DNA of 47,164 bases from Candidatus Woesearchaeota archaeon (GTDB lineage Archaea; Nanobdellota; Nanobdellia; Woesearchaeales; JAIPIC01): assembly GCA_021734865.1 (NCBI GenBank), contig JAIPIC010000007.1, positions 1 through 47,164 on the forward strand, in the 5' to 3' direction. Below, one piece after another: positions 1 through 47,164 of this stretch. Below the pieces are notes generated by a model that saw only the letters and a program-made list of their open reading frames with translations, was not told the DNA's origin and ran no database searches. A program made the position numbers and the translations under genes. How positions within the stretch are numbered: position 1 is the first letter of the stretch; every line of letters starts with the position of its first letter.

Positions 1-1
1 T

Positions 2-112
2 GTTCAAGAAATATTTGAAAGAAAAGTTGTTCCGCATGGAAACGGTGCGAAGATTCTTGTTCAGAAAAAAGATATTGGGAAAAGAGCATTTGTAATTATC
101 ATTAAAGATTGA
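2..112 (+). CDS. DUF2080 transposon-encoded protein, C-terminal part
   Basis: Only the last 36 residues are inside the window; the frame is open from the left edge to TGA at 110-112. The visible peptide has the pattern of the small DUF2080 family of putative transposon-encoded proteins, whose members end in a short HGNGAKI-x3-K-x2-IGK block followed by a hydrophobic strand (here AFVIIIKD). Such proteins are often found beside archaeal transposase genes, and a repeat element starts about 45 bp downstream. The function of the family is unknown. The match is by pattern only over a short piece, so confidence is moderate. Confidence 0.6.
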   Translation, partial: VQEIFERKVVPHGNGAKILVQKKDIGKRAFVIIIKD

Positions 113-157
113 TTATTTGTTTATGTCCCACACCCAAATAAAAGCCTGCATTTTTAT

Positions 158-412
158 AGTATGGGAGCCAAAATGTGGGTTTCGCAGATTGCTCCTAGAA
201 ATATCAAACAATAAAACCGCAGAAAGCTTTGTTTATCGTCGAGGACAAGTTTACGGGTGGCACGTCCTTCAAGCATTAACTGATTCGGTACTCAGAAAAA
301 ACTCTAAAGGTTTTTTCTTCCGTGCCTCTTCCAAATTCTACCAGCTACGCCACCCTAACCTACGAGGCACCCTAAGAACTTCAGTTAATGCGGATGTTAA
401 ATCCAATAATTT
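158..412 (+). repeat. Repeat element, copy A (no cargo gene)
   Basis: This non-coding stretch matches the ends of a second element at 41.4-42.5 kb. Its left part (158-282) shares the series TATGG, CGTCGAG and ACGTCCTTCA with 41408-41535. Its right part (378-412) shares CTTC..TTAAT and GATGTTAAAT.CAATAA with 42430-42465. Within copy A, GCATTAACTG (273-282) is inverted at 382-391, GGGTGGC (255-261) pairs with GCCACCC (349-355), and TGCCTC (323-328) pairs with GAGGCA (364-369). A TATA-like box (TTTTTATA, 151-158) sits just before it. It may be a decayed mobile cassette or a structured RNA. The open frame across it has no family resemblance. Confidence 0.5.
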
Positions 413-420
413 TTCTGGGC

Positions 421-822
421 TTACTGAAATATTTTAGAAACAGAGTAACCTATTGCATAACCTACTGTATAATTGCCAAAAAAGACTCCTGCATTATATC
501 TTGCATTCTCTTTTGTTCTTCCGCCCTTGATGTTATCAACATAAATAATCGCAGAAGTTAATCCACCAAAAATTCCAAATTGAAGCAACGAAGGATCTTG
601 ACTAATTAATTTATTCAATCCTTCTCCCTGTGGATGAACTACTGCATCAAGGGCTCCAACTCCAACTCCCATTAAAAAAGATAATGGTCTGACTTTTACT
701 TTTTTTAATTCTTCTCTGTCAGTTTTGGCTTCTAATGTTTCCATGCAATAAGTTACTACTAAAAAGTTTATAAAGCTTTCGATGATAACGCCCAGAAAAA
801 TTACTCCTTCGCTCCATTTCAT
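421..822 (-). CDS. Small polytopic membrane protein, unknown
   Basis: The protein has 133 residues and I do not recognise it. Four hydrophobic segments can be seen, at about 7-26, 46-62, 79-95 and 110-128, and the last three are rich in glycine (GVGVGALDAVV, GIFGGLTSA, GVFFGNYTVGYAIGY). This resembles small glycine-packed helical bundles. A short charged loop (residues 29-43, KTDREELKKVKVR) links the first two helices. It lies alone on the minus strand between the repeat element and the integrase region, and its stop overlaps the edge of the repeat. The start ATG lies just after a GC-richer stretch with CTTCGTTCG. No function can be given. Confidence 0.55.
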   Translation of the reverse strand: MKWSEGVIFLGVIIESFINFLVVTYCMETLEAKTDREELKKVKVRPLSFLMGVGVGALDAVVHPQGEGLNKLISQDPSLLQFGIFGGLTSAIIYVDNIKGGRTKENARYNAGVFFGNYTVGYAIGYSVSKIFQ

Positions 823-995
823 TCCGCTCGGGCACGTTGCACTCTCCTCACTTCGTTCGTCGGCGGATTTAACACCCGCAAAACGGGAATACCTCGTCGA
901 GAAAAGCTATTTTCTGTAATTGTTAGATGCCTGCTAGCGAACTGAGGAGATGCGTATTTTAAGCATCATAAACTCAGTGTATTTGAGGTGTAAAA

Positions 996-1385
996 ATGGA
1001 AGGCACAGTATATGATAAGTATAGGCTTGTCAGGGAATCTGTGAAACGGGAGTTCAAGAAGATGGAAGATAGAGTGCTGTTCAAATTGACAGCAAAATTG
1101 GCTACATGGCACTACCCAAATAAAAGGTCAAAGCAGATGACCTTGACAAAGGAGGAGGCAATGCTCTATGAGTTCTACATCAACAATGGCTACAATCCTT
1201 CAACTGTCTACAAATGGATTCTTGCCTGCAATTCAAATGAGGAAGTGCAAAGGCAACTCAAGAATGGAGAGATCAGTCTGAAAAAAGCATTAGCAATGCC
1301 AAAGTATCAAAGAAAACTGACGCAGACAGATACTGAAATGTTGTACCAGATAAAACTGGCAATCCAAAAATACGTGGTGAGGTGA
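996..1385 (+). CDS. ParB-like HTH protein upstream of integrase
   Basis: The protein has 129 residues. Its middle (about 48-95) resembles the helix-turn-helix region of ParB/KorB-type DNA-binding proteins: NPSTVYKWILACNS looks like the recognition helix pair, followed by EVQRQLKNGEISLKKALAM, which matches the v-x3-l-x-x-G-e-I-s-x3-A-l pattern of that fold. The N-terminal half is basic and helical. The stop is 7 bp before the integrase start, so the two are probably cotranscribed, and a role as integrase accessory factor or regulator is likely. An AT-rich leader with a weak resemblance to the leader repeats further right lies upstream (923-995). The family match is by pattern only. Confidence 0.6.
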   Translation: MEGTVYDKYRLVRESVKREFKKMEDRVLFKLTAKLATWHYPNKRSKQMTLTKEEAMLYEFYINNGYNPSTVYKWILACNSNEEVQRQLKNGEISLKKALAMPKYQRKLTQTDTEMLYQIKLAIQKYVVR

Positions 1386-1392
1386 GGCAAGA

Positions 1393-2232
1393 ATGAAAAT
1401 AAATCCAAAAAACCTACAGCAATCTGAGAGGACATATACTTGTGGCAAGAAGAAACTGCCATATGTTCCATCAAAACCAGAGTTATTGAAACTTTTGGCA
1501 TATGTTGACGATGTCAGCCTTGGTTTCATGATCTTTGTTGGAACTTTCCAAGGCTTAAGGATAGGAGAGATAGTAAACCTTAGTTGGTCAGATGTAGATC
1601 TCCTTAATGGAGAACTCAAAATTGTAGATGGCAAGAATACCAGAAGATACAAATCAGGATATGGGAGGGACAGAATTGTACCAATCAATGAGATGTTTCT
1701 CAAGCACTGGAAAGCTTGGAGACTGATGAACCCTGAACAGAGCCATGTGATCCCTGATGAAGACAGGTATGGGGTAAGAGCTCCAAATCATACCTTGATC
1801 AGAAGATATCAGCAGAAACTTTGGGATGCTTTGAAGAAAGCAGAACTTCTGGAGGTTGATTTCTACCAGAAGAACGGAACTCCAAGATACAAGTTTCACA
1901 TGCACAGTTTCAGGCACGTCTGTGGAACAAATCTTAGGAGAGCAGGCATGAAGATAGAGGACATCAGAGATTTTCTTGGGCATGAAGACATAGAAACAAC
2001 TCAGGTCTATACTGAACTGACAAGGGATGATCTGCGTGAAGCAAGCAACATAGCATATGCTTACCCAAAAAGCCACCTTGGTTTACAGAAGATGCCAAGA
2101 ATGGAGATAAGCATTGACAAGGAAACCTTGAAACTCCAAAAAGAAATCATTGAGAAACAACTGGAACTTGCAAGGCTTCAGATGACAGGAGGAATGGTTA
2201 TGCAGGAGGTTGAGTGCTATGGCAATCTGTAA
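1393..2232 (+). CDS. Tyrosine recombinase/integrase
   Basis: This 279-residue XerA/phage-type integrase should carry out site-specific recombination through a 3'-phosphotyrosyl intermediate. The catalytic set is present: Arg56 in GLRIGE, His171 and Arg174 in HSFRH, His197 in FLGH and nucleophile Tyr206 in TTQVYTEL. The SAM-like core-binding domain is short (about 1-35); the preceding ORF may supply DNA-binding function. About 70 residues follow the catalytic tyrosine, including a helical, charged tail (KETLKLQKEIIEKQLELARL). The gene overlaps the start of the Hjc gene. Together with the VirB-like genes downstream it marks an integrated mobile element. No attachment site or tRNA target was found. 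Confidence 0.92.
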   Translation: MKINPKNLQQSERTYTCGKKKLPYVPSKPELLKLLAYVDDVSLGFMIFVGTFQGLRIGEIVNLSWSDVDLLNGELKIVDGKNTRRYKSGYGRDRIVPINEMFLKHWKAWRLMNPEQSHVIPDEDRYGVRAPNHTLIRRYQQKLWDALKKAELLEVDFYQKNGTPRYKFHMHSFRHVCGTNLRRAGMKIEDIRDFLGHEDIETTQVYTELTRDDLREASNIAYAYPKSHLGLQKMPRMEISIDKETLKLQKEIIEKQLELARLQMTGGMVMQEVECYGNL

Positions 2233-2527
2233 TAACAAGCGGTATGAGAATGAGTTTGTCAAGCGGATGCTTGCACAAGGCTATCATTGTGAAAGGATTG
2301 CAGGCAGTGGTTCAGGTCAGCAAGCTGTCTGCGACTGCATCCTTTTTCGAGATAGTGAGGTGTTCCTTGTTGAAGTGAAGGCGACAAAAGAGCCAGTATT
2401 TTACCAACGTGCCCTTATTAGAGAGCAATTGGGAAGGATGGTCGATGTTGCAAGAAAGTCGAACGTGAGGGCTTTATTGGCGATAAAATTCAAGCATCGT
2501 GGCTGGGAAGAAAGGGTGCTACTATGA
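2219..2527 (+). CDS. hjc: Hjc-type Holliday junction resolvase
   Basis: The 102-residue protein fits archaeal Hjc in length and order: RYENEFVKRM (first acidic residue, Glu10), then CDCILF (Asp39), then VEVKATK (Glu52 and Lys54 of the PD-(D/E)XK site), and a C-terminal IKFKHRGWEERVLL strand typical of Hjc. It should cut four-way junctions during recombination or element resolution. I chose ATG 2219 because GGAGG at 2205-2209 is 9 nt away; the upstream TTG at 2210 abuts that site. The gene overlaps the integrase end by 14 bp and shares ATGA with the next gene, so the three are coupled. This is probably an element-borne copy rather than the cellular enzyme. Confidence 0.85.
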   Translation: MAICNNKRYENEFVKRMLAQGYHCERIAGSGSGQQAVCDCILFRDSEVFLVEVKATKEPVFYQRALIREQLGRMVDVARKSNVRALLAIKFKHRGWEERVLL

Positions 2528-3141
2528 TTGTCAGAGACAGAATACTTGAATGCCTCAAGGACAGCCCAAAAACCAACAAGGAACTGCATGAAGCAATTCC
2601 TGACAAGAGCACAAGGATAATCTCTGCCACAATAAGCCTGAATAAGGATATATTTCTCCGACTAGAGAAAGGACTGACTGGGTTGAAGAATAGGGATGAA
2701 CATCTGGTGACTGGCAGACCAATTAAATCTGGCAAGATGTGTCTGTACAAGAAGATGGTCAATCTCCTTGCTCATGGCGAAAGAAGGCTTGAAGATCTCT
2801 ATGAAGCAATGCCTGATGAGAAGAAAGTCTCGATTAGGGCAACAGTAAACGTCATGCCACATCTTTTCATAAGAGTTGCACAAGGAGTTATCGGCAGGAC
2901 TGGAAGAGATGAATGGCTGATAGAGAAATATAAACTGGCTAAAGCATCGACTGTTGTCAGAAAACCTAAGAGAAGAACAATATCAGAACAGATTACAAGC
3001 TTTCTTCTTAACGGAGAGAAAACACTAAAAGAGATCCATCATGCCATGCCAACATATCCAAGGAAAAGCATCACATCAAAACTGACATTGAATCCAAAGT
3101 TTGAGAAGTTGGGTGATGGTAAGTGGCGGTTGAGACAATAA
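2524..3141 (+). CDS. Protein of three tandem winged-helix repeats
   Basis: The 205 residues consist almost entirely of three internal repeats (about 4-62, 75-135 and 152-203). Each has the order helix-(L/K)-GE/SP-x-T/L-x-E/D-L-(H/Y)-AMP/IP, then a helix with I-x-A/K-T/L-x-N/L, and then a strand with F-x-R/K-x-x-x-G ending in a W/H-L pattern. Corresponding blocks are KELHEAIPD, EDLYEAMPD and KEIHHAMPT. This is the layout of a small winged helix; three copies in a row suggest binding to a long or repeated DNA site. It overlaps hjc by 4 bp and is probably cotranscribed with integrase. I cannot assign a named family. A regulator or replication/partition role is inferred from context. Confidence 0.6.
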   Translation: MIVRDRILECLKDSPKTNKELHEAIPDKSTRIISATISLNKDIFLRLEKGLTGLKNRDEHLVTGRPIKSGKMCLYKKMVNLLAHGERRLEDLYEAMPDEKKVSIRATVNVMPHLFIRVAQGVIGRTGRDEWLIEKYKLAKASTVVRKPKRRTISEQITSFLLNGEKTLKEIHHAMPTYPRKSITSKLTLNPKFEKLGDGKWRLRQ

Positions 3142-3153
3142 TTGTGGCAAAAT

Positions 3154-3174
3154 TTAAGAATCAAAGATTCTTAA
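3154..3174. terminator. Perfect 9-bp inverted repeat with AAA loop
   Basis: TTAAGAATC at 3154-3162 and GATTCTTAA at 3166-3174 form a perfect stem with a 3-nt loop between the triple-HTH gene and the HEPN-like gene. It could end the integrase operon or act as an operator for the next gene, whose start is only 9 bp away. Confidence 0.45.
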
Positions 3175-3182
3175 TCTCTTGA

Positions 3183-3872
3183 ATGGTAGAGAATAATACA
3201 CAGAAAGATATTGATGAAATTATTCGTTTGCTTAACTTGAATGATTTTGATTTTGCACAGCAATCAACCCCCATGATAAATAACATTATTTCTAGTCCAA
3301 AACTTACAGAATCTCTTGACTCAAAATGGAAATCAATAGGTATTTTTATCCAAGAGATAAACCAAAAAGCCAATTTATTTGATAAAAACAATTTTCACTC
3401 CTATTTTCTTGATTGTCAAAAGAGTTACGCTAGAATTATGATTAAAGCTTATTTAGTCAAAAGAATTCTTGAAGAATTAGATTCAAAATCAGCACATACA
3501 CAAATTGATGGATATCTTTATGTTAATTGTTTCAGAACAATGTTTGAGATTGTATATCGATTTTTATTACCTTATTTCAAAAAAATACTAAAAATAGATG
3601 GATTTCTGAAATGGTTTCTTATAGAGCAGAGGATCCAAAGAGACTGGAAAGTACAAGCTCCCTTTTTTATAAGTATGAGAAGACAAGTTAGAAATGCAAT
3701 AGCACATGAATCTTATTTATTAATAGATGATTATATGGAATATGATATTAACGATGTAACACATAAAATTAAATTGATTGATCTTGGAAAAGATACAATT
3801 GCATTGTTTCATCTGATAAATGCCTTAAGTATATATAATCTTCAATATCTAATCGAGAATAATATTTACTAA
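3183..3872 (+). CDS. HEPN-like protein, probable RNase
   Basis: This 229-residue, mostly helical protein is not a named family to me. Near residue 168 it carries RRQVRNAIAHESY, which contains R-N-x3-H, the RNx(3-5)H signature of HEPN ribonucleases such as those in abortive-infection and MNT-HEPN systems. A long helical region with paired aromatics (FRTMFEIVYRFLLPYF) precedes it, as in HEPN four-helix folds. The gene is AT-richer than the integrase genes before it and lies between the inverted repeat and the first leader repeat, which fits an acquired defence gene. No partner antitoxin (MNT) is adjacent. HEPN is likely from the motif; RNase activity is inference. Confidence 0.5.
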   Translation: MVENNTQKDIDEIIRLLNLNDFDFAQQSTPMINNIISSPKLTESLDSKWKSIGIFIQEINQKANLFDKNNFHSYFLDCQKSYARIMIKAYLVKRILEELDSKSAHTQIDGYLYVNCFRTMFEIVYRFLLPYFKKILKIDGFLKWFLIEQRIQRDWKVQAPFFISMRRQVRNAIAHESYLLIDDYMEYDINDVTHKIKLIDLGKDTIALFHLINALSIYNLQYLIENNIY

Positions 3873-3876
3873 CATT

Positions 3877-3941
3877 TTGTCTAATTTCTGCTTGCTTTCT
3901 TCCGAGATGCCTCTTTCTAGAATGGCAACCTTTAGCCTTGT
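3877..3941 (+). promoter_or_regulatory. Leader repeat, copy 1
   Basis: This stretch matches 25873-25946 and 30650-30714. The shared core is TCTAA-ttct-GCTTGC-TTCTTCCGAGATGC followed by CTCTTTC and, in this copy, ATGGCAACCTTTAG. Each copy stops at or just before the start codon of the next gene. The CTCTTT..A block falls where a TATA box would lie, so this is probably a promoter plus 5' leader. Confidence 0.6.
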
Positions 3942-4661
3942 ATGGTTGAAATAAACAAGATTGAGTGTATGGATTGCCTTGAATATCTCAAGAAAGTCCC
4001 TGACAATTTTGTAGATCTTGTTGTGACTGATCCACCATACAATGTTTCACAGAAGAGCAATATCAATTACAAGAATCTTAATGTTGTCAAGAATTTTGGA
4101 GATTGGGATTTTGGATTTGATCCAGTTCCTGTTCTAAAAGAACTAAAAAGAATCTTGAAGCCAACTGGTCAGATCTATGTGTTCTGTGCTACAAAGCAGA
4201 TCCCACAATACATCTCAATCTTTGAAGAAGAATGGTTCTTCAGAAATATGCTTGTATGGAATAAAGTCAATCCTGCTCCAAGAATGAGCAAGACTAATTT
4301 TGTGTTTGCTAATGAGTATATTGTCTATGCAATAAATGAAAAAGGCAGACCTACTGATTCAGTCTTTAATTTCAGTAAGCATTCAGAGATGAAGAATATC
4401 TTCATAACATCTGCATTGCAAGGAAAAGAAAGGCTCAAGGTCGATAGGAAAGCTGTGCATCCGACTCAGAAACCTTTGTCGATACTGAAAAAGCTGATTG
4501 AGATCAGTTCAAATCCTGATGATATTGTCCTTGATCCATTCATGGGTGTAGGAAGTACAGCTGTAGCTTCTTTAGAACTTGGAAGGAGATTTATCGGCTG
4601 TGAATTTGATAAGAAATATGTGAAATACGCAAACTGGAGGTTGAAAAATGGAACTAAATGA
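3942..4661 (+). CDS. Orphan DNA adenine methyltransferase, beta class
   Basis: The 239-residue protein has catalytic motif IV DPPYN at 30-34 near the N-terminus, and the SAM-binding motif DPFMGVGSTA at about 198-207 near the C-terminus, preceded by HPTQKP. This order (catalytic before SAM-binding) and the DPPY sequence place it in the beta group of N6-adenine (less often N4-cytosine) methyltransferases. The target-recognition region lies between the two. No cognate endonuclease is adjacent, so it is either a solitary methylase protecting the element or part of an eroded type II system. The start coincides with the end of leader repeat copy 1; the stop overlaps a small membrane-protein gene by 14 bp. 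Confidence 0.88.
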   Translation: MVEINKIECMDCLEYLKKVPDNFVDLVVTDPPYNVSQKSNINYKNLNVVKNFGDWDFGFDPVPVLKELKRILKPTGQIYVFCATKQIPQYISIFEEEWFFRNMLVWNKVNPAPRMSKTNFVFANEYIVYAINEKGRPTDSVFNFSKHSEMKNIFITSALQGKERLKVDRKAVHPTQKPLSILKKLIEISSNPDDIVLDPFMGVGSTAVASLELGRRFIGCEFDKKYVKYANWRLKNGTK

Positions 4662-4824
4662 AATAGTCAAGACACTATATTTGTTTGAATTGATAATGTT
4701 TGGTTTTGGAGCATTATCCCTTTTTGTTGGATATATTGTAAATCAGGCTCAATTTAATTACATAGGCATTGGGTTTATCGTCTTTGGGATGCTGATGTCT
4801 TTTATGGAAAAGAGGAAAAAATAA
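4648..4824 (+). CDS. 58-residue two-helix membrane protein
   Basis: This small ORF begins at ATG 4648 inside the end of the methyltransferase gene and ends at TAA 4822-4824, one base before the converging operon. The peptide has a short polar N-terminus (MELNEIVKT), two hydrophobic segments (about 10-31 and 38-53) and a basic tail (EKRKK), so the fold of a small hairpin membrane protein is clear. A GGAGG at 4636-4640 lies 7 nt before the ATG and supports translation. I know no family for it. Coupling to the methylase suggests the two act or at least are regulated together. Confidence 0.6.
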   Translation: MELNEIVKTLYLFELIMFGFGALSLFVGYIVNQAQFNYIGIGFIVFGMLMSFMEKRKK

Positions 4825-5097
4825 TTAACCTTTTATTACCATTGCTATAAACCATTTGCTACCTGCGACAACAGTCCCAACTATTACTTGTAATAGAACG
4901 TGACTAATAGAATTTGGAGGAAGTGCACTGTAAATAAAATACTCTAAATATGCTTCAATAAAATGTCCAGAAAATAGTTGATTAAGGGTATTGAATAGAG
5001 TGATAATTGATCCTCCAAATATGTACATGCAGACAAAACCAACTACTGTAAGTGGTGTAAATATCATATATTTGATAGCTCCTGTTCCTATACCCAT
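4825..5097 (-). CDS. 90-residue membrane protein, last gene of TIR operon
   Basis: The ATG at 5097 overlaps the stop of the RipA-like gene (ATGGGTATAG), which points to translational coupling; a longer frame starting upstream would lie inside that gene and I rejected it. The protein starts MGIGTGAIKYM and has hydrophobic segments at about 11-37 (FTPLTVVGFVCMYIFGG) and 60-88. It is otherwise unrecognised. As the fourth gene of a leftward operon with TIR-like and RipA-like proteins, it may be a membrane partner or effector of that system; this is inference from gene order. Confidence 0.6.
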   Translation of the reverse strand: MGIGTGAIKYMIFTPLTVVGFVCMYIFGGSIITLFNTLNQLFSGHFIEAYLEYFIYSALPPNSISHVLLQVIVGTVVAGSKWFIAMVIKG

Positions 5098-5552
5098 TTT
5101 ATCATTGACCACAAGATTATAATGATAATTGTTGCATACAATAATGCAAAAATAAATGGAATCCATTTTTCAATTGAAGTTAATTTGTAATAATTCTTCT
5201 TAAGATATTCATCTTCTTTCTTATAGATGTTGGCAGGCAGGTGTTGTTCCAATTCATGTATGACTCTAAATTTCGCTGAATTAAGACTTTTGTATGATTC
5301 TATGTTTTTATTCCAGACTATCGAGATTATAAATCCCACAATAGATATTAAGAGTGGAATTATTGTTCTATTAATAGTTGTCAAATATGCTGAAACAGTG
5401 AATAGGAATGAATTAATACCTAGATAAAATTTGTTTGTATTGTGTCTTTTATCTGTGATTTTATCTGCACTGGTTGTTATAATTTTATATTGTTCAAATA
5501 AAATTCTATCAAATTCCTTTCCCGATTTCTTCTTAATTAAGTCAATTTTCAT
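5088..5552 (-). CDS. RipA-family-like membrane protein
   Basis: The 154-residue protein has the layout of RipA-family octameric membrane proteins: an N-terminal helix with EQYKIITTSADKITDKR, two transmembrane helices at about 45-58 and 65-82, then the block NIESYKSLNSAKFRVIHELE, then LPANIYKKEDEYL, a LTSIEKWIPF segment and a last transmembrane helix (about 133-150). The S-Y-x-x-L-N-x-A-K-F-x-V-I-x-E-L-E-x-x-L-P pattern is the family's most recognisable part. Proteins of this type and the related SLATT fold sit next to TIR-like or nucleotide-sensing proteins in bacterial defence loci, where they are thought to be pore-forming effectors. Its place just downstream of a TIR-like gene fits that. 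Confidence 0.6.
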   Translation of the reverse strand: MKIDLIKKKSGKEFDRILFEQYKIITTSADKITDKRHNTNKFYLGINSFLFTVSAYLTTINRTIIPLLISIVGFIISIVWNKNIESYKSLNSAKFRVIHELEQHLPANIYKKEDEYLKKNYYKLTSIEKWIPFIFALLYATIIIIILWSMIKWV

Positions 5553-5558
5553 TTGTTA

Positions 5559-5918
5559 TTAAGATGCAGTATTGATGTGATACTGTATCTCCTCCATATT
5601 CCAGGATATGCCTTGATCATTATGGTAAGTGATAGTGGTTGGCATTCTCGTTGTGTTATCTTTATGGATATAAACAGGGATCACTGGGATATCGTGTTTG
5701 TAAGCATAATTTACTTCCCAAGATACAGCTGTTCTGGAATGAGTATCCTTACCAACCATACATATTACAGCGTCACTATTTTCTATTTTTCTTCCAACAA
5801 CGGGTTTCCAGCTTCTTCCTTTTACAGGTCTTTTTAAGGATGTATCTACAAACTCAATTTCATAATTTTCATTCTCTGCTTGATATCTCAATAATTCAAC
5901 TTGAGCTTTATTTCTCAT
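5559..5918 (-). CDS. TIR-like (MTH538/ThsB-like) protein, start disrupted
   Basis: The intact frame of 119 residues shows the TIR-like pattern of the MTH538/DUF1863 group: IENSDAVICMVGKDTHSRTAV, then SWEVNYAYKHDIPVIPVYIH, that is a strand ending in V-G-x-x-T, a following Ser/Trp-Glu helix and a P-V-I-P-V-Y strand. Such domains in Thoeris and related systems cleave NAD or make cyclic-ADP-ribose signals. The first ATG of this frame leaves out strand 1, but the codons immediately upstream spell KKKIFISYS, the expected first strand, with no usable start codon in frame. An ATG at 5950 is one base out of frame (see the separate entry). Partners are the RipA-like gene 6 bp downstream and the TGT-like gene upstream. 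Confidence 0.65.
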   Translation of the reverse strand: MRNKAQVELLRYQAENENYEIEFVDTSLKRPVKGRSWKPVVGRKIENSDAVICMVGKDTHSRTAVSWEVNYAYKHDIPVIPVYIHKDNTTRMPTTITYHNDQGISWNMEEIQYHINTAS

Positions 5919-5950
5919 AGAATAACTAATGAATATCTTTTTCTTTTCAT
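5919..5950 (-). other. One-base frame break at the TIR gene start
   Basis: Read on the minus strand, ATG at 5950-5948 is followed by AAAAGAAAAAGATATTC. As it stands the frame gives MKRKRYSLVIL and stops. One extra A in the first A run would give MKKKKIFISYSM and join the TIR frame exactly. The break is thus a missing base in a poly-A tract: a frameshift mutation, a phase-variable switch, translational slippage or a base-calling error. Confidence 0.65.
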
Positions 5951-5971
5951 CTGAGTTATTATCATATTGAT

Positions 5972-6853
5972 CTAATGTGCTATTGTAACCTGAACTGCTT
6001 CTTGTGAAAGAAGGTCTTCCATAACTTGTTCCTCCTCCGATAAAGCATCACCTCCAATTAATTTTGTTTGAGAATTTATTCTAAGGATATTTTCATTAAT
6101 GTTAACAAGATTATTGCACACTAATTCATAGCAATATTTATGACCTGAAGTTTCGTTAGTTCGTTTTATCCTTATCCCTCGTCTAGCTTTGATAAAATAA
6201 TTCATAGATGCATATGCATCTGCAAAGGAATATTCTGTAATTTTTTTCTGTGAACCCATACCATATAAAATTAAGGATTCAACTTTTTTTTTAATGAATG
6301 AACTGTAAACTTTAGCTTTACCAATTAGTTTTTCATCTGTATCTCTAAAATAGTCACCTACATGAAACACAAACCTATTGATCCCTAAACTTTTCAAAAG
6401 ACCTATATGATATTTCATCTGTTCTTTTGAGCATCCTTTTATTTGTCCAATAGGAGTGGCATCAGGACATTGATTTATAATTTGTTTAGTTTCAAGAAAA
6501 CATCTAATTATTTCCTGTTCAGATATTTCATATTCCCCCTCATATGTCCAACCATCAACAGTGGTGAAAAAATCTGGTTTGAGGGTATTTATTGCTTCCA
6601 CATACCTATTTATAGGAAAATTCTTGATAATATCATCCTTCATTATGAATGATAAAATCACTTTTCCATGGTATTTCAGAAATTCTTTTATGGAATTGCT
6701 TTCTTTTATTTTAGAAAAAACCTTGTTGAATTGATATGTTACTGGAGACACTAAATCTTGGAGCCTAATAATTATCATAGAAGGATGTATTTCTTGCCAT
6801 ACTGATACAATACTTGGCTGATTTATTTTGATTATTGGAATATACTGAACCAT
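5972..6853 (-). CDS. TGT-like TIM-barrel protein (putative)
   Basis: This 293-residue protein resembles tRNA-guanine transglycosylases and their DNA-acting relative DpdA in motif order: LKPDFFTTVDGWTYEG (a strand ending in an acidic residue after a predicted barrel strand), ATPIGQIKGCSKEQM (like the G-x-x-Q-G strand), LKSLGINRFVFHVGDYFR (barrel strand and helix), and LILYGMGSQKKITEYSFADAYASMN-x4-KARRG, close to the TGT block with MG-x-G-x-P-x-x-I and a later D/S-x-x-x-x-x-x-ARxG. The zinc site of true TGT enzymes is not evident. It is the first gene of the TIR/RipA operon, 21 bp before the original TIR start. If the assignment holds, it could exchange or remove a base on nucleic acid or act as a sensor; this is inference. 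Confidence 0.42.
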   Translation of the reverse strand: MVQYIPIIKINQPSIVSVWQEIHPSMIIIRLQDLVSPVTYQFNKVFSKIKESNSIKEFLKYHGKVILSFIMKDDIIKNFPINRYVEAINTLKPDFFTTVDGWTYEGEYEISEQEIIRCFLETKQIINQCPDATPIGQIKGCSKEQMKYHIGLLKSLGINRFVFHVGDYFRDTDEKLIGKAKVYSSFIKKKVESLILYGMGSQKKITEYSFADAYASMNYFIKARRGIRIKRTNETSGHKYCYELVCNNLVNINENILRINSQTKLIGGDALSEEEQVMEDLLSQEAVQVTIAH

Positions 6854-6895
6854 TTTTTACATTTGTATACCTCATCCAAATTTTTATCACTATCC

Positions 6896-6936
6896 CACCC
6901 CTTTTTGAAAGGGTAATGAATATGTATTTATATAGT
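6896..6936 (-). promoter_or_regulatory. Promoter of the leftward TGT-TIR-RipA operon
   Basis: On the minus strand CTATATAAATA (about 6925-6935) is a good archaeal TATA box about 75 bp before the ATG at 6853. A short palindrome, CCCTTT-TTG-AAAGGG, lies just downstream of it (around 6899-6914) and could be an operator. Confidence 0.45.
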
Positions 6937-6976
6937 TTTCGCTTGAATTCTTTATATTATGCCTAAAGAATACAGT

Positions 6977-7028
6977 AAAATCAGATAAATTTAAATAATT
7001 AGTTGACTCAAAATCAGATAAATTTATA
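6977..7028 (+). promoter_or_regulatory. Promoter with direct repeat before the CARF gene
   Basis: AAAATCAGATAAATTTA occurs at 6977-6993 and again at 7010-7026, 33 bp apart. The second copy runs into TATA (ATAAATTTATATA), forming a TATA box about 40 bp before ATG 7068. The first copy would lie one to three helical turns upstream. This looks like a promoter with a duplicated binding site, perhaps for the CARF-HTH protein itself. Confidence 0.55.
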
Positions 7029-7067
7029 TATTCAATTAAAAAACAATACTATCAGAGGGTGAAAAAA

Positions 7068-7655
7068 ATGAAAATACTAATATCTACAATCTGGAAAGGA
7101 ACTGCCGTTATTCAGGCTATAAAACTATTCAAACCACAAAAGGTATATTTTATTGTTGATGAACCATTGGAAGAAACAAGAAGGAGTTCTATTGCTATGA
7201 TCAAAGATTTATTCTCAGAGATTGAATATCAACAGGTATCTGCTAAGATTTATGATATTGTTGGCATCTCAAAATCTGTAATTGATATCATTGATAAAGA
7301 GAAAGGAAATAAGATTACAATACATATTTCTGAAGGTCGAAAAACAATGAGCCTAGGATTACTTTTTGGAGCCTATGTCAAAAGGAAATCTGTAGATGCT
7401 GCTTATTATATCACTGAGGAGACAAACACACCAATAAAACTTCCTTTGGTTGAATTGAAACTTTCTTCAAAAAAAGTTATTTTGTTAGAAAAAATAAAAA
7501 AAGGTTTAACAGATATTGAAAAGATTAGTAAACAACTAGATATTAAGCCTGCAACTGTTTATGTTCACATGAAGGAATTAAGAGATGAAGGATTTTTAGA
7601 TGACAAAAATCAAATAACTGAGATGGGGAATATAGTTTTATTACAAAATAATTAA
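7068..7655 (+). CDS. CARF-winged-helix regulator (Csa3-like)
   Basis: The 195-residue protein has an N-terminal CARF domain (MKILISTIWKGTAVIQAI as strand 1 and helix; the ligand motif HISEGRKTMSLGLLFGAYV at about 85-105) and a C-terminal winged helix (KKGLTDIEKISKQLD-x4-TVYVHM, about 143-175). That is the Csa3 architecture: in CRISPR loci such proteins bind cyclic oligoadenylates and switch transcription. No CRISPR array, Cas10 or other cas gene is in this window. ATG 7068 is used because GAGGGTGA precedes it by 5-6 nt; a GTG at 7059 is part of that site. It is the first gene of the ten-gene defence run, and a duplicated promoter site lies upstream, so it probably controls the run in response to a nucleotide signal. 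Confidence 0.75.
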   Translation: MKILISTIWKGTAVIQAIKLFKPQKVYFIVDEPLEETRRSSIAMIKDLFSEIEYQQVSAKIYDIVGISKSVIDIIDKEKGNKITIHISEGRKTMSLGLLFGAYVKRKSVDAAYYITEETNTPIKLPLVELKLSSKKVILLEKIKKGLTDIEKISKQLDIKPATVYVHMKELRDEGFLDDKNQITEMGNIVLLQNN

Positions 7656-7667
7656 GATATACTAAAA

Positions 7668-8837
7668 ATGACTTGCTACAGCCATTCAAGAATCAGCACA
7701 TTTGAACAATGTCGATACAAATACAAGCTTCAATATATCGACAAGATTAAGGTAGATGTGCCAACGACTATTGAATGCTTCATGGGAGACCTTGTCCACA
7801 GAACTCTTGAGAAATTATATGCAGACCTAAAATTCCAAAAACTGAACTCCAAAGAAGATTTATTGAAATTCTATAATAATCTCTGGGATAAAGAATATAC
7901 CTCAGAAATACTAATTGCAAAACAGGATTATTCTGCCGATAACTATAAACAAATGGGCGTAAAGTTTATCTCAGATTATTATGACCAATATAAACCATTT
8001 GACCAGATGACTATTCTTGGACTTGAAACTCAAGATAGGATGACTCTTCCTGATGGAAATCAATGGCACGTCAGGATTGATAAGCTTGCTTGTAAGGATA
8101 AAACCTATTATGTATGTGATTACAAAACTAATAGTCGTATGAAAGATCAAGAAGATGCAGATTCTGACAGACAATTAGCTCTTTATTCAGTATGGGTAAA
8201 AGATAAATTCCCTGATGCAGAGAAAGTGGTGTTACTTTGGCATATGCTTGCATTCAATAAGGAAGTTGTTTCCATAAGGTCAGATGATGAACTTAAGAAG
8301 CTTCAGAATGATACAGTTAAAGCCATTAAGACAATAGAAGCTTGCAATGATTTCCCTCAGAACACAAGTGCACTCTGTAATTATTGTGTTTTCAAATCAA
8401 TATGTCCATCATTCAAGCATGAGCTTGAACTTGAAGAAAAAACAGTTGAAGAATTCAAGGAAGATGATGGAGTAAAACTGGTTGACGAATACGCTCAATT
8501 AGACATTCAAGAAAAAGATATCAAGAAGAAAAAAGAAGATATCAAATCGAGATTAATAGAGTTTTCAAAACAAAAAGAAGTAGATATTGTTTACGGTTCT
8601 AATAAAAAAGCATCTATTAAGTCCTATGATAAGGTTGTATATCCTGAGGATAAAGATGCGTTTTTGAATCTCATTAAAGAAAAAGGCATTTATGAAGAGG
8701 TCTCCATGTTGTGTTATCCTAAATTAACCTCAAGGATAAACAAGAATCAAATTGACCCTGAAATAATTAGTCTAACATCAAAGGAAACTGATTATAGAAT
8801 CTCTGTTTCTAAAAGAAAGAATAGGGAGGATGATTAG
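7668..8837 (+). CDS. RecB/Cas4-like PD-(D/E)XK nuclease
   Basis: The 389-residue protein has the order seen in RecB-type and Cas4 nucleases: YSHSRISTFEQCRYKYKL (the S-x-S-x-L/I-x-x-F-x-x-C start with a cluster cysteine), FMGDLVHRTLEKLY (the G-x-x-x-H motif), VCDYKTN (the D-x-K catalytic strand), QLALYSVWV (the Q-x-x-x-Y motif) and ALCNYCVFKSICP (three cysteines of a likely [4Fe-4S] cluster). The C-terminal 120 residues are charged and helical, with no match known to me. It should be an iron-sulphur DNA exonuclease. It starts 12 bp after the CARF gene and ends 12 bp before the SNF2 helicase gene, consistent with a shared transcript and joint action with that motor. Confidence 0.8.
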   Translation: MTCYSHSRISTFEQCRYKYKLQYIDKIKVDVPTTIECFMGDLVHRTLEKLYADLKFQKLNSKEDLLKFYNNLWDKEYTSEILIAKQDYSADNYKQMGVKFISDYYDQYKPFDQMTILGLETQDRMTLPDGNQWHVRIDKLACKDKTYYVCDYKTNSRMKDQEDADSDRQLALYSVWVKDKFPDAEKVVLLWHMLAFNKEVVSIRSDDELKKLQNDTVKAIKTIEACNDFPQNTSALCNYCVFKSICPSFKHELELEEKTVEEFKEDDGVKLVDEYAQLDIQEKDIKKKKEDIKSRLIEFSKQKEVDIVYGSNKKASIKSYDKVVYPEDKDAFLNLIKEKGIYEEVSMLCYPKLTSRINKNQIDPEIISLTSKETDYRISVSKRKNREDD

Positions 8838-8849
8838 TTCTATCATAAA

Positions 8850-11800
8850 ATGAATCCTAAATTTACTAAAGGTCAAGTTGTAAAGCTTGTAAACTCAGAT
8901 AAAGTAGGTGTAATCTGCGAAGAACCAAAAATAATAGCTGGAGAAGTTCATTATGCAGTTTTTATTGAGGGTTCGCAGAAGACTTATTCTGAACTAAGTT
9001 TGGAACTTGTCGCAAAGACAAGTAATGATTTGACTTCATCAATCAAGAATAATGAGTTTTCTAATCTAAAAGATTTCTTGAGCTATTTGACATATATCAA
9101 GATTGAAAGACCCCTCTCAAATAACCTGTATGCCTTTCTATCATCAAGGACTGAATTCTTGATCCATCAATTTAAGCCTATTTTGAAGTATTTAAATTCT
9201 CCATATCAAAGATTATTGATTGCAGATGAAGTTGGAGTTGGTAAGACAATTGAAGCTGGAGTAATCTATACTGAACTGTTATCAAGACATAGGATGAGAA
9301 ATGCTTTGATTATCTGTCCGTCTGGGCTAAGATTCAAGTGGCAAAAAGAGATGCGAAAACGATTCTCTGAAGAATTTGGAATATTACATTCAAAGGATAT
9401 TAAAGTTTTTTTTAAGAAATTTGAAAGGAATCCTAATGGTGTTAATATCAAAGCAATCGCCTCTATTCAAACTCTAAGGAATGAGGAGATATTGGAAAAC
9501 CTTGAGCGACTTCAAATTCCCTGGGATTTTATATTAGTTGATGAAGCACATCATTTAAGAAATGAAGGCACAAAAAGTAATTCATTGGGAAAAATACTAT
9601 CAAATACTGCTGATAGTATGATACTTATGTCAGCTACTCCATTACAGCTAGGTAATAGGGACTTATTTAATCTTCTGAGAATCATGCTTCCTGAAGAATT
9701 TGACAATTTTGATACATTTGAACAGCAAGTTAAACCTAATGAATTCATAAACATGGCATTGCTTATGCTCTCTAAGAAAGAAGACTGCAATAAGATACTT
9801 GATTCCCTGACACTGGTTGAGGGAACCTCACAAAGAGAAAGATTCCTGTCAAATCCAAATTATGTTTCAGCAAAAACTATACTCCAATCAGAGAGGGTAT
9901 TATCTCGTGATACAATAATTTCACTCCAAAAAAAACTAAGCGAACTAAATGTTCTTTCAAACATCTACACTCGAACAAAGAAAAAAGAGATCAGTGTAGA
10001 TTCACCTATCAGAGAGCCAGTGACCATCAAAGTAGAGTTTACTGAAGCTGAAATGCAGTATTACAAAAGGGTAGCAGACTTGATTATGACACTCAATCCA
10101 GGTGTTCCACCAGGCTTCCTCCTACAAATGCCTCTTAGACAGGTGGCAAGTTGTATTCCTGCATCAATACAATATCTTAATGATATTGCAACATCAGGAA
10201 TTATAGCTTTAGAACAAGAAGAATTAGCTGATGATCTGGATGAGTCAGAGGAGATTTCATTAACTGCTTCAGATATCAATCTGATTAAAGAAACTGTTGA
10301 GTATGGTAAAGAGAATCTTAATTTCCCAGATTCCAAAACTGAGACTTTTCTAAAAACCATAGAAGAGATATTTAAGAATGGCTCAGTTGAAAAAATGATT
10401 ATATTTTCATTCTTCAAAAGAACATTAAAATATCTTGAAAAGGAATTGAAGAAATTAAATATATCAACTGCAAGAATAGATGGAGATGTTCCATTCATTG
10501 AAAGAGAAGAAATATTTGAGAAATTTTCAAAACCAGATGGGTATCAAATCCTTTTATCTTCCGAAGTTGGAGGAGAAGGTCTCGATATGCAATTCTGCAA
10601 TTGCATGATGAATTATGACCTTCCTTGGAATCCAATGAGAGTTGAGCAAAGGATTGGTAGGTTAGATAGGTATGGTCAGAAACATCCAAAAATCCACATA
10701 TACAACTTTTCTGTTGAAGGCACAATAGAATCAAATATCTTCCTTAGACTATGTAATAGGATTGGTGTGTTTGAACAGTATATCGGAGAACTGGAACCTA
10801 TTCTAGGAGAAGTAATGAGGCAATTATCACAGGAGATAATCAATACAGAACTAACTTCAGAACAACAAAAAGAAAAAGCAGATCAAATTGCCTTAGTCAT
10901 TGAGAAAAGAAAGAAAGAACTGGAAATCTTTGACCTTGATAGAAAAAAGTTCTTAGGACAAGACCAATATTTTACTGAAGAAATATCAAATATTAAAAAG
11001 GAAGAAAGGTTTATAACACCATTAGAAATTAAGAACCTTGTTGAGTCATTCATAAAGGACAATTTTCCAAAATCAAAGATTTCTCTTGAGGATAAAAATT
11101 CTCAGATTTATATTGTCAAACCTGATGAAGAATTTAAGGAGTTTGTAAGAGATTATATTTTTGGAGAACAGGAAGTAAGTACTGAATTCTCAGAACACTT
11201 TTTGGAACTGTTATCCCAAGACAGTTTTAAAATTACTTTTGACTATCGTGTTGCAAATGAGAATCCACATATTGAATTTATTACTCTCCGTCATAAACTG
11301 ATTACCTCAATAATTAAGTATTACTCAAAAAAAGAAGTTGACATAGCAACACAGATAGAATATACTGGAAGCTTAGCATCTAATTTAGGCAGTTATGCTT
11401 TTTTTATATACCTTCTTGAAATAAAAAGCTACACAAAATCATTAACTTTTATTCCAGTAGTCATTGATTTAAATACAAACGAAGTTTCAACAGAGTTGTC
11501 AGATAATATCTTCAAAATATTAAAAGAATCAAAAGATTCTTCCGAAAGTCAACCAACAGATATTGACAATGTTCATACAGCAGAAGAAAGAGCAATCCTA
11601 CATGTAGTTGAGCAGAAAAAAAGTAAACAAAAGGAGTTGCTAGAAGTAAATGAGTCTCTGATAAACGATAGGTTAAGCAGTCTAAAACAGACACATGAAT
11701 ATCGTATTCTGAACATAGAAAAAATAATTGAAAGACTTAAGGAATCTCAAAGCGAGAAATCAAACAAAGTTATTCTCATGAAAGAGTCTCAAAAAGTTAA

Positions 11801-11903
11801 TCTTATTAGAAACTATGAGCGAAAAAAAGCAGCACTTGAAGAGGATAAAAAAGTAATTGTCAGCCATGAGTTCATCTGTGGAGGTATCTTGAATGTCAAT
11901 TGA
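8850..11903 (+). CDS. SNF2/RapA-like helicase
   Basis: This 1017-residue SWI2/SNF2 ATPase of the HepA/RapA type shows the motifs in order: DEVGVGKT (126-133), LIICPSGL, ASIQTLR, VDEAHHLRN (about 229-237), MSATPL, IIFSFFKRTLKYLEKEL, IDGDV, LLSSEVGGEGLDMQ and RIGRLDRYGQ. The first 100 residues form a small beta-rich domain, and the last 350 are a helical, charged extension with no known match. SNF2 motors of this kind drive DISARM and similar antiphage systems, translocating along DNA and remodelling bound proteins. The stop overlaps the next gene by 11 bp, so it and the GHKL protein are translationally coupled and probably form one complex. Confidence 0.88.
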   Translation: MNPKFTKGQVVKLVNSDKVGVICEEPKIIAGEVHYAVFIEGSQKTYSELSLELVAKTSNDLTSSIKNNEFSNLKDFLSYLTYIKIERPLSNNLYAFLSSRTEFLIHQFKPILKYLNSPYQRLLIADEVGVGKTIEAGVIYTELLSRHRMRNALIICPSGLRFKWQKEMRKRFSEEFGILHSKDIKVFFKKFERNPNGVNIKAIASIQTLRNEEILENLERLQIPWDFILVDEAHHLRNEGTKSNSLGKILSNTADSMILMSATPLQLGNRDLFNLLRIMLPEEFDNFDTFEQQVKPNEFINMALLMLSKKEDCNKILDSLTLVEGTSQRERFLSNPNYVSAKTILQSERVLSRDTIISLQKKLSELNVLSNIYTRTKKKEISVDSPIREPVTIKVEFTEAEMQYYKRVADLIMTLNPGVPPGFLLQMPLRQVASCIPASIQYLNDIATSGIIALEQEELADDLDESEEISLTASDINLIKETVEYGKENLNFPDSKTETFLKTIEEIFKNGSVEKMIIFSFFKRTLKYLEKELKKLNISTARIDGDVPFIEREEIFEKFSKPDGYQILLSSEVGGEGLDMQFCNCMMNYDLPWNPMRVEQRIGRLDRYGQKHPKIHIYNFSVEGTIESNIFLRLCNRIGVFEQYIGELEPILGEVMRQLSQEIINTELTSEQQKEKADQIALVIEKRKKELEIFDLDRKKFLGQDQYFTEEISNIKKEERFITPLEIKNLVESFIKDNFPKSKISLEDKNSQIYIVKPDEEFKEFVRDYIFGEQEVSTEFSEHFLELLSQDSFKITFDYRVANENPHIEFITLRHKLITSIIKYYSKKEVDIATQIEYTGSLASNLGSYAFFIYLLEIKSYTKSLTFIPVVIDLNTNEVSTELSDNIFKILKESKDSSESQPTDIDNVHTAEERAILHVVEQKKSKQKELLEVNESLINDRLSSLKQTHEYRILNIEKIIERLKESQSEKSNKVILMKESQKVNLIRNYERKKAALEEDKKVIVSHEFICGGILNVN

Positions 11904-14900
11904 TGCAGAAATGCTGATAAGGAAGATTCAGGGAGAATATAGCTCCTATTTCATTGATGGAGACCCTAGTAATGGATTGACAAGAGCAGGTATGGGAGCT
12001 ATTAATCCAACAAAAGCATTACTTGACAATTTCTCAGAATTCAATAGATTTATTGAAGAGATGATTCAGAATGCTGAAGATTCTAGATCCTCTGAGATTA
12101 TATTTTATGTCCATAAAGACCAGATTATAATCGAAAATAATGGAAAACAATTTGATGAACAAGATGTAGAAGCAATCACTATTGTTGGCAATTCAACTAA
12201 ACAATCAAGCGACTCAATTGGAATGTTTGGTTTAGGTTTTAAATCAGTATTTCTCCTATCAGATGCTCCTAGGATTATTTCTGGGAAATTCAATTTCTCT
12301 TTTAATACAAAGACCTATATTTATCCTTATTTAGAGACTCAAAAACCAGAAGGTATAGATTCAAAAAAGACTTATGTTGTTCTACCTTTAAAAAAGAACT
12401 TAATAAGCACAATCTTAGAGTCAATAAGGGGGCATTATAACAAAACTGGAGAGTTAATTCTCTTTCTAAAGAACCTAAGAAGAATACAGATTATAGACTA
12501 CCAATTAGGGGAGCTTACATTTGAAAAGAAGAAAAATGATGAGATCCTCAGTATATATCGGACTCAGGATAATCAAAAGCAGTTAACCAGCAAATGGCTA
12601 ATTAAGAGTAATAATTTCAAGATAAATAAATCATACACAACATCATTAAATGAAGGAGACAGGCGTATTAAGGCAAATAGTATCTGTGTTGATTTGGCAT
12701 TTGAGATAGATAGAGATAATTCATTAGTAGAGAAAAAAGATAAGGCATTATATTCCTTCCTCTCAACCAAATACCTTACTAACTTACCTTTCATTATTAA
12801 TTCAGATTTTCAATTAACTGGAGACAGAGAAAGGATTAAGGAAGATTCAAGTTGGAATAATTTCATCTTTTCTTGTGCGTTTGATTTATTTAAAGAATCA
12901 ATTGACTTTTTCAAGAATCATAAGGATTATAAAAAAACATTTTATGGTATAATCCCAGAATGGAGTGTACGTCCACACGGAAAAGAGATACTGATCAAAT
13001 TCTATAATGACGTATTGGAATATTGTAAATCAAGCGAGATAGTATTGACACATTCCCAAGTGTTTAAGAAAGGAGAGAAGTGCTATTTTGATGATAAAGA
13101 GATAATAGATGTAATCCCAAATGAGATAATACAAAAATTTGAAGGAAGAGAATTTGTCTCTAATGAGATTCCAACAAAGTTCAGACAATTAATCTCAACT
13201 TTTAGTGTTAAATATTTCAACGAAACTAAAATACTATCCTTCCTAAAGGAACATAAGAGTTTCATTAAGGGATTATCTGATGAAAATCTACAAAAACTCT
13301 ATTCAAAGATTTATTCAATATTCCATACAAGGGTACTAGATAGTATCAAGGAATTAGATATATTTAAAACACAGGATTCTGGATTCACAAATTTGGGGGA
13401 GATGCAATCTAACCCATTATTTTTAGCAGATGATTCGGATAATTCTTTTGCCAAAGATAAAAATCTTGAGATTAATTACCTTGATAAGAACCTCACAAAT
13501 AAAATTAAAGCTTCGTCTGATATAAACTTAAAATCCTTTTTTGATGCATTAGATAAGGCAGGTTATGTAAAAACCTTTGACATAAATTCTTATGTTAGCA
13601 ACCATCTAATCCTATTATTTCGAGATCAGAAAAATACTGAAAGGTTTTTTGAAGTAACAAGATTCATCATGAATAATCTTGCAAAACTTGATGATTCTTC
13701 AAAGAGAGCCATACGGGAAGGGATACTAGTAAAGACTTCTCTAGGCAAATGGATTAAGCCCGCAAAAGTCTATTTCTCAAAATCATATGGTGAGGATGAT
13801 GTTTTTGAATTAATCTCAGAACATTTTGATATTGATATTCTGTCTGAGGAATATGTGAAGAAAAAAGACGAGATAAAAGAATGGATTCAATTTTTCAGAG
13901 AAGCTAGAGTCAACTATTATTTTCAAACTGAAGAGATTGATAGATATCATAATGGGATTGATCATGGTTCCAACTCCGTTGATTGTACTATCCTAAGGAA
14001 GATATTCAAGAAACTAAAACAAATTGATGAAAATGAAAGTCATAAAATCGCAACAAAAATATTTGCAAGTATTGACAGCAACTGGGAGCATTATAGAAAT
14101 AAACTAATAACCCATGAATACAAACCAAAAATTGAGATGGGTCAAGAAGTAGGATGTGACTCCATTGAGAATCCTACCCAATTCTTGTCCATGTTAAGAA
14201 ACAGTGACTGGATTCCTAATTCTTCAAAGACATTATTTCGCCCAGATGAAGTATATCTCGATAAAGAAGCAATAAGAGATTACGATAAAAATTTGCCTCG
14301 ATTACAGACAGGGTATTCTTTCAAAAATAAAGAGATGATTGAAGCATTAGGCATCAGAGAGAGATTAGATTCTAATGTTTACATCAAGCACCTCATAAGG
14401 TTGAAAGATTCCAAACAAGATTTTGATCTTCTGACCTTAGAGAAGATATATTCTGAGATTGCATCATCAATAAGCTCAACCCAGACCAAGACAAAAATTG
14501 AAGAGATTAATTCAGTTTTCAATGAGAACTGTCTGATATTTGTACCTAATAAACTTGGAGAATCTTGGAAGAGTCCTGAAGAATGCTTTCTCTATAAAGA
14601 TGATATTGTAAATGGGTATCTGCATGGAATATGCAACCTGTATCAAAATAAAGGAACCTTAAGGTTATTTGAAGATTATTTTCATATTAAGGAAAGACCA
14701 TCTACAGATGATTATCTTCTGATGCTAAAGGAGTTCTCAAAAACAGAACCTACTAAAGCATTAATGACAACCACTTTAAAGATATACAAACAATTAAGTA
14801 GAGAACTTGAGGAATGCGATAAAAATGAAGAAAGTCCACATTGGTTAAAAGGATTTTTAGAAGGCAATTATATAATCACTTCAAAAGGGACTTTTGAAAA

Positions 14901-16488
14901 CAGGAAAGATATCTATGAGAATGACAATCAAGAATTAGCAGAGATATTTCAAGATTATTTGAATTTTATATTTATACCAACTTTAAGCATCAAACCACGG
15001 ATTCAAGCATTATTGGATAGATTGGAACTAAAAACCATAAGTTCTTCTGTGAAACAGAAGCTCATAAAACCATCAATAAAGCATTCAATTTCCATTGAGA
15101 AATATATTCCAATGATTAGTATCATTGAACGAGGATTGGGGGAATATATACTAAAGCATTATAACGGCTCAAACGCAAAGGCGAATATCTCTAAGCTTTC
15201 AGTAAAATTTGTGGATAAAATTAATCTAAAGCTCTCAATCAAGAACTTTGATAAGACAATAGAGACCGACCAATATTATAATCAGGATGATAAATCAATA
15301 TACTTGAAATTTCAAAACAGTCAAGATATTAAAAAATACAAGCAACAAATATCGAGAGGAATTTCCCAAGTCTGCGGAATACCTAGTTTATTTGGGCATG
15401 TTTTCAATATAATCCAGATTTGTGTCCTTGATGGCGATGATATTTTTGAATTCTACAAAAAAGAAGGAATTAATCTTCCAAAAGATGAGTTTGATATTTC
15501 ATTCTTAGATCAGGAGGAAGAGATAATTCATGAGAAGGTAGATGACAAAGATATTGAATTGCCAAAAGCTGAACCTAAAAGGAGTAAGGCAAAAGACAAG
15601 GAGCCAGAACTCAGTACTGAAGAGGAATCTATTGAGGACATTTTTGATTCTGATGTTGATGAACCTGAAGAAGAGGATGCATTTGAAGAACCAGTGGAAG
15701 AGAAGATTAAGGAAAAACAGAAGATAGAAGTTGAAGAAGTCCATAGAGAAAGAGAAGAAGTTGAAAGGACTAAGCAAAAGATTATCCAAGAGATGGATGA
15801 ATTAAGTAGAAAGAAGAAAGAGTTTGTTAAAGAGAAAAGTCAATTTGAAAAGGAAAAGTCCACTCACGAGGAAATTATCAGGCGACAAAGAGAAGAGATT
15901 AAAAGAGGCAGGACGACCAGCCCTTCAAAAGATACTAATTTCTTGGACAAGTTGAAAACTGTTTTCGGAAAGAAATCATCCGCACCTGAGAATCCACAAA
16001 CATATTTTGAAACTGATGAACCTATGTCTTTAGAAGAGAAAGAAGAATTTGAGCAAAAGATTAAACAAGAACTTGAAGAAGAAATAATTAATGTAAGAAG
16101 TGAAAATAAAAGAAGGGGTTATAAGTTAGTTCTTGAATCAATAGGCAAGAATGAAGAGGTGATTCAAGAAGTTAAGAACTTCTATAATGGAAAGTGTCAA
16201 ATCTGTGGATGGAGCTTTAAGGATGTATCAGGCAAAAATTATTGTGAGATTGTCGATATCCTGCCAAAAAGATATGGTGGAGTAAGATTTACAGGAAATA
16301 AACTATGCTTATGTCCTAATCATTCGGCTATGAAAAAACACTCATTTACAGACTATGAGAATATGAAAATTCAAGGTAATACTCTGCATCTAAAAATAGG
16401 TAAAACTGAGCATAAGCTAAGATTCAAGCCAACACATATGGCGATGTTGAAAGTATTGTTCAAGCTAGAGGAAGATAATGACGAATGA
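11893..16488 (+). CDS. Giant GHKL (sacsin-like) ATPase with HNH-like end
   Basis: The 1531-residue protein begins with a GHKL ATP-binding fold of the sacsin/Nov kind: EEMIQNAEDSRS (N box, 55-66), IENNGKQF (80-87), VGNSTK and GMFGLGFKSVF (110-120). About 1100 residues of unassigned, mostly helical sequence follow. Residues about 1205-1345 are acidic and then a charged coiled coil (RKKKEFVKEKSQFEKEKS). The C-terminus (about 1434-1500) is a zinc HNH-like domain: CQICGWSF, then CEIVDILPKRYGG, then NKLCLCPNHSAMKKHSF. The usual first catalytic histidine of HNH is replaced (EIVDI in place of E-x-H-H-I), so cleavage is uncertain. Coupling to SNF2 upstream and PIN downstream (11-bp overlaps on both sides) suggests a helicase-ATPase-nuclease machine. 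Confidence 0.72.
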   Translation: MSIDAEMLIRKIQGEYSSYFIDGDPSNGLTRAGMGAINPTKALLDNFSEFNRFIEEMIQNAEDSRSSEIIFYVHKDQIIIENNGKQFDEQDVEAITIVGNSTKQSSDSIGMFGLGFKSVFLLSDAPRIISGKFNFSFNTKTYIYPYLETQKPEGIDSKKTYVVLPLKKNLISTILESIRGHYNKTGELILFLKNLRRIQIIDYQLGELTFEKKKNDEILSIYRTQDNQKQLTSKWLIKSNNFKINKSYTTSLNEGDRRIKANSICVDLAFEIDRDNSLVEKKDKALYSFLSTKYLTNLPFIINSDFQLTGDRERIKEDSSWNNFIFSCAFDLFKESIDFFKNHKDYKKTFYGIIPEWSVRPHGKEILIKFYNDVLEYCKSSEIVLTHSQVFKKGEKCYFDDKEIIDVIPNEIIQKFEGREFVSNEIPTKFRQLISTFSVKYFNETKILSFLKEHKSFIKGLSDENLQKLYSKIYSIFHTRVLDSIKELDIFKTQDSGFTNLGEMQSNPLFLADDSDNSFAKDKNLEINYLDKNLTNKIKASSDINLKSFFDALDKAGYVKTFDINSYVSNHLILLFRDQKNTERFFEVTRFIMNNLAKLDDSSKRAIREGILVKTSLGKWIKPAKVYFSKSYGEDDVFELISEHFDIDILSEEYVKKKDEIKEWIQFFREARVNYYFQTEEIDRYHNGIDHGSNSVDCTILRKIFKKLKQIDENESHKIATKIFASIDSNWEHYRNKLITHEYKPKIEMGQEVGCDSIENPTQFLSMLRNSDWIPNSSKTLFRPDEVYLDKEAIRDYDKNLPRLQTGYSFKNKEMIEALGIRERLDSNVYIKHLIRLKDSKQDFDLLTLEKIYSEIASSISSTQTKTKIEEINSVFNENCLIFVPNKLGESWKSPEECFLYKDDIVNGYLHGICNLYQNKGTLRLFEDYFHIKERPSTDDYLLMLKEFSKTEPTKALMTTTLKIYKQLSRELEECDKNEESPHWLKGFLEGNYIITSKGTFENRKDIYENDNQELAEIFQDYLNFIFIPTLSIKPRIQALLDRLELKTISSSVKQKLIKPSIKHSISIEKYIPMISIIERGLGEYILKHYNGSNAKANISKLSVKFVDKINLKLSIKNFDKTIETDQYYNQDDKSIYLKFQNSQDIKKYKQQISRGISQVCGIPSLFGHVFNIIQICVLDGDDIFEFYKKEGINLPKDEFDISFLDQEEEIIHEKVDDKDIELPKAEPKRSKAKDKEPELSTEEESIEDIFDSDVDEPEEEDAFEEPVEEKIKEKQKIEVEEVHREREEVERTKQKIIQEMDELSRKKKEFVKEKSQFEKEKSTHEEIIRRQREEIKRGRTTSPSKDTNFLDKLKTVFGKKSSAPENPQTYFETDEPMSLEEKEEFEQKIKQELEEEIINVRSENKRRGYKLVLESIGKNEEVIQEVKNFYNGKCQICGWSFKDVSGKNYCEIVDILPKRYGGVRFTGNKLCLCPNHSAMKKHSFTDYENMKIQGNTLHLKIGKTEHKLRFKPTHMAMLKVLFKLEEDNDE

Positions 16489-17614
16489 AAAAAAATATCT
16501 TGAAAAGCTAGAAAATGATGTTCAAGAGAGGCTTTATGATCTCTTTATTATGCACATCCAGAATGTCCATGAGAAAGTGTCAAAGAGGGGGGAAAATGTC
16601 AATTCATTAATCCAATTACTAGAAAAAGCACTTAATCAGCTTGAAAAGAATATCAAAGACCAAAATAAAATTTTTATCTATAGATATATATTGATAATTT
16701 GTAATAAGATTCTCATCTATCAAACAAAGAGACAGGATATAAAAGATTTAAAGAAGAAGCTTATTGAAGATTTCACTCATTCAGAAGAAGATCAAGGAGA
16801 CATGATTCCTTTGAACTATCAGATGAATGAGATTAGATTAACATATGATGTCAGCTATTTGACTTATCTAATGAAAAAATTTGTTAAGGATAAATTATGG
16901 GATAAAGCTTTATATTCACTAATCGCAGTTAGGTTGATTGAACCTGACAATGAGGACATAGACCCTTGTTATGCTGAAATTCGCTCAAATATGGGCAAAA
17001 ACTCGCCAGAAAAGAGAGATTTTGATGAACCTAAGGAAATGACCCTTGCTTTGGACTCAAACGCTGTAATTACCCATATATTCCAAGATGTTGGAGAATA
17101 TAGGATAAGGGCTGAAAGGGGATTTGATCTTGAGAAACTTGGAAATGACAATAAATTCCTTATTACTTCCTCGGTTAAAGCGGAAGTTCTCAGACATATT
17201 GAATATAAGATGGTATGGATTAGGCATTTTTGTAAGGAAAATCCTAGATTCTCGGCTGATGAAATTGAAAATACTTTGAAAAAAAGACTTGAAAAATTAT
17301 GTTCAAAATATGGTTGTGATGATATCAAGATTGAAAAAGAATTAATTGATAATATCAAGAAAATGTATTTATCCCATTTGAATTTGCTCGAGGATATATT
17401 ACTTGCGAAAATACATGGAAAATATGTATCCCATAAACTTAGGAAATTAGCACAAAGAGAAAGCATGCTTCCTGAAGAAGGAGATATTCTTCTCCTTGCT
17501 GAATGTGCTACTATTGGCGGAGACATAGGGATACTTTCTCTAGACAAGGACTTTACAAATTTTACAGAGCCAATAATGGATAATTTCAAAATCAAAATTT
17601 ATGATAATGTTTAA
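16478..17614 (+). CDS. PIN-domain nuclease with helical N-terminus
   Basis: The 378-residue protein has a helical N-terminal half (about 1-180, perhaps TPR-like, e.g. LWDKALYSLIAVRLIEPDNEDID) and a C-terminal PIN domain. Acidic residues of the PIN site can be seen: LALDSNAVI (first Asp, about residue 190), SSVKAEVLRH (Glu) and EEGDILLLAECATIGG with ILSLDKDF (the last Asp residues). PIN proteins are metal-dependent RNases and can also cut DNA. It overlaps the GHKL gene by 11 bp and precedes hsdM by about 35 bp. There is no adjacent antitoxin, so it is probably a subunit of the helicase/GHKL system rather than a VapC toxin. Confidence 0.75.
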   Translation: MTNEKKYLEKLENDVQERLYDLFIMHIQNVHEKVSKRGENVNSLIQLLEKALNQLEKNIKDQNKIFIYRYILIICNKILIYQTKRQDIKDLKKKLIEDFTHSEEDQGDMIPLNYQMNEIRLTYDVSYLTYLMKKFVKDKLWDKALYSLIAVRLIEPDNEDIDPCYAEIRSNMGKNSPEKRDFDEPKEMTLALDSNAVITHIFQDVGEYRIRAERGFDLEKLGNDNKFLITSSVKAEVLRHIEYKMVWIRHFCKENPRFSADEIENTLKKRLEKLCSKYGCDDIKIEKELIDNIKKMYLSHLNLLEDILLAKIHGKYVSHKLRKLAQRESMLPEEGDILLLAECATIGGDIGILSLDKDFTNFTEPIMDNFKIKIYDNV

Positions 17615-17648
17615 AAAATGCAAATGATTGAGGTTTAAAAGGTGGAAT

Positions 17649-20063
17649 ATGGCAATCAAAAAAAGTGAATTATACAGTTCATTATGGAAAAGCTGTGATG
17701 AATTAAGAGGAGGGATGGACGCATCGCAGTATAAAGACTATGTACTTGTACTTCTCTTCGTCAAGTATGTTTCTGACAAATATGGCGGAAAGAAGGATGC
17801 CTTGATAGAAGTTCCTGAAGGTGGAAGCTTTAAAGACATGATTGCACTCAAAGGCAAGCCAGACATTGGCGACCAGATAAATGTAATCATAAGAAAACTA
17901 GGCGAAGCAAATAATCTAAAAGATGTTTTCAAGGAAGTTGATTTCAATAACGATGATAAGTTAGGCAAAGGAAAAGAGATGGTAGACAGGCTTTCAAAGC
18001 TTGTTGCAATCTTTGAAAACCCAAGCCTTGATTTCAGTAAGAATACTGCTGAAGGAGATGATATCCTCGGGGATGCTTACGAGTTCCTTATGCGAAAGTT
18101 TGCTACAGAATCAGGTAAAAGCAAAGGTCAATTCTATACACCTGCCGAAGTTTCTCGAGTTCTTGCCAAAGTTGTTGGAATTGCTAATGCAACAAGACAA
18201 GACCAGACTGTTTATGATCCAACCTGCGGTTCAGGTTCGCTTCTTATCAAAGCAGCTGATGAGACAAAGCATGGTATCTCAATCTATGGGCAGGAAAATG
18301 ATGTAGCAACAAGGTCTTTGGCTGTTATGAACATGTGGCTTCATAGGTATCCAATGGCTGAAATATGGAGAGATAACACAATCTCTACACCACACTGGAA
18401 AGAGAAAGATGGAACACTGAAAAGGTTTGATTTCCTTGTAGCTAATCCACCATTCTCAAACAAGAACTGGAGCAGTGGGATAGACCCGAATAATGATGAG
18501 TTCAATAGATTTGAAGGGTTTGGTATACCACCTGCAAAAAATGGTGACTATGCTTTCCTGCTTCATATGTTGAAATCATTGAAAAGCAGAACAGGAAAAG
18601 CAGCAGTGATCCTTCCTCATGGAGTTCTATTCAGAGGCAATGCTGAGGCATCAATCAGACAAAATCTCATAAAAAGAGGCTATATCAAAGGCATAATTGG
18701 ATTGCCACCTAATTTGTTCTATGGTACTGGAATCCCTGCATGTATAATTGTCATCGATAAAGAGAATGCTGAGGATAGGAAAGGCATCTTTATGATTGAT
18801 GCAAGCAAAGGATTCTATAAAGATGGCAACAAGAACAGGTTAAGGTCAAGAGACCTTCACAAGATAGTTGACGTGTTCACGAAAGAACTTGAGATTCCTA
18901 AATATTCTCGGATGGTTCCTATTACTGAGATTACGGATAAGAAAAATGATTATAACCTGAACATCCCACGGTATATTGACAGCCAGGAGGAAGAGGATTT
19001 GCAGGACATTGACGCACATCTTCAAGGAGATATACCCAATAAGGATGTTGATGATCTAGCAAGGTATTGGAAGGTTTACCCAAACCTCAAGAAGAAGCTA
19101 TTTTCTTCAAGCAAGAGAAATAATTATTCAGTCTTAAAAGTAAAGAGCCAGGAGATCAAATCAATGGTCTTCAGTGACCCTGAATTTATTGAGTACTCAA
19201 AAAAGCTGGAAAAAGTGTTCCAGGAATGGAGAGCAAAGAACATAAAGCTATTGAAGTCAATTGAGATTGGTGCAAAACCAAAGGAATTGATATTCAATAT
19301 ATCTGAAGATATCCTTGAGTTATTTTCAAAACTTGACCTGATTGACAAATATGATATCTATCAGCATCTGATGAATTATTGGGCTGAAATCATGCAGGAT
19401 GATGCTTATCTGATTGCTGTCAATGGCTGGAAAATCGAGATTAATGTCATCAAGAACAAGAAAGGTAAAGAGACTGGATGGGATTGTGATTTATTACCCA
19501 AAGAGATTGTCATCAAGAAATATTTCTCTTCAGATCAAGAAGCAATTGATAAATTGAATTCTGAATTGGAGAGCATAAATTCAGAGATGCAGTCGATAGA
19601 TGAAGAAAACTCTGGAGATGATGACTTATTCTCTGATGCAAGGACTGATGCTGGCAAGATTACCAAAAAAGAGATTGGCAACAGGATAAAGGAGATAAAA
19701 GGCAATCCTGAATATGCTGATGAAGCAGAAGCATTGAATGGATATCAAAAGCTTCTAGATAAAGAGAAGGCTTTGAAGGATAAGATCAAGGCATATGATT
19801 CTGAGCTTGACAAAAAACTTCTTTTCAAGTATAAAAGCCTTAAGGAAGATGAGATTAAAGAGCTGGTTGTAGAAAACAAATGGCTTGCATCCTTGCACGA
19901 GCTTGTTAAAGGCGAGATGGAGCGGATATCTCAAAGGCTTGCAGGAAGAATAAAGGAGCTTGCTGAAAGGTATGACATCCCTCTTCCTGAGATTGTCAAG
20001 AAAGTTGATGAATTATCAAAGAAAGTCGATGGGCATCTAGAGAAGATGGGGTTTAGATGGTAG
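17649..20063 (+). CDS. hsdM: Type I restriction-modification methylase subunit
   Basis: HsdM has an N-terminal helical domain (LYSSLWKSCDELRGGMDASQYKDYVL), the SAM motif YDPTCGSGSLLIKA (about 188-201) and catalytic NPPF in VANPPFSNKNW (about 264-267), so it methylates adenine at N6. At 804 residues it is longer than the usual ~500; the extra C-terminal part (from about 470) is helical with coiled coils (SDQEAIDKLNSELESINSEM) and ends in KVDELSKKVDGHLEKMGF. This long form is known among type I methylases. I chose ATG 17649 with AGGTGG 4 nt upstream, instead of a TTG 21 bp earlier. It starts the hsdM-sduA-hsdS-hsdR-hydrolase set. Confidence 0.92.
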   Translation: MAIKKSELYSSLWKSCDELRGGMDASQYKDYVLVLLFVKYVSDKYGGKKDALIEVPEGGSFKDMIALKGKPDIGDQINVIIRKLGEANNLKDVFKEVDFNNDDKLGKGKEMVDRLSKLVAIFENPSLDFSKNTAEGDDILGDAYEFLMRKFATESGKSKGQFYTPAEVSRVLAKVVGIANATRQDQTVYDPTCGSGSLLIKAADETKHGISIYGQENDVATRSLAVMNMWLHRYPMAEIWRDNTISTPHWKEKDGTLKRFDFLVANPPFSNKNWSSGIDPNNDEFNRFEGFGIPPAKNGDYAFLLHMLKSLKSRTGKAAVILPHGVLFRGNAEASIRQNLIKRGYIKGIIGLPPNLFYGTGIPACIIVIDKENAEDRKGIFMIDASKGFYKDGNKNRLRSRDLHKIVDVFTKELEIPKYSRMVPITEITDKKNDYNLNIPRYIDSQEEEDLQDIDAHLQGDIPNKDVDDLARYWKVYPNLKKKLFSSSKRNNYSVLKVKSQEIKSMVFSDPEFIEYSKKLEKVFQEWRAKNIKLLKSIEIGAKPKELIFNISEDILELFSKLDLIDKYDIYQHLMNYWAEIMQDDAYLIAVNGWKIEINVIKNKKGKETGWDCDLLPKEIVIKKYFSSDQEAIDKLNSELESINSEMQSIDEENSGDDDLFSDARTDAGKITKKEIGNRIKEIKGNPEYADEAEALNGYQKLLDKEKALKDKIKAYDSELDKKLLFKYKSLKEDEIKELVVENKWLASLHELVKGEMERISQRLAGRIKELAERYDIPLPEIVKKVDELSKKVDGHLEKMGFRW

Positions 20064-20968
20064 TCAAAGAAGAGAAAAAATCAATGTATAAAAAAATTCG
20101 ACAATTTGATATACGTAAAGGTATTTATCCTATTAGAGTTTCTTTGAGTGTATGGGATGATGGAAATAGTAAACCTTTTGTTGAACTGTATTCTGGTGCA
20201 CCATTAGACAATGGATATAAACACAGTCATTTCAGAATTACAAATAAGCAAGTTTGGGATAAGATTAAACTAATCATTGACAATGAACTTTCAGAAGATT
20301 TGAATGAGGGTCGTAAGCTTTCTGAGAAAGCTTTACAGAAGATTGATGATCATGAATTTGAAATTATGAAGAAAGATAATCAGAAACTTAAACAGAAATT
20401 AAAGGGGTTTAGGCGATATGTAAAAGAAGCAAGAAAACTTAGGCTTCCAGAATACAAAAAAAACCTTGTGGAATTCAAGAAGCAAATTGATAAAAAAGGA
20501 AAAGAAGAAGAACTTCAGACATTCCTTTTAAAAAACTCCTGGCTTTTAGGTTTAGAATACGAAAATGCACAACCACAAAAGATAGGAGTCCGTAAAAGAT
20601 ATGATTTCTATGTAGAGAAATATGATGGATACGCAGATATAGTTGAGATAAAAAAGTCTTCAGAAAACCTCTTCCTTAAGAATGGAAAAATGTCAAAACC
20701 ATTGGCTGATGCTTTGCAACAATTAATAGAATATATTGATGATGCAATCATTGAGGGTGATAGTAAAAGAATCAGCAATAAACTACAAATCAATTTCTTA
20801 AAACCAAAAGGGATTTTGATTATTGGAAAAACAAAAAATGAAGAAATCAAACAAAAGATTGCACAATTGGCATATTATTTCCATAATATTGAAATTTTAA
20901 CATATGATGATTTATATGAAAGAGGGAAGTGTATTGTTTCATCCTTAGAGAAAAATGACAAAAAGTGA
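20057..20968 (+). CDS. Shedu-type nuclease (DUF4263)
   Basis: The 303-residue protein has an N-terminal region of about 140 residues rich in charge, and a C-terminal DUF4263 domain: KEEELQTFLLKNSWLLG, then RKRYDFYVE (Asp) and ADIVEIKKSS (E-x-K at about 195-199), then ADALQQLIEYIDDAI. This is the PD-(D/E)XK nuclease fold of Shedu (SduA), a stand-alone antiphage protein. Here its ATG overlaps the end of hsdM (ATGGTAG) and its end overlaps hsdS by 14 bp, so it is translated with the type I subunits. It may add a second nuclease that senses methylation or DNA ends, or be an independent system that has entered the operon. Confidence 0.82.
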   Translation: MVVKEEKKSMYKKIRQFDIRKGIYPIRVSLSVWDDGNSKPFVELYSGAPLDNGYKHSHFRITNKQVWDKIKLIIDNELSEDLNEGRKLSEKALQKIDDHEFEIMKKDNQKLKQKLKGFRRYVKEARKLRLPEYKKNLVEFKKQIDKKGKEEELQTFLLKNSWLLGLEYENAQPQKIGVRKRYDFYVEKYDGYADIVEIKKSSENLFLKNGKMSKPLADALQQLIEYIDDAIIEGDSKRISNKLQINFLKPKGILIIGKTKNEEIKQKIAQLAYYFHNIEILTYDDLYERGKCIVSSLEKNDKK

Positions 20969-22088
20969 ATGTATACAAACTGAGATAGGAGTGATTCCCA
21001 AGGATTGGGATCTTGATAGTATAAAGAATCATGCTTCAATTACTACTGGAGCAAAGAACACTCAGGATAAAATCGATGATGGTAAATATCCTTTCTTTGT
21101 TAGGTCGCAGAAAGTTGAAAAAATCAATAGTTATTCATTTGATGGAGAAGCTGTTCTTACTGCTGGAGATGGAGTTGGAACAGGTAAGATTTTTCATTAC
21201 ATAAAAGGAAAATTTGATTTTCATCAGAGGGTCTATAAGATAAGTCATTTTGATGAGAAACTGGATGGATACTTCTTTTATCTATATTTTAGCAATAACT
21301 TCTATAATAGAATTATGTCGATGACTGCAAAATCTTCAGTTGATTCTGTACGAATGGAGATGATTGCGGACATGAAGATACCTCTTCCAGATATAACTGA
21401 GCAAATTGCGATAGGCACATCCACGAAAGACATTCAAGAATTAATCGAATCCCTAAACAAGCTCATCGACAAGAAGAAGAAACTAAAGCAGGGAGCAATG
21501 CAACAGCTCTTGACTGGAAAAAAGAGGTTGCCAGGGTTTGAGAATGAATGGACTACAAAATATTTCGATGAAGTATTCTCAATTTCAGCAGGGGGTGATT
21601 TGGATAAAGACGATTTTTCAAAAGAACAAAATGAAATCTGCCAATATCCAATATATTCAAATTCATTATCCAATAAAGGATTATATGGATATTCTTCAAG
21701 TTACCAATATGCATCCAACCACATTACGATAACTGCTCGAGGAACTATTGGTTGGGCAAATTCAAGATATCATAAGTTTTCTGCGATAGGAAGAATTTTA
21801 ATCCTAAAGCCAATTATAAATGTTGATTGTTTTTTTCTAGCTGAGTATATTAATAATAACCTTGTATTTTCAATAGAAAGTACTGGTGTTCCTCAACTGA
21901 CAGCACCTCAAATATCTAAATATAAATTAATATTCCCTTCAGATCCTAAAGAACAATCAGCTATCGCAGAAGTCCTTACTGACATGGACTTAGAGATTGA
22001 GGAACTTGAGAAAAAGAGGGATAAATACCTAAAAATTAAAATAGGCATGATGCAACAGTTATTAACTGGGAGAATCAGGTTAAAATGA
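20955..22088 (+). CDS. hsdS: Type I specificity subunit
   Basis: The 377-residue HsdS has two target-recognition domains, each followed by a conserved helical spacer. The first TRD (about 1-150; IGVIPKDWDLDSI) ends in KKKKLKQGAMQQLLTGKKRLPGF; the second (about 195-340; ENEWTTKYFDEVFSIS) ends in LKIKIGMMQQLLTGRIRLK. The repeated QGAMQQLLTGK and GMMQQLLTGR spacers are the family hallmark, and together they set a bipartite DNA target. The start overlaps the Shedu gene and the stop shares ATGA with hsdR. The two TRDs are not alike, which suggests an asymmetric target. No second hsdS fragment or inversion site is visible. Confidence 0.92.
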   Translation: MTKSECIQTEIGVIPKDWDLDSIKNHASITTGAKNTQDKIDDGKYPFFVRSQKVEKINSYSFDGEAVLTAGDGVGTGKIFHYIKGKFDFHQRVYKISHFDEKLDGYFFYLYFSNNFYNRIMSMTAKSSVDSVRMEMIADMKIPLPDITEQIAIGTSTKDIQELIESLNKLIDKKKKLKQGAMQQLLTGKKRLPGFENEWTTKYFDEVFSISAGGDLDKDDFSKEQNEICQYPIYSNSLSNKGLYGYSSSYQYASNHITITARGTIGWANSRYHKFSAIGRILILKPIINVDCFFLAEYINNNLVFSIESTGVPQLTAPQISKYKLIFPSDPKEQSAIAEVLTDMDLEIEELEKKRDKYLKIKIGMMQQLLTGRIRLK

Positions 22089-25000
22089 ATATCGGACAAA
22101 TCGAAAGAAAAACACAAAACAGGATTGTCAAGCTATTCACTGACATGAAATACAAATATCTCGGCAATTGGGAAGAGCGAGAGAACTCAAATATTGAAGT
22201 TGAGCTATTGGAGAAATACCTTAAAAAAGCTGAGTACTCAGATACATTAATCAAAAAAGCCATCAATGAGCTTAAGAAAGCAATAATTTTCCAGAACAAG
22301 TCACTTTACGACGCTAATAAAGAAGTATATTCGTTATTGCGATACGGAGCAAAGGTTAAGGATAACATTGGAGATAAAAAGCAGACAGTTTATTTGATCA
22401 ATTGGAAACATCCATTGAAGAATGATTTCTATATTGCTGAAGAAGTGACTGTCAAAGGTCAGCATAATAAGAGACCCGATGTTGTACTCTATGTCAATGG
22501 GATTGCAGTTGGTGTCTTAGAGCTTAAGAGAAGCATTGTTTCTATCTCTGAAGGGATAAGGCAGAACCTTGACAATCAAAAAGAGATATTCATAAGAGGT
22601 TTTTTCTCGACAATACAGCTTGTGATGGCAGGCAATGATTCTGAAGGTCTTAAATATGCTACAATAGAAACTCCTGAAAAATATTATTTGACTTGGCAGG
22701 AAGAGTCTGATATCAAGAAAAAGCTTGACAGACATCTCACTCAGGTATGCAGTAGGGAAAGGCTAATCGAGATAATCCATGATTTCATTGTGTTTGATTC
22801 AGGAATAAAAAAGATTTGCAGGCATAACCAATACTTTGGTGTGAAAGCAGCACAAAGGCATGTCAAGAAGAAAGAAGGCGGTATTATCTGGCATACGCAA
22901 GGTAGCGGAAAAAGCATGATAATGGTCTGGCTTGCCAAATGGATTAAGGAGAATATTGACGAATCCAGAGTCCTGATCATTACAGACAGGGAAGAGTTGG
23001 ATGGACAGATTGAGAAAGTATTCTTTGGTGTAGAAGAAGAAATCTACAGGACAAAGAGCGGTAAAGACTTGATAAAACAATTAAACAATGCTGCTCCTTG
23101 GCTAATATGCTCATTGATACATAAATTCAAGAACAATACTGAGACAGATTATGAAAAATATATGGAAGAGCTTAAGAGCAGTCTTCCTGATAATTTTAAG
23201 GCTAAAGGCAATATCTTTGTCTTTGTTGATGAATGCCACAGAACACAGTCTGGTAAACTCCATGATGCAATGGAAGAGATTTTACCGAATGCAATCTCCA
23301 TAGGTTATACTGGGACTCCTTTGCTGAAGAAAGACAAGAAAAGAAGCATTGAAATCTTTGGCAGGTATATCCACACCTACAAATACGACGAAGCTGTAGC
23401 TGATAAAGTTGTTCTTGACTTGCAGTATGAAGCAAGAGAGATTGACCAGAAACTCAGTTCTCAGGATAAGGTTGACCAATGGTTTGAGGCTAAAACAAGA
23501 GGCTTGACTGATTTTGCTAAAGCTGAGCTTAAAAAAAAATGGGGAACAATGCAAAAAGTCCTTAGTTCTCAATCCAGACTTAAAGTTATTGTCGCTGATA
23601 TCATGCTTGATATGGAGACAAAAGACAGGCTTCAAAGCGGTAGAGGAAACGCCTTGCTAATAGCAGGGAGCATATATGAAGCCTGTAAATACTATGAATT
23701 ATTCCAAAAACATGGATTAAAGAGATGTGCAATAGTCACTTCATATTCAGGAGATGTTAATTCTATTAAGGGCGAGACTTCTGACCCTGAAGAAGAAACT
23801 GAAAACCTTCAGAAATATGAGATTTACCAGCAGATGCTTAAGCATTATGAAGAGCTATATCCTGACATAAAGACAAAAGGTTTTGAAGAAGTCATAAAAG
23901 AGAAATTTATAAAAGAGCCAGGGCAGATGAAGCTTTTGATTGTTGTTAATAAGCTTCTTACAGGATTTGATGCCCCTCCTGCAACATACCTTTACATTGA
24001 CCAAAGTATGCAGGATCATGGCTTGTTCCAAGCAATATGCAGGGTCAATCGGCTTGATGGTGAGGATAAGGAATATGGTTTTGTTATAGACTATAAAGAC
24101 TTATTCAAGAGCCTCAATAAGGCTGTTACAGATTATACTTCTGAAGCATTTGACGGTTTTGATAAGGATGATGTCCTTGGATTGCTTAAGGACAGGATGA
24201 ATACAGGAAAAGAAAACTTAGATAATGCTCTTGAAAGTGTCAAGGCATTATGCGAACCTGTAAAACCTCCAAAAGGGTCAGTTGAATTCATAGAATATTT
24301 TTGTGGTAATACTGATAAGCCAGATGACTTGAAGAATAACGAACAGAGAAGAATTGTGTTATACAAACTGACTTCTAAATTGCTAAGAGCTTATGCAAAT
24401 CTTGCGAATGAGATGTCTGAAGCAGGATACACCAAAAAAGAAGCTGAGGACATTAAGAAGGAAGTACAATACTATGAGAATATAAGAACAGAGATTAAGC
24501 TTGCAAGCGGAGATTATATTGATCTCAAGGCTTATGAGCCAGCGATGAGACATTTAATTGATTCATATATCTCTGCTGAAGACAGCAAGACGATTTCAGC
24601 TTTTGAAAATCTTACGTTAATTGATTTGATAGTCTCAAATGGCGAAGATGCTTTTAATAGTCTTCCAGCAAATATCCGAAAGAACAAAGATGCGGTTGCA
24701 GAAGTGATAGAAAATAATGTCCGTAGATTGATTATTGAAGAGCGACCAACAAACCCTAAATATTTTGAGAAGATGTCTGTTCTTCTGGATGATCTTATCA
24801 GGGAAAGAAAACAGAAAGCAATTGATTATGCAAGATATCTAAAGAAAATAGTAGAGCTAGTCAAACAGGTAAAAAGTATCTCCAGTCCTGTTGAGTATCC
24901 GAAAACAATCAAGTCAAAAGCTCAAAAAGCATTCTATGATAATTTTGGGAACAATGAAAATCTTGCAGTAAAAATACATCAAAACATAATAAACAGTAAA

Positions 25001-25141
25001 CCTGATGGATGGAGAGGAACATATCTCAAAAAGAAACAAGTAAGACTAGTGATAAAAGAAGCAATGGCAGAATATGGAATAAATGAATCTGAAAATGTTG
25101 AAAGGGCATTAGACCTTGCTGTTGAACAAGATGAATACTAA
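22085..25141 (+). CDS. hsdR: Type I restriction subunit
   Basis: The 1018-residue HsdR combines an N-terminal nuclease (RPDVVLYVNGI with Asp, then VLELKRS at about 140-147, E-x-K) and a superfamily 2 translocase: HTQGSGKSMIM (Walker A, about 269-279), RVLIITDREELDGQI, FVDECHRTQSG (motif II), IGYTGTPL (motif III) and ICRVNRLDGEDKEYGF (motif VI). The C-terminal helical domain binds the methylase. Length and motif set are normal, so restriction is probably active. It joins hsdS with a 4-bp ATGA overlap and ends inside the start of the metallohydrolase gene. Confidence 0.94.
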   Translation: MNIGQIERKTQNRIVKLFTDMKYKYLGNWEERENSNIEVELLEKYLKKAEYSDTLIKKAINELKKAIIFQNKSLYDANKEVYSLLRYGAKVKDNIGDKKQTVYLINWKHPLKNDFYIAEEVTVKGQHNKRPDVVLYVNGIAVGVLELKRSIVSISEGIRQNLDNQKEIFIRGFFSTIQLVMAGNDSEGLKYATIETPEKYYLTWQEESDIKKKLDRHLTQVCSRERLIEIIHDFIVFDSGIKKICRHNQYFGVKAAQRHVKKKEGGIIWHTQGSGKSMIMVWLAKWIKENIDESRVLIITDREELDGQIEKVFFGVEEEIYRTKSGKDLIKQLNNAAPWLICSLIHKFKNNTETDYEKYMEELKSSLPDNFKAKGNIFVFVDECHRTQSGKLHDAMEEILPNAISIGYTGTPLLKKDKKRSIEIFGRYIHTYKYDEAVADKVVLDLQYEAREIDQKLSSQDKVDQWFEAKTRGLTDFAKAELKKKWGTMQKVLSSQSRLKVIVADIMLDMETKDRLQSGRGNALLIAGSIYEACKYYELFQKHGLKRCAIVTSYSGDVNSIKGETSDPEEETENLQKYEIYQQMLKHYEELYPDIKTKGFEEVIKEKFIKEPGQMKLLIVVNKLLTGFDAPPATYLYIDQSMQDHGLFQAICRVNRLDGEDKEYGFVIDYKDLFKSLNKAVTDYTSEAFDGFDKDDVLGLLKDRMNTGKENLDNALESVKALCEPVKPPKGSVEFIEYFCGNTDKPDDLKNNEQRRIVLYKLTSKLLRAYANLANEMSEAGYTKKEAEDIKKEVQYYENIRTEIKLASGDYIDLKAYEPAMRHLIDSYISAEDSKTISAFENLTLIDLIVSNGEDAFNSLPANIRKNKDAVAEVIENNVRRLIIEERPTNPKYFEKMSVLLDDLIRERKQKAIDYARYLKKIVELVKQVKSISSPVEYPKTIKSKAQKAFYDNFGNNENLAVKIHQNIINSKPDGWRGTYLKKKQVRLVIKEAMAEYGINESENVERALDLAVEQDEY

Positions 25142-25856
25142 AAAAAAAGAGATAGATGTTTACAGTCTCAAAGTTGACACTGTAAAGAAAGATATAAAGA
25201 ACATTCACTTAGGTGTCTATCCTCCTGACGGAAGAGTAAGAGTAGCAGCACCAAATAAAACAACTGATGATTCGATAAGGTTATTGGTAAGTTCAAAGAT
25301 TCCATGGATAAAGAAACAAAGAAAAAAGTTTGAAAAACAGGAAAGACAGTCCAAGAGAGAATATGTTTCAGGAGAAAGCCATTATTTTCTAGGTAATCGA
25401 TACTTACTTAATGTAATTGAGACTGATTCTAAGCCAAGGATTGAATTAAAAAGAAAGACGAGGATTGATCTGTATATTCAACCTCATCTGAAAATTGAAC
25501 AAAGAGCCAAAGTATTTGATGAATTCTATCGAGAGGAATTAAAAAAGAACATCCCTCAGGTATTAAAAAAGATTCAAAAGAAAATCATGGTAGAAGTATC
25601 CGATATAAGAATAAAAAAGATGAAGACAAAGTGGGGGACATGCAACCCAAAGGCTAAGAGAATATGGCTAAACCTTGAACTTGCTAAAAAGCCAATACAC
25701 TGCCTTGAATATGTCCTGATTCACGAAATAGTTCATCTTACCGAGAAAAACCACACAGACAAGTTCTTTTATCTTATGAAATCTATTCTTCCTCAATGGG
25801 AATTGTATAAAGCCGAATTAAATTCAGGCATCTTAGGATATTCTTCTTGGAATTAA
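25131..25856 (+). CDS. YgjP/SprT-like metal-dependent hydrolase (DUF45)
   Basis: The 241-residue protein carries the zinc motif LIHEIVHLTEKNHTDKF (HExxH at about 199-203, third ligand His in the NHTDKF segment) after KMKTKWGTCNPKAKRIWLN, the signature of the YgjP/DUF45 family. These proteins accompany hsdR genes in many type I loci; the substrate is not known, but a proteolytic role in controlling the restriction enzyme has been proposed. ATG 25131 overlaps the hsdR stop (ATGAATACTAA); a TTG 15 bp earlier is less likely. It ends the ten-gene run; the second leader repeat follows within 20 bp. Confidence 0.85.
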   Translation: MNTKKKEIDVYSLKVDTVKKDIKNIHLGVYPPDGRVRVAAPNKTTDDSIRLLVSSKIPWIKKQRKKFEKQERQSKREYVSGESHYFLGNRYLLNVIETDSKPRIELKRKTRIDLYIQPHLKIEQRAKVFDEFYREELKKNIPQVLKKIQKKIMVEVSDIRIKKMKTKWGTCNPKAKRIWLNLELAKKPIHCLEYVLIHEIVHLTEKNHTDKFFYLMKSILPQWELYKAELNSGILGYSSWN

Positions 25857-25872
25857 GATATTATTAATATTA

Positions 25873-25946
25873 TCTAACTTCTGCTTGCATTCTTCCGAGA
25901 TGCTTTCTTTACATATCCCAGCCTTAAGTCTTGCAGGGTGAAAAAC
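25873..25946 (+). promoter_or_regulatory. Leader repeat, copy 2
   Basis: This copy has TCTAACTTCTGCTTGC, TTCTTCCGAGATGC and TTTCTTTACATAT in register with copy 1, then CAGCCTTAAGTCTTGCAGGGTG leading to the start of the zinc-ribbon gene. GCAGGGTGA also serves as ribosome binding site for ATG 25947. It marks the right edge of the defence block as copy 1 marks its left. Confidence 0.6.
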
Positions 25947-26090
25947 ATGAACTGCAAGATATGTGACAAAATTCTCCAGAACGGTGAGGCGATTATGTGC
26001 AGTTCCTGCGTTGGCTTCATCGAATGGAAATATGGTAGCCTTGAGAAATTCGAAAAAATCCGAAACGGGGAGGTAAAGAAAGATGAATAA
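25947..26090 (+). CDS. 47-residue zinc-ribbon protein
   Basis: The peptide MNCKICDKILQNGEAIMCSS continues CVGFIEWKYGS and ends VKKDE. Two pairs, C-x2-C at 3-6 and C-x2-C at 18-21, form a probable one-zinc ribbon. ATG 25947 follows AGGGTGA by 4-5 nt; a GTG at 25938 in the same frame is an alternative start. The last codons overlap the pilin gene (GATGAATAA), so translation is coupled to the transfer genes. It may be a small regulator or assembly factor of the pilus operon; no family name can be given. Confidence 0.65.
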   Translation: MNCKICDKILQNGEAIMCSSCVGFIEWKYGSLEKFEKIRNGEVKKDE

Positions 26091-26403
26091 AGCACTATTG
26101 GTGATGCTCTTGCTGTTGTCTTTGCCTATGGTTCTAGCTGTTGATTTTGATGAGGACATCAGCGAAGAAGACAAAGCAACTTTTGACAACATTCTTGAGC
26201 CTGTGATGAAGATCTATAACTTCATCAAGTATTCAGCAACTGTCCTTGCTGTAGTCTTTTTGGTCTTTGCTGGTGTGACCTTTATCATGTCTGGCAACGA
26301 TCAGGCAAAAAGAGAATCTGCAAAGATGATGGGGACATACATCGTGATTGGACTGATTATAATCTGGGTTGCTCCATTGATAGTCCAATACTTGGTAGGA
26401 TGA
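26083..26403 (+). CDS. VirB2/TrbC-like conjugative pilin
   Basis: The 106-residue protein has a signal peptide (MNKALLVMLLLLSLPMVLAV, cleavage probably after about residue 19-20), a short acidic stretch, and two transmembrane helices (about 47-67 and 82-104) separated by a basic loop SGNDQAKRESAKMM. This is the layout of VirB2/TrbC pilins and of the archaeal DNA-transfer pilins (CedA1/TedC type), which pack as paired helices in the conjugative pilus. It is followed by a large polytopic protein in a 4-bp overlap and later a VirB4 ATPase, the minimal set of archaeal conjugation-like machines. Confidence 0.72.
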   Translation: MNKALLVMLLLLSLPMVLAVDFDEDISEEDKATFDNILEPVMKIYNFIKYSATVLAVVFLVFAGVTFIMSGNDQAKRESAKMMGTYIVIGLIIIWVAPLIVQYLVG

Positions 26404-28436
26404 ACATGGCTGGAAAAATTCTTTTTTCTTTTTTTGTTCTGTTTCTATTAGCTCAAACTGTAATAGGATTTGATTGTTCAACTATTGACAAAACAGAAGA
26501 TTGTCTTGAACTCAATTCTGTGGACGAAAACCTGATTGCAAATCTTATCTATACAGAATATCTTGATCCTAATCATGGTTTTATCAGTCAATACAATTCA
26601 AATATTGAAGTCACATCAGCACCTAGTGGCTCGAGCTTTCATTACAAAGGTGTCATCCAGTCAACTTGGTTTTCCTTGCTAACAATTGAACCCTCAATTT
26701 TGTTTGAGAACAAGTTATATGTGCCATCTCAATCAAAAGTTAGGACTGAATATGGATACAATATCAAAGTTCCTGAGAATTATTACAGCAACTACAAACG
26801 TGATGGAAGGACATGCAAGATACTTTATTCCTTGAACAGCCAGCAGGATTTTGTCAGTGTATATGATGATAATTCTTTGGAAGGCACAGGCAAATTAGTC
26901 ACTGTATCAATTGATGATGATTCAACAATAAAAGCAGTCCTTCAAATTCAGGCAACAATTAAACAAAGAGAATACAGATGGGACAGGTACTGTTGCAGAC
27001 GATATGATGGAAGATGCATTAAATACTGTTATGATTGTGATTACTACAGTACATCTTACAAAACAGACAGTTTGACAATTGAAAGAACACAAGAAGTTTT
27101 CAGTTATGATCATCAGCCAGTATCTGATTTTGAAATAATAAGTCAATATTATGGTTCATACAAAGGAAAACTGACAAAAGACAACCAGACCTCTGTAGAA
27201 TTAGCTTTTCAGAACAGTTATTTTAATGAACATGAATTTGAATATGGAGCAAATTTCACAAATAAGCCATATTATCTCCTGCAACTTACAGCAAGGAGAA
27301 TTAATGACAAAGACTATCAAAATCTGATCAATGATAATTACACCTTCTTTATCAAAGACATATCTGGATGCTCTATTGAATACTCTGATTTCTTTTCAAT
27401 AGGCACAAAAGATTGCATATACAATCTTCAAGAAGAAAATGTCGATAAAATACAAACAACAGGATTCTCTGAATCATGGAATCTGCTTCTTAAAATTGTA
27501 ATATTCATTTTCATCAACTACATAATCTACATAGCAATCAAGAAAAGCTGGGGCAAGGTTCTCATTCCAATAACTGTAATTATGCTTGCAGTTCCTCTTG
27601 TATCAGCTGAAGAATGCGGTCTTACAAATCTGGCATCATGCATCCCTGAAAAGATGTATGATTTCTTCATTGATCTATTGAATGCTCCACTTCAACCACT
27701 ATTATGGCTAGTTAGGACACTACTTGAAACACCACCTGAAACAGATATGTTCCATGGAATATGGGCAATAATACTTTACTGTATATCCATGTTCTATGGT
27801 CTGTTATTCATCTATTCAGGATTCCAGTTCCTTTTCTCAGGTCATAATGTCATCAAAAGAGAGATTGCAAAAGACTGGCTCAAGAACACAGTCATAATGA
27901 TAGTACTTGTCAATGCTTCATTTTATCTGTACAAACTGGTATTGGAATTAGGATCAGTCCTTACAACATCAGTCCTTTCAATGGTTGATGAGCACTTCTT
28001 CCTTATTACAGCAGACAATATTGTAAATATTGGACTTGAATTCCTCTTCATCACTTTCTATGTGCTTACATTATTCCTGACAGTATTCTTCCTGATAATA
28101 AGATACTTGGTTGTAGCTTTTGGAGTAATCTTTGTGCCAATTGGAATATTTTGTTATTTCATCCCACCATTAAGAAGCTATGGCAGGTTGACATTAAACA
28201 TTTTGGGCATGTTCACATTCATAACATTTCTTGATGCAATAATTATCCTTGCTTGTTCAATGCTTATAGAAATCCCATTATTTGAAAACATCAAGATACT
28301 TGTCATGATCTGCTGTTTCAGTATAGTCAATCTCCTATTCATAATCCTGACAAAGCATGTAATCGGGAAGAGTTCAATATCTGACTCTGGAGAGAAAGTT
28401 GCTGAAGCAGTGAAGTATATCGCTATGTTCGCTTGA
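26400..28436 (+). CDS. VirB6-like polytopic membrane protein of transfer system
   Basis: The 678-residue protein has a signal peptide (about 1-24), a large N-terminal extracellular domain (about 25-355) with a cysteine-tyrosine-rich patch RYCCRRYDGRCIKYCYDCDY near 198-217, then about eight transmembrane segments from residue 360 (LLKIVIFIFINYIIYIA) to 670. The membrane half fits the VirB6/TrbL or CedA role, forming the inner-membrane channel for DNA. The C-terminal helices are separated by short loops as in CedA. It starts in an ATGA overlap with the pilin; a second ATG at 26406 is also possible. The ectodomain is not known to me and may contact the recipient surface. Confidence 0.68.
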   Translation: MNMAGKILFSFFVLFLLAQTVIGFDCSTIDKTEDCLELNSVDENLIANLIYTEYLDPNHGFISQYNSNIEVTSAPSGSSFHYKGVIQSTWFSLLTIEPSILFENKLYVPSQSKVRTEYGYNIKVPENYYSNYKRDGRTCKILYSLNSQQDFVSVYDDNSLEGTGKLVTVSIDDDSTIKAVLQIQATIKQREYRWDRYCCRRYDGRCIKYCYDCDYYSTSYKTDSLTIERTQEVFSYDHQPVSDFEIISQYYGSYKGKLTKDNQTSVELAFQNSYFNEHEFEYGANFTNKPYYLLQLTARRINDKDYQNLINDNYTFFIKDISGCSIEYSDFFSIGTKDCIYNLQEENVDKIQTTGFSESWNLLLKIVIFIFINYIIYIAIKKSWGKVLIPITVIMLAVPLVSAEECGLTNLASCIPEKMYDFFIDLLNAPLQPLLWLVRTLLETPPETDMFHGIWAIILYCISMFYGLLFIYSGFQFLFSGHNVIKREIAKDWLKNTVIMIVLVNASFYLYKLVLELGSVLTTSVLSMVDEHFFLITADNIVNIGLEFLFITFYVLTLFLTVFFLIIRYLVVAFGVIFVPIGIFCYFIPPLRSYGRLTLNILGMFTFITFLDAIIILACSMLIEIPLFENIKILVMICCFSIVNLLFIILTKHVIGKSSISDSGEKVAEAVKYIAMFA

Positions 28437-29433
28437 ATGTTTCTAAAATTTCAGAATCACCAAATACAACAAACATCGATTCTTCATATATGAATTGATT
28501 GAAGTTCTGAACAAAATCTGCATCAACATTCTGAAGAAAGGCTTTATTTTTAGTAAATGCAATACAAAATCTTGGAGAGATTGGTAAGAAGTATTCCTGT
28601 TGATTAGTTGATTGGTCATCAGTTTCCAGGACTCCTGAATCAGAAAGAAGAAATGGAACTTCAGTTTGATTTACCAATAATGAATATGTCCTTTCATTTA
28701 ATTTAGTTATGTTCTCAAAATTATCTCTAGATTCCTTATTAATAATAAATATACTATGTGATTCATCTGAATTAAATACCTTATTAAACATCGTTCGGAA
28801 CTTTTCCACCGTAGATTTAATCGCATAAGGATTATTTTTTAATGAATCAATCCTATAATCTGGATTTTTTTTCTTAAAACGCATGAAATCTATATACAAT
28901 TTTCTTCGTTCTTTGGAATTCTTATTAGGGTAATCATGTTTAATCAATTCTTTAAAATCAATGTTGGATTTACGAATATCCTCGATTAATTCTTTTTCAA
29001 AATCTGTGGGAAATTCTTGAGAATATTTCCCAAAATCCTCTTTAAATTTTCTTGTTCTAAGATGTTGTATGATGAAAAACTCTTTTAATAGAATTAATTC
29101 ATCTTCTGTAGGAGAATAATTATGATCATGGTTAATCTTATCTATAATTGGTGCATTCTTAGACTCAAGAGATGACAGATTATCCTCTAAATCATTATCC
29201 AATAAAGTAAACTTAGGATTAATGATCAATAGATTTTCACATTCTTCTTTTATCTGATTTAAAGACTTTAAAGAATAGAATCTCTTAATATTGTAATATT
29301 GATTAAGTGATGTAATGTTTCTGTTTTCAATAGCATTATTATTCTTTATTAAATATGAAATTTGATTATCTGTTTCAGAATTCTTAAAATTTCTTAAAGT
29401 GAATGCAGGAATAAAATGATTTTTTCTTGTCAT
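28423..29433 (-). CDS. DUF4238 protein
   Basis: The 336-residue protein starts KNHFIPAFTLRNFKNSETDN, matching the H-x-I/V-P-x-x-x-L-R-x-F block that opens DUF4238, and continues with SSLESKNAPIIDKI and a central helical region with FFIIQHLRTRKFKEDF, as in that family. Function is unknown; members are scattered in accessory regions beside defence genes. The gene is in opposite orientation to the transfer genes and its 3' end overlaps the end of the VirB6-like gene by 14 bp. It pairs with the membrane protein upstream (ATGA overlap), so the two form a separate acquired module. Confidence 0.7.
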   Translation of the reverse strand: MTRKNHFIPAFTLRNFKNSETDNQISYLIKNNNAIENRNITSLNQYYNIKRFYSLKSLNQIKEECENLLIINPKFTLLDNDLEDNLSSLESKNAPIIDKINHDHNYSPTEDELILLKEFFIIQHLRTRKFKEDFGKYSQEFPTDFEKELIEDIRKSNIDFKELIKHDYPNKNSKERRKLYIDFMRFKKKNPDYRIDSLKNNPYAIKSTVEKFRTMFNKVFNSDESHSIFIINKESRDNFENITKLNERTYSLLVNQTEVPFLLSDSGVLETDDQSTNQQEYFLPISPRFCIAFTKNKAFLQNVDADFVQNFNQFIYEESMFVVFGDSEILETFKRT

Positions 29434-30605
29434 CTTTTAATTTTCTGCTTAAGAGAAATTTCCTCCCTAAAATCAGCCAAATTCTTCATTTTTGAATTCG
29501 CAATTTTGTTGAAATCCTTTGAACTAAAACTAGAACAATTATGACGAAGTAATAATATTCTCCGATGTTGTGTTATTACTTTACTTAATCTAGAGACAAC
29601 AGAATCAAGGTCACTTGAATTTATCCTAAAATGAATAAATAAGACTAACATGTGTCTATGTACGGTATTCTGAGAGATCTCTAACATAGCTTTAGTAAAT
29701 TCAAGATAAAATTTACTTATTTGGGAAACATTGTTATTATTCATCAAATGAGTATTAATATGACCTATTGATTTAATGATACTTTCTTCTGGAGACCCGC
29801 CTATTGCAACAGGTACAAGAAGACTCATGAGTTCAGAGTTCAGCCTGATACTAGCATCCCTTCCTAACAATTGTTTTTTTGCTTTCCAATATTTTTTATG
29901 ATTTAGATAATCGAAGCCCTCTGTTTTAATTTCTCTGATGTTCTCTGCTTGAGATAGAGCAATTGAATACTCTTTCTCTGTCTTGCTTAATAGGTTTTTA
30001 GAATCAAGATACTTAGCATAAGTCTCTTTAAAATCAACTAACTCTTTTTTTATTTTCTCAATAAATTTAATTTTAATCTTCTGAGAATCAATAAATTCAA
30101 GATAATGATTCAAATATTGCACTAATTTTTCGTCTGAAAAAATCAATTTATACTGGATATATGGTATAAACAAAGGTATCGTAATCAGAATTAATTCCAT
30201 AAATTCAGTACTCTGTGTTTTTACAGCAAGAGACCCAGTCCATAATCCTAAAAATCCAAATAAGGGCATAACTAACCAGATTAAGTAACTAAACTTATTG
30301 TTGAAGAAATCAGCTACTAAAAAAAGAATTAAATAGCATATAACCATAATAAGAAGATATGTTACTAAATTTAATCCTTCTAATGCAGTGTATATTCCAA
30401 CTACAAATACTAACACTGTAATTAGAAACATTAGAATATTCTTTATGGGCTTAGGTAATTTTAATTCATGGTCTGCATTTATTGAAAAGATACTATATAG
30501 CATAACTCCCACCTTAATCGTAGGACTAAGAAAAATACACCACCAAATAAAGTAAAATAAACCATCCATTTTACTTGGAATGTACCTTGAATATATAATT
30601 TTCAC
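29430..30605 (-). CDS. Membrane protein paired with DUF4238
   Basis: The 391-residue protein has five or so hydrophobic segments in the first 175 residues (about 17-41, 56-75, 79-97, 106-127 and 137-152) and a soluble C-terminal part of about 215 residues with a coiled-coil start (IEKIKKELVDFKETYAKYL) and a helical end rich in H, R and S (HRRILLLRHNCSSFSSK). I do not recognise a family. The end overlaps DUF4238 by 4 bp. A membrane sensor or effector paired with a soluble protein is a common form for abortive-infection systems; that is inference. It lies just upstream of, and divergent from, the VirB4 leader repeat. Confidence 0.55.
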   Translation of the reverse strand: MKIIYSRYIPSKMDGLFYFIWWCIFLSPTIKVGVMLYSIFSINADHELKLPKPIKNILMFLITVLVFVVGIYTALEGLNLVTYLLIMVICYLILFLVADFFNNKFSYLIWLVMPLFGFLGLWTGSLAVKTQSTEFMELILITIPLFIPYIQYKLIFSDEKLVQYLNHYLEFIDSQKIKIKFIEKIKKELVDFKETYAKYLDSKNLLSKTEKEYSIALSQAENIREIKTEGFDYLNHKKYWKAKKQLLGRDASIRLNSELMSLLVPVAIGGSPEESIIKSIGHINTHLMNNNNVSQISKFYLEFTKAMLEISQNTVHRHMLVLFIHFRINSSDLDSVVSRLSKVITQHRRILLLRHNCSSFSSKDFNKIANSKMKNLADFREEISLKQKIKR

Positions 30606-30649
30606 TATTTTAATCCATTTTCAAGTTCTTAACTTTCCTCAATTGTAAT

Positions 30650-30714
30650 GTGTCTAACAAAAGCTAGCACTTCTCCGACATCCCTCTTTATATTATCACA
30701 GCCTAATTTCTATC
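30650..30714 (+). promoter_or_regulatory. Leader repeat, copy 3, with TATA box
   Basis: The stretch TGTCTAAC..GCTAGC..TTCTCCGACATCCCTCTTTATATTA matches copies 1 and 2 in order and spacing and ends at the ATG of the VirB4 gene. This copy has the clearest TATA box (CTCTTTATATTA, about 30684-30695), which fixes the position of the promoter inside the repeat. It also forms the boundary with the inserted minus-strand pair. Confidence 0.6.
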
Positions 30715-33684
30715 ATGGCTTATGAGATTCCACAACAACTTCAACACAAGGAAAAGATCATCTTCGGATTGACATTTTCTCAGTTAGCTTGGGCTACATT
30801 ATTCGGAACCATTGATTTAATCATTCTGACCAATAGCAATTTGACACTTACAGTTAAACTGATTATTGCTATGTTTCCAACAGTTATCGGTATCTTCTTC
30901 ATATTCTTTGACATCAGCAAATGGATGAAAAATTTCTATAATTTCTTCAGGTTCAGAGACGCAGATTTTATGTCAGACAAAATGAAAAGACTGCTTGATA
31001 TTAAGAAAGTAGATAATGATATAATCTACAGTCATAAAGAGATTGCAATCCTTCAGGTAACTCCAATCAATTTCAGTATTAAGACAACAGATGAAAAAGA
31101 GAGTATAATCTATGGATTTCAGAGATTTCTTAATAGCCTTGATTTCCCGATACAGTTCGTTGTCACAACCAATGACCTGAACCTTGATCAGTACCTAAAC
31201 AATCTAAAAAAAAGAGTCAATAATCAGGAACTCTTCAAGGATTTCTCATTGTTTCTGAACAATAATATCCAAAAGAATCAGATGAGGAACAGGTCATTCT
31301 ATTTGGTAATTCCTAAATCCTCTGACTTGGAGATCCAATGTAATATCTGTCAGGAAAGGCTTGAAAGTGTTGGACTCAAGGTTCAAAGGCTGAAAAACAA
31401 ACAGATCCTCAATAATTTGTATTTTTTTTTCAACAGTATTGAAGATGAGAGAGAATCAGAACAAACCGTTGATGATGGTCTGCATTATATCATTGCTCCA
31501 AACAAGATCCATGTAAACATGGATTCATTGGAAATCAACCAGAAGAAATGCAGAATAATCTCATCCAGTGGATTTCCAAGGATGGTTGAATCAGGTTTCC
31601 TTGATAAGATTATATCATCAAATGATGATTTTGACATCTCTATCCATATTGAGCCATTTTCAATAGAATCAATGATGATAATGCTTAATCGGGAACTTCA
31701 AAAGCAAAGGGCAGACCTTTATTCTGAGGAACTCAAGAAATCCATCAATCCATCCCTAGAGATCAAGTACAAAGACACAAGAAAAGTACTCGAAGAGCTA
31801 CAGAAAGGAACCGATAAGCTATTCAATGTCTCCCTCTATTTCAACTGTAAGGGCAAGACTCAAGAAGAACTGGATCTACTGACCAAGAAAGTGGAGTCTG
31901 AGCTTAATTCTATCATGATAGTCCCAAAAATACCCTTATTCCGCCAGATTTCGGGATATAAAGCGATGTTTCCAATAGCCAAGGATGAATTAGGAGTCAA
32001 AAGAAATATTACCACAAAGGCTCTAAGTGCCTTTTTCCCGTTTACAAGCCCATTTTTGACACTTGAGCAGGGTGGAGTAATGTTAGGGCTAAATAAGAAC
32101 AGAGTGCCATTTATTAAGGATATTTTTGGGCTTTCAAACGCTAATGGAGTCATTCTTGCTACATCTGGCTCAGGTAAGAGCTATTTTACAAAGCTCCTGA
32201 TATCAAGACAACTGCTCAATAATACCAAAGTAATGGTCATTGATCCTCAATCTGAATACAATGGTCTGGTTGAACATTGCAATGGAGAACAAGTTACTAT
32301 ATCCAGAACATCCAAGACAATCATAAATCCCCTTGATCTAATGGGACACGATTATATTGAAAAGCGTCTGGCTCTTATGGACTTATTCAAGATAATGTTT
32401 GGTGACCTGACAGAAGTCCAAAAAGCTATTTTGGATAAGGCAATCAACCAAACATACTCCAAGAAAGGAATTAGTGCTGATAGTTACAAGAAGAAAAAAC
32501 CTCCAATCCTAAAAGACCTTTATGATGAACTTGAAAGAATGGATAAAAAAGCAAGCTCTATGGAAAAGATCACATACAGGGCACTTCTTAACAGGCTATA
32601 CATGTACACAGATGGAGTATTTGGTTTCCTTAACAGGCAAAGCTCAATCAAGTTTGAAAAAGACTTTGTGTGTTTCAATATAGGTAATATGCCAAAACAA
32701 GTCAAGCCAATTGTCATGTTCCTCATACTTGACTATGTCTATATGAAAATGAAAGAGTCAAAAGACAGGAAGCTTCTTGTGATTGATGAAGCATGGAGTC
32801 TCCTTGGAAGGGCTGAAGATGCATCCTATATATTTGAAATAGTAAAGACATGCAGGAAGTTCAATCTTGGTCTTCTATTGATCACTCAGGATGTGGCAGA
32901 CCTCATAAATTCCAAAGCAGGACATGCAGTCTTAGCCAATAGCTCTTACTCATTCCTATTAAGACAAAAGCCAGCAGTCATTGATTCAGTTGTAAGAACT
33001 TTCAACTTATCACAAATGGAAAAAGAATACTTGCTTACAGCTACCCAAGGAAAAGGAATCCTGATAATGGATAATGAACATCAAGAATTGGAAGTTGTTG
33101 CATCTCCAAAAGAGCATGAGATAGTAACCACAAATCCAAATGAACAGATAAATGATGCAACAGTTGAAGATGACAGAAAAGATATCAATATCAAACTTGA
33201 TTATAACAAAGGACTCTTTTTTGCAAAAGACCTCACTAGAGAAGAGAAGAATGACCTGAACAATAATGGATATCTTCCTGACAAATTTGTGCCCATTGGA
33301 AAACCAAGACAAGAAGAATGCTGGGTCAAGATGAACAAGGTTGAATCAATAGATCATATATTTTTGGTACAGAATATCAAGATGCATCTCCTTAAAGATT
33401 TCAAAGATATTGAAATCCATATAGTAAACAAACCAGATATAATCTTCAAGACCAAAAAAGGTAAGCAATATGCACTTGAGATAGAGACAGGACATGAGTT
33501 CGGTAAAAGGAAGAAAAAGATCCTAAAGAAATTTCAAGCTGTAAAAGAGGACTGGGGAAAAAGAGTCTTCATTGTCCTTACAAAAAAGAAATACAAAAGC
33601 CATTACAAGAATCTAATCAAAGACATACCGATCCTCGTCAGAACAGACATGACTGCCCTGATCAATAAGCTGAAGAATACATAA
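30715..33684 (+). CDS. PrgI-VirB4 conjugation ATPase with nuclease-like tail
   Basis: Residues 1-85 are a PrgI domain with two membrane helices (PQQLQHKEKIIFGLTFSQLA, then LIIAMFPTVIGIFFIFFDI). Residues about 100-830 are a VirB4/TrbE/CedB ATPase: Walker A ATSGSGKSYFTKLL (about 482-489), Walker B KLLVIDEAWSLLG (about 685-697), then LLLITQDVADL. The last 90 residues are additional: HIVNKPDIIFKTKKGKQYAL leads to EIETGHEFGKRKKK, a D-x(n)-E-x-E/K pattern like a PD-(D/E)XK fold (about 905-930), although the usual final Lys of E-x-K is not in place. The protein powers pilus assembly and DNA movement. Its promoter is leader repeat copy 3. Confidence 0.85.
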   Translation: MAYEIPQQLQHKEKIIFGLTFSQLAWATLFGTIDLIILTNSNLTLTVKLIIAMFPTVIGIFFIFFDISKWMKNFYNFFRFRDADFMSDKMKRLLDIKKVDNDIIYSHKEIAILQVTPINFSIKTTDEKESIIYGFQRFLNSLDFPIQFVVTTNDLNLDQYLNNLKKRVNNQELFKDFSLFLNNNIQKNQMRNRSFYLVIPKSSDLEIQCNICQERLESVGLKVQRLKNKQILNNLYFFFNSIEDERESEQTVDDGLHYIIAPNKIHVNMDSLEINQKKCRIISSSGFPRMVESGFLDKIISSNDDFDISIHIEPFSIESMMIMLNRELQKQRADLYSEELKKSINPSLEIKYKDTRKVLEELQKGTDKLFNVSLYFNCKGKTQEELDLLTKKVESELNSIMIVPKIPLFRQISGYKAMFPIAKDELGVKRNITTKALSAFFPFTSPFLTLEQGGVMLGLNKNRVPFIKDIFGLSNANGVILATSGSGKSYFTKLLISRQLLNNTKVMVIDPQSEYNGLVEHCNGEQVTISRTSKTIINPLDLMGHDYIEKRLALMDLFKIMFGDLTEVQKAILDKAINQTYSKKGISADSYKKKKPPILKDLYDELERMDKKASSMEKITYRALLNRLYMYTDGVFGFLNRQSSIKFEKDFVCFNIGNMPKQVKPIVMFLILDYVYMKMKESKDRKLLVIDEAWSLLGRAEDASYIFEIVKTCRKFNLGLLLITQDVADLINSKAGHAVLANSSYSFLLRQKPAVIDSVVRTFNLSQMEKEYLLTATQGKGILIMDNEHQELEVVASPKEHEIVTTNPNEQINDATVEDDRKDINIKLDYNKGLFFAKDLTREEKNDLNNNGYLPDKFVPIGKPRQEECWVKMNKVESIDHIFLVQNIKMHLLKDFKDIEIHIVNKPDIIFKTKKGKQYALEIETGHEFGKRKKKILKKFQAVKEDWGKRVFIVLTKKKYKSHYKNLIKDIPILVRTDMTALINKLKNT

Positions 33685-33696
33685 CTAGGTGCTGAT

Positions 33697-33816
33697 TTAG
33701 GGGGTCATTATTGGCTGTGTGCGGAGAATATGGCGGTCTTAGGGGGTTATATTGGGGGTCATGAAATTGAAAGATTTTCATAATTTTGATGTGAACATTT
33801 ATATATTATGGCGACC
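33697..33816 (+). promoter_or_regulatory. G-rich direct repeats and promoter
   Basis: The 257 bp after the VirB4 gene hold two G-rich direct repeats, TTAGGGGGTCATTATTGG (33697-33714) and TTAGGGGGTTATATTGG (33739-33755), then CATTTATATATTATGGCG (33796 onward), a strong TATA box followed by the ATGGCGACC motif seen at other promoters here. The repeats are 42 bp apart. They could be operators for the TFB region or iteron-like sites. Confidence 0.5.
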
Positions 33817-33840
33817 TATTACTATTACAGGGGGAATAAA

Positions 33841-33960
33841 ATGAAACAGCATTGGTTAATTTTCAAGGATTTCTGTAACGTATCAGCCAGTGCTCTCCTT
33901 AAATACGTACCAACGACAATGACTACCGTCGGAAGTAATCTTGTTCCAACAAGGGACTGA
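33841..33960 (+). CDS. Possible 39-residue leader or small protein
   Basis: ATG 33841 follows GGGGGAATAAA, an acceptable ribosome binding site, and the frame stays open for 39 residues (MKQHWLIFKDFCNVSASALL and on to TGA 33958). It lies on the transcript predicted from the TATA box at 33797. In-frame ATG 33808, within the ATGGCGACC motif, would make it 50 residues. The peptide matches no family known to me and has no cysteine pairs or membrane helix. It may be a translated leader for the TFB genes or chance. Confidence 0.3.
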   Translation: MKQHWLIFKDFCNVSASALLKYVPTTMTTVGSNLVPTRD

Positions 33961-34024
33961 TACTTATAACAAACAAAACAAATTTTCTTTTTTTCATAAT
34001 AAAAGGCTTTGGAGTTGGTGCAAA

Positions 34025-34273
34025 ATGCTGTTACAAACTAGACCGATACAAACAATTAACAAGATAATATCTGTTAAAGGTAAAGTTTTCTATAGCGATA
34101 GCAGGAGAAGAATTGATCTGAAGAAACCTATACGTGACCTGTTTGAAACAAGCACCGCTGAAGCACTGTATATTATGGAGGTGTGTTTAAGCAAACAGAA
34201 ATTGTTTCAGAGAGTTGATGAGCTTGAAAACAAGAATGTATTGCCAGTATTATTGTATTTCATGAAAAGGTGA
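34025..34273 (+). CDS. 82-residue protein upstream of TFB
   Basis: ATG 34025 is preceded by GGAG and GGTG at moderate spacing and the frame ends at TGA 34271-34273, overlapping the ribosome binding site (AAAGGTGA) of the TFB gene. The protein is basic and probably helical (LKKPIRDLFETSTAEALYIM, then SKQKLFQRVDELENKNVLPV). It contains no motif I recognise; the LYIMEV-x11-RVDELENKN part suggests a small helical DNA- or protein-binding fold. Translational coupling to TFB suggests joint function in transcription. Confidence 0.5.
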   Translation: MLLQTRPIQTINKIISVKGKVFYSDSRRRIDLKKPIRDLFETSTAEALYIMEVCLSKQKLFQRVDELENKNVLPVLLYFMKR

Positions 34274-34278
34274 ATCAA

Positions 34279-35073
34279 ATGGATAAATGTCCAGAATGCG
34301 GAAGCGTGAACCTAGCCTGCTTTTCAAAGCAGAATGAAATGTTCTGCAATAATTGTGGGCTTGTGATAGATGATACTCCAATAGATGACAATACCTTTGG
34401 AAGCACAACTGTCAGACATAGTCCTGCTGAGCCTTACATGTTAAGGGCTGGAACAAACAACAATAATGGAAAGATATTCAAGGACAGTTGGTTCTATTCA
34501 ACAAAAGAAAAGAACATCAATAAAGGTTTAAGCAGAATCAACTGGATCGTATCAAAATTGAATCTTCCAGAATATGCAACTAAAGAAGCAAAAAGAATAT
34601 TCAAGATGGCAATAGAAAGAGATCTATCTGTTGGAAGGGATAATGTCACATTAGCTTATGCTTCAGTATATGCCAGTTGCTTAATACACAGTATTCCAAA
34701 AACCCCATATGAGGTTGTTGCATTCACAAGTGTATGCAAAAACAAGATGATGAGGCATTATAGATTACTGAAAAAGAGACTTAACATAAATGCAAAACCA
34801 ATCGATCCAACAGACCTCATACCTAGGTTTGGCTCAAGATTGTATTTGAAAAATAAAACAATAACTCTTGCAATAGAGATAGCTATGAAAGTTAATCAGA
34901 ACAATCTTTTGAATGGAAAAAGTCCAGCCACAATTGGTGCAACATGTCTCTACATAGCTACAAGGCTAAATGATGATTACAGACCTCAAAGAGAAATCAC
35001 AAATGTAAGTGGGGTTCTTGAAGTTACAGTCAGAAAATGGAGCAAGATTGTTGCAGAAAATATATCAAGATAA
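34279..35073 (+). CDS. tfb: Transcription initiation factor IIB (TFB)
   Basis: The 264-residue protein has the TFIIB layout: an N-terminal zinc ribbon (CPECGSVNL then CNNCGLVI, ligands C-x2-C and C-x2-C), a linker (B-reader region, about 45-80), and two cyclin repeats (about 85-170, ARxKxxFxMA-like KRIFKMAIERDLSVGRDN; and 180-264, NLLNGKSPATIGATCLYIA). It should recruit RNA polymerase to TATA-TBP complexes. ATG 34279 is used because GGTGA lies 5 nt before it. At 264 residues it is shorter than typical TFB (about 300). It sits with the transfer genes and may be an additional TFB that favours element promoters. Confidence 0.88.
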   Translation: MDKCPECGSVNLACFSKQNEMFCNNCGLVIDDTPIDDNTFGSTTVRHSPAEPYMLRAGTNNNNGKIFKDSWFYSTKEKNINKGLSRINWIVSKLNLPEYATKEAKRIFKMAIERDLSVGRDNVTLAYASVYASCLIHSIPKTPYEVVAFTSVCKNKMMRHYRLLKKRLNINAKPIDPTDLIPRFGSRLYLKNKTITLAIEIAMKVNQNNLLNGKSPATIGATCLYIATRLNDDYRPQREITNVSGVLEVTVRKWSKIVAENISR

Positions 35074-35096
35074 AAATATGAAGAATAAAAGAAAAT

Positions 35097-36626
35097 CTAT
35101 ACTAGGGCTTCCATATCTGTCTCTACATTAGTTATCCCTTTGATCCCGAATTTATCAACCAAGACTTTCAAGACCTCAGGTGATACAAAAGCAGGAAGTT
35201 TCGGTCCGAGATGGATATTCTTGACACCTAACGACAGCAATGCTAAAAGTACAAGGACTGCCTTTTGTTCATACCATGCAATGTTGTACGAGACTGGAAG
35301 CTTGTTGATATCATCAAGTTCGAATGCCTCAGCAAGTTTCTGAGCAATCACAATCAGACTATAACTGTCATTGCATTGCCCTGCATCAAGGACTCTAGGG
35401 ATACCTCCGATATCACCCAAAGGCAATTTATTATACCTATATTTAGCACATCCTGCAGTAAGGATTATAGTATCTTTAGGCAGGGCTTCTGCGAATTGAG
35501 TATAGTATTCTCTTTCCTTATGCCTGCCATCACAACCAGCCATGACAATGAATTTCTTGATTGTACCAGATTTCACTGCTTCAACCACCTTGTCAGCAAC
35601 AGAAAGGACAGAATTGTGTGCAAATCCTCCCATGATATTTCCTTCTTCCAATTGTTCAGGAGGATTGCATGATTTTGCATGTTCAATCAATGCAGAGAAA
35701 TCTTTTTGTTTATTCTCATCACGATCAGGTATGTGTTTGAGTCCTTCAAAACCGACTAGCCCTGTTGTATATACTCTGTCTTTATACGAATCTTTTGGAG
35801 GGACAAGACAATTGGTTGTCATGAGAATAACACCGTTGAATCTTTCAAACTCTTCTTTCTGTTTCCACCATGAACCGCCGTAGTTCCCTACAAGATTGTC
35901 ATATTTCTTGAAAGCAGGATATGAATTTGCTGGAAGCATCTCTCCATGAGTATATATATCAACACCTGTTCCTTTGGTCTGCTCCAATAATTCATGCATA
36001 TCCTTAAGGTCATGTCCGCTTATAAGAATTCCAGGATTGTTCCTGACTCCTATATTTACTTTTGTAGGTTCAGGATTCCCATAGGTTTCAGTATTTGCCT
36101 TGTCAAGAAGTGCCATAGTCTTGACACCAAATTCTCCTACTTTCAATACCATAGCAGTCAGTTCTTCAGCAGATTTCTGTTCCGTAGTAGTGATCAGTAA
36201 TTTTCTGACAAAGCTGAAAATCTCATCATCTTTATATCCAAGGACATATGCATGATCAAGGTACGCACATAATCCTTTCAGACCATAGATTATGGTCTCT
36301 TTCAGTGACTTCAGATCGACATTCTCTTCCTTTTGTACTCCTGCGTTTGAGTAGATATCTTCATCTGTTATCTCGATGAATTTTTTCCCTTCTGTGATTC
36401 TGTTATTGAAGTACTCAAGATCGAAATTGACATTTGTGATTGTAGAGAACATTGATCTCATGATGAATACGCTTTCCTCTTCGGTATTGCTTCCCTTTTT
36501 TGCGATCTGTTTGCATAGGTATATCAGCCTGTCCTGAGCATCAGCTACAGCACCTTTCTTTCCGCACATCCCAGCATTGGTACATCCAGAACCATTCATT
36601 GTTTCTTCGCATTGATAACAAAACAT
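35097..36626 (-). CDS. hcp: Hybrid cluster protein / hydroxylamine reductase
   Basis: The protein starts [15 protein letters not shown] with C-x2-C-x8-C-x5-C, the [4Fe-4S] spacing of Hcp from strict anaerobes. Hybrid cluster ligands are visible in order: [10 protein letters not shown] (His), YTHGEMLPA (Glu), TTNCLVPP (Cys), [10 protein letters not shown] and [15 protein letters not shown] (Cys), [12 protein letters not shown] (Cys). Hcp reduces nitric oxide (and hydroxylamine in vitro) and protects against nitrosative stress; some forms act as S-nitrosylase. ATG 36626 is preferred to one 18 bp upstream because the family begins MFC. The ferredoxin gene ends one base before it, supplying an electron donor. 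It is the last gene of the leftward operon. Confidence 0.93.
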
Positions 36627-36627
36627 C

Positions 36628-36819
36628 TTATATCTCCTCCACACTTATTGCACTTACAGGACAGCCGTCAGATGCTTCCTGATTGCATCCTATCTCATCC
36701 ACTTCTGAATTGACAGGGCTTGATTTCCCATCTGTCAGCTTGAAATTGTCACAGTTCTGCTCACATGCTCCGCATCCAATGCACAGATTATGATTGACTG
36801 ATATCTTAAATTTTACCAT
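36628..36819 (-). CDS. Ferredoxin, single [4Fe-4S] type
   Basis: The 63-residue protein has [12 protein letters not shown] near the N-terminus (C-x2-C-x2-C; a fourth Cys follows in EQNC) and GCPVSAISV near the C-terminus, the typical CP ligand. This is a single-cluster ferredoxin of the type with a second, degenerate half. It follows a GAGGTGA ribosome site and ends one base before hcp, so it is very likely the electron carrier to Hcp. Confidence 0.9.
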
Positions 36820-36871
36820 AATTTCACCTCTTTATATTGAAATTTACTTATTTTATTAAAATGTTGTTTCA

Positions 36872-37084
36872 TTAAAGCATAACTTTCAACTTATTTCTGT
36901 TCATGATTATCCTGATAAGCACCACTATGATCATGACAGTCCCGAAGATGACATGAAGATGGGTGATCAATGGAAATTTAGGCTCGACACCCCTTAGATA
37001 ATTTATCAGCAAGGGGATAGTTGTCAGTGCTGTACCCATGAATGAGATTATAGTAATCCATAACAATGATTTATGTAATTTCAT
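36872..37084 (-). CDS. 70-residue two-helix membrane protein
   Basis: Two transmembrane helices are clear (about 7-27 and 45-62), with KFPLITHLHVIFGTVMIIVV between and within; the histidines at about 42-44 (THLH) lie at the start of helix two, where small cytochrome-b-like proteins hold heme. The start overlaps the stop of the HTH gene by 4 bp. A role in electron transfer to ferredoxin/Hcp is possible but not shown. The 52 bp before the ferredoxin gene contain an AT-rich stretch and a ribosome site only. Confidence 0.55.
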   Translation of the reverse strand: MKLHKSLLWITIISFMGTALTTIPLLINYLRGVEPKFPLITHLHVIFGTVMIIVVLIRIIMNRNKLKVML

Positions 37085-37698
37085 TTTTCACCTCTCCAGT
37101 TAAGGATATTATTGACTGCTTTGTTTTCAACAGACCTTAATGTCTGGCTTAAAGTTGCTTTAGATATTTTAAACAGTTTTGCAAGTTCTGTAAGTGTCAC
37201 TTCCCGAGGATATTTAAAATAACCTAAACTTTGTGCTCGGGATACTATCTCTTCCTGTCTTTCAGTCAATTCAACTTTTGGCTTGTATGAATCGCTAATC
37301 TGTAATACTCTGCATTCAGGCAGGGCATTCTTAAGATCAAGCAATTGTTTTTCGTTTATGAGGAATTCAATCTTATGCTTCCCATTCTTCAGGATTGTTG
37401 GATATATCAATGTCATGTTCTTTTGTTCAAGATTTGTAAGAAGTCTTGATTTCATATGGTGCATGATGATGTTTCCTATCCTGTCTATTGCAATTATGGA
37501 TTTATGTTTCTTCAAGAATAAGAAGAATTCTTCTTTCCATTCTTTGCTTGTGATATAGATTATCCGTTCATCTTTTTTCATCCAATGCCCATTGGTTATA
37601 TTAAAAGAGGTCTCAGGATATTTCCTGCTTAAATCTGCGATAGGCACACCTTTTGGTAATTCTGCCTCAATTACTATATGTTTGATCTTTGTGTTCAT
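37081..37698 (-). CDS. HTH_10 (Bat-like) transcription regulator
   Basis: The 205-residue protein has a C-terminal HTH_10 domain: LTERQEEIVSRAQSLGYFKY-P-R-E-V-T-L-TELAKLFKISKATLSQTLR (about 143-195). The family pattern is L-T-x-R-Q-x-E-x-L-x3-A-x-x-x-G-Y-f-x-x-P-R-x-x, followed by helix-turn-helix. The first 140 residues form a predicted sensory domain with alternating strands, unlike a GAF or PAS consensus I could confirm. Such archaeal regulators often respond to redox or oxygen. It lies in the Hcp/exporter operon and probably regulates it through the inverted repeat at 40793-40839; this link is inference. Confidence 0.8.
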   Translation of the reverse strand: MNTKIKHIVIEAELPKGVPIADLSRKYPETSFNITNGHWMKKDERIIYITSKEWKEEFFLFLKKHKSIIAIDRIGNIIMHHMKSRLLTNLEQKNMTLIYPTILKNGKHKIEFLINEKQLLDLKNALPECRVLQISDSYKPKVELTERQEEIVSRAQSLGYFKYPREVTLTELAKLFKISKATLSQTLRSVENKAVNNILNWRGEK

Positions 37699-38384
37699 TT
37701 TTTATTTTTATCGAGCAATCCATCTTTTACCCAAATTATCCTGTCAGCCTTCTTTCCTTCTTCAAGTTCATGAGTGACCATTACTATTGTCTGTCCGATC
37801 TCTTTATTAAGCTGTCTAAAAAGCCTGACAGTATCTTCTGATGAATCTGAATCGAGATTGGCTGTTGGTTCATCAGCAAACAGAATTTTTGGCTTGTTTA
37901 CCAGAGCTCTTGCAATGCTTACTCTTTGCTGTTGCCCACCTGAAAGTTCTGAAGGATAATGATGAATCCTGTCTCCTAAACCAACTTTATCAAGTATATC
38001 GGTTGCATTCTTTTTATATTCTTCTGAATTCTGTCCTCTTGCCATCGGTGTTATGTAAACATTTTCAAGTGCAGTCAGTTCAGGTATCAAGTTATATGAC
38101 TGGAATACATATCCTAGTTTTTCAAGCCTGAATCTTGTCCTTTCTGAATCTGAAAGATGCACGACATCCTCACCATCTATAGTGATCTCACCCTTGGTTG
38201 GTATATCTAGCAAGCCTAATTGATGAAGCAATGTGCTTTTTCCACTTCCGCTCGGACCCATTATCGCTACAAACTCTCCTTCGTTTATCTGCACACTAAT
38301 GTCTTTTAGGGCATAGGTCTTGATCATACCATTAGTATAGACTCTTTCAATGTTTCTTGTATTGATGATTATCTTTTTTGCCAT
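37695..38384 (-). CDS. ABC transporter ATPase, LolD/MacB type
   Basis: The 229-residue ATPase has Walker A GPSGSGKSTLLHQLGLLD, Q-loop GYVFQSYNLIPELTALEN, signature LSGGQQQRVSIARAL, Walker B ILFADEPTANLDS and switch His MVTHE. The LLD-x4-G and N-L-I-P-x-L-T-A-x-E-N stretches are those of the LolD/MacB family. ATG 38384 follows immediately on the permease stop (TAATATG); the longer upstream frame is inside the permease. With the permease and the CARDB protein it forms an exporter or membrane-remodelling system. The stop overlaps the regulator gene by 4 bp. Confidence 0.93.
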   Translation of the reverse strand: MAKKIIINTRNIERVYTNGMIKTYALKDISVQINEGEFVAIMGPSGSGKSTLLHQLGLLDIPTKGEITIDGEDVVHLSDSERTRFRLEKLGYVFQSYNLIPELTALENVYITPMARGQNSEEYKKNATDILDKVGLGDRIHHYPSELSGGQQQRVSIARALVNKPKILFADEPTANLDSDSSEDTVRLFRQLNKEIGQTIVMVTHELEEGKKADRIIWVKDGLLDKNKK

Positions 38385-38385
38385 A

Positions 38386-39585
38386 TTATCCACCAAATAT
38401 TGCTTCCAGTATGTTATCATCTGCTGCTTTTTTTGAAGGGAAAAAACCTGCAATTATTGAAGCGAAGATCAGTGTTGCAGAGGTTGTGATCAACCTATCA
38501 AATGTCAATATAGGGACAACATCTCCTATGGGCATGGACAATGGATGCATTGTCAACAATGCTAAAAGCCCCTGCATAACAATATTTCCAAGGACAACAC
38601 CCACAACTCCATAGATCAGTGACTGAAGGACATATGAGCCAAGAATTATTTCCTTTTTTATTCCGACAGCTTTCAATATCCCTATCTGTTTCCTTTTATT
38701 GGTTACGTTGATGAATATGATGATATAGATTGTTGCAAAAGCTGTCAATAATCCTATGAATCCTGTGATCTTATTGGTGATCTGTAGACTGCCGACAAAC
38801 TGTTTGACAGCACCCATTTTTGTCTGCCAGGGATTGATCTGCTCACTAACACCAAGATCGATTATCTTCTGGGTGTAATATCCTTCGCTCCCCCTGTCTG
38901 GGAGTCGTATAAGGATCTTGCTTGCAATATCATCTTTTCCAAAGATTTTAGAATATTCATTAGTATTGATAAGTATCTTGTCATCACTGAATTTTGAGCC
39001 TGTCTTGAATATCCCTTTTACTTTGTAATCTCTTACCTCGCCATTGCTGAAGCTTAGCAAAAGAGTGTCTCCTACATTGACATCCAGCCTTTTTTGAGTA
39101 TCATCTTCCTTAGCATATGATTCTATCAAGTCTGCTCCTATCAATAACTCATTAGTGTCTTTTGATGAAAGATATTCTCCGAGGAGGATATTCTCATGAA
39201 AATTTGATACTTTAAGCTCTTCATCTGCATCAATGAAGAATACTGGAATGCCCATCTCTGTATTCTTATATGTGGCAATCACGCTTGATTCAAGTCTGGG
39301 AGCAACACCGACAACTCCTGGAATCCTCTTGATATTTTTGACCAGCGTGTCAGAATTTGTGATGTATAGATCATCTTTTGTCGGTTCAATCATCAAATGT
39401 CCAGTCAGCCCTTCAATCATACCCTCTTCAAATTCGTATCCTAACCCATCTATTATCGCCGCAAAGAAGGTTATGGATAAGAAGCTCATAGCCATCACTG
39501 CAATAATCACGATGAATGTTGACTTGCTCTTGGCAATATTCTTGTATGCCAAAAAGCTGATGACTTTGAGATCTTGCTTGTTCAT
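38386..39585 (-). CDS. FtsX/MacB-type ABC permease
   Basis: The 399-residue protein has the MacB/FtsX layout: one transmembrane helix near the N-terminus (about 23-46, FIVIIAVMAMSFLSITFF), a large extracellular domain of about 210 residues (from about 47 to 260), and three C-terminal helices including FIGLLTAFATIYIIIFIN, RKQIGILKAVGIKKEIIL (the conserved coupling segment) and LIFASIIAGFFPSKKAA. ATG 39585 is chosen for GGTGGCAAGG just upstream. It works with the ATPase immediately downstream in the same operon. Confidence 0.9.
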   Translation of the reverse strand: MNKQDLKVISFLAYKNIAKSKSTFIVIIAVMAMSFLSITFFAAIIDGLGYEFEEGMIEGLTGHLMIEPTKDDLYITNSDTLVKNIKRIPGVVGVAPRLESSVIATYKNTEMGIPVFFIDADEELKVSNFHENILLGEYLSSKDTNELLIGADLIESYAKEDDTQKRLDVNVGDTLLLSFSNGEVRDYKVKGIFKTGSKFSDDKILINTNEYSKIFGKDDIASKILIRLPDRGSEGYYTQKIIDLGVSEQINPWQTKMGAVKQFVGSLQITNKITGFIGLLTAFATIYIIIFINVTNKRKQIGILKAVGIKKEIILGSYVLQSLIYGVVGVVLGNIVMQGLLALLTMHPLSMPIGDVVPILTFDRLITTSATLIFASIIAGFFPSKKAADDNILEAIFGG

Positions 39586-39595
39586 CCTTGCCACC

Positions 39596-40777
39596 TTATT
39601 TTTTATTCTTCTTACTCTTAAATACAAAATAAGCCACGATTCCAATAATCACTACAAGTACTGCGATTATTGAAAATATCTTATTGGCTGGCTTGCCAAC
39701 TTCTTTCTCTAAGGTAGTTTCAAAAACATGACTTCCAAAATCATCAGTATAGCTAATCTTTAATGTCGCTTTTTGCATGCCTATTGTTTCAGGCTTGGCA
39801 TCAAAATAGAAAGGAGCATCATCATCAGCTTTCAATTGTCCCACAAATGTCTTGTAATTTTTTCCTGATTCTGTAAGCAACTCTATTGTCACCTTTTCTG
39901 CATTTCCTGTCCCTGTATTCTCTAGTATCCCTTCCATGTGCACTTCATCTGCAAGAGTGGGATTTGTTGGTGTTATCTTTATGCTTTGTATGCCAACGTC
40001 TGCTTTTTCCAGTACATTCAACCCAATCTCAAATGTAGTCTCGTAAGCATTTCCTTGTTCGTCAAGATAAGATAATTTCATAGGAAACTTGTAGGTATCA
40101 GGAGCAAGAGTGCTTTTAATCATGAATTCAGATGTTAATGATGCATTACTTTCTGGAAATAGTTCATCCACAAGGTTTATGTTTGATCCTATCATAAGAA
40201 TATTATCAGACTGAGGGATTATCTTGATGTTCCTTGCAATACCTGTACCGATATTATCCAGTTTGAGTTCCAGATCAAAGGTCTCTCCAGAAGTCACACT
40301 TGTCTTGAGATCATTAGTATAAAGGACAATATCTGGTTTACCTACTATCTTGATATCTATCGTATCTGTAGGTTTGATTATTATATCACTTTCATATATC
40401 TCAAAAGTAAGAGGATAAAGACCTGATTTGGCATCAGCATCGACAGTTAGGTAATAGGTATTGTCCATTGAGCAACCAACACATAGATTTTTTGTCTTTT
40501 CTTCATCATCGCTGGTTGTCTTTAGATAAAATGGAAAATCATAATTAAGTTTGACTGAGACATCCTCTGCAGTCTCTCCTCCTTCATTGATAATCCTTAT
40601 CTTTACTGTAACATCCTGTCCTGGCTCAACTGGTTCAGGAGTGACCTCTTCCAATAATAGCTTTATATACGGCGAATCTGAACTATAGGTTGTTGTAGCT
40701 GATACAAAAGAAATGCTTGTTATCAACATCAAAATAAATAATGCAAACGGGAAAATTTGTTTAGTTTTTAGAGTCAT
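39596..40777 (-). CDS. CARDB/COG1361-type surface protein with C-terminal anchor
   Basis: The 393-residue protein has a signal peptide (about 1-27), then at least three beta-sandwich CARDB/NEW3-like repeats (EPVEPGQDVTVKIRIINEGG, then DLELKLDNIGTGIARNI, then IKITPTNPTLADEVHMEGIL), and a C-terminal transmembrane helix IFSIIAVLVVIIGIVAYFVF followed by basic residues. Such COG1361 proteins are archaeal cell-surface proteins and are often encoded with MacB-like permease/ATPase pairs. ATG 40777 has GAGGTGA 5 nt upstream. It is the first gene of the seven-gene leftward operon; two cysteines (LCVGCSM) lie in the first repeat linker. Confidence 0.82.
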   Translation of the reverse strand: MTLKTKQIFPFALFILMLITSISFVSATTTYSSDSPYIKLLLEEVTPEPVEPGQDVTVKIRIINEGGETAEDVSVKLNYDFPFYLKTTSDDEEKTKNLCVGCSMDNTYYLTVDADAKSGLYPLTFEIYESDIIIKPTDTIDIKIVGKPDIVLYTNDLKTSVTSGETFDLELKLDNIGTGIARNIKIIPQSDNILMIGSNINLVDELFPESNASLTSEFMIKSTLAPDTYKFPMKLSYLDEQGNAYETTFEIGLNVLEKADVGIQSIKITPTNPTLADEVHMEGILENTGTGNAEKVTIELLTESGKNYKTFVGQLKADDDAPFYFDAKPETIGMQKATLKISYTDDFGSHVFETTLEKEVGKPANKIFSIIAVLVVIIGIVAYFVFKSKKNKK

Positions 40778-40792
40778 TATAATCACCTCAAT

Positions 40793-40839
40793 ACCATGTT
40801 AGTATCTCTGGCTTATAAATAACCCATACCTAACATGGT
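40793..40839 (-). promoter_or_regulatory. Operator-like inverted repeat around TATA box
   Basis: ACCATGTTAG (40793-40802) and its perfect inverse CTAACATGGT (40830-40839) are 27 bp apart and flank ATTTATAA on the minus strand (40813-40820), about 35-40 bp before the first gene of the Hcp/exporter operon. Binding to both arms would block the TATA box and the transcription start. Confidence 0.7.
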
Positions 40840-40878
40840 TCTTAAGAGCTTTCAAAAAACTCCTTTGAAGAAACTGTA

Positions 40879-41073
40879 TCAAGGCATAATCAAATCTCTG
40901 AAATACTCTTCTTTCTCAGGCTCATCCCTTATCAATTTCTCTAGTATCGCCAATCTGATATAAGTAGATGCAGGCATAACCTCTCCACATTTCTTATTGA
41001 GTTCTTTCCAGAGCTTATTTGGACAATGAAAGCTCCTTCTCTCTCCACGCAGATCCTCATAATTGTCACTCAT
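40879..41073 (-). CDS. Small RHH/MobC-like protein
   Basis: The 64-residue protein (start ATG 41073, overlapping the previous stop as ATGAGTGA) contains RRSFHCPNKLWKELNKKCG-x6-STYIRLAILEKLI, a basic strand followed by two helices in the form of ribbon-helix-helix proteins (MobC/relaxosome type). No relaxase is in the window. It is coupled to the RHH gene upstream; the two could bind DNA as a heteromer at the GGTACAA repeats beyond their promoter. Confidence 0.6.
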   Translation of the reverse strand: MSDNYEDLRGERRSFHCPNKLWKELNKKCGEVMPASTYIRLAILEKLIRDEPEKEEYFRDLIMP

Positions 41074-41248
41074 CTTCAACTACCTTCTCATATATCTTGT
41101 TGATCTTCTCTTCGATTGGCATGCTCATGAATAATGTAAATCTAACATAATCAGACATCTTAGTAAAACCAAATGCCCGTGATTTTGATTGCAGGACTTT
41201 CTTCTGTTCTTCATTAATCCTGACAAATAATATGTTTTTCTTTACCAT
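41066..41248 (-). CDS. Ribbon-helix-helix DNA-binding protein
   Basis: The 60-residue protein starts KKNILFVRINEEQKKVLQSK, a beta strand with alternating residues followed by helix one, and continues GFTKMSDYVRFTLFM, the second RHH helix. It is a CopG/MobC-type DNA-binding protein. It is preceded by a promoter of the TATGGCGACC type and three GGTACAA repeats about 60-90 bp upstream, plausible binding sites for this protein. The second RHH-like gene overlaps its end. Confidence 0.7.
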   Translation of the reverse strand: MVKKNILFVRINEEQKKVLQSKSRAFGFTKMSDYVRFTLFMSMPIEEKINKIYEKVVEDE

Positions 41249-41260
41249 ACAAACCTAAAG

Positions 41261-41282
41261 GTCGCCATACTTAATATAGACT
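41261..41282 (-). promoter_or_regulatory. Promoter of the RHH pair (TATGGCGACC type)
   Basis: On the minus strand, GTCTATATTAAG followed by TATGGCGACCTTTAG and TTTGTATG (start codon of the RHH gene) matches leader copy 1 (ATGGCAACCTTTAG then CTTGTATG) nearly base for base. The TATA-like CTATATTA falls where expected. Confidence 0.5.
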
Positions 41283-41308
41283 TAGGTAACAAATTTGTCC
41301 ACAAAAAA

Positions 41309-41340
41309 GGGTACAAAAAAAGGTACAAATTTGGGTACAA
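41309..41340. repeat. Three GGTACAA iteron-like repeats
   Basis: GGTACAA occurs at 41309-41315, 41322-41328 and 41334-41340, at 12-13-bp spacing, between the divergent promoters of the RHH pair and the repeat element. The regular spacing close to one helical turn suggests operators or protein-binding iterons. Confidence 0.55.
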
Positions 41341-41380
41341 TTTTCAAAATGGCGAGAAAACCCGTTTAAGAGGGACAATA

Positions 41381-41535
41381 TATATAAATGAATGCGACTA
41401 TTTTAATACTATGGCAACCAGAATCGGCGTTTCTCGCCACTAGGTTAGCCAGATCCAAGGTATCAACAACCAAAGAAACTGCTTTTACCGTCGAGAAAGG
41501 ATGCAGGTGAAAAGACGTCCTTCAGCGATTAAGAG
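41381..41535 (+). repeat. Repeat element, copy B, left conserved end
   Basis: A TATA box (ATATATAAA, about 41389-41397) precedes TACTATGGCAACC and a 125-bp stretch similar to copy A at 158-282: CCGTCGAGA, GGATGCAGGTG and ACGTCCTTCAGCGATTAAG align with CGTCGAGGA, TTACGGGTGG and ACGTCCTTCAAGCATTAAC. No ORF of note is present. It leads straight into the long inverted repeat around the toxin-antitoxin genes. Confidence 0.5.
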
Positions 41536-41712
41536 GAAAATTTGGTCGCTTACGCTAAATCGCCAAGCGATTTACCAAATTTCCCAAAATTCGATTTTCA
41601 ACTCTGAAAAATTCTCATCTCTGTTCCGTTCGCTCGCCAGCTCTCAAAAATCCTCCAGCTCTATAAAGCGGAGGCTGTCCTAAAAAAACTTTAGTCAGAA
41701 CCCCAGAAAATC
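41525..41712. repeat. Left arm of long inverted repeat around RelE pair
   Basis: Blocks in order: GCGATTAAGAG (41525), CGATTTTC (41592), GAAAAATTCTC (41606), CAAAAATCCTCC (41645), GCGGAGGCTGTCC (41668) and AGAACCCCAGAAAATC (41697-41712). Each recurs as its exact reverse complement, in mirrored order, at 42321-42444. The arm overlaps the stop codon of the toxin gene. Confidence 0.8.
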
Positions 41713-41966
41713 TAGTATGCTTTATCGTGATGTTTTACATAATGTACAGTGATTAAATCACCTTCAATAGCAAAAACTATAACAAAAGGATCAAGATGTG
41801 CTGCTCGATTTCCTTTCAAAATATTTCTAAGAGGTTTATAATGCTCTGGATTTACTCTCAACTCTTTAAGTTTCTTGCCCAGTCTTTGAAACAGAACTTT
41901 ATCCTTTTTCTTGAGCTTTTTTAACTGCTTCTCAAAAAAAGGGGTAAACTTAATTCTGTATTCCAT
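41712..41966 (-). CDS. RelE/YafQ-like toxin
   Basis: The 84-residue protein fits the RelE/ParE superfamily: MEYRIKFTPFFEKQLKKLKK (strand then basic helix), then RLGKKLKELRVNPEHYKPLR, GNRAAHLDPFVIVFAIEGD (in place of the usual R-x(n)-Y-R-V-V-Y strands) and LITVHYVKHHDKAY. The C-terminal HHDKAY ending is like YafQ/RelE toxins with a catalytic histidine and tyrosine. It should cut mRNA at the ribosome. It starts in a 1-bp overlap with the antitoxin gene. The stop codon is inside the left arm of the inverted repeat, so gene and repeat are tightly joined. Confidence 0.82.
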   Translation of the reverse strand: MEYRIKFTPFFEKQLKKLKKKDKVLFQRLGKKLKELRVNPEHYKPLRNILKGNRAAHLDPFVIVFAIEGDLITVHYVKHHDKAY

Positions 41967-42253
41967 TATAAATCCTCAAAATATTTATCCATATCTTTAT
42001 CAGACTTTAGAACCTTTCCTTTCCCGGATTCTGCTTCTATCATACTTTGCTTTACACCAGCAACTAACTCTTTATCTTCATAAATAGCTCTTTCATCAAA
42101 TTCTCTCATCACTGGTTGTAATTCTTTGAACTCTCCCCTAATGCCACTTCTAACTAAATCGCTAAAATTAGAGAATAATCCATTCTGTATCAAAGTCATA
42201 CCTTCCTTGTAAAGGTTCTTTGGTAAAGAGATTGTTACTTTCTTAAATTCCAT
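41966..42253 (-). CDS. RHH antitoxin of the RelE-like pair
   Basis: The 95-residue protein starts MEFKKVTISLPKNLYKEGMT followed by GLFSNFSDLVRSGIRGEF, a clear ribbon-helix-helix fold (strand K-V-T-I-S-L-P, helix, S-x-F-S-D-L-V-R-x-G-I). The C-terminal half (about 50-95) is acidic and likely disordered until it binds the toxin. The antitoxin precedes the toxin as usual, with adjoining stop and start. It should repress its own promoter, which lies at 42254-42300 (TATATATAAG-like on the minus strand). Confidence 0.8.
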   Translation of the reverse strand: MEFKKVTISLPKNLYKEGMTLIQNGLFSNFSDLVRSGIRGEFKELQPVMREFDERAIYEDKELVAGVKQSMIEAESGKGKVLKSDKDMDKYFEDL

Positions 42254-42320
42254 TTATACCACCTTGATACGACTTAAAGTAGTACTTATATATAAATCTT
42301 CCGCTTCTGTAATGTGATAG

Positions 42321-42444
42321 GATTTTCTGGGGTTCTGTAATTTATAATACGGACAGCCTCCGCTCAATGAGGGAGGATTTTTGTGAGGGCTCACTCACTT
42401 CACGAGGAGAATTTTTCGAGGAAAATCGGACTTCTCTTAATCGC
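42321..42444. repeat. Right arm of long inverted repeat around RelE pair
   Basis: GATTTTCTGGGGTTCT (42321-42336), GGACAGCCTCCGC (42351-42363), GGAGGATTTTTG (42372-42383), GAGAATTTTTC (42407-42417), GAAAATCG (42421-42428) and CTCTTAATCGC (42434-42444) mirror the left arm block for block. The next ~20 bp (GATGTTAAATACAATAA) match the right end of copy A at 394-410. Confidence 0.8.
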
Positions 42445-42487
42445 GATGTTAAATACAATAAAATTTCCATTTCTTTTTTTTAGTTTT

Positions 42488-42576
42488 GGGGAGTTCCGGT
42501 GCTACGCACATATTCACTCACTTCGTTCGATATTTTATTAGTAGAAGGGGGAGTTCTTTAATTTAAGGGGGAGTTC
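42488..42576 (+). repeat. GGGGAGTTC direct repeats in gene-free stretch
   Basis: The gene-free stretch 42254-42698 holds the right repeat arm and then GGGGAGTTC three times (42488-42496, 42548-42556, 42568-42576), plus ACTCACTTCGTTCG (about 42517-42530) and a small hairpin CAAC-TTC-GTTG (about 42603-42613). No ORF of interest or promoter for a rightward gene was seen. Confidence 0.45.
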
Positions 42577-42662
42577 CTAGTCCTAACGGACATCTACACT
42601 CGCAACTTCGTTGCTCGAAAATTTATATTAAAAAAAAGAAGGGGGCGAGAAAAAATGATACT

Positions 42663-42682
42663 CCTCAGACAAATGTCTGAGG
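42663..42682. repeat. Right-end hairpin of the IS200-like element
   Basis: A perfect 9-bp stem with an AA loop, 16 bp after the tnpA stop. It may double as the transcription terminator. Confidence 0.6.
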
Positions 42683-42698
42683 TATCCTATAAGATACT

Positions 42699-43115
42699 CT
42701 ACGTTTCAGCAAAACTCCATTCTCCTTGGCTTTGGGCAATATAATTTTGGATTGTCTCAAATTTTACATTACCAACACTTCGATAAAACTTACCTTCGCT
42801 CCAAATCATAGGTATTTTTGTTAAAAACTTAAACCTACGTCTAAGAATTCTAGAACTTACCCCTTTAAACAATTGAAGTGCTTTACTTACTGAAATACTA
42901 GGAGGAAGTTCAACAAAAAGATGGATATGATCTGGCATTATCTGTAACTCGTAGATTTCCATAATGTACTGACAAGCAACTAGATTAATAGCGCCCCTAC
43001 AAACCTTATTAACAACTTCAAAACGTAAGAATTTACTAGAATATTTTGGTTTCCAAACCAAGTGAAAAGCATTCTGACCGACAGAGTGCGATCTATGTCT
43101 TAATTTATTTTTCAT
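42699..43115 (-). CDS. tnpA: IS200/IS605-family Y1 transposase
   Basis: The 138-residue protein begins with RHRSHSVGQNAFHLVWKPKY (the conserved H-x-V-W-x-P-K-Y of IS200 TnpA), has the HUH motif in MPDHIHLFVELP (His-hydrophobic-His at about 64-66) and ends with IQNYIAQSQGE, holding the catalytic tyrosine (about 124) and Gln. It moves single-stranded DNA ends through a 5'-phosphotyrosine bond as a dimer. The length of ~140 is normal, so the gene looks complete. ATG 43115 is used because GAGGTG lies 7 nt upstream. Confidence 0.92.
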   Translation of the reverse strand: MKNKLRHRSHSVGQNAFHLVWKPKYSSKFLRFEVVNKVCRGAINLVACQYIMEIYELQIMPDHIHLFVELPPSISVSKALQLFKGVSSRILRRRFKFLTKIPMIWSEGKFYRSVGNVKFETIQNYIAQSQGEWSFAET

Positions 43116-43357
43116 GAAAAAACACCTCAAATTATTTATAGCTAAAGCTAAATAGAATTATTTGCTAGAAGCTAGATCATACCTGCTCGCCGGGTAGGCT
43201 CAAAGGTCTAACGCTATACGAATAGTGTCCAAGACCCACAAAAAGGTTTTGGTCTGCTTCGAAGCTTTATTTTATTAGCTTAGTAAGTAATCTAGAAACA
43301 GGATGATAAAAGCTTACGCTTTTATGAGGCTCCTTTTAGTCGCCGTCCAGTTCATCT
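43116..43357 (-). other. Structured 240-bp leader of the IS200-like element
   Basis: No ORF is convincing here. Visible structure: ATAAAAGC-TTAC-GCTTTTAT (43306-43325) is a perfect 8-bp hairpin, and GGTCT/AGACC segments (about 43205-43255) can pair. In bacterial IS200, the long 5' leader of tnpA folds to limit translation and is the target of an antisense RNA; a similar control is plausible here. Confidence 0.4.
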
Positions 43358-43419
43358 CCACACTAAAGTGTGGAAAGGTATTCTCAGAACTTTGCAATAA
43401 TTTGAACTTCTTAATTATA

Positions 43420-43896
43420 TCATTCTTGATTCAAATAAGCATTGCAGTGTTTAAAGAATATTTTTGCATTTTTTAATGATTCATTTGCTGGTTCAATATT
43501 TGCCTGTGAGATTGTGTTGTATGTAAAATCTCCTCTCTTTTTCTTTTCTGATTTAAATATCTGCAAGAGACTTTCTGCTTTTACAATCATTTTCTTATAA
43601 ATCATAAACAATTTTGTATCTAATACTCCTGTATCAATAAACTCTTTTTTAAAAGCATCTAATGTTTTTCTATGAGCTTCTGGAGCTTTAGTGTCAATGT
43701 TTTTTATTAAGAGCATTGCTTTTGCACAATAGAATATAGAATAATAGCAATGACTTATAACTCCACTGTAAAATGTTTCATCTTCTGGAATGTCAAATTC
43801 ATTAAGTAGTTTCTTACCTGATGATTCTAAGAGCAATATTCCCATATTCATCTCAGTTCTTGCTCGTTTTAAGTATAATTCAACCTTTGAATCCAT
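43420..43896 (-). CDS. HEPN-domain toxin of MNT-HEPN pair
   Basis: The 158-residue helical protein matches the PF05168-type HEPN layout: VELYLKRARTEMNMGILLL, then YSGVISHCYYSIFYCAKAML (the Y-Y-x-x-F/I-Y-x-A-K-A-x-L block), then KAPEAHRKTLDAFKKEFI, and KKKRGDFTYNTISQAN near residue 121, where R-x4-Y stands for the R-x(4-6)-H/Y motif. In MNT-HEPN systems the nucleotidyltransferase modifies this tyrosine and silences the RNase. The start lies within the end of the MNT gene (17-bp overlap), so the pair is coupled. The histidine of the classical motif is missing; RNase activity is thus uncertain. Confidence 0.78.
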   Translation of the reverse strand: MDSKVELYLKRARTEMNMGILLLESSGKKLLNEFDIPEDETFYSGVISHCYYSIFYCAKAMLLIKNIDTKAPEAHRKTLDAFKKEFIDTGVLDTKLFMIYKKMIVKAESLLQIFKSEKKKRGDFTYNTISQANIEPANESLKNAKIFFKHCNAYLNQE

Positions 43897-44533
43897 TTTG
43901 AAGACCTCTCAATAGTATTTTATAATATGAACTTATTCCATTAAAGATTATATGATTTTTGGCACATTCTTTTCCATAATTAAATTCTTTATTTATCAGC
44001 ATCTGGTAAAATTCTTCTTCAGTAAATACGAATCCGTGAACTTCAGGTATTGTCAATTCTCCCTCTTTTAAAGCTATTTCAAAAGGTTTTTTATTTGTTT
44101 CAGGAATTATTATTGCAATATCTAAATCTGAATCTTTTGTTTGCTTGTTTTTTGCATAACTTCCAGTTATTAAGAGAGTGTAAAATGAAGTTTTGATTTT
44201 GTTCTCTATCTGTTGTATTACTTTATAAGGGATTTGCTTGTTTTTTTGCTTTAAAACAGTTTCTGCTAAGATAAAATGATCCAATTCTTTAGTATTTTCA
44301 TTAATCTTGTATATGTTTGTATTTCCTCGTTTTTCTTTTTTTAAGATTGTTTTTGAGAATTTTTCTAAGGATTCATAAACATAATGATGAGATTTATTTT
44401 TTGTTGCTGTTTTTATCTCTGTTAAAGTAAAATCTTTCCATGGCTCTTTGATGAAGGGTATGAGTAATTCTATCTCTTTCTTTAATTGTCCACTTTTGTG
44501 GATAGAACTATCTACTTTATTGGTTTTTGTCAT
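43880..44533 (-). CDS. MNT nucleotidyltransferase with winged-helix domain
   Basis: The 217-residue protein has an N-terminal winged helix (about 35-85, FTLTEIKTATKNKSHHYVYE, then GNTNIYKINEN) and a minimal nucleotidyltransferase: LLITGSYAKNKQTKDSDLDI (GS-x-A-x(n)-D-S-D-L-D, about 119-138), then a third acidic residue in the ELTIPEVHGFVFTEEEF part. It would AMPylate or oligoadenylate the HEPN partner. The fused HTH suggests it also regulates the operon. It overlaps the DUF2075 gene by 17 bp upstream and HEPN by 17 bp downstream, a tighter and larger arrangement than a simple two-gene MNT-HEPN module. Confidence 0.82.
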   Translation of the reverse strand: MTKTNKVDSSIHKSGQLKKEIELLIPFIKEPWKDFTLTEIKTATKNKSHHYVYESLEKFSKTILKKEKRGNTNIYKINENTKELDHFILAETVLKQKNKQIPYKVIQQIENKIKTSFYTLLITGSYAKNKQTKDSDLDIAIIIPETNKKPFEIALKEGELTIPEVHGFVFTEEEFYQMLINKEFNYGKECAKNHIIFNGISSYYKILLRGLQNGFKG

Positions 44534-46403
44534 TTTGTTGATTAATCTTTTTTTTTAGATATTCTGCAAGATTCTTATCACAACAATAAACATAACAGCC
44601 TTTTTGACCTCTAGTCATAAGAGTTCTATAAGTATTCTTAATTATCTCTTCTGCAAATTTTTTAGCTTTTTCAGGATCTTTTTTAAACATCCCTTTAATT
44701 CCAAACAAAGACTTATCCGTTATTGCTCTTTTTGTAAAATCTGTGATTATACCTTCTTCATATCTTAAATCGTTTCCTACGATAACTCCAACATAATCAA
44801 ATTCTAATCCTTGTGACGTATGAATACATCCAATCTCATTTACTGATTCACTGTCAATTGCCCAAGTAGAAGTATTTCCTAAGTTCCAACTCATTGAAAA
44901 GTCAAACTCTTTAATGTTAATATCATGTATGTGTGTTTTATTTCTTCCATCCTTATTCCAATTCCAACAATATCCTGCTAAAAGCCTAGCTTTATTACTT
45001 AAAGAATTTTTTTCTAAAACTAATCTTTTCAATTCATTTGGATTATCTATAACCCTAAAATCATATTCTTTATCAAAACCATCATAATTTGCAGTTCTTC
45101 TTATTTCTAAAACATCATCTAACCAAGCAAGATAACCATCTGAACCATTGCATCTAAATTGAGATTCTAGATTTAATATTTTGAATTCTGCACCCTGTTC
45201 TTCTGAAAATTTTATGATTGTATCTTTTCTTCCAATATCATAAATGTCCACTCTTTGACTTTCGTCAATAAAGAAGACACTGAATTTAGATGAGCGAATA
45301 ATCTCTTTTATTTGGTTTTCACCTTTGTTTTTAAAAAGACCTGATTTTTCATTTAATCTGTGTGCTTCATCAACAATAAGTGCGTCAAACAAGTTAGGTT
45401 TGCAATCGTGAAATATTCCTGAACCCTTAAACAAATTATCAATATGAGATTTTGTAACACTACCTTTTAATTTGGCAGAGTAAACATTTCTAGGTGCAGA
45501 ATTTTTTGAAATATAATGAGTTACACAATTTTTAGAAGTTAAATGAACGAGTAAATTAATAGCTAAAACAGATTTTCCAGTTCCAGGACCCCCCTCAACT
45601 ATTATTACTCTTTTCTTTTTATCTTTATATGATTGTACTGCCATTTTTGTGGCTTCTTCATATACAACTTTTTGATCATCAATCAAAGTAAATTCTCTAT
45701 TACCTTTAATCAGATTTTTAAGAGAATCTTGAAGAGATTTAGAGGGTTTTAATCGACCTTTATCAATTTTATATAATGCTTCACGATTATCTCCTATTTT
45801 TATGAATTTTTTAATAAAATCTCTTAGAATCATAGCATCTCCTTTAGTATAAACAGGAGCTTGCTTAATGTAGAATTTATAGACATCATCTTCAATTTCA
45901 GGGTAAGTAGTCTTATTCAGATTGTGTAAATAAGCACAAGGATGAATTCCTATTGATTCGTTTTGTACAGTCTCATTAAAGTCTTTAATAAGATTATAAT
46001 AAGACCATGCTTGATATGAAGGGTGAGTTGTTTCATGAAAACCTCTTCCCAAGGGTGTTTTGATTATCCCATCTTTATCACTAACAAGTTCAACTTCAGA
46101 CCATTGTTTAAGTTCAATTATGATAACTGAAGATTTTCCTTCATCAGACTTTCCTGAAATCATAAAATCAACACGTTTACTTGTGGAAGGAATTCTAAAC
46201 TCAATTGCAATACCTGCTTCATCAGGAATTTCTTTAGTTTCAAGAACAAGATACATATCTTTCATAGAGTTTGTCCAAGAAGCAATTTCTTTTTTTGTGG
46301 TTCTACCTACTTTTTCTTGGTAAGACTCGTAAATTTCTTCATCAATAGTTCCATTTACAACTGAATTCAAAAACAATTCTTTTGTTCCTTCATAAACTAA
46401 CAT
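44517..46403 (-). CDS. PD-(D/E)XK nuclease fused to DUF2075 helicase
   Basis: The 628-residue protein begins with a nuclease-like domain: SKRVDFMISGKSDEGKS (Asp at about 76) then SVIIIELKQWSEVE (E-x-K at about 95-97). The second part is a superfamily 1-like DUF2075 ATPase: RVIIVEGGPGTGKSVLAINL (Walker A, about 265-280), DALIVDEAHRLNEKSG (Walker B), VFFIDESQRVDIYD, LESQFRC, CIHTSQGLEFDYVGVIVG and LMTRGQKGCYVYC (motif VI-like). DUF2075 proteins are often found beside a MazG-like pyrophosphohydrolase, as here (1 bp apart). A DNA-unwinding nuclease in antiphage defence is likely; activity is inferred from motifs. Confidence 0.82.
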   Translation of the reverse strand: MLVYEGTKELFLNSVVNGTIDEEIYESYQEKVGRTTKKEIASWTNSMKDMYLVLETKEIPDEAGIAIEFRIPSTSKRVDFMISGKSDEGKSSVIIIELKQWSEVELVSDKDGIIKTPLGRGFHETTHPSYQAWSYYNLIKDFNETVQNESIGIHPCAYLHNLNKTTYPEIEDDVYKFYIKQAPVYTKGDAMILRDFIKKFIKIGDNREALYKIDKGRLKPSKSLQDSLKNLIKGNREFTLIDDQKVVYEEATKMAVQSYKDKKKRVIIVEGGPGTGKSVLAINLLVHLTSKNCVTHYISKNSAPRNVYSAKLKGSVTKSHIDNLFKGSGIFHDCKPNLFDALIVDEAHRLNEKSGLFKNKGENQIKEIIRSSKFSVFFIDESQRVDIYDIGRKDTIIKFSEEQGAEFKILNLESQFRCNGSDGYLAWLDDVLEIRRTANYDGFDKEYDFRVIDNPNELKRLVLEKNSLSNKARLLAGYCWNWNKDGRNKTHIHDINIKEFDFSMSWNLGNTSTWAIDSESVNEIGCIHTSQGLEFDYVGVIVGNDLRYEEGIITDFTKRAITDKSLFGIKGMFKKDPEKAKKFAEEIIKNTYRTLMTRGQKGCYVYCCDKNLAEYLKKKINQQNDKNQ

Positions 46404-46404
46404 A

Positions 46405-46770
46405 TTAATACTCCGAATATTTTTTATTGCATCCTTTCACCTTATCAACAGGATACTTTTCATTATTTTTTATCATTTTTTTATCTAGTTCTGTAGTCAA
46501 ATCTATATTATATATTTGAGCTAATCTTATTAAGAAATAAAGAACATCAGCCATCTCTTCAGTTAATTCCTGTTTTTTATTCGTATTCTCAAACATTTCA
46601 TTCACTTGTTTTTCAGATTTAAACCTAAAATGTTCTAACAATTCAGAAGCTTCCGTAACTATTCCTATAGCTAATTCTTTTGCATTATGAAATTGATCCC
46701 AATCTCTCTCCTCGCAAAAAGTTCTTACTTTTTCTTTGAGATGACTTATTGTCTTTTCATTATCACTCAT
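46405..46770 (-). CDS. MazG-like nucleotide pyrophosphohydrolase
   Basis: The 121-residue protein has the all-alpha NTP pyrophosphohydrolase motifs: ELAIGIVTEASELLEHF (E-x-x-E of helix two) and ELTEEMADVLYFLIRLA (E-E-x-x-D of helix three), then KYPVDKVKG near the C-terminus, as in MazG/dCTPase (RS21-C6) proteins. It would cleave a (d)NTP to the monophosphate and PPi. ATG 46770 overlaps the RHH stop as ATGA and is preceded by GGGGCGAGA. Nucleotide depletion is a known defence strategy, and this enzyme sits directly before the nuclease-helicase gene. Confidence 0.85.
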   Translation of the reverse strand: MSDNEKTISHLKEKVRTFCEERDWDQFHNAKELAIGIVTEASELLEHFRFKSEKQVNEMFENTNKKQELTEEMADVLYFLIRLAQIYNIDLTTELDKKMIKNNEKYPVDKVKGCNKKYSEY

Positions 46771-46967
46771 TTTCTCGCCCCTCTTTTTCTTAATTCTTCT
46801 TCCATACACTTTTCAAATTGACGAGATACTATCCAACCTTCTTGCTTACAAATCTCTCTATATTTATCATAAAGTTTAGAATTTACTTTTAATGTGATAT
46901 TTTTTGATTGTTCAGAAAATCTACCTTTGTGAACACCAGAAAAATTATTTGATTTTTCTCGTTCCAT
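46767..46967 (-). CDS. RHH-type regulator heading the MazG-DUF2075 operon
   Basis: The 66-residue protein has SKNITLKVNSKLYDKYREIC, a strand then helix, followed by GWIVSRQFEKCMEEELRK, consistent with a ribbon-helix-helix fold, with a basic N-terminal tail. It is the first gene of a five-gene leftward operon. It probably represses its own promoter, where ATTGCACA next to TTATAAATAT is repeated in the divergent region 46990-47065. Confidence 0.65.
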   Translation of the reverse strand: MEREKSNNFSGVHKGRFSEQSKNITLKVNSKLYDKYREICKQEGWIVSRQFEKCMEEELRKRGARK

Positions 46968-46989
46968 TTAACCCACCTAAATATAAATA

Positions 46990-47065
46990 ATTGCACATAC
47001 TTATAAATATTGCTGTTTTTGTGTTTTCTTGTTCTAAACCGTAATTATTGCACAGTTATAAATAT
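46990..47065. promoter_or_regulatory. Divergent promoters with repeated ATTGCACA-TATA box
   Basis: ATTGCACA followed by TTATAAATAT occurs at 46990-47010 (gap TAC) and at 47047-47065 (gap G). The TATA box in each is nearly symmetric; the first could serve the leftward RHH operon and the second the rightward gene at 47108. A shared 8-bp flank in both suggests one regulator acts on both promoters. Confidence 0.55.
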
Positions 47066-47107
47066 CTGTAAGTAGTATGTTATCTTATTTCTTGGTTGGA
47101 GGTAAAC

Positions 47108-47164
47108 ATGCAACCAAGAAGATACACTAAATGGACCCCTCGACTTCGTCGATGGATCATCAAA
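47108..47164 (+). CDS. Unknown protein, N-terminal fragment
   Basis: ATG 47108 follows GGAGGT (47098-47103) at 4 nt, an ideal ribosome site, and a TATA box (TTATAAATAT) lies about 50 bp upstream. Nineteen codons are seen (MQPRRYTKWTPRLRRWIIK), basic and rich in Arg and Trp. The frame runs off the window. The start of a DNA-binding protein is possible, but too little is visible to call. Confidence 0.5.
   Translation, partial: MQPRRYTKWTPRLRRWIIK

Follow-up and report, generated by a model that had tools for sequence, protein, structure and literature searches.

A ten-gene archaeal run led by a CARF regulator joins a type I restriction operon to a recurrent SNF2-GHKL gene pair

Tiamat has been described as a defence system of one gene. 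In RRDM (RptR-RMS-DarTG-M48), a type I system with embedded DarTG2 is preceded by direct repeats to which a repressor binds, and an M48 peptidase is encoded downstream (PMC12255303). Here we describe a run of ten genes that has likenesses to both. It lies in a stretch of 47,164 nucleotides (the window; contig C90) from a genome of Candidatus Woesearchaeota (2.0 Mb, 87% complete). A TFIIB gene marks the window as archaeal. The original prediction had claimed ten tightly spaced genes in this order on one strand, and ten same-strand ORFs at 7059-25856 bear this out. Nearly all the domain names given at that time hold in domain searches, the PIN assignment being weaker (Table 1).

Table 1. Features of the ten-gene run and of its upstream region (positions in the window).
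Feature	Position	Strand	Basis or remark
Two perfect 17-bp direct repeats, AAAATCAGATAAATTTA, 33 bp apart	6977-6993, 7010-7026	+	Candidate operator/promoter of the run
TATA-like box, TTTATATA	7023-7030	+	Touched by the second 17-bp repeat
CARF3/Csa3-like CARF plus winged-HTH regulator, 195 aa, without effector domain	7068-7655	+	PADLOC CARF3, 9.5e-60; TIGR01884, 2.9e-18
RecB/Cas4-like PD-(D/E)XK nuclease	7668-8837	+	PDDEXK_1, 5e-26; RIDK, DYKT and QLALY motifs and C-x2-C-x5-C present
RapA/DrmD-like SNF2 translocase, motifs intact, without fused HEPN or PLD	8850-11903	+	DrmD-like match, 2e-146
Tiamat/sacsin-like GHKL ATPase, 1531 aa, C-terminal HNH-fold zinc domain	11893-16488	+	TmtA/sacsin match, 1e-104
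Helical N-terminus with likely C-terminal PIN-like domain	16478-17614	+	Conserved residues, predicted structure
HsdM, type I methyltransferase	17649-20063	+	Domain searches
Shedu nuclease between hsdM and hsdS	20057-20968	+	SduA_C, PF14082, 1.1e-17
HsdS specificity subunit	20955-22088	+	Methylase_S
HsdR restriction/translocase subunit	22085-25141	+	Domain searches
YgjP/SprT-like zinc metallopeptidase, HEIVH	25131-25856	+	YgjP, 7e-60

With the best starts (CARF ATG 7068, HsdM ATG 17649, YgjP ATG 25131), the nine junctions measure, in order, +12, +12, -11, -11, +34, -7, -14, -4 and -11 bp. A 247-kb sample of this genome served as background: 61% of its co-directional gaps were at most 35 bp, and tight runs other than this one reached six genes at most. 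A series of nine junctions this tight has a chance of 0.61^9 = 0.012 for co-directional pairs, and of 0.40^9 = 0.0003 when all neighbours are taken. Tightly spaced genes being common here, what sets the run apart is its length, not its kind, and tightness alone is weak evidence for one functional unit. A single transcript over the run is plausible. On one side, the run is flanked by a tyrosine integrase gene (1393-2232), and on the other by T4SS-pilin and TraC/VirB4-like genes (26083-28436, 30715-33684); an archaeal conjugative element may carry the run. Further along (43880-46403), a nucleotidyltransferase gene adjoins one for a Schlafen-group-3 helicase, possibly another defence pair.

The SNF2 and GHKL genes form a pair that recurs widely. 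We searched 85,000 genomes and IMG/VR with a SNF2 profile built from three proteins; the resulting counts represent a sample rather than a census. A GHKL gene was found directly behind the SNF2 gene in at least 55 loci of archaea and bacteria, mostly at a distance of -4 to +20 bp. At least about 20 pair loci had no other co-directional neighbour larger than 150 aa within 200 bp, some of these loci stopping at contig ends. In searches of two archaeal phyla, a GHKL gene followed every SNF2 match with enough contig, and a relative from the window's own order (L168) has the same arrangement. The closest relatives (L008 and L184; SNF2 60% identical) are bare SNF2-GHKL pairs. A search for the pair in E. 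coli was unsuccessful; the match examined represents another SNF2 branch, located beside DUF4391 and a type III system.

The ATPase partner of this SNF2 family is exchanged. Among the matches listed, 66 genomic SNF2 homologues were assessable, and 62 of them had one or the other of two partners: a GHKL neighbour in 39 cases, and an HSP70/actin-fold ATPase instead in 23. The latter carries a DFGT[HS]xTK motif, with one archaeal example (L009), and the three such partners tested matched no PADLOC or named NCBIfam family. SNF2 genes with an uncatalogued HSP70/actin-fold ATPase were seen at L009, L015, L020, L021, L029, L038 and others, in bacteria of several phyla and in one archaeon of the Methanosarcinaceae. 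In a quick tree with long branches, the SNF2 proteins split by partner type, GHKL versus HSP70-fold. Moreover, SNF2 and GHKL distances correlate (Mantel r 0.54, p 0.0005). This pattern bears on the reading that the locus is an ordinary defence island, in which a stand-alone Tiamat, an orphan SNF2, a type I system and Shedu are packed compactly and SNF2 and GHKL form no functional unit. Compact packing is indeed usual in this genome, as seen above, and GHKL relatives lacking SNF2 exist (L004, L006, L007). However, conservation of the pair across phyla, the partner-specific SNF2 clades and the correlated divergence speak against such an island, which we regard as unlikely. Our search of the literature, which left many subscription-journal papers outside, returned no description of a SNF2-GHKL or SNF2-HSP70 pair. 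SNF2-GHKL thus is a widespread two-gene pair, apparently unnamed and provisionally the new part of the locus.

The right half of the run (17649-25856) has the order hsdM-[Shedu]-hsdS-hsdR-YgjP. Its HsdM is about 58% identical to plasmid-borne HsdM of Vibrio, Citrobacter and E. coli. This half matches plasmid type I operons, in which the internal cargo varies, including a DUF262 pair, TrlF with an RNA-binding protein, XisH/XisI/Uma2, and hypothetical genes. Within the stretch read, a SprT/YgjP-type peptidase gene ends two of four plasmid type I operons, and such a peptidase is a frequent last gene of the type I layout with embedded cargo. A search of viral contigs with HsdM gave no useful match, and the search for a close Shedu relative in the phylum gave one weak match. 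On an IMG/VR contig (L092:2-16289), SNF2-GHKL is immediately preceded by hsdM, hsdS, hsdR, YgjP and an Mrr-like gene, a case in which the two modules have come together independently.

The left half (7068-17614) comprises the genes for the CARF-wHTH regulator, the RecB-like nuclease, the RapA/DrmD-like SNF2, the Tiamat/sacsin-like GHKL protein and the PIN-like protein. GC content is 32.0% in the left and 35.6% in the right half, with 36.8% in the genome sample. Neither the neighbour analysis of SNF2 homologues nor the plasmid type I comparisons revealed a second locus with the full ten-gene set. The locus is composite: one block is a type I restriction operon of a known kind, and the block joined to it has a SNF2-GHKL core. 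The ten genes had been put forward as one induced programme matching no named system. The whole set indeed matches none, but it is not one recurring system, and the hsd genes represent a separate, known type I layout. An integrated programme, in which CARF, on sensing a cyclic oligonucleotide, would induce both the helicase machine and the type I system, would account for the single strand, the nine tight junctions and the one upstream promoter region with unique repeats. We consider this quite improbable nonetheless, given that no other locus with the set was found, that the halves differ in GC and recurrence, and that the hsd half occurs elsewhere as a complete unit by itself.

Control by CARF of the promoter ahead of the run, as envisaged in the original prediction, gains support from the direct repeat upstream of the CARF gene. 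When up to one mismatch was allowed, the 17-bp repeat occurred at its two sites only in the 2.0-Mb genome, and no further copies were found elsewhere. The paired repeats fit CARF autoregulation. Cas10 was not found in this 87% complete genome (PF22335 absent). Among 72,556 plasmids, a single CARF homologue was detected. It is encoded on pMETHO01 (L005), about 7 kb from the plasmid's own SNF2-GHKL pair, which brings the co-occurrence of CARF, SNF2 and GHKL to two loci in all. This plasmid is also the sole recurrence of CARF and a RecB domain with the pair, its CARF being divergent. Only weak, distant repeat pairs were found in its csa3 promoter.

The remaining two genes of the left block have lives apart from the pair. 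Stand-alone relatives of the RecB-like nuclease (37-40% identity) occupy DNA-repair-type contexts, for which reason we rejected RecB as a dedicated member of the pair; a search of plasmids gave no useful match. The PIN assignment had no Pfam support. Residues D193, D336 and D356/D358 are conserved in three homologues, and the predicted structure (model pLDDT only 62) has the PIN protein PAE0151 as best PDB match (2fe1, E 0.025, prob 1.00). Conserved residues and this modest model make a PIN domain likely. Searches of plasmids and viral contigs with the PIN-like protein gave no useful match. In genomes where the family was found, it lies elsewhere, apart from the pair, and PIN was rejected as a dedicated member as well, its relatives adjoining a CRISPR array or lying on an unrelated contig. 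The same genome harbors a complete type V-A CRISPR locus (L207:2809-10307, contig C92) with Cas12a (1277 aa, Cpf1 Pfam domains), Cas4-, Cas1- and Cas2-like ORFs and an 8-repeat array. A paralogue of the PIN-like protein (50% identical) is encoded about 130 bp past the last repeat of this array. Thus, when the CARF/RecB/SNF2/GHKL/PIN block was searched for as a recurring unit, SNF2-GHKL proved widespread, but CARF, RecB and PIN are not fixed members.

Effector parts are exchanged as well. Among the matches listed, 31 of 54 GHKL-type SNF2 proteins carry an N-terminal RNxWAH motif (HEPN_Swt1-type); these counts refer to the sequence motif, and a Pfam check in four of the proteins returned HEPN_Swt1 in all four. 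A PLDc_2 domain is present in 2/54, distinct from the four tested for HEPN. PLD as the general fused effector was rejected, most SNF2 extensions being HEPN_Swt1. The SNF2 protein in the window has neither, and RecB and PIN are encoded as separate genes on either side of the pair. The C-terminus of the GHKL protein adopts an HNH fold of the TagI/EcoKMcrA type (best PDB match TagI, 6ghs; E 1.4e-4, prob 1.00), in which the expected catalytic His of the first HNH motif is replaced by Asp. This His is likewise absent from 49 of the 52 paired GHKL proteins among the matches listed and kept in three. Because the catalytic residue is usually missing, the HNH fold probably binds DNA rather than cuts it, and HNH as main cutter was rejected. 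The bare pairs L008 and L184, with no recognised nuclease, are hard to reconcile with a separate nuclease being indispensable, unless one resides in the long middle region of GHKL. UvrD-RecB fusions lie near the pair at L005 and L185, and in two archaeal genomes (L185, L186) genes for Mre11-like and Rad50-like proteins immediately precede SNF2-GHKL. That the pair is a RapA-like machine for DNA repair or transcription recycling rather than an antiviral one, these archaeal neighbours reflecting DNA-end processing, would agree also with RapA providing the closest solved structures for the SNF2 protein, but it is highly improbable in view of the patchy distribution, the copies on plasmids and viral contigs, the fused HEPN RNases and neighbours including PglZ, type I systems, ABC-three-component systems and Hachiman.

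Taken together, we favour, with moderate confidence, a model in which a CARF-regulated SNF2-GHKL defence block is followed by an independent type I system carrying Shedu and YgjP. The relatives and neighbours of the SNF2-GHKL pair suggest its role in defence. The RapA-like SNF2 protein would track along invading DNA, while the GHKL protein may serve as an ATP-gated dimeric clamp, acting as recognition or licensing switch. The exchangeable nuclease would be the effector: elsewhere the HEPN RNase or PLD fused to SNF2, and in the window presumably the RecB-like DNase and the PIN RNase whose genes flank the pair. By binding the paired repeats, the CARF-wHTH protein probably keeps its own promoter repressed until a nucleotide signal relieves it; the overlap of a repeat with the TATA-like box and the parallel with RptR suggest such repression. 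The type I system directly behind the left block, with Shedu as embedded back-up, may be co-transcribed by read-through. More tentatively, this could extend to a widespread family of antiviral systems that combine one RapA/DrmD-like SNF2 with a GHKL (HSP90-type) or HSP70/actin-type ATPase switch and interchangeable nucleases, here under a CARF regulator untied to type III CRISPR; we see this as possible rather than probable. If the pair defends, a branch of Tiamat-like proteins would turn out to be one of two partners in a two-gene machine, and many orphan genes labelled 'helicase-related' or 'hypothetical' in many phyla would share a logic of motor, chaperone-type ATPase and swappable nuclease. 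The exchange of HSP90-type and HSP70-type partners on the same motor provides a clean, testable prediction. A CARF protein with a genome-unique candidate operator and no Cas10 detected raises the question of which signal CARF reads outside type III CRISPR.

In comparison with known systems, the locus differs from type III CRISPR cOA signalling in that no Cas10 was detected in the 87% complete genome. Like RRDM, the run opens with a regulator gene, has direct repeats in its promoter region and combines a type I system, which holds an embedded defence gene, with a metallopeptidase (PMC12255303). Unlike RRDM, its cargo is Shedu between hsdM and hsdS, its first regulator is CARF-wHTH, and RecB, SNF2, GHKL and PIN are encoded between regulator and hsdM, so that PIN rather than RptR directly precedes hsdM. 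Defence genes inside a type I operon are shared with TgvAB (PMC11411939), whose cargo is GmrSD-like. The SduA_C nuclease domain is that of Shedu (SduA), but here the gene is embedded in a type I operon. The SNF2 protein belongs to the same family as DISARM DrmD, BREX BrxHII and RapA-type proteins and is of similar length. However, it scores below the curated DrmD cut-off (NF038317, 348.7 versus 610 bits), drmA, drmB and drmC are absent among the ten genes, and the run has no other BREX genes. The GHKL protein matches PADLOC TmtA (1e-104, residues 47-870), as do other paired GHKL proteins. Unlike Tiamat, it is paired with SNF2, and the adjacency of SNF2 in at least 55 loci suggests that the Tiamat-like branch found here is not a single-gene system.

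Follow-up and report, generated by a model that had tools for sequence, protein, structure and literature searches.

A recurrent SNF2-GHKL gene pair in a CARF-led operon of a Woesearchaeota archaeon

A SNF2 motor gene and a sacsin-type GHKL ATPase gene, adjacent in the genome of a Candidatus Woesearchaeota archaeon, belong to a widespread two-gene unit that is apparently undescribed, and the CARF-HTH, RecB and PIN genes that share their operon are local additions to this core. No paper on a pair of SNF2 and sacsin-type GHKL genes was found in the literature searched, which lay mostly outside the subscription journals.

The operon and its setting

The window, the whole stretch of 47,164 nt that was analyzed, is contig C90 of a genome of 2.0 Mb that is 87% complete. 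A TFIIB-like gene at 34270 and the archaeal relatives of the window genes mark it as archaeal, and an integrase (1393), a T4SS pilin (26083) and a VirB4-like ATPase (30715), taken together, point to an archaeal integrated conjugative element as the carrier of the operon. The features are:

6977..7026, + strand: candidate operator/promoter with two 17-bp direct repeats (repeat search and shuffles)
7059..7655, + strand: CARF-HTH regulator of the Csa3 subfamily (TIGR01884, HFX_2341_N, HTH_5, PADLOC CARF3)
7668..8837, + strand: stand-alone RecB/AddB-type PD-(D/E)XK nuclease, 389 aa (PDDEXK_1, motifs)
8850..11903, + strand: RapA/DrmD-type SNF2 DNA motor, 1017 aa (Pfam, PADLOC DrmD, motifs)
11893..16488, + strand: sacsin-type GHKL ATPase, 1531 aa (Pfam, NCBIfam, PADLOC TmtA)
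16090..16485, + strand: dead McrA/TagI-type HNH zinc domain at the GHKL C-terminus (profile, AlphaFold, Foldseek)
16478..17614, + strand: probable PIN-domain RNase, 378 aa (conserved acidic residues, sub-threshold relatives)
17628..25856, + strand: hsdM, Shedu-C (SduA-like), hsdS, hsdR and YgjP metallopeptidase (Pfam/PADLOC, same-strand run)

The CARF-HTH, RecB, SNF2, GHKL and PIN genes form one tight operon on the plus strand, in which CARF-HTH ends 12 nt before RecB and GHKL overlaps both SNF2 and PIN by 11 nt. The ORFs thus confirm the tight plus-strand operon of four genes (7668 to 17614) that a first-pass annotation had drawn, and the overlap of SNF2 and GHKL, together with the recurrence of their adjacency in relatives, bears out the translational coupling that it proposed. 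That annotation missed the CARF-HTH gene (7059 to 7655) and the type I restriction genes downstream of PIN (17628 to 25141), and its remark that a matching methylase is absent needs correction, as hsdM starts 13 nt after PIN. The genes from hsdM to YgjP may lie on one transcript with the CARF-led operon.

Several other genes of the window were noted. The divergent neighbor of the operon (5972 to 6853, minus strand) has no Pfam match and bears a resemblance, by eye, to a TGT-like fold, and a DUF4238 gene (28423 to 29433, minus strand; 9.8e-21) adjoins the conjugation genes. A Schlafen group 3 helicase gene (44517 to 46403, minus strand) has as neighbors a pair that looks by eye like nucleotidyltransferase and HEPN (43420 to 44533) and a MazG-like gene (46405 to 46809).

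The SNF2-GHKL pair and its zinc tail

The SNF2 protein matches SNF2-rel_dom and Helicase_C (E about 1e-25) with all helicase motifs kept, and the GHKL protein is of the sacsin type (Pfam SACS, 3e-14; NCBIfam, 1e-23), confirming the SNF2 motor and the 1531-residue sacsin-like GHKL protein of the first pass. RapA is the nearest solved structure to the motor, PADLOC DrmD its best label (2e-146), and its score against the NCBIfam DrmD equivalog (NF038317) is 348.7 bits, under the cut-off of 610. The GHKL protein matches PADLOC TmtA (PDLC03972, 1.2e-104); its G1 box reads N-N-G instead of D-x-G, and its ATPase activity is therefore assumed.

One genome per species (about 85,000 species) was scanned with a three-member SNF2 alignment, and the best 80 of 296 SNF2 relatives were taken together with the loci of pMETHO01 and a Rhizobium, giving 82 loci, two of which stop at a contig edge; neighborhood counts rely on plain ORF calling in a single representative of each species. 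A same-strand ORF directly follows the SNF2 gene at 80 of these 82 loci, and 74 of the 80 ORFs match an iterated GHKL profile. Such recurring adjacency, with an exact 4-nt overlap of the two genes in 27/80, is not chance. Among the six ORFs that do not match, three, all from Chloroflexi (L020, L034 and L037), encode, in place of GHKL, a ribosomal S16-like domain joined to the same dead-HNH zinc tail, and the others are fragments or small ORFs. The pair occurs in Archaea, Cyanobacteria, Firmicutes, Proteobacteria, Chloroflexi and others, and stands alone as a two-gene unit at most of the 82 loci. Separately, SNF2 genes from a related clade that is found on plasmids (L223 to L227) have a partner that appears by eye to be actin/Hsp70-like; the one that was tested has no Pfam match.

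The terminal domain of the GHKL protein is a dead HNH of the EcoKMcrA/TagI type and, judged by its sequence, not a nuclease. The zinc residues C36, C39 and C75 (numbered within 16090 to 16485) do not vary among the 49 members, and the first-knuckle zinc cysteines are kept in 49/49, whereas the catalytic His of the bba-metal motif is present in 0/49, which rules out an active HNH, and a His in the second histidine column in 6/49. The HNH-like zinc end of the first pass therefore stands as a zinc domain and falls as a nuclease. A profile of the tail matches EcoKMcrA (6ghc, 2.6e-10) and TagI (1.8e-5), and its AlphaFold model (pLDDT 87.5) finds 6ghs with Foldseek (E=5e-5) and superposes on 6ghc with an rmsd of 1.8 Å over 67 columns. 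The tail possibly binds DNA or a partner protein.

The closest SNF2 relatives among the best 80 of 296 (58 to 60%) are two from Methanosarcina (L012, L013) and one from Woesearchaeota (L014), which form a fully supported SNF2 clade. GHKL varies more than SNF2 within it, the protein being similar at 1480 aa in L014 and divergent at about 2000 aa in the two Methanosarcina. The surroundings of the Methanosarcina pairs hold no CARF, RecB or PIN, and in L014 a DUF2779 gene lies 0.6 kb upstream of the pair. Some relatives carry an N-terminal PLD or Swt1-type HEPN domain fused to SNF2, and the SNF2-GHKL operon of pMETHO01 has a UvrD-RecB fusion upstream and a divergent csa3 CARF gene; the fused domains, the UvrD-RecB fusion and the DUF2779 gene suggest that a nuclease or RNase is supplied in varied form. 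A conserved four-gene RecB/SNF2/GHKL/PIN module was rejected, as CARF, RecB and PIN are missing at the other SNF2-GHKL loci, the UvrD-RecB fusion and csa3 of pMETHO01 excepted. What endures of the new helicase-ATPase complex suggested in the first pass is the recurring SNF2-GHKL unit, which the libraries searched do not assign to one described system.

Given that most SNF2-GHKL units are without a separate nuclease gene, that the HNH is dead and that the nearest solved motor is the RNA-polymerase-associated RapA, the pair could act without any nuclease, the RapA-like motor and the GHKL clamp halting transcription or compacting invader DNA in the manner suggested for MORC-type ATPases, with RecB and PIN as unrelated passengers. 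We regard this as rather unlikely, since nuclease or RNase modules recur, either fused (HEPN, PLD) or adjacent, and motors of the RapA/BrxHII type are also at work in systems coupled to a nuclease (PMC12839542).

The DrmD label also raises the question of DISARM. At three loci (L015 and L016 from Nostoc, L031 from Paenibacillus) the pair adjoins DrmA and DrmB, with DrmC at one and a DrmMII-like methylase at all three, each reading as a DISARM locus with GHKL as an additional gene; this is a closer link than the first pass had noted. The window operon might then be a reduced or divergent DISARM, with SNF2 as DrmD, GHKL as an extra subunit, and RecB standing in for DrmC and hsdM for DrmM. We consider this unlikely, and DISARM identity was rejected for the operon as such: DrmA lies beside the pair at only 3/82 loci and most are two-gene units, the SNF2 score is below the DrmD cut-off, and no drmA, drmB or drmC was found among the operon and neighboring window proteins scanned with Pfam and PADLOC, as the first pass had stated. 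Most relatives likewise lack these three genes, whereas the GHKL partner is constant. The pair can thus join DISARM and is usually alone. An obligate methylase was likewise rejected, one being present at just 9/82 loci in a limited search.

Tiamat (TmtA) is a single-gene system. The window GHKL protein matches the PADLOC TmtA models but has SNF2 as its partner and a dead HNH at its end, and the presence of a SNF2 partner at nearly all loci speaks against its being a single-gene Tiamat. As to other defense neighbors, QatABCD adjoins a related GHKL gene, and type III R-M and DISARM are found near the pair. A PDC-S68 candidate defense gene was also seen no more than about 7 kb from the pair at L017, L018, L033 (weak), L047, L052, L054 and L061.

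The CARF/RecB head and the PIN gene

The regulator scores 66.0 bits against TIGR01884 (Csa3), above the cut-off of 60.2, with further matches to HFX_2341_N and HTH_5 in Pfam and to PADLOC CARF3 (1e-59); the ATG at 7068, behind a GAGGGTG ribosome-binding site, is its likelier start. Upstream lie two perfect direct repeats of AAAATCAGATAAATTTA (6977 to 6993 and 7010 to 7026, 33 bp apart), the second of which runs into a TATA-like TTTATATA (7023 to 7030). When the 214 bp upstream were shuffled with dinucleotides preserved, 0/2000 shuffles reached a 17-bp direct repeat, and the paired repeats mark a candidate operator/promoter for the operon that CARF leads. No shared CARF operator was seen in front of other CARF genes.

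Like the Csa3 regulators, the window protein combines CARF with a winged helix and is linked to defense genes; unlike them, it heads non-CRISPR modules and lacks the cA4-binding motif 1, G-F-N/D in Csa3, its N-terminus reading ISTIWKGTA by eye (PMC8844856). No Cas10, the producer of cOA, was found in the 87%-complete genome, and both points count against the CARF-switched reading given below.

CARF homologs give 24 matches in 18/145 genomes of the same order, and several precede type I R-M, Dnd-like, GmrSD, Schlafen and Cas12a operons. RecB shares the CARF operon in 5/13 genomes that have both (P about 1e-7, assuming a 1% chance per genome). The orders seen include CARF-DinD-RecB-RhuM-hsdM-hsdS (G097), CARF-RecB-DUF1232-helicase-DndD-like (G144), CARF-Schlafen-DinD-RecB (G016) and CARF-GmrSD-RecB (G041), and in G058 RecB borders type I R-M. 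In the host genome itself (contig C92, about 23.7 to 37.3 kb, L121/L122), a CARF-HTH paralog stands at the head of an operon in which it is joined by a UvrD-PDDEXK fusion and a Cas12a-like gene. Next come Cas4, Cas1 and Cas2, then an array, and finally a PIN paralog 50% identical to the window PIN (Cas1 identified by profile; Cas12a, Cas4 and Cas2 by eye). This spread over varied operons, together with csa3 and UvrD-RecB on pMETHO01, looks like a portable head of CARF and a RecB-type nuclease for differing defense modules. RecB and PIN therefore do not stand as members of the module drawn in the first pass: both travel with CARF-HTH and are common to other defense operons of the lineage.

The same operons bear on whether 7059 to 25856 is a single type I R-M island, in which CARF, RecB and PIN would work for hsdRMS and SNF2-GHKL would be a cassette inserted among them. 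The 13 nt between PIN and hsdM, the CARF-DinD-RecB head of an hsdM-hsdS operon and the RecB that borders type I R-M would fit such an island, but CARF and RecB are also found at the head of operons that lack hsdMS and SNF2-GHKL is without type I R-M in most genomes, and we hold the island to be very unlikely.

The window RecB matches PDDEXK_1 (E=5e-26) with its catalytic D-Y-K intact (residues 151 to 153) and has C-terminal cysteines at 237, 240 and 246, with C15 as a possible fourth, of the Fe-S type. Homologs 40 to 71% identical occur in about 40/145 same-order genomes, many of them among ordinary genes, so the window RecB may be a repair enzyme that was drafted in.

Of the two nucleases that flanked the pair in the first-pass annotation, RecB thus holds with its motifs, and PIN is a probable PIN-domain RNase, on the basis of motifs and sub-threshold matches. 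The protein alone has no Pfam match above the cut-off, and its relatives (the 50%-identical paralog and a third relative) match PIN_2 and PIN_8 just under it (4e-4 each); the acidic residues D193, E236, D336, D356 and D358 are invariant in three relatives. A structure model built without an alignment was uninformative (pLDDT 35.7), a profile search of the PDB returned only a chance match to a coiled-coil, and viral contigs scanned with PIN, CARF and RecB gave no relatives. The recurrence of PIN is too sparse to show a link with SNF2-GHKL.

A possible mechanism and its nearest precedents

We are evenly divided on a reading in which this is a CARF-switched anti-invader operon, the SNF2-GHKL pair engaging foreign DNA and the destruction of nucleic acid falling to RecB, backed up by PIN; we infer the functional steps, their order, the signal and the targets as follows. 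CARF-HTH, probably bound to the two 17-bp repeats that overlie the TATA box, would keep the operon low until a nucleotide signal made on infection binds it and the operon is released. From what is known of their families, the RapA/DrmD-type SNF2 protein would move along double-stranded DNA and the sacsin-type GHKL protein probably forms a dimer when it binds ATP and closes as a clamp on DNA or a partner; its dead McrA-type HNH would be a tail that may bind DNA or SNF2. Loaded on invader DNA, the pair would translocate and either stall replication or transcription or expose ends; RecB might degrade the exposed DNA, and PIN could cut RNA as a back-up or suicide step.

A bolder reading, which we put forward tentatively as somewhat doubtful, is that SNF2-GHKL is a stand-alone, nuclease-free immune machine of Bacteria and Archaea. 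Its RapA-like motor would have swappable chaperone-type partners (sacsin/Hsp90-like GHKL, an actin/Hsp70-like ATPase on some plasmids, the S16-zinc protein in Chloroflexi), with a dead McrA-type HNH as the tail. On archaeal mobile elements it would have come under a portable CARF-HTH/RecB head, one that Cas12a, Dnd-like, GmrSD and type I R-M operons also carry. If true, many stray SNF2 and GHKL genes filed under DrmD and TmtA would be one common two-gene system split by annotation tools, and the chaperone-like partner would raise the question of what an Hsp90-type clamp does on foreign DNA. The shared head would then mean nucleotide-signal control of non-CRISPR archaeal defenses, here without a detectable Cas10.

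The nearest conceptual precedent is the 2008 prediction by Iyer et al. of GHKL-helicase restriction systems with SNF2 and HNH (PMC2292703). These MORC/paraMORC systems, for which DNA looping was predicted, likewise place a GHKL ATPase beside a superfamily II helicase, some of them SWI2/SNF2 with HNH nucleases, whereas the window GHKL protein matches sacsin models, its HNH is fused and catalytically dead, and a methylase is not constant. BREX type 3 and the DUF499 'BR' (Hma) systems share a RapA-like SNF2 motor and added nuclease or HEPN domains, but pair the motor with DUF499/BrxC as the ATPase, alongside an N6 methylase, where the window has GHKL (PMC12839542). In VcSduA/paraMORC3 a GHKL ATPase is also thought to control the attack on phage DNA, but there it forms one protein with an active Shedu nuclease and lacks a SNF2 partner (PMC12137116). 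In the window, a gene with a Shedu C-terminal domain (SduA-like, 20057 to 20968) lies between hsdM and hsdS of the type I R-M operon.
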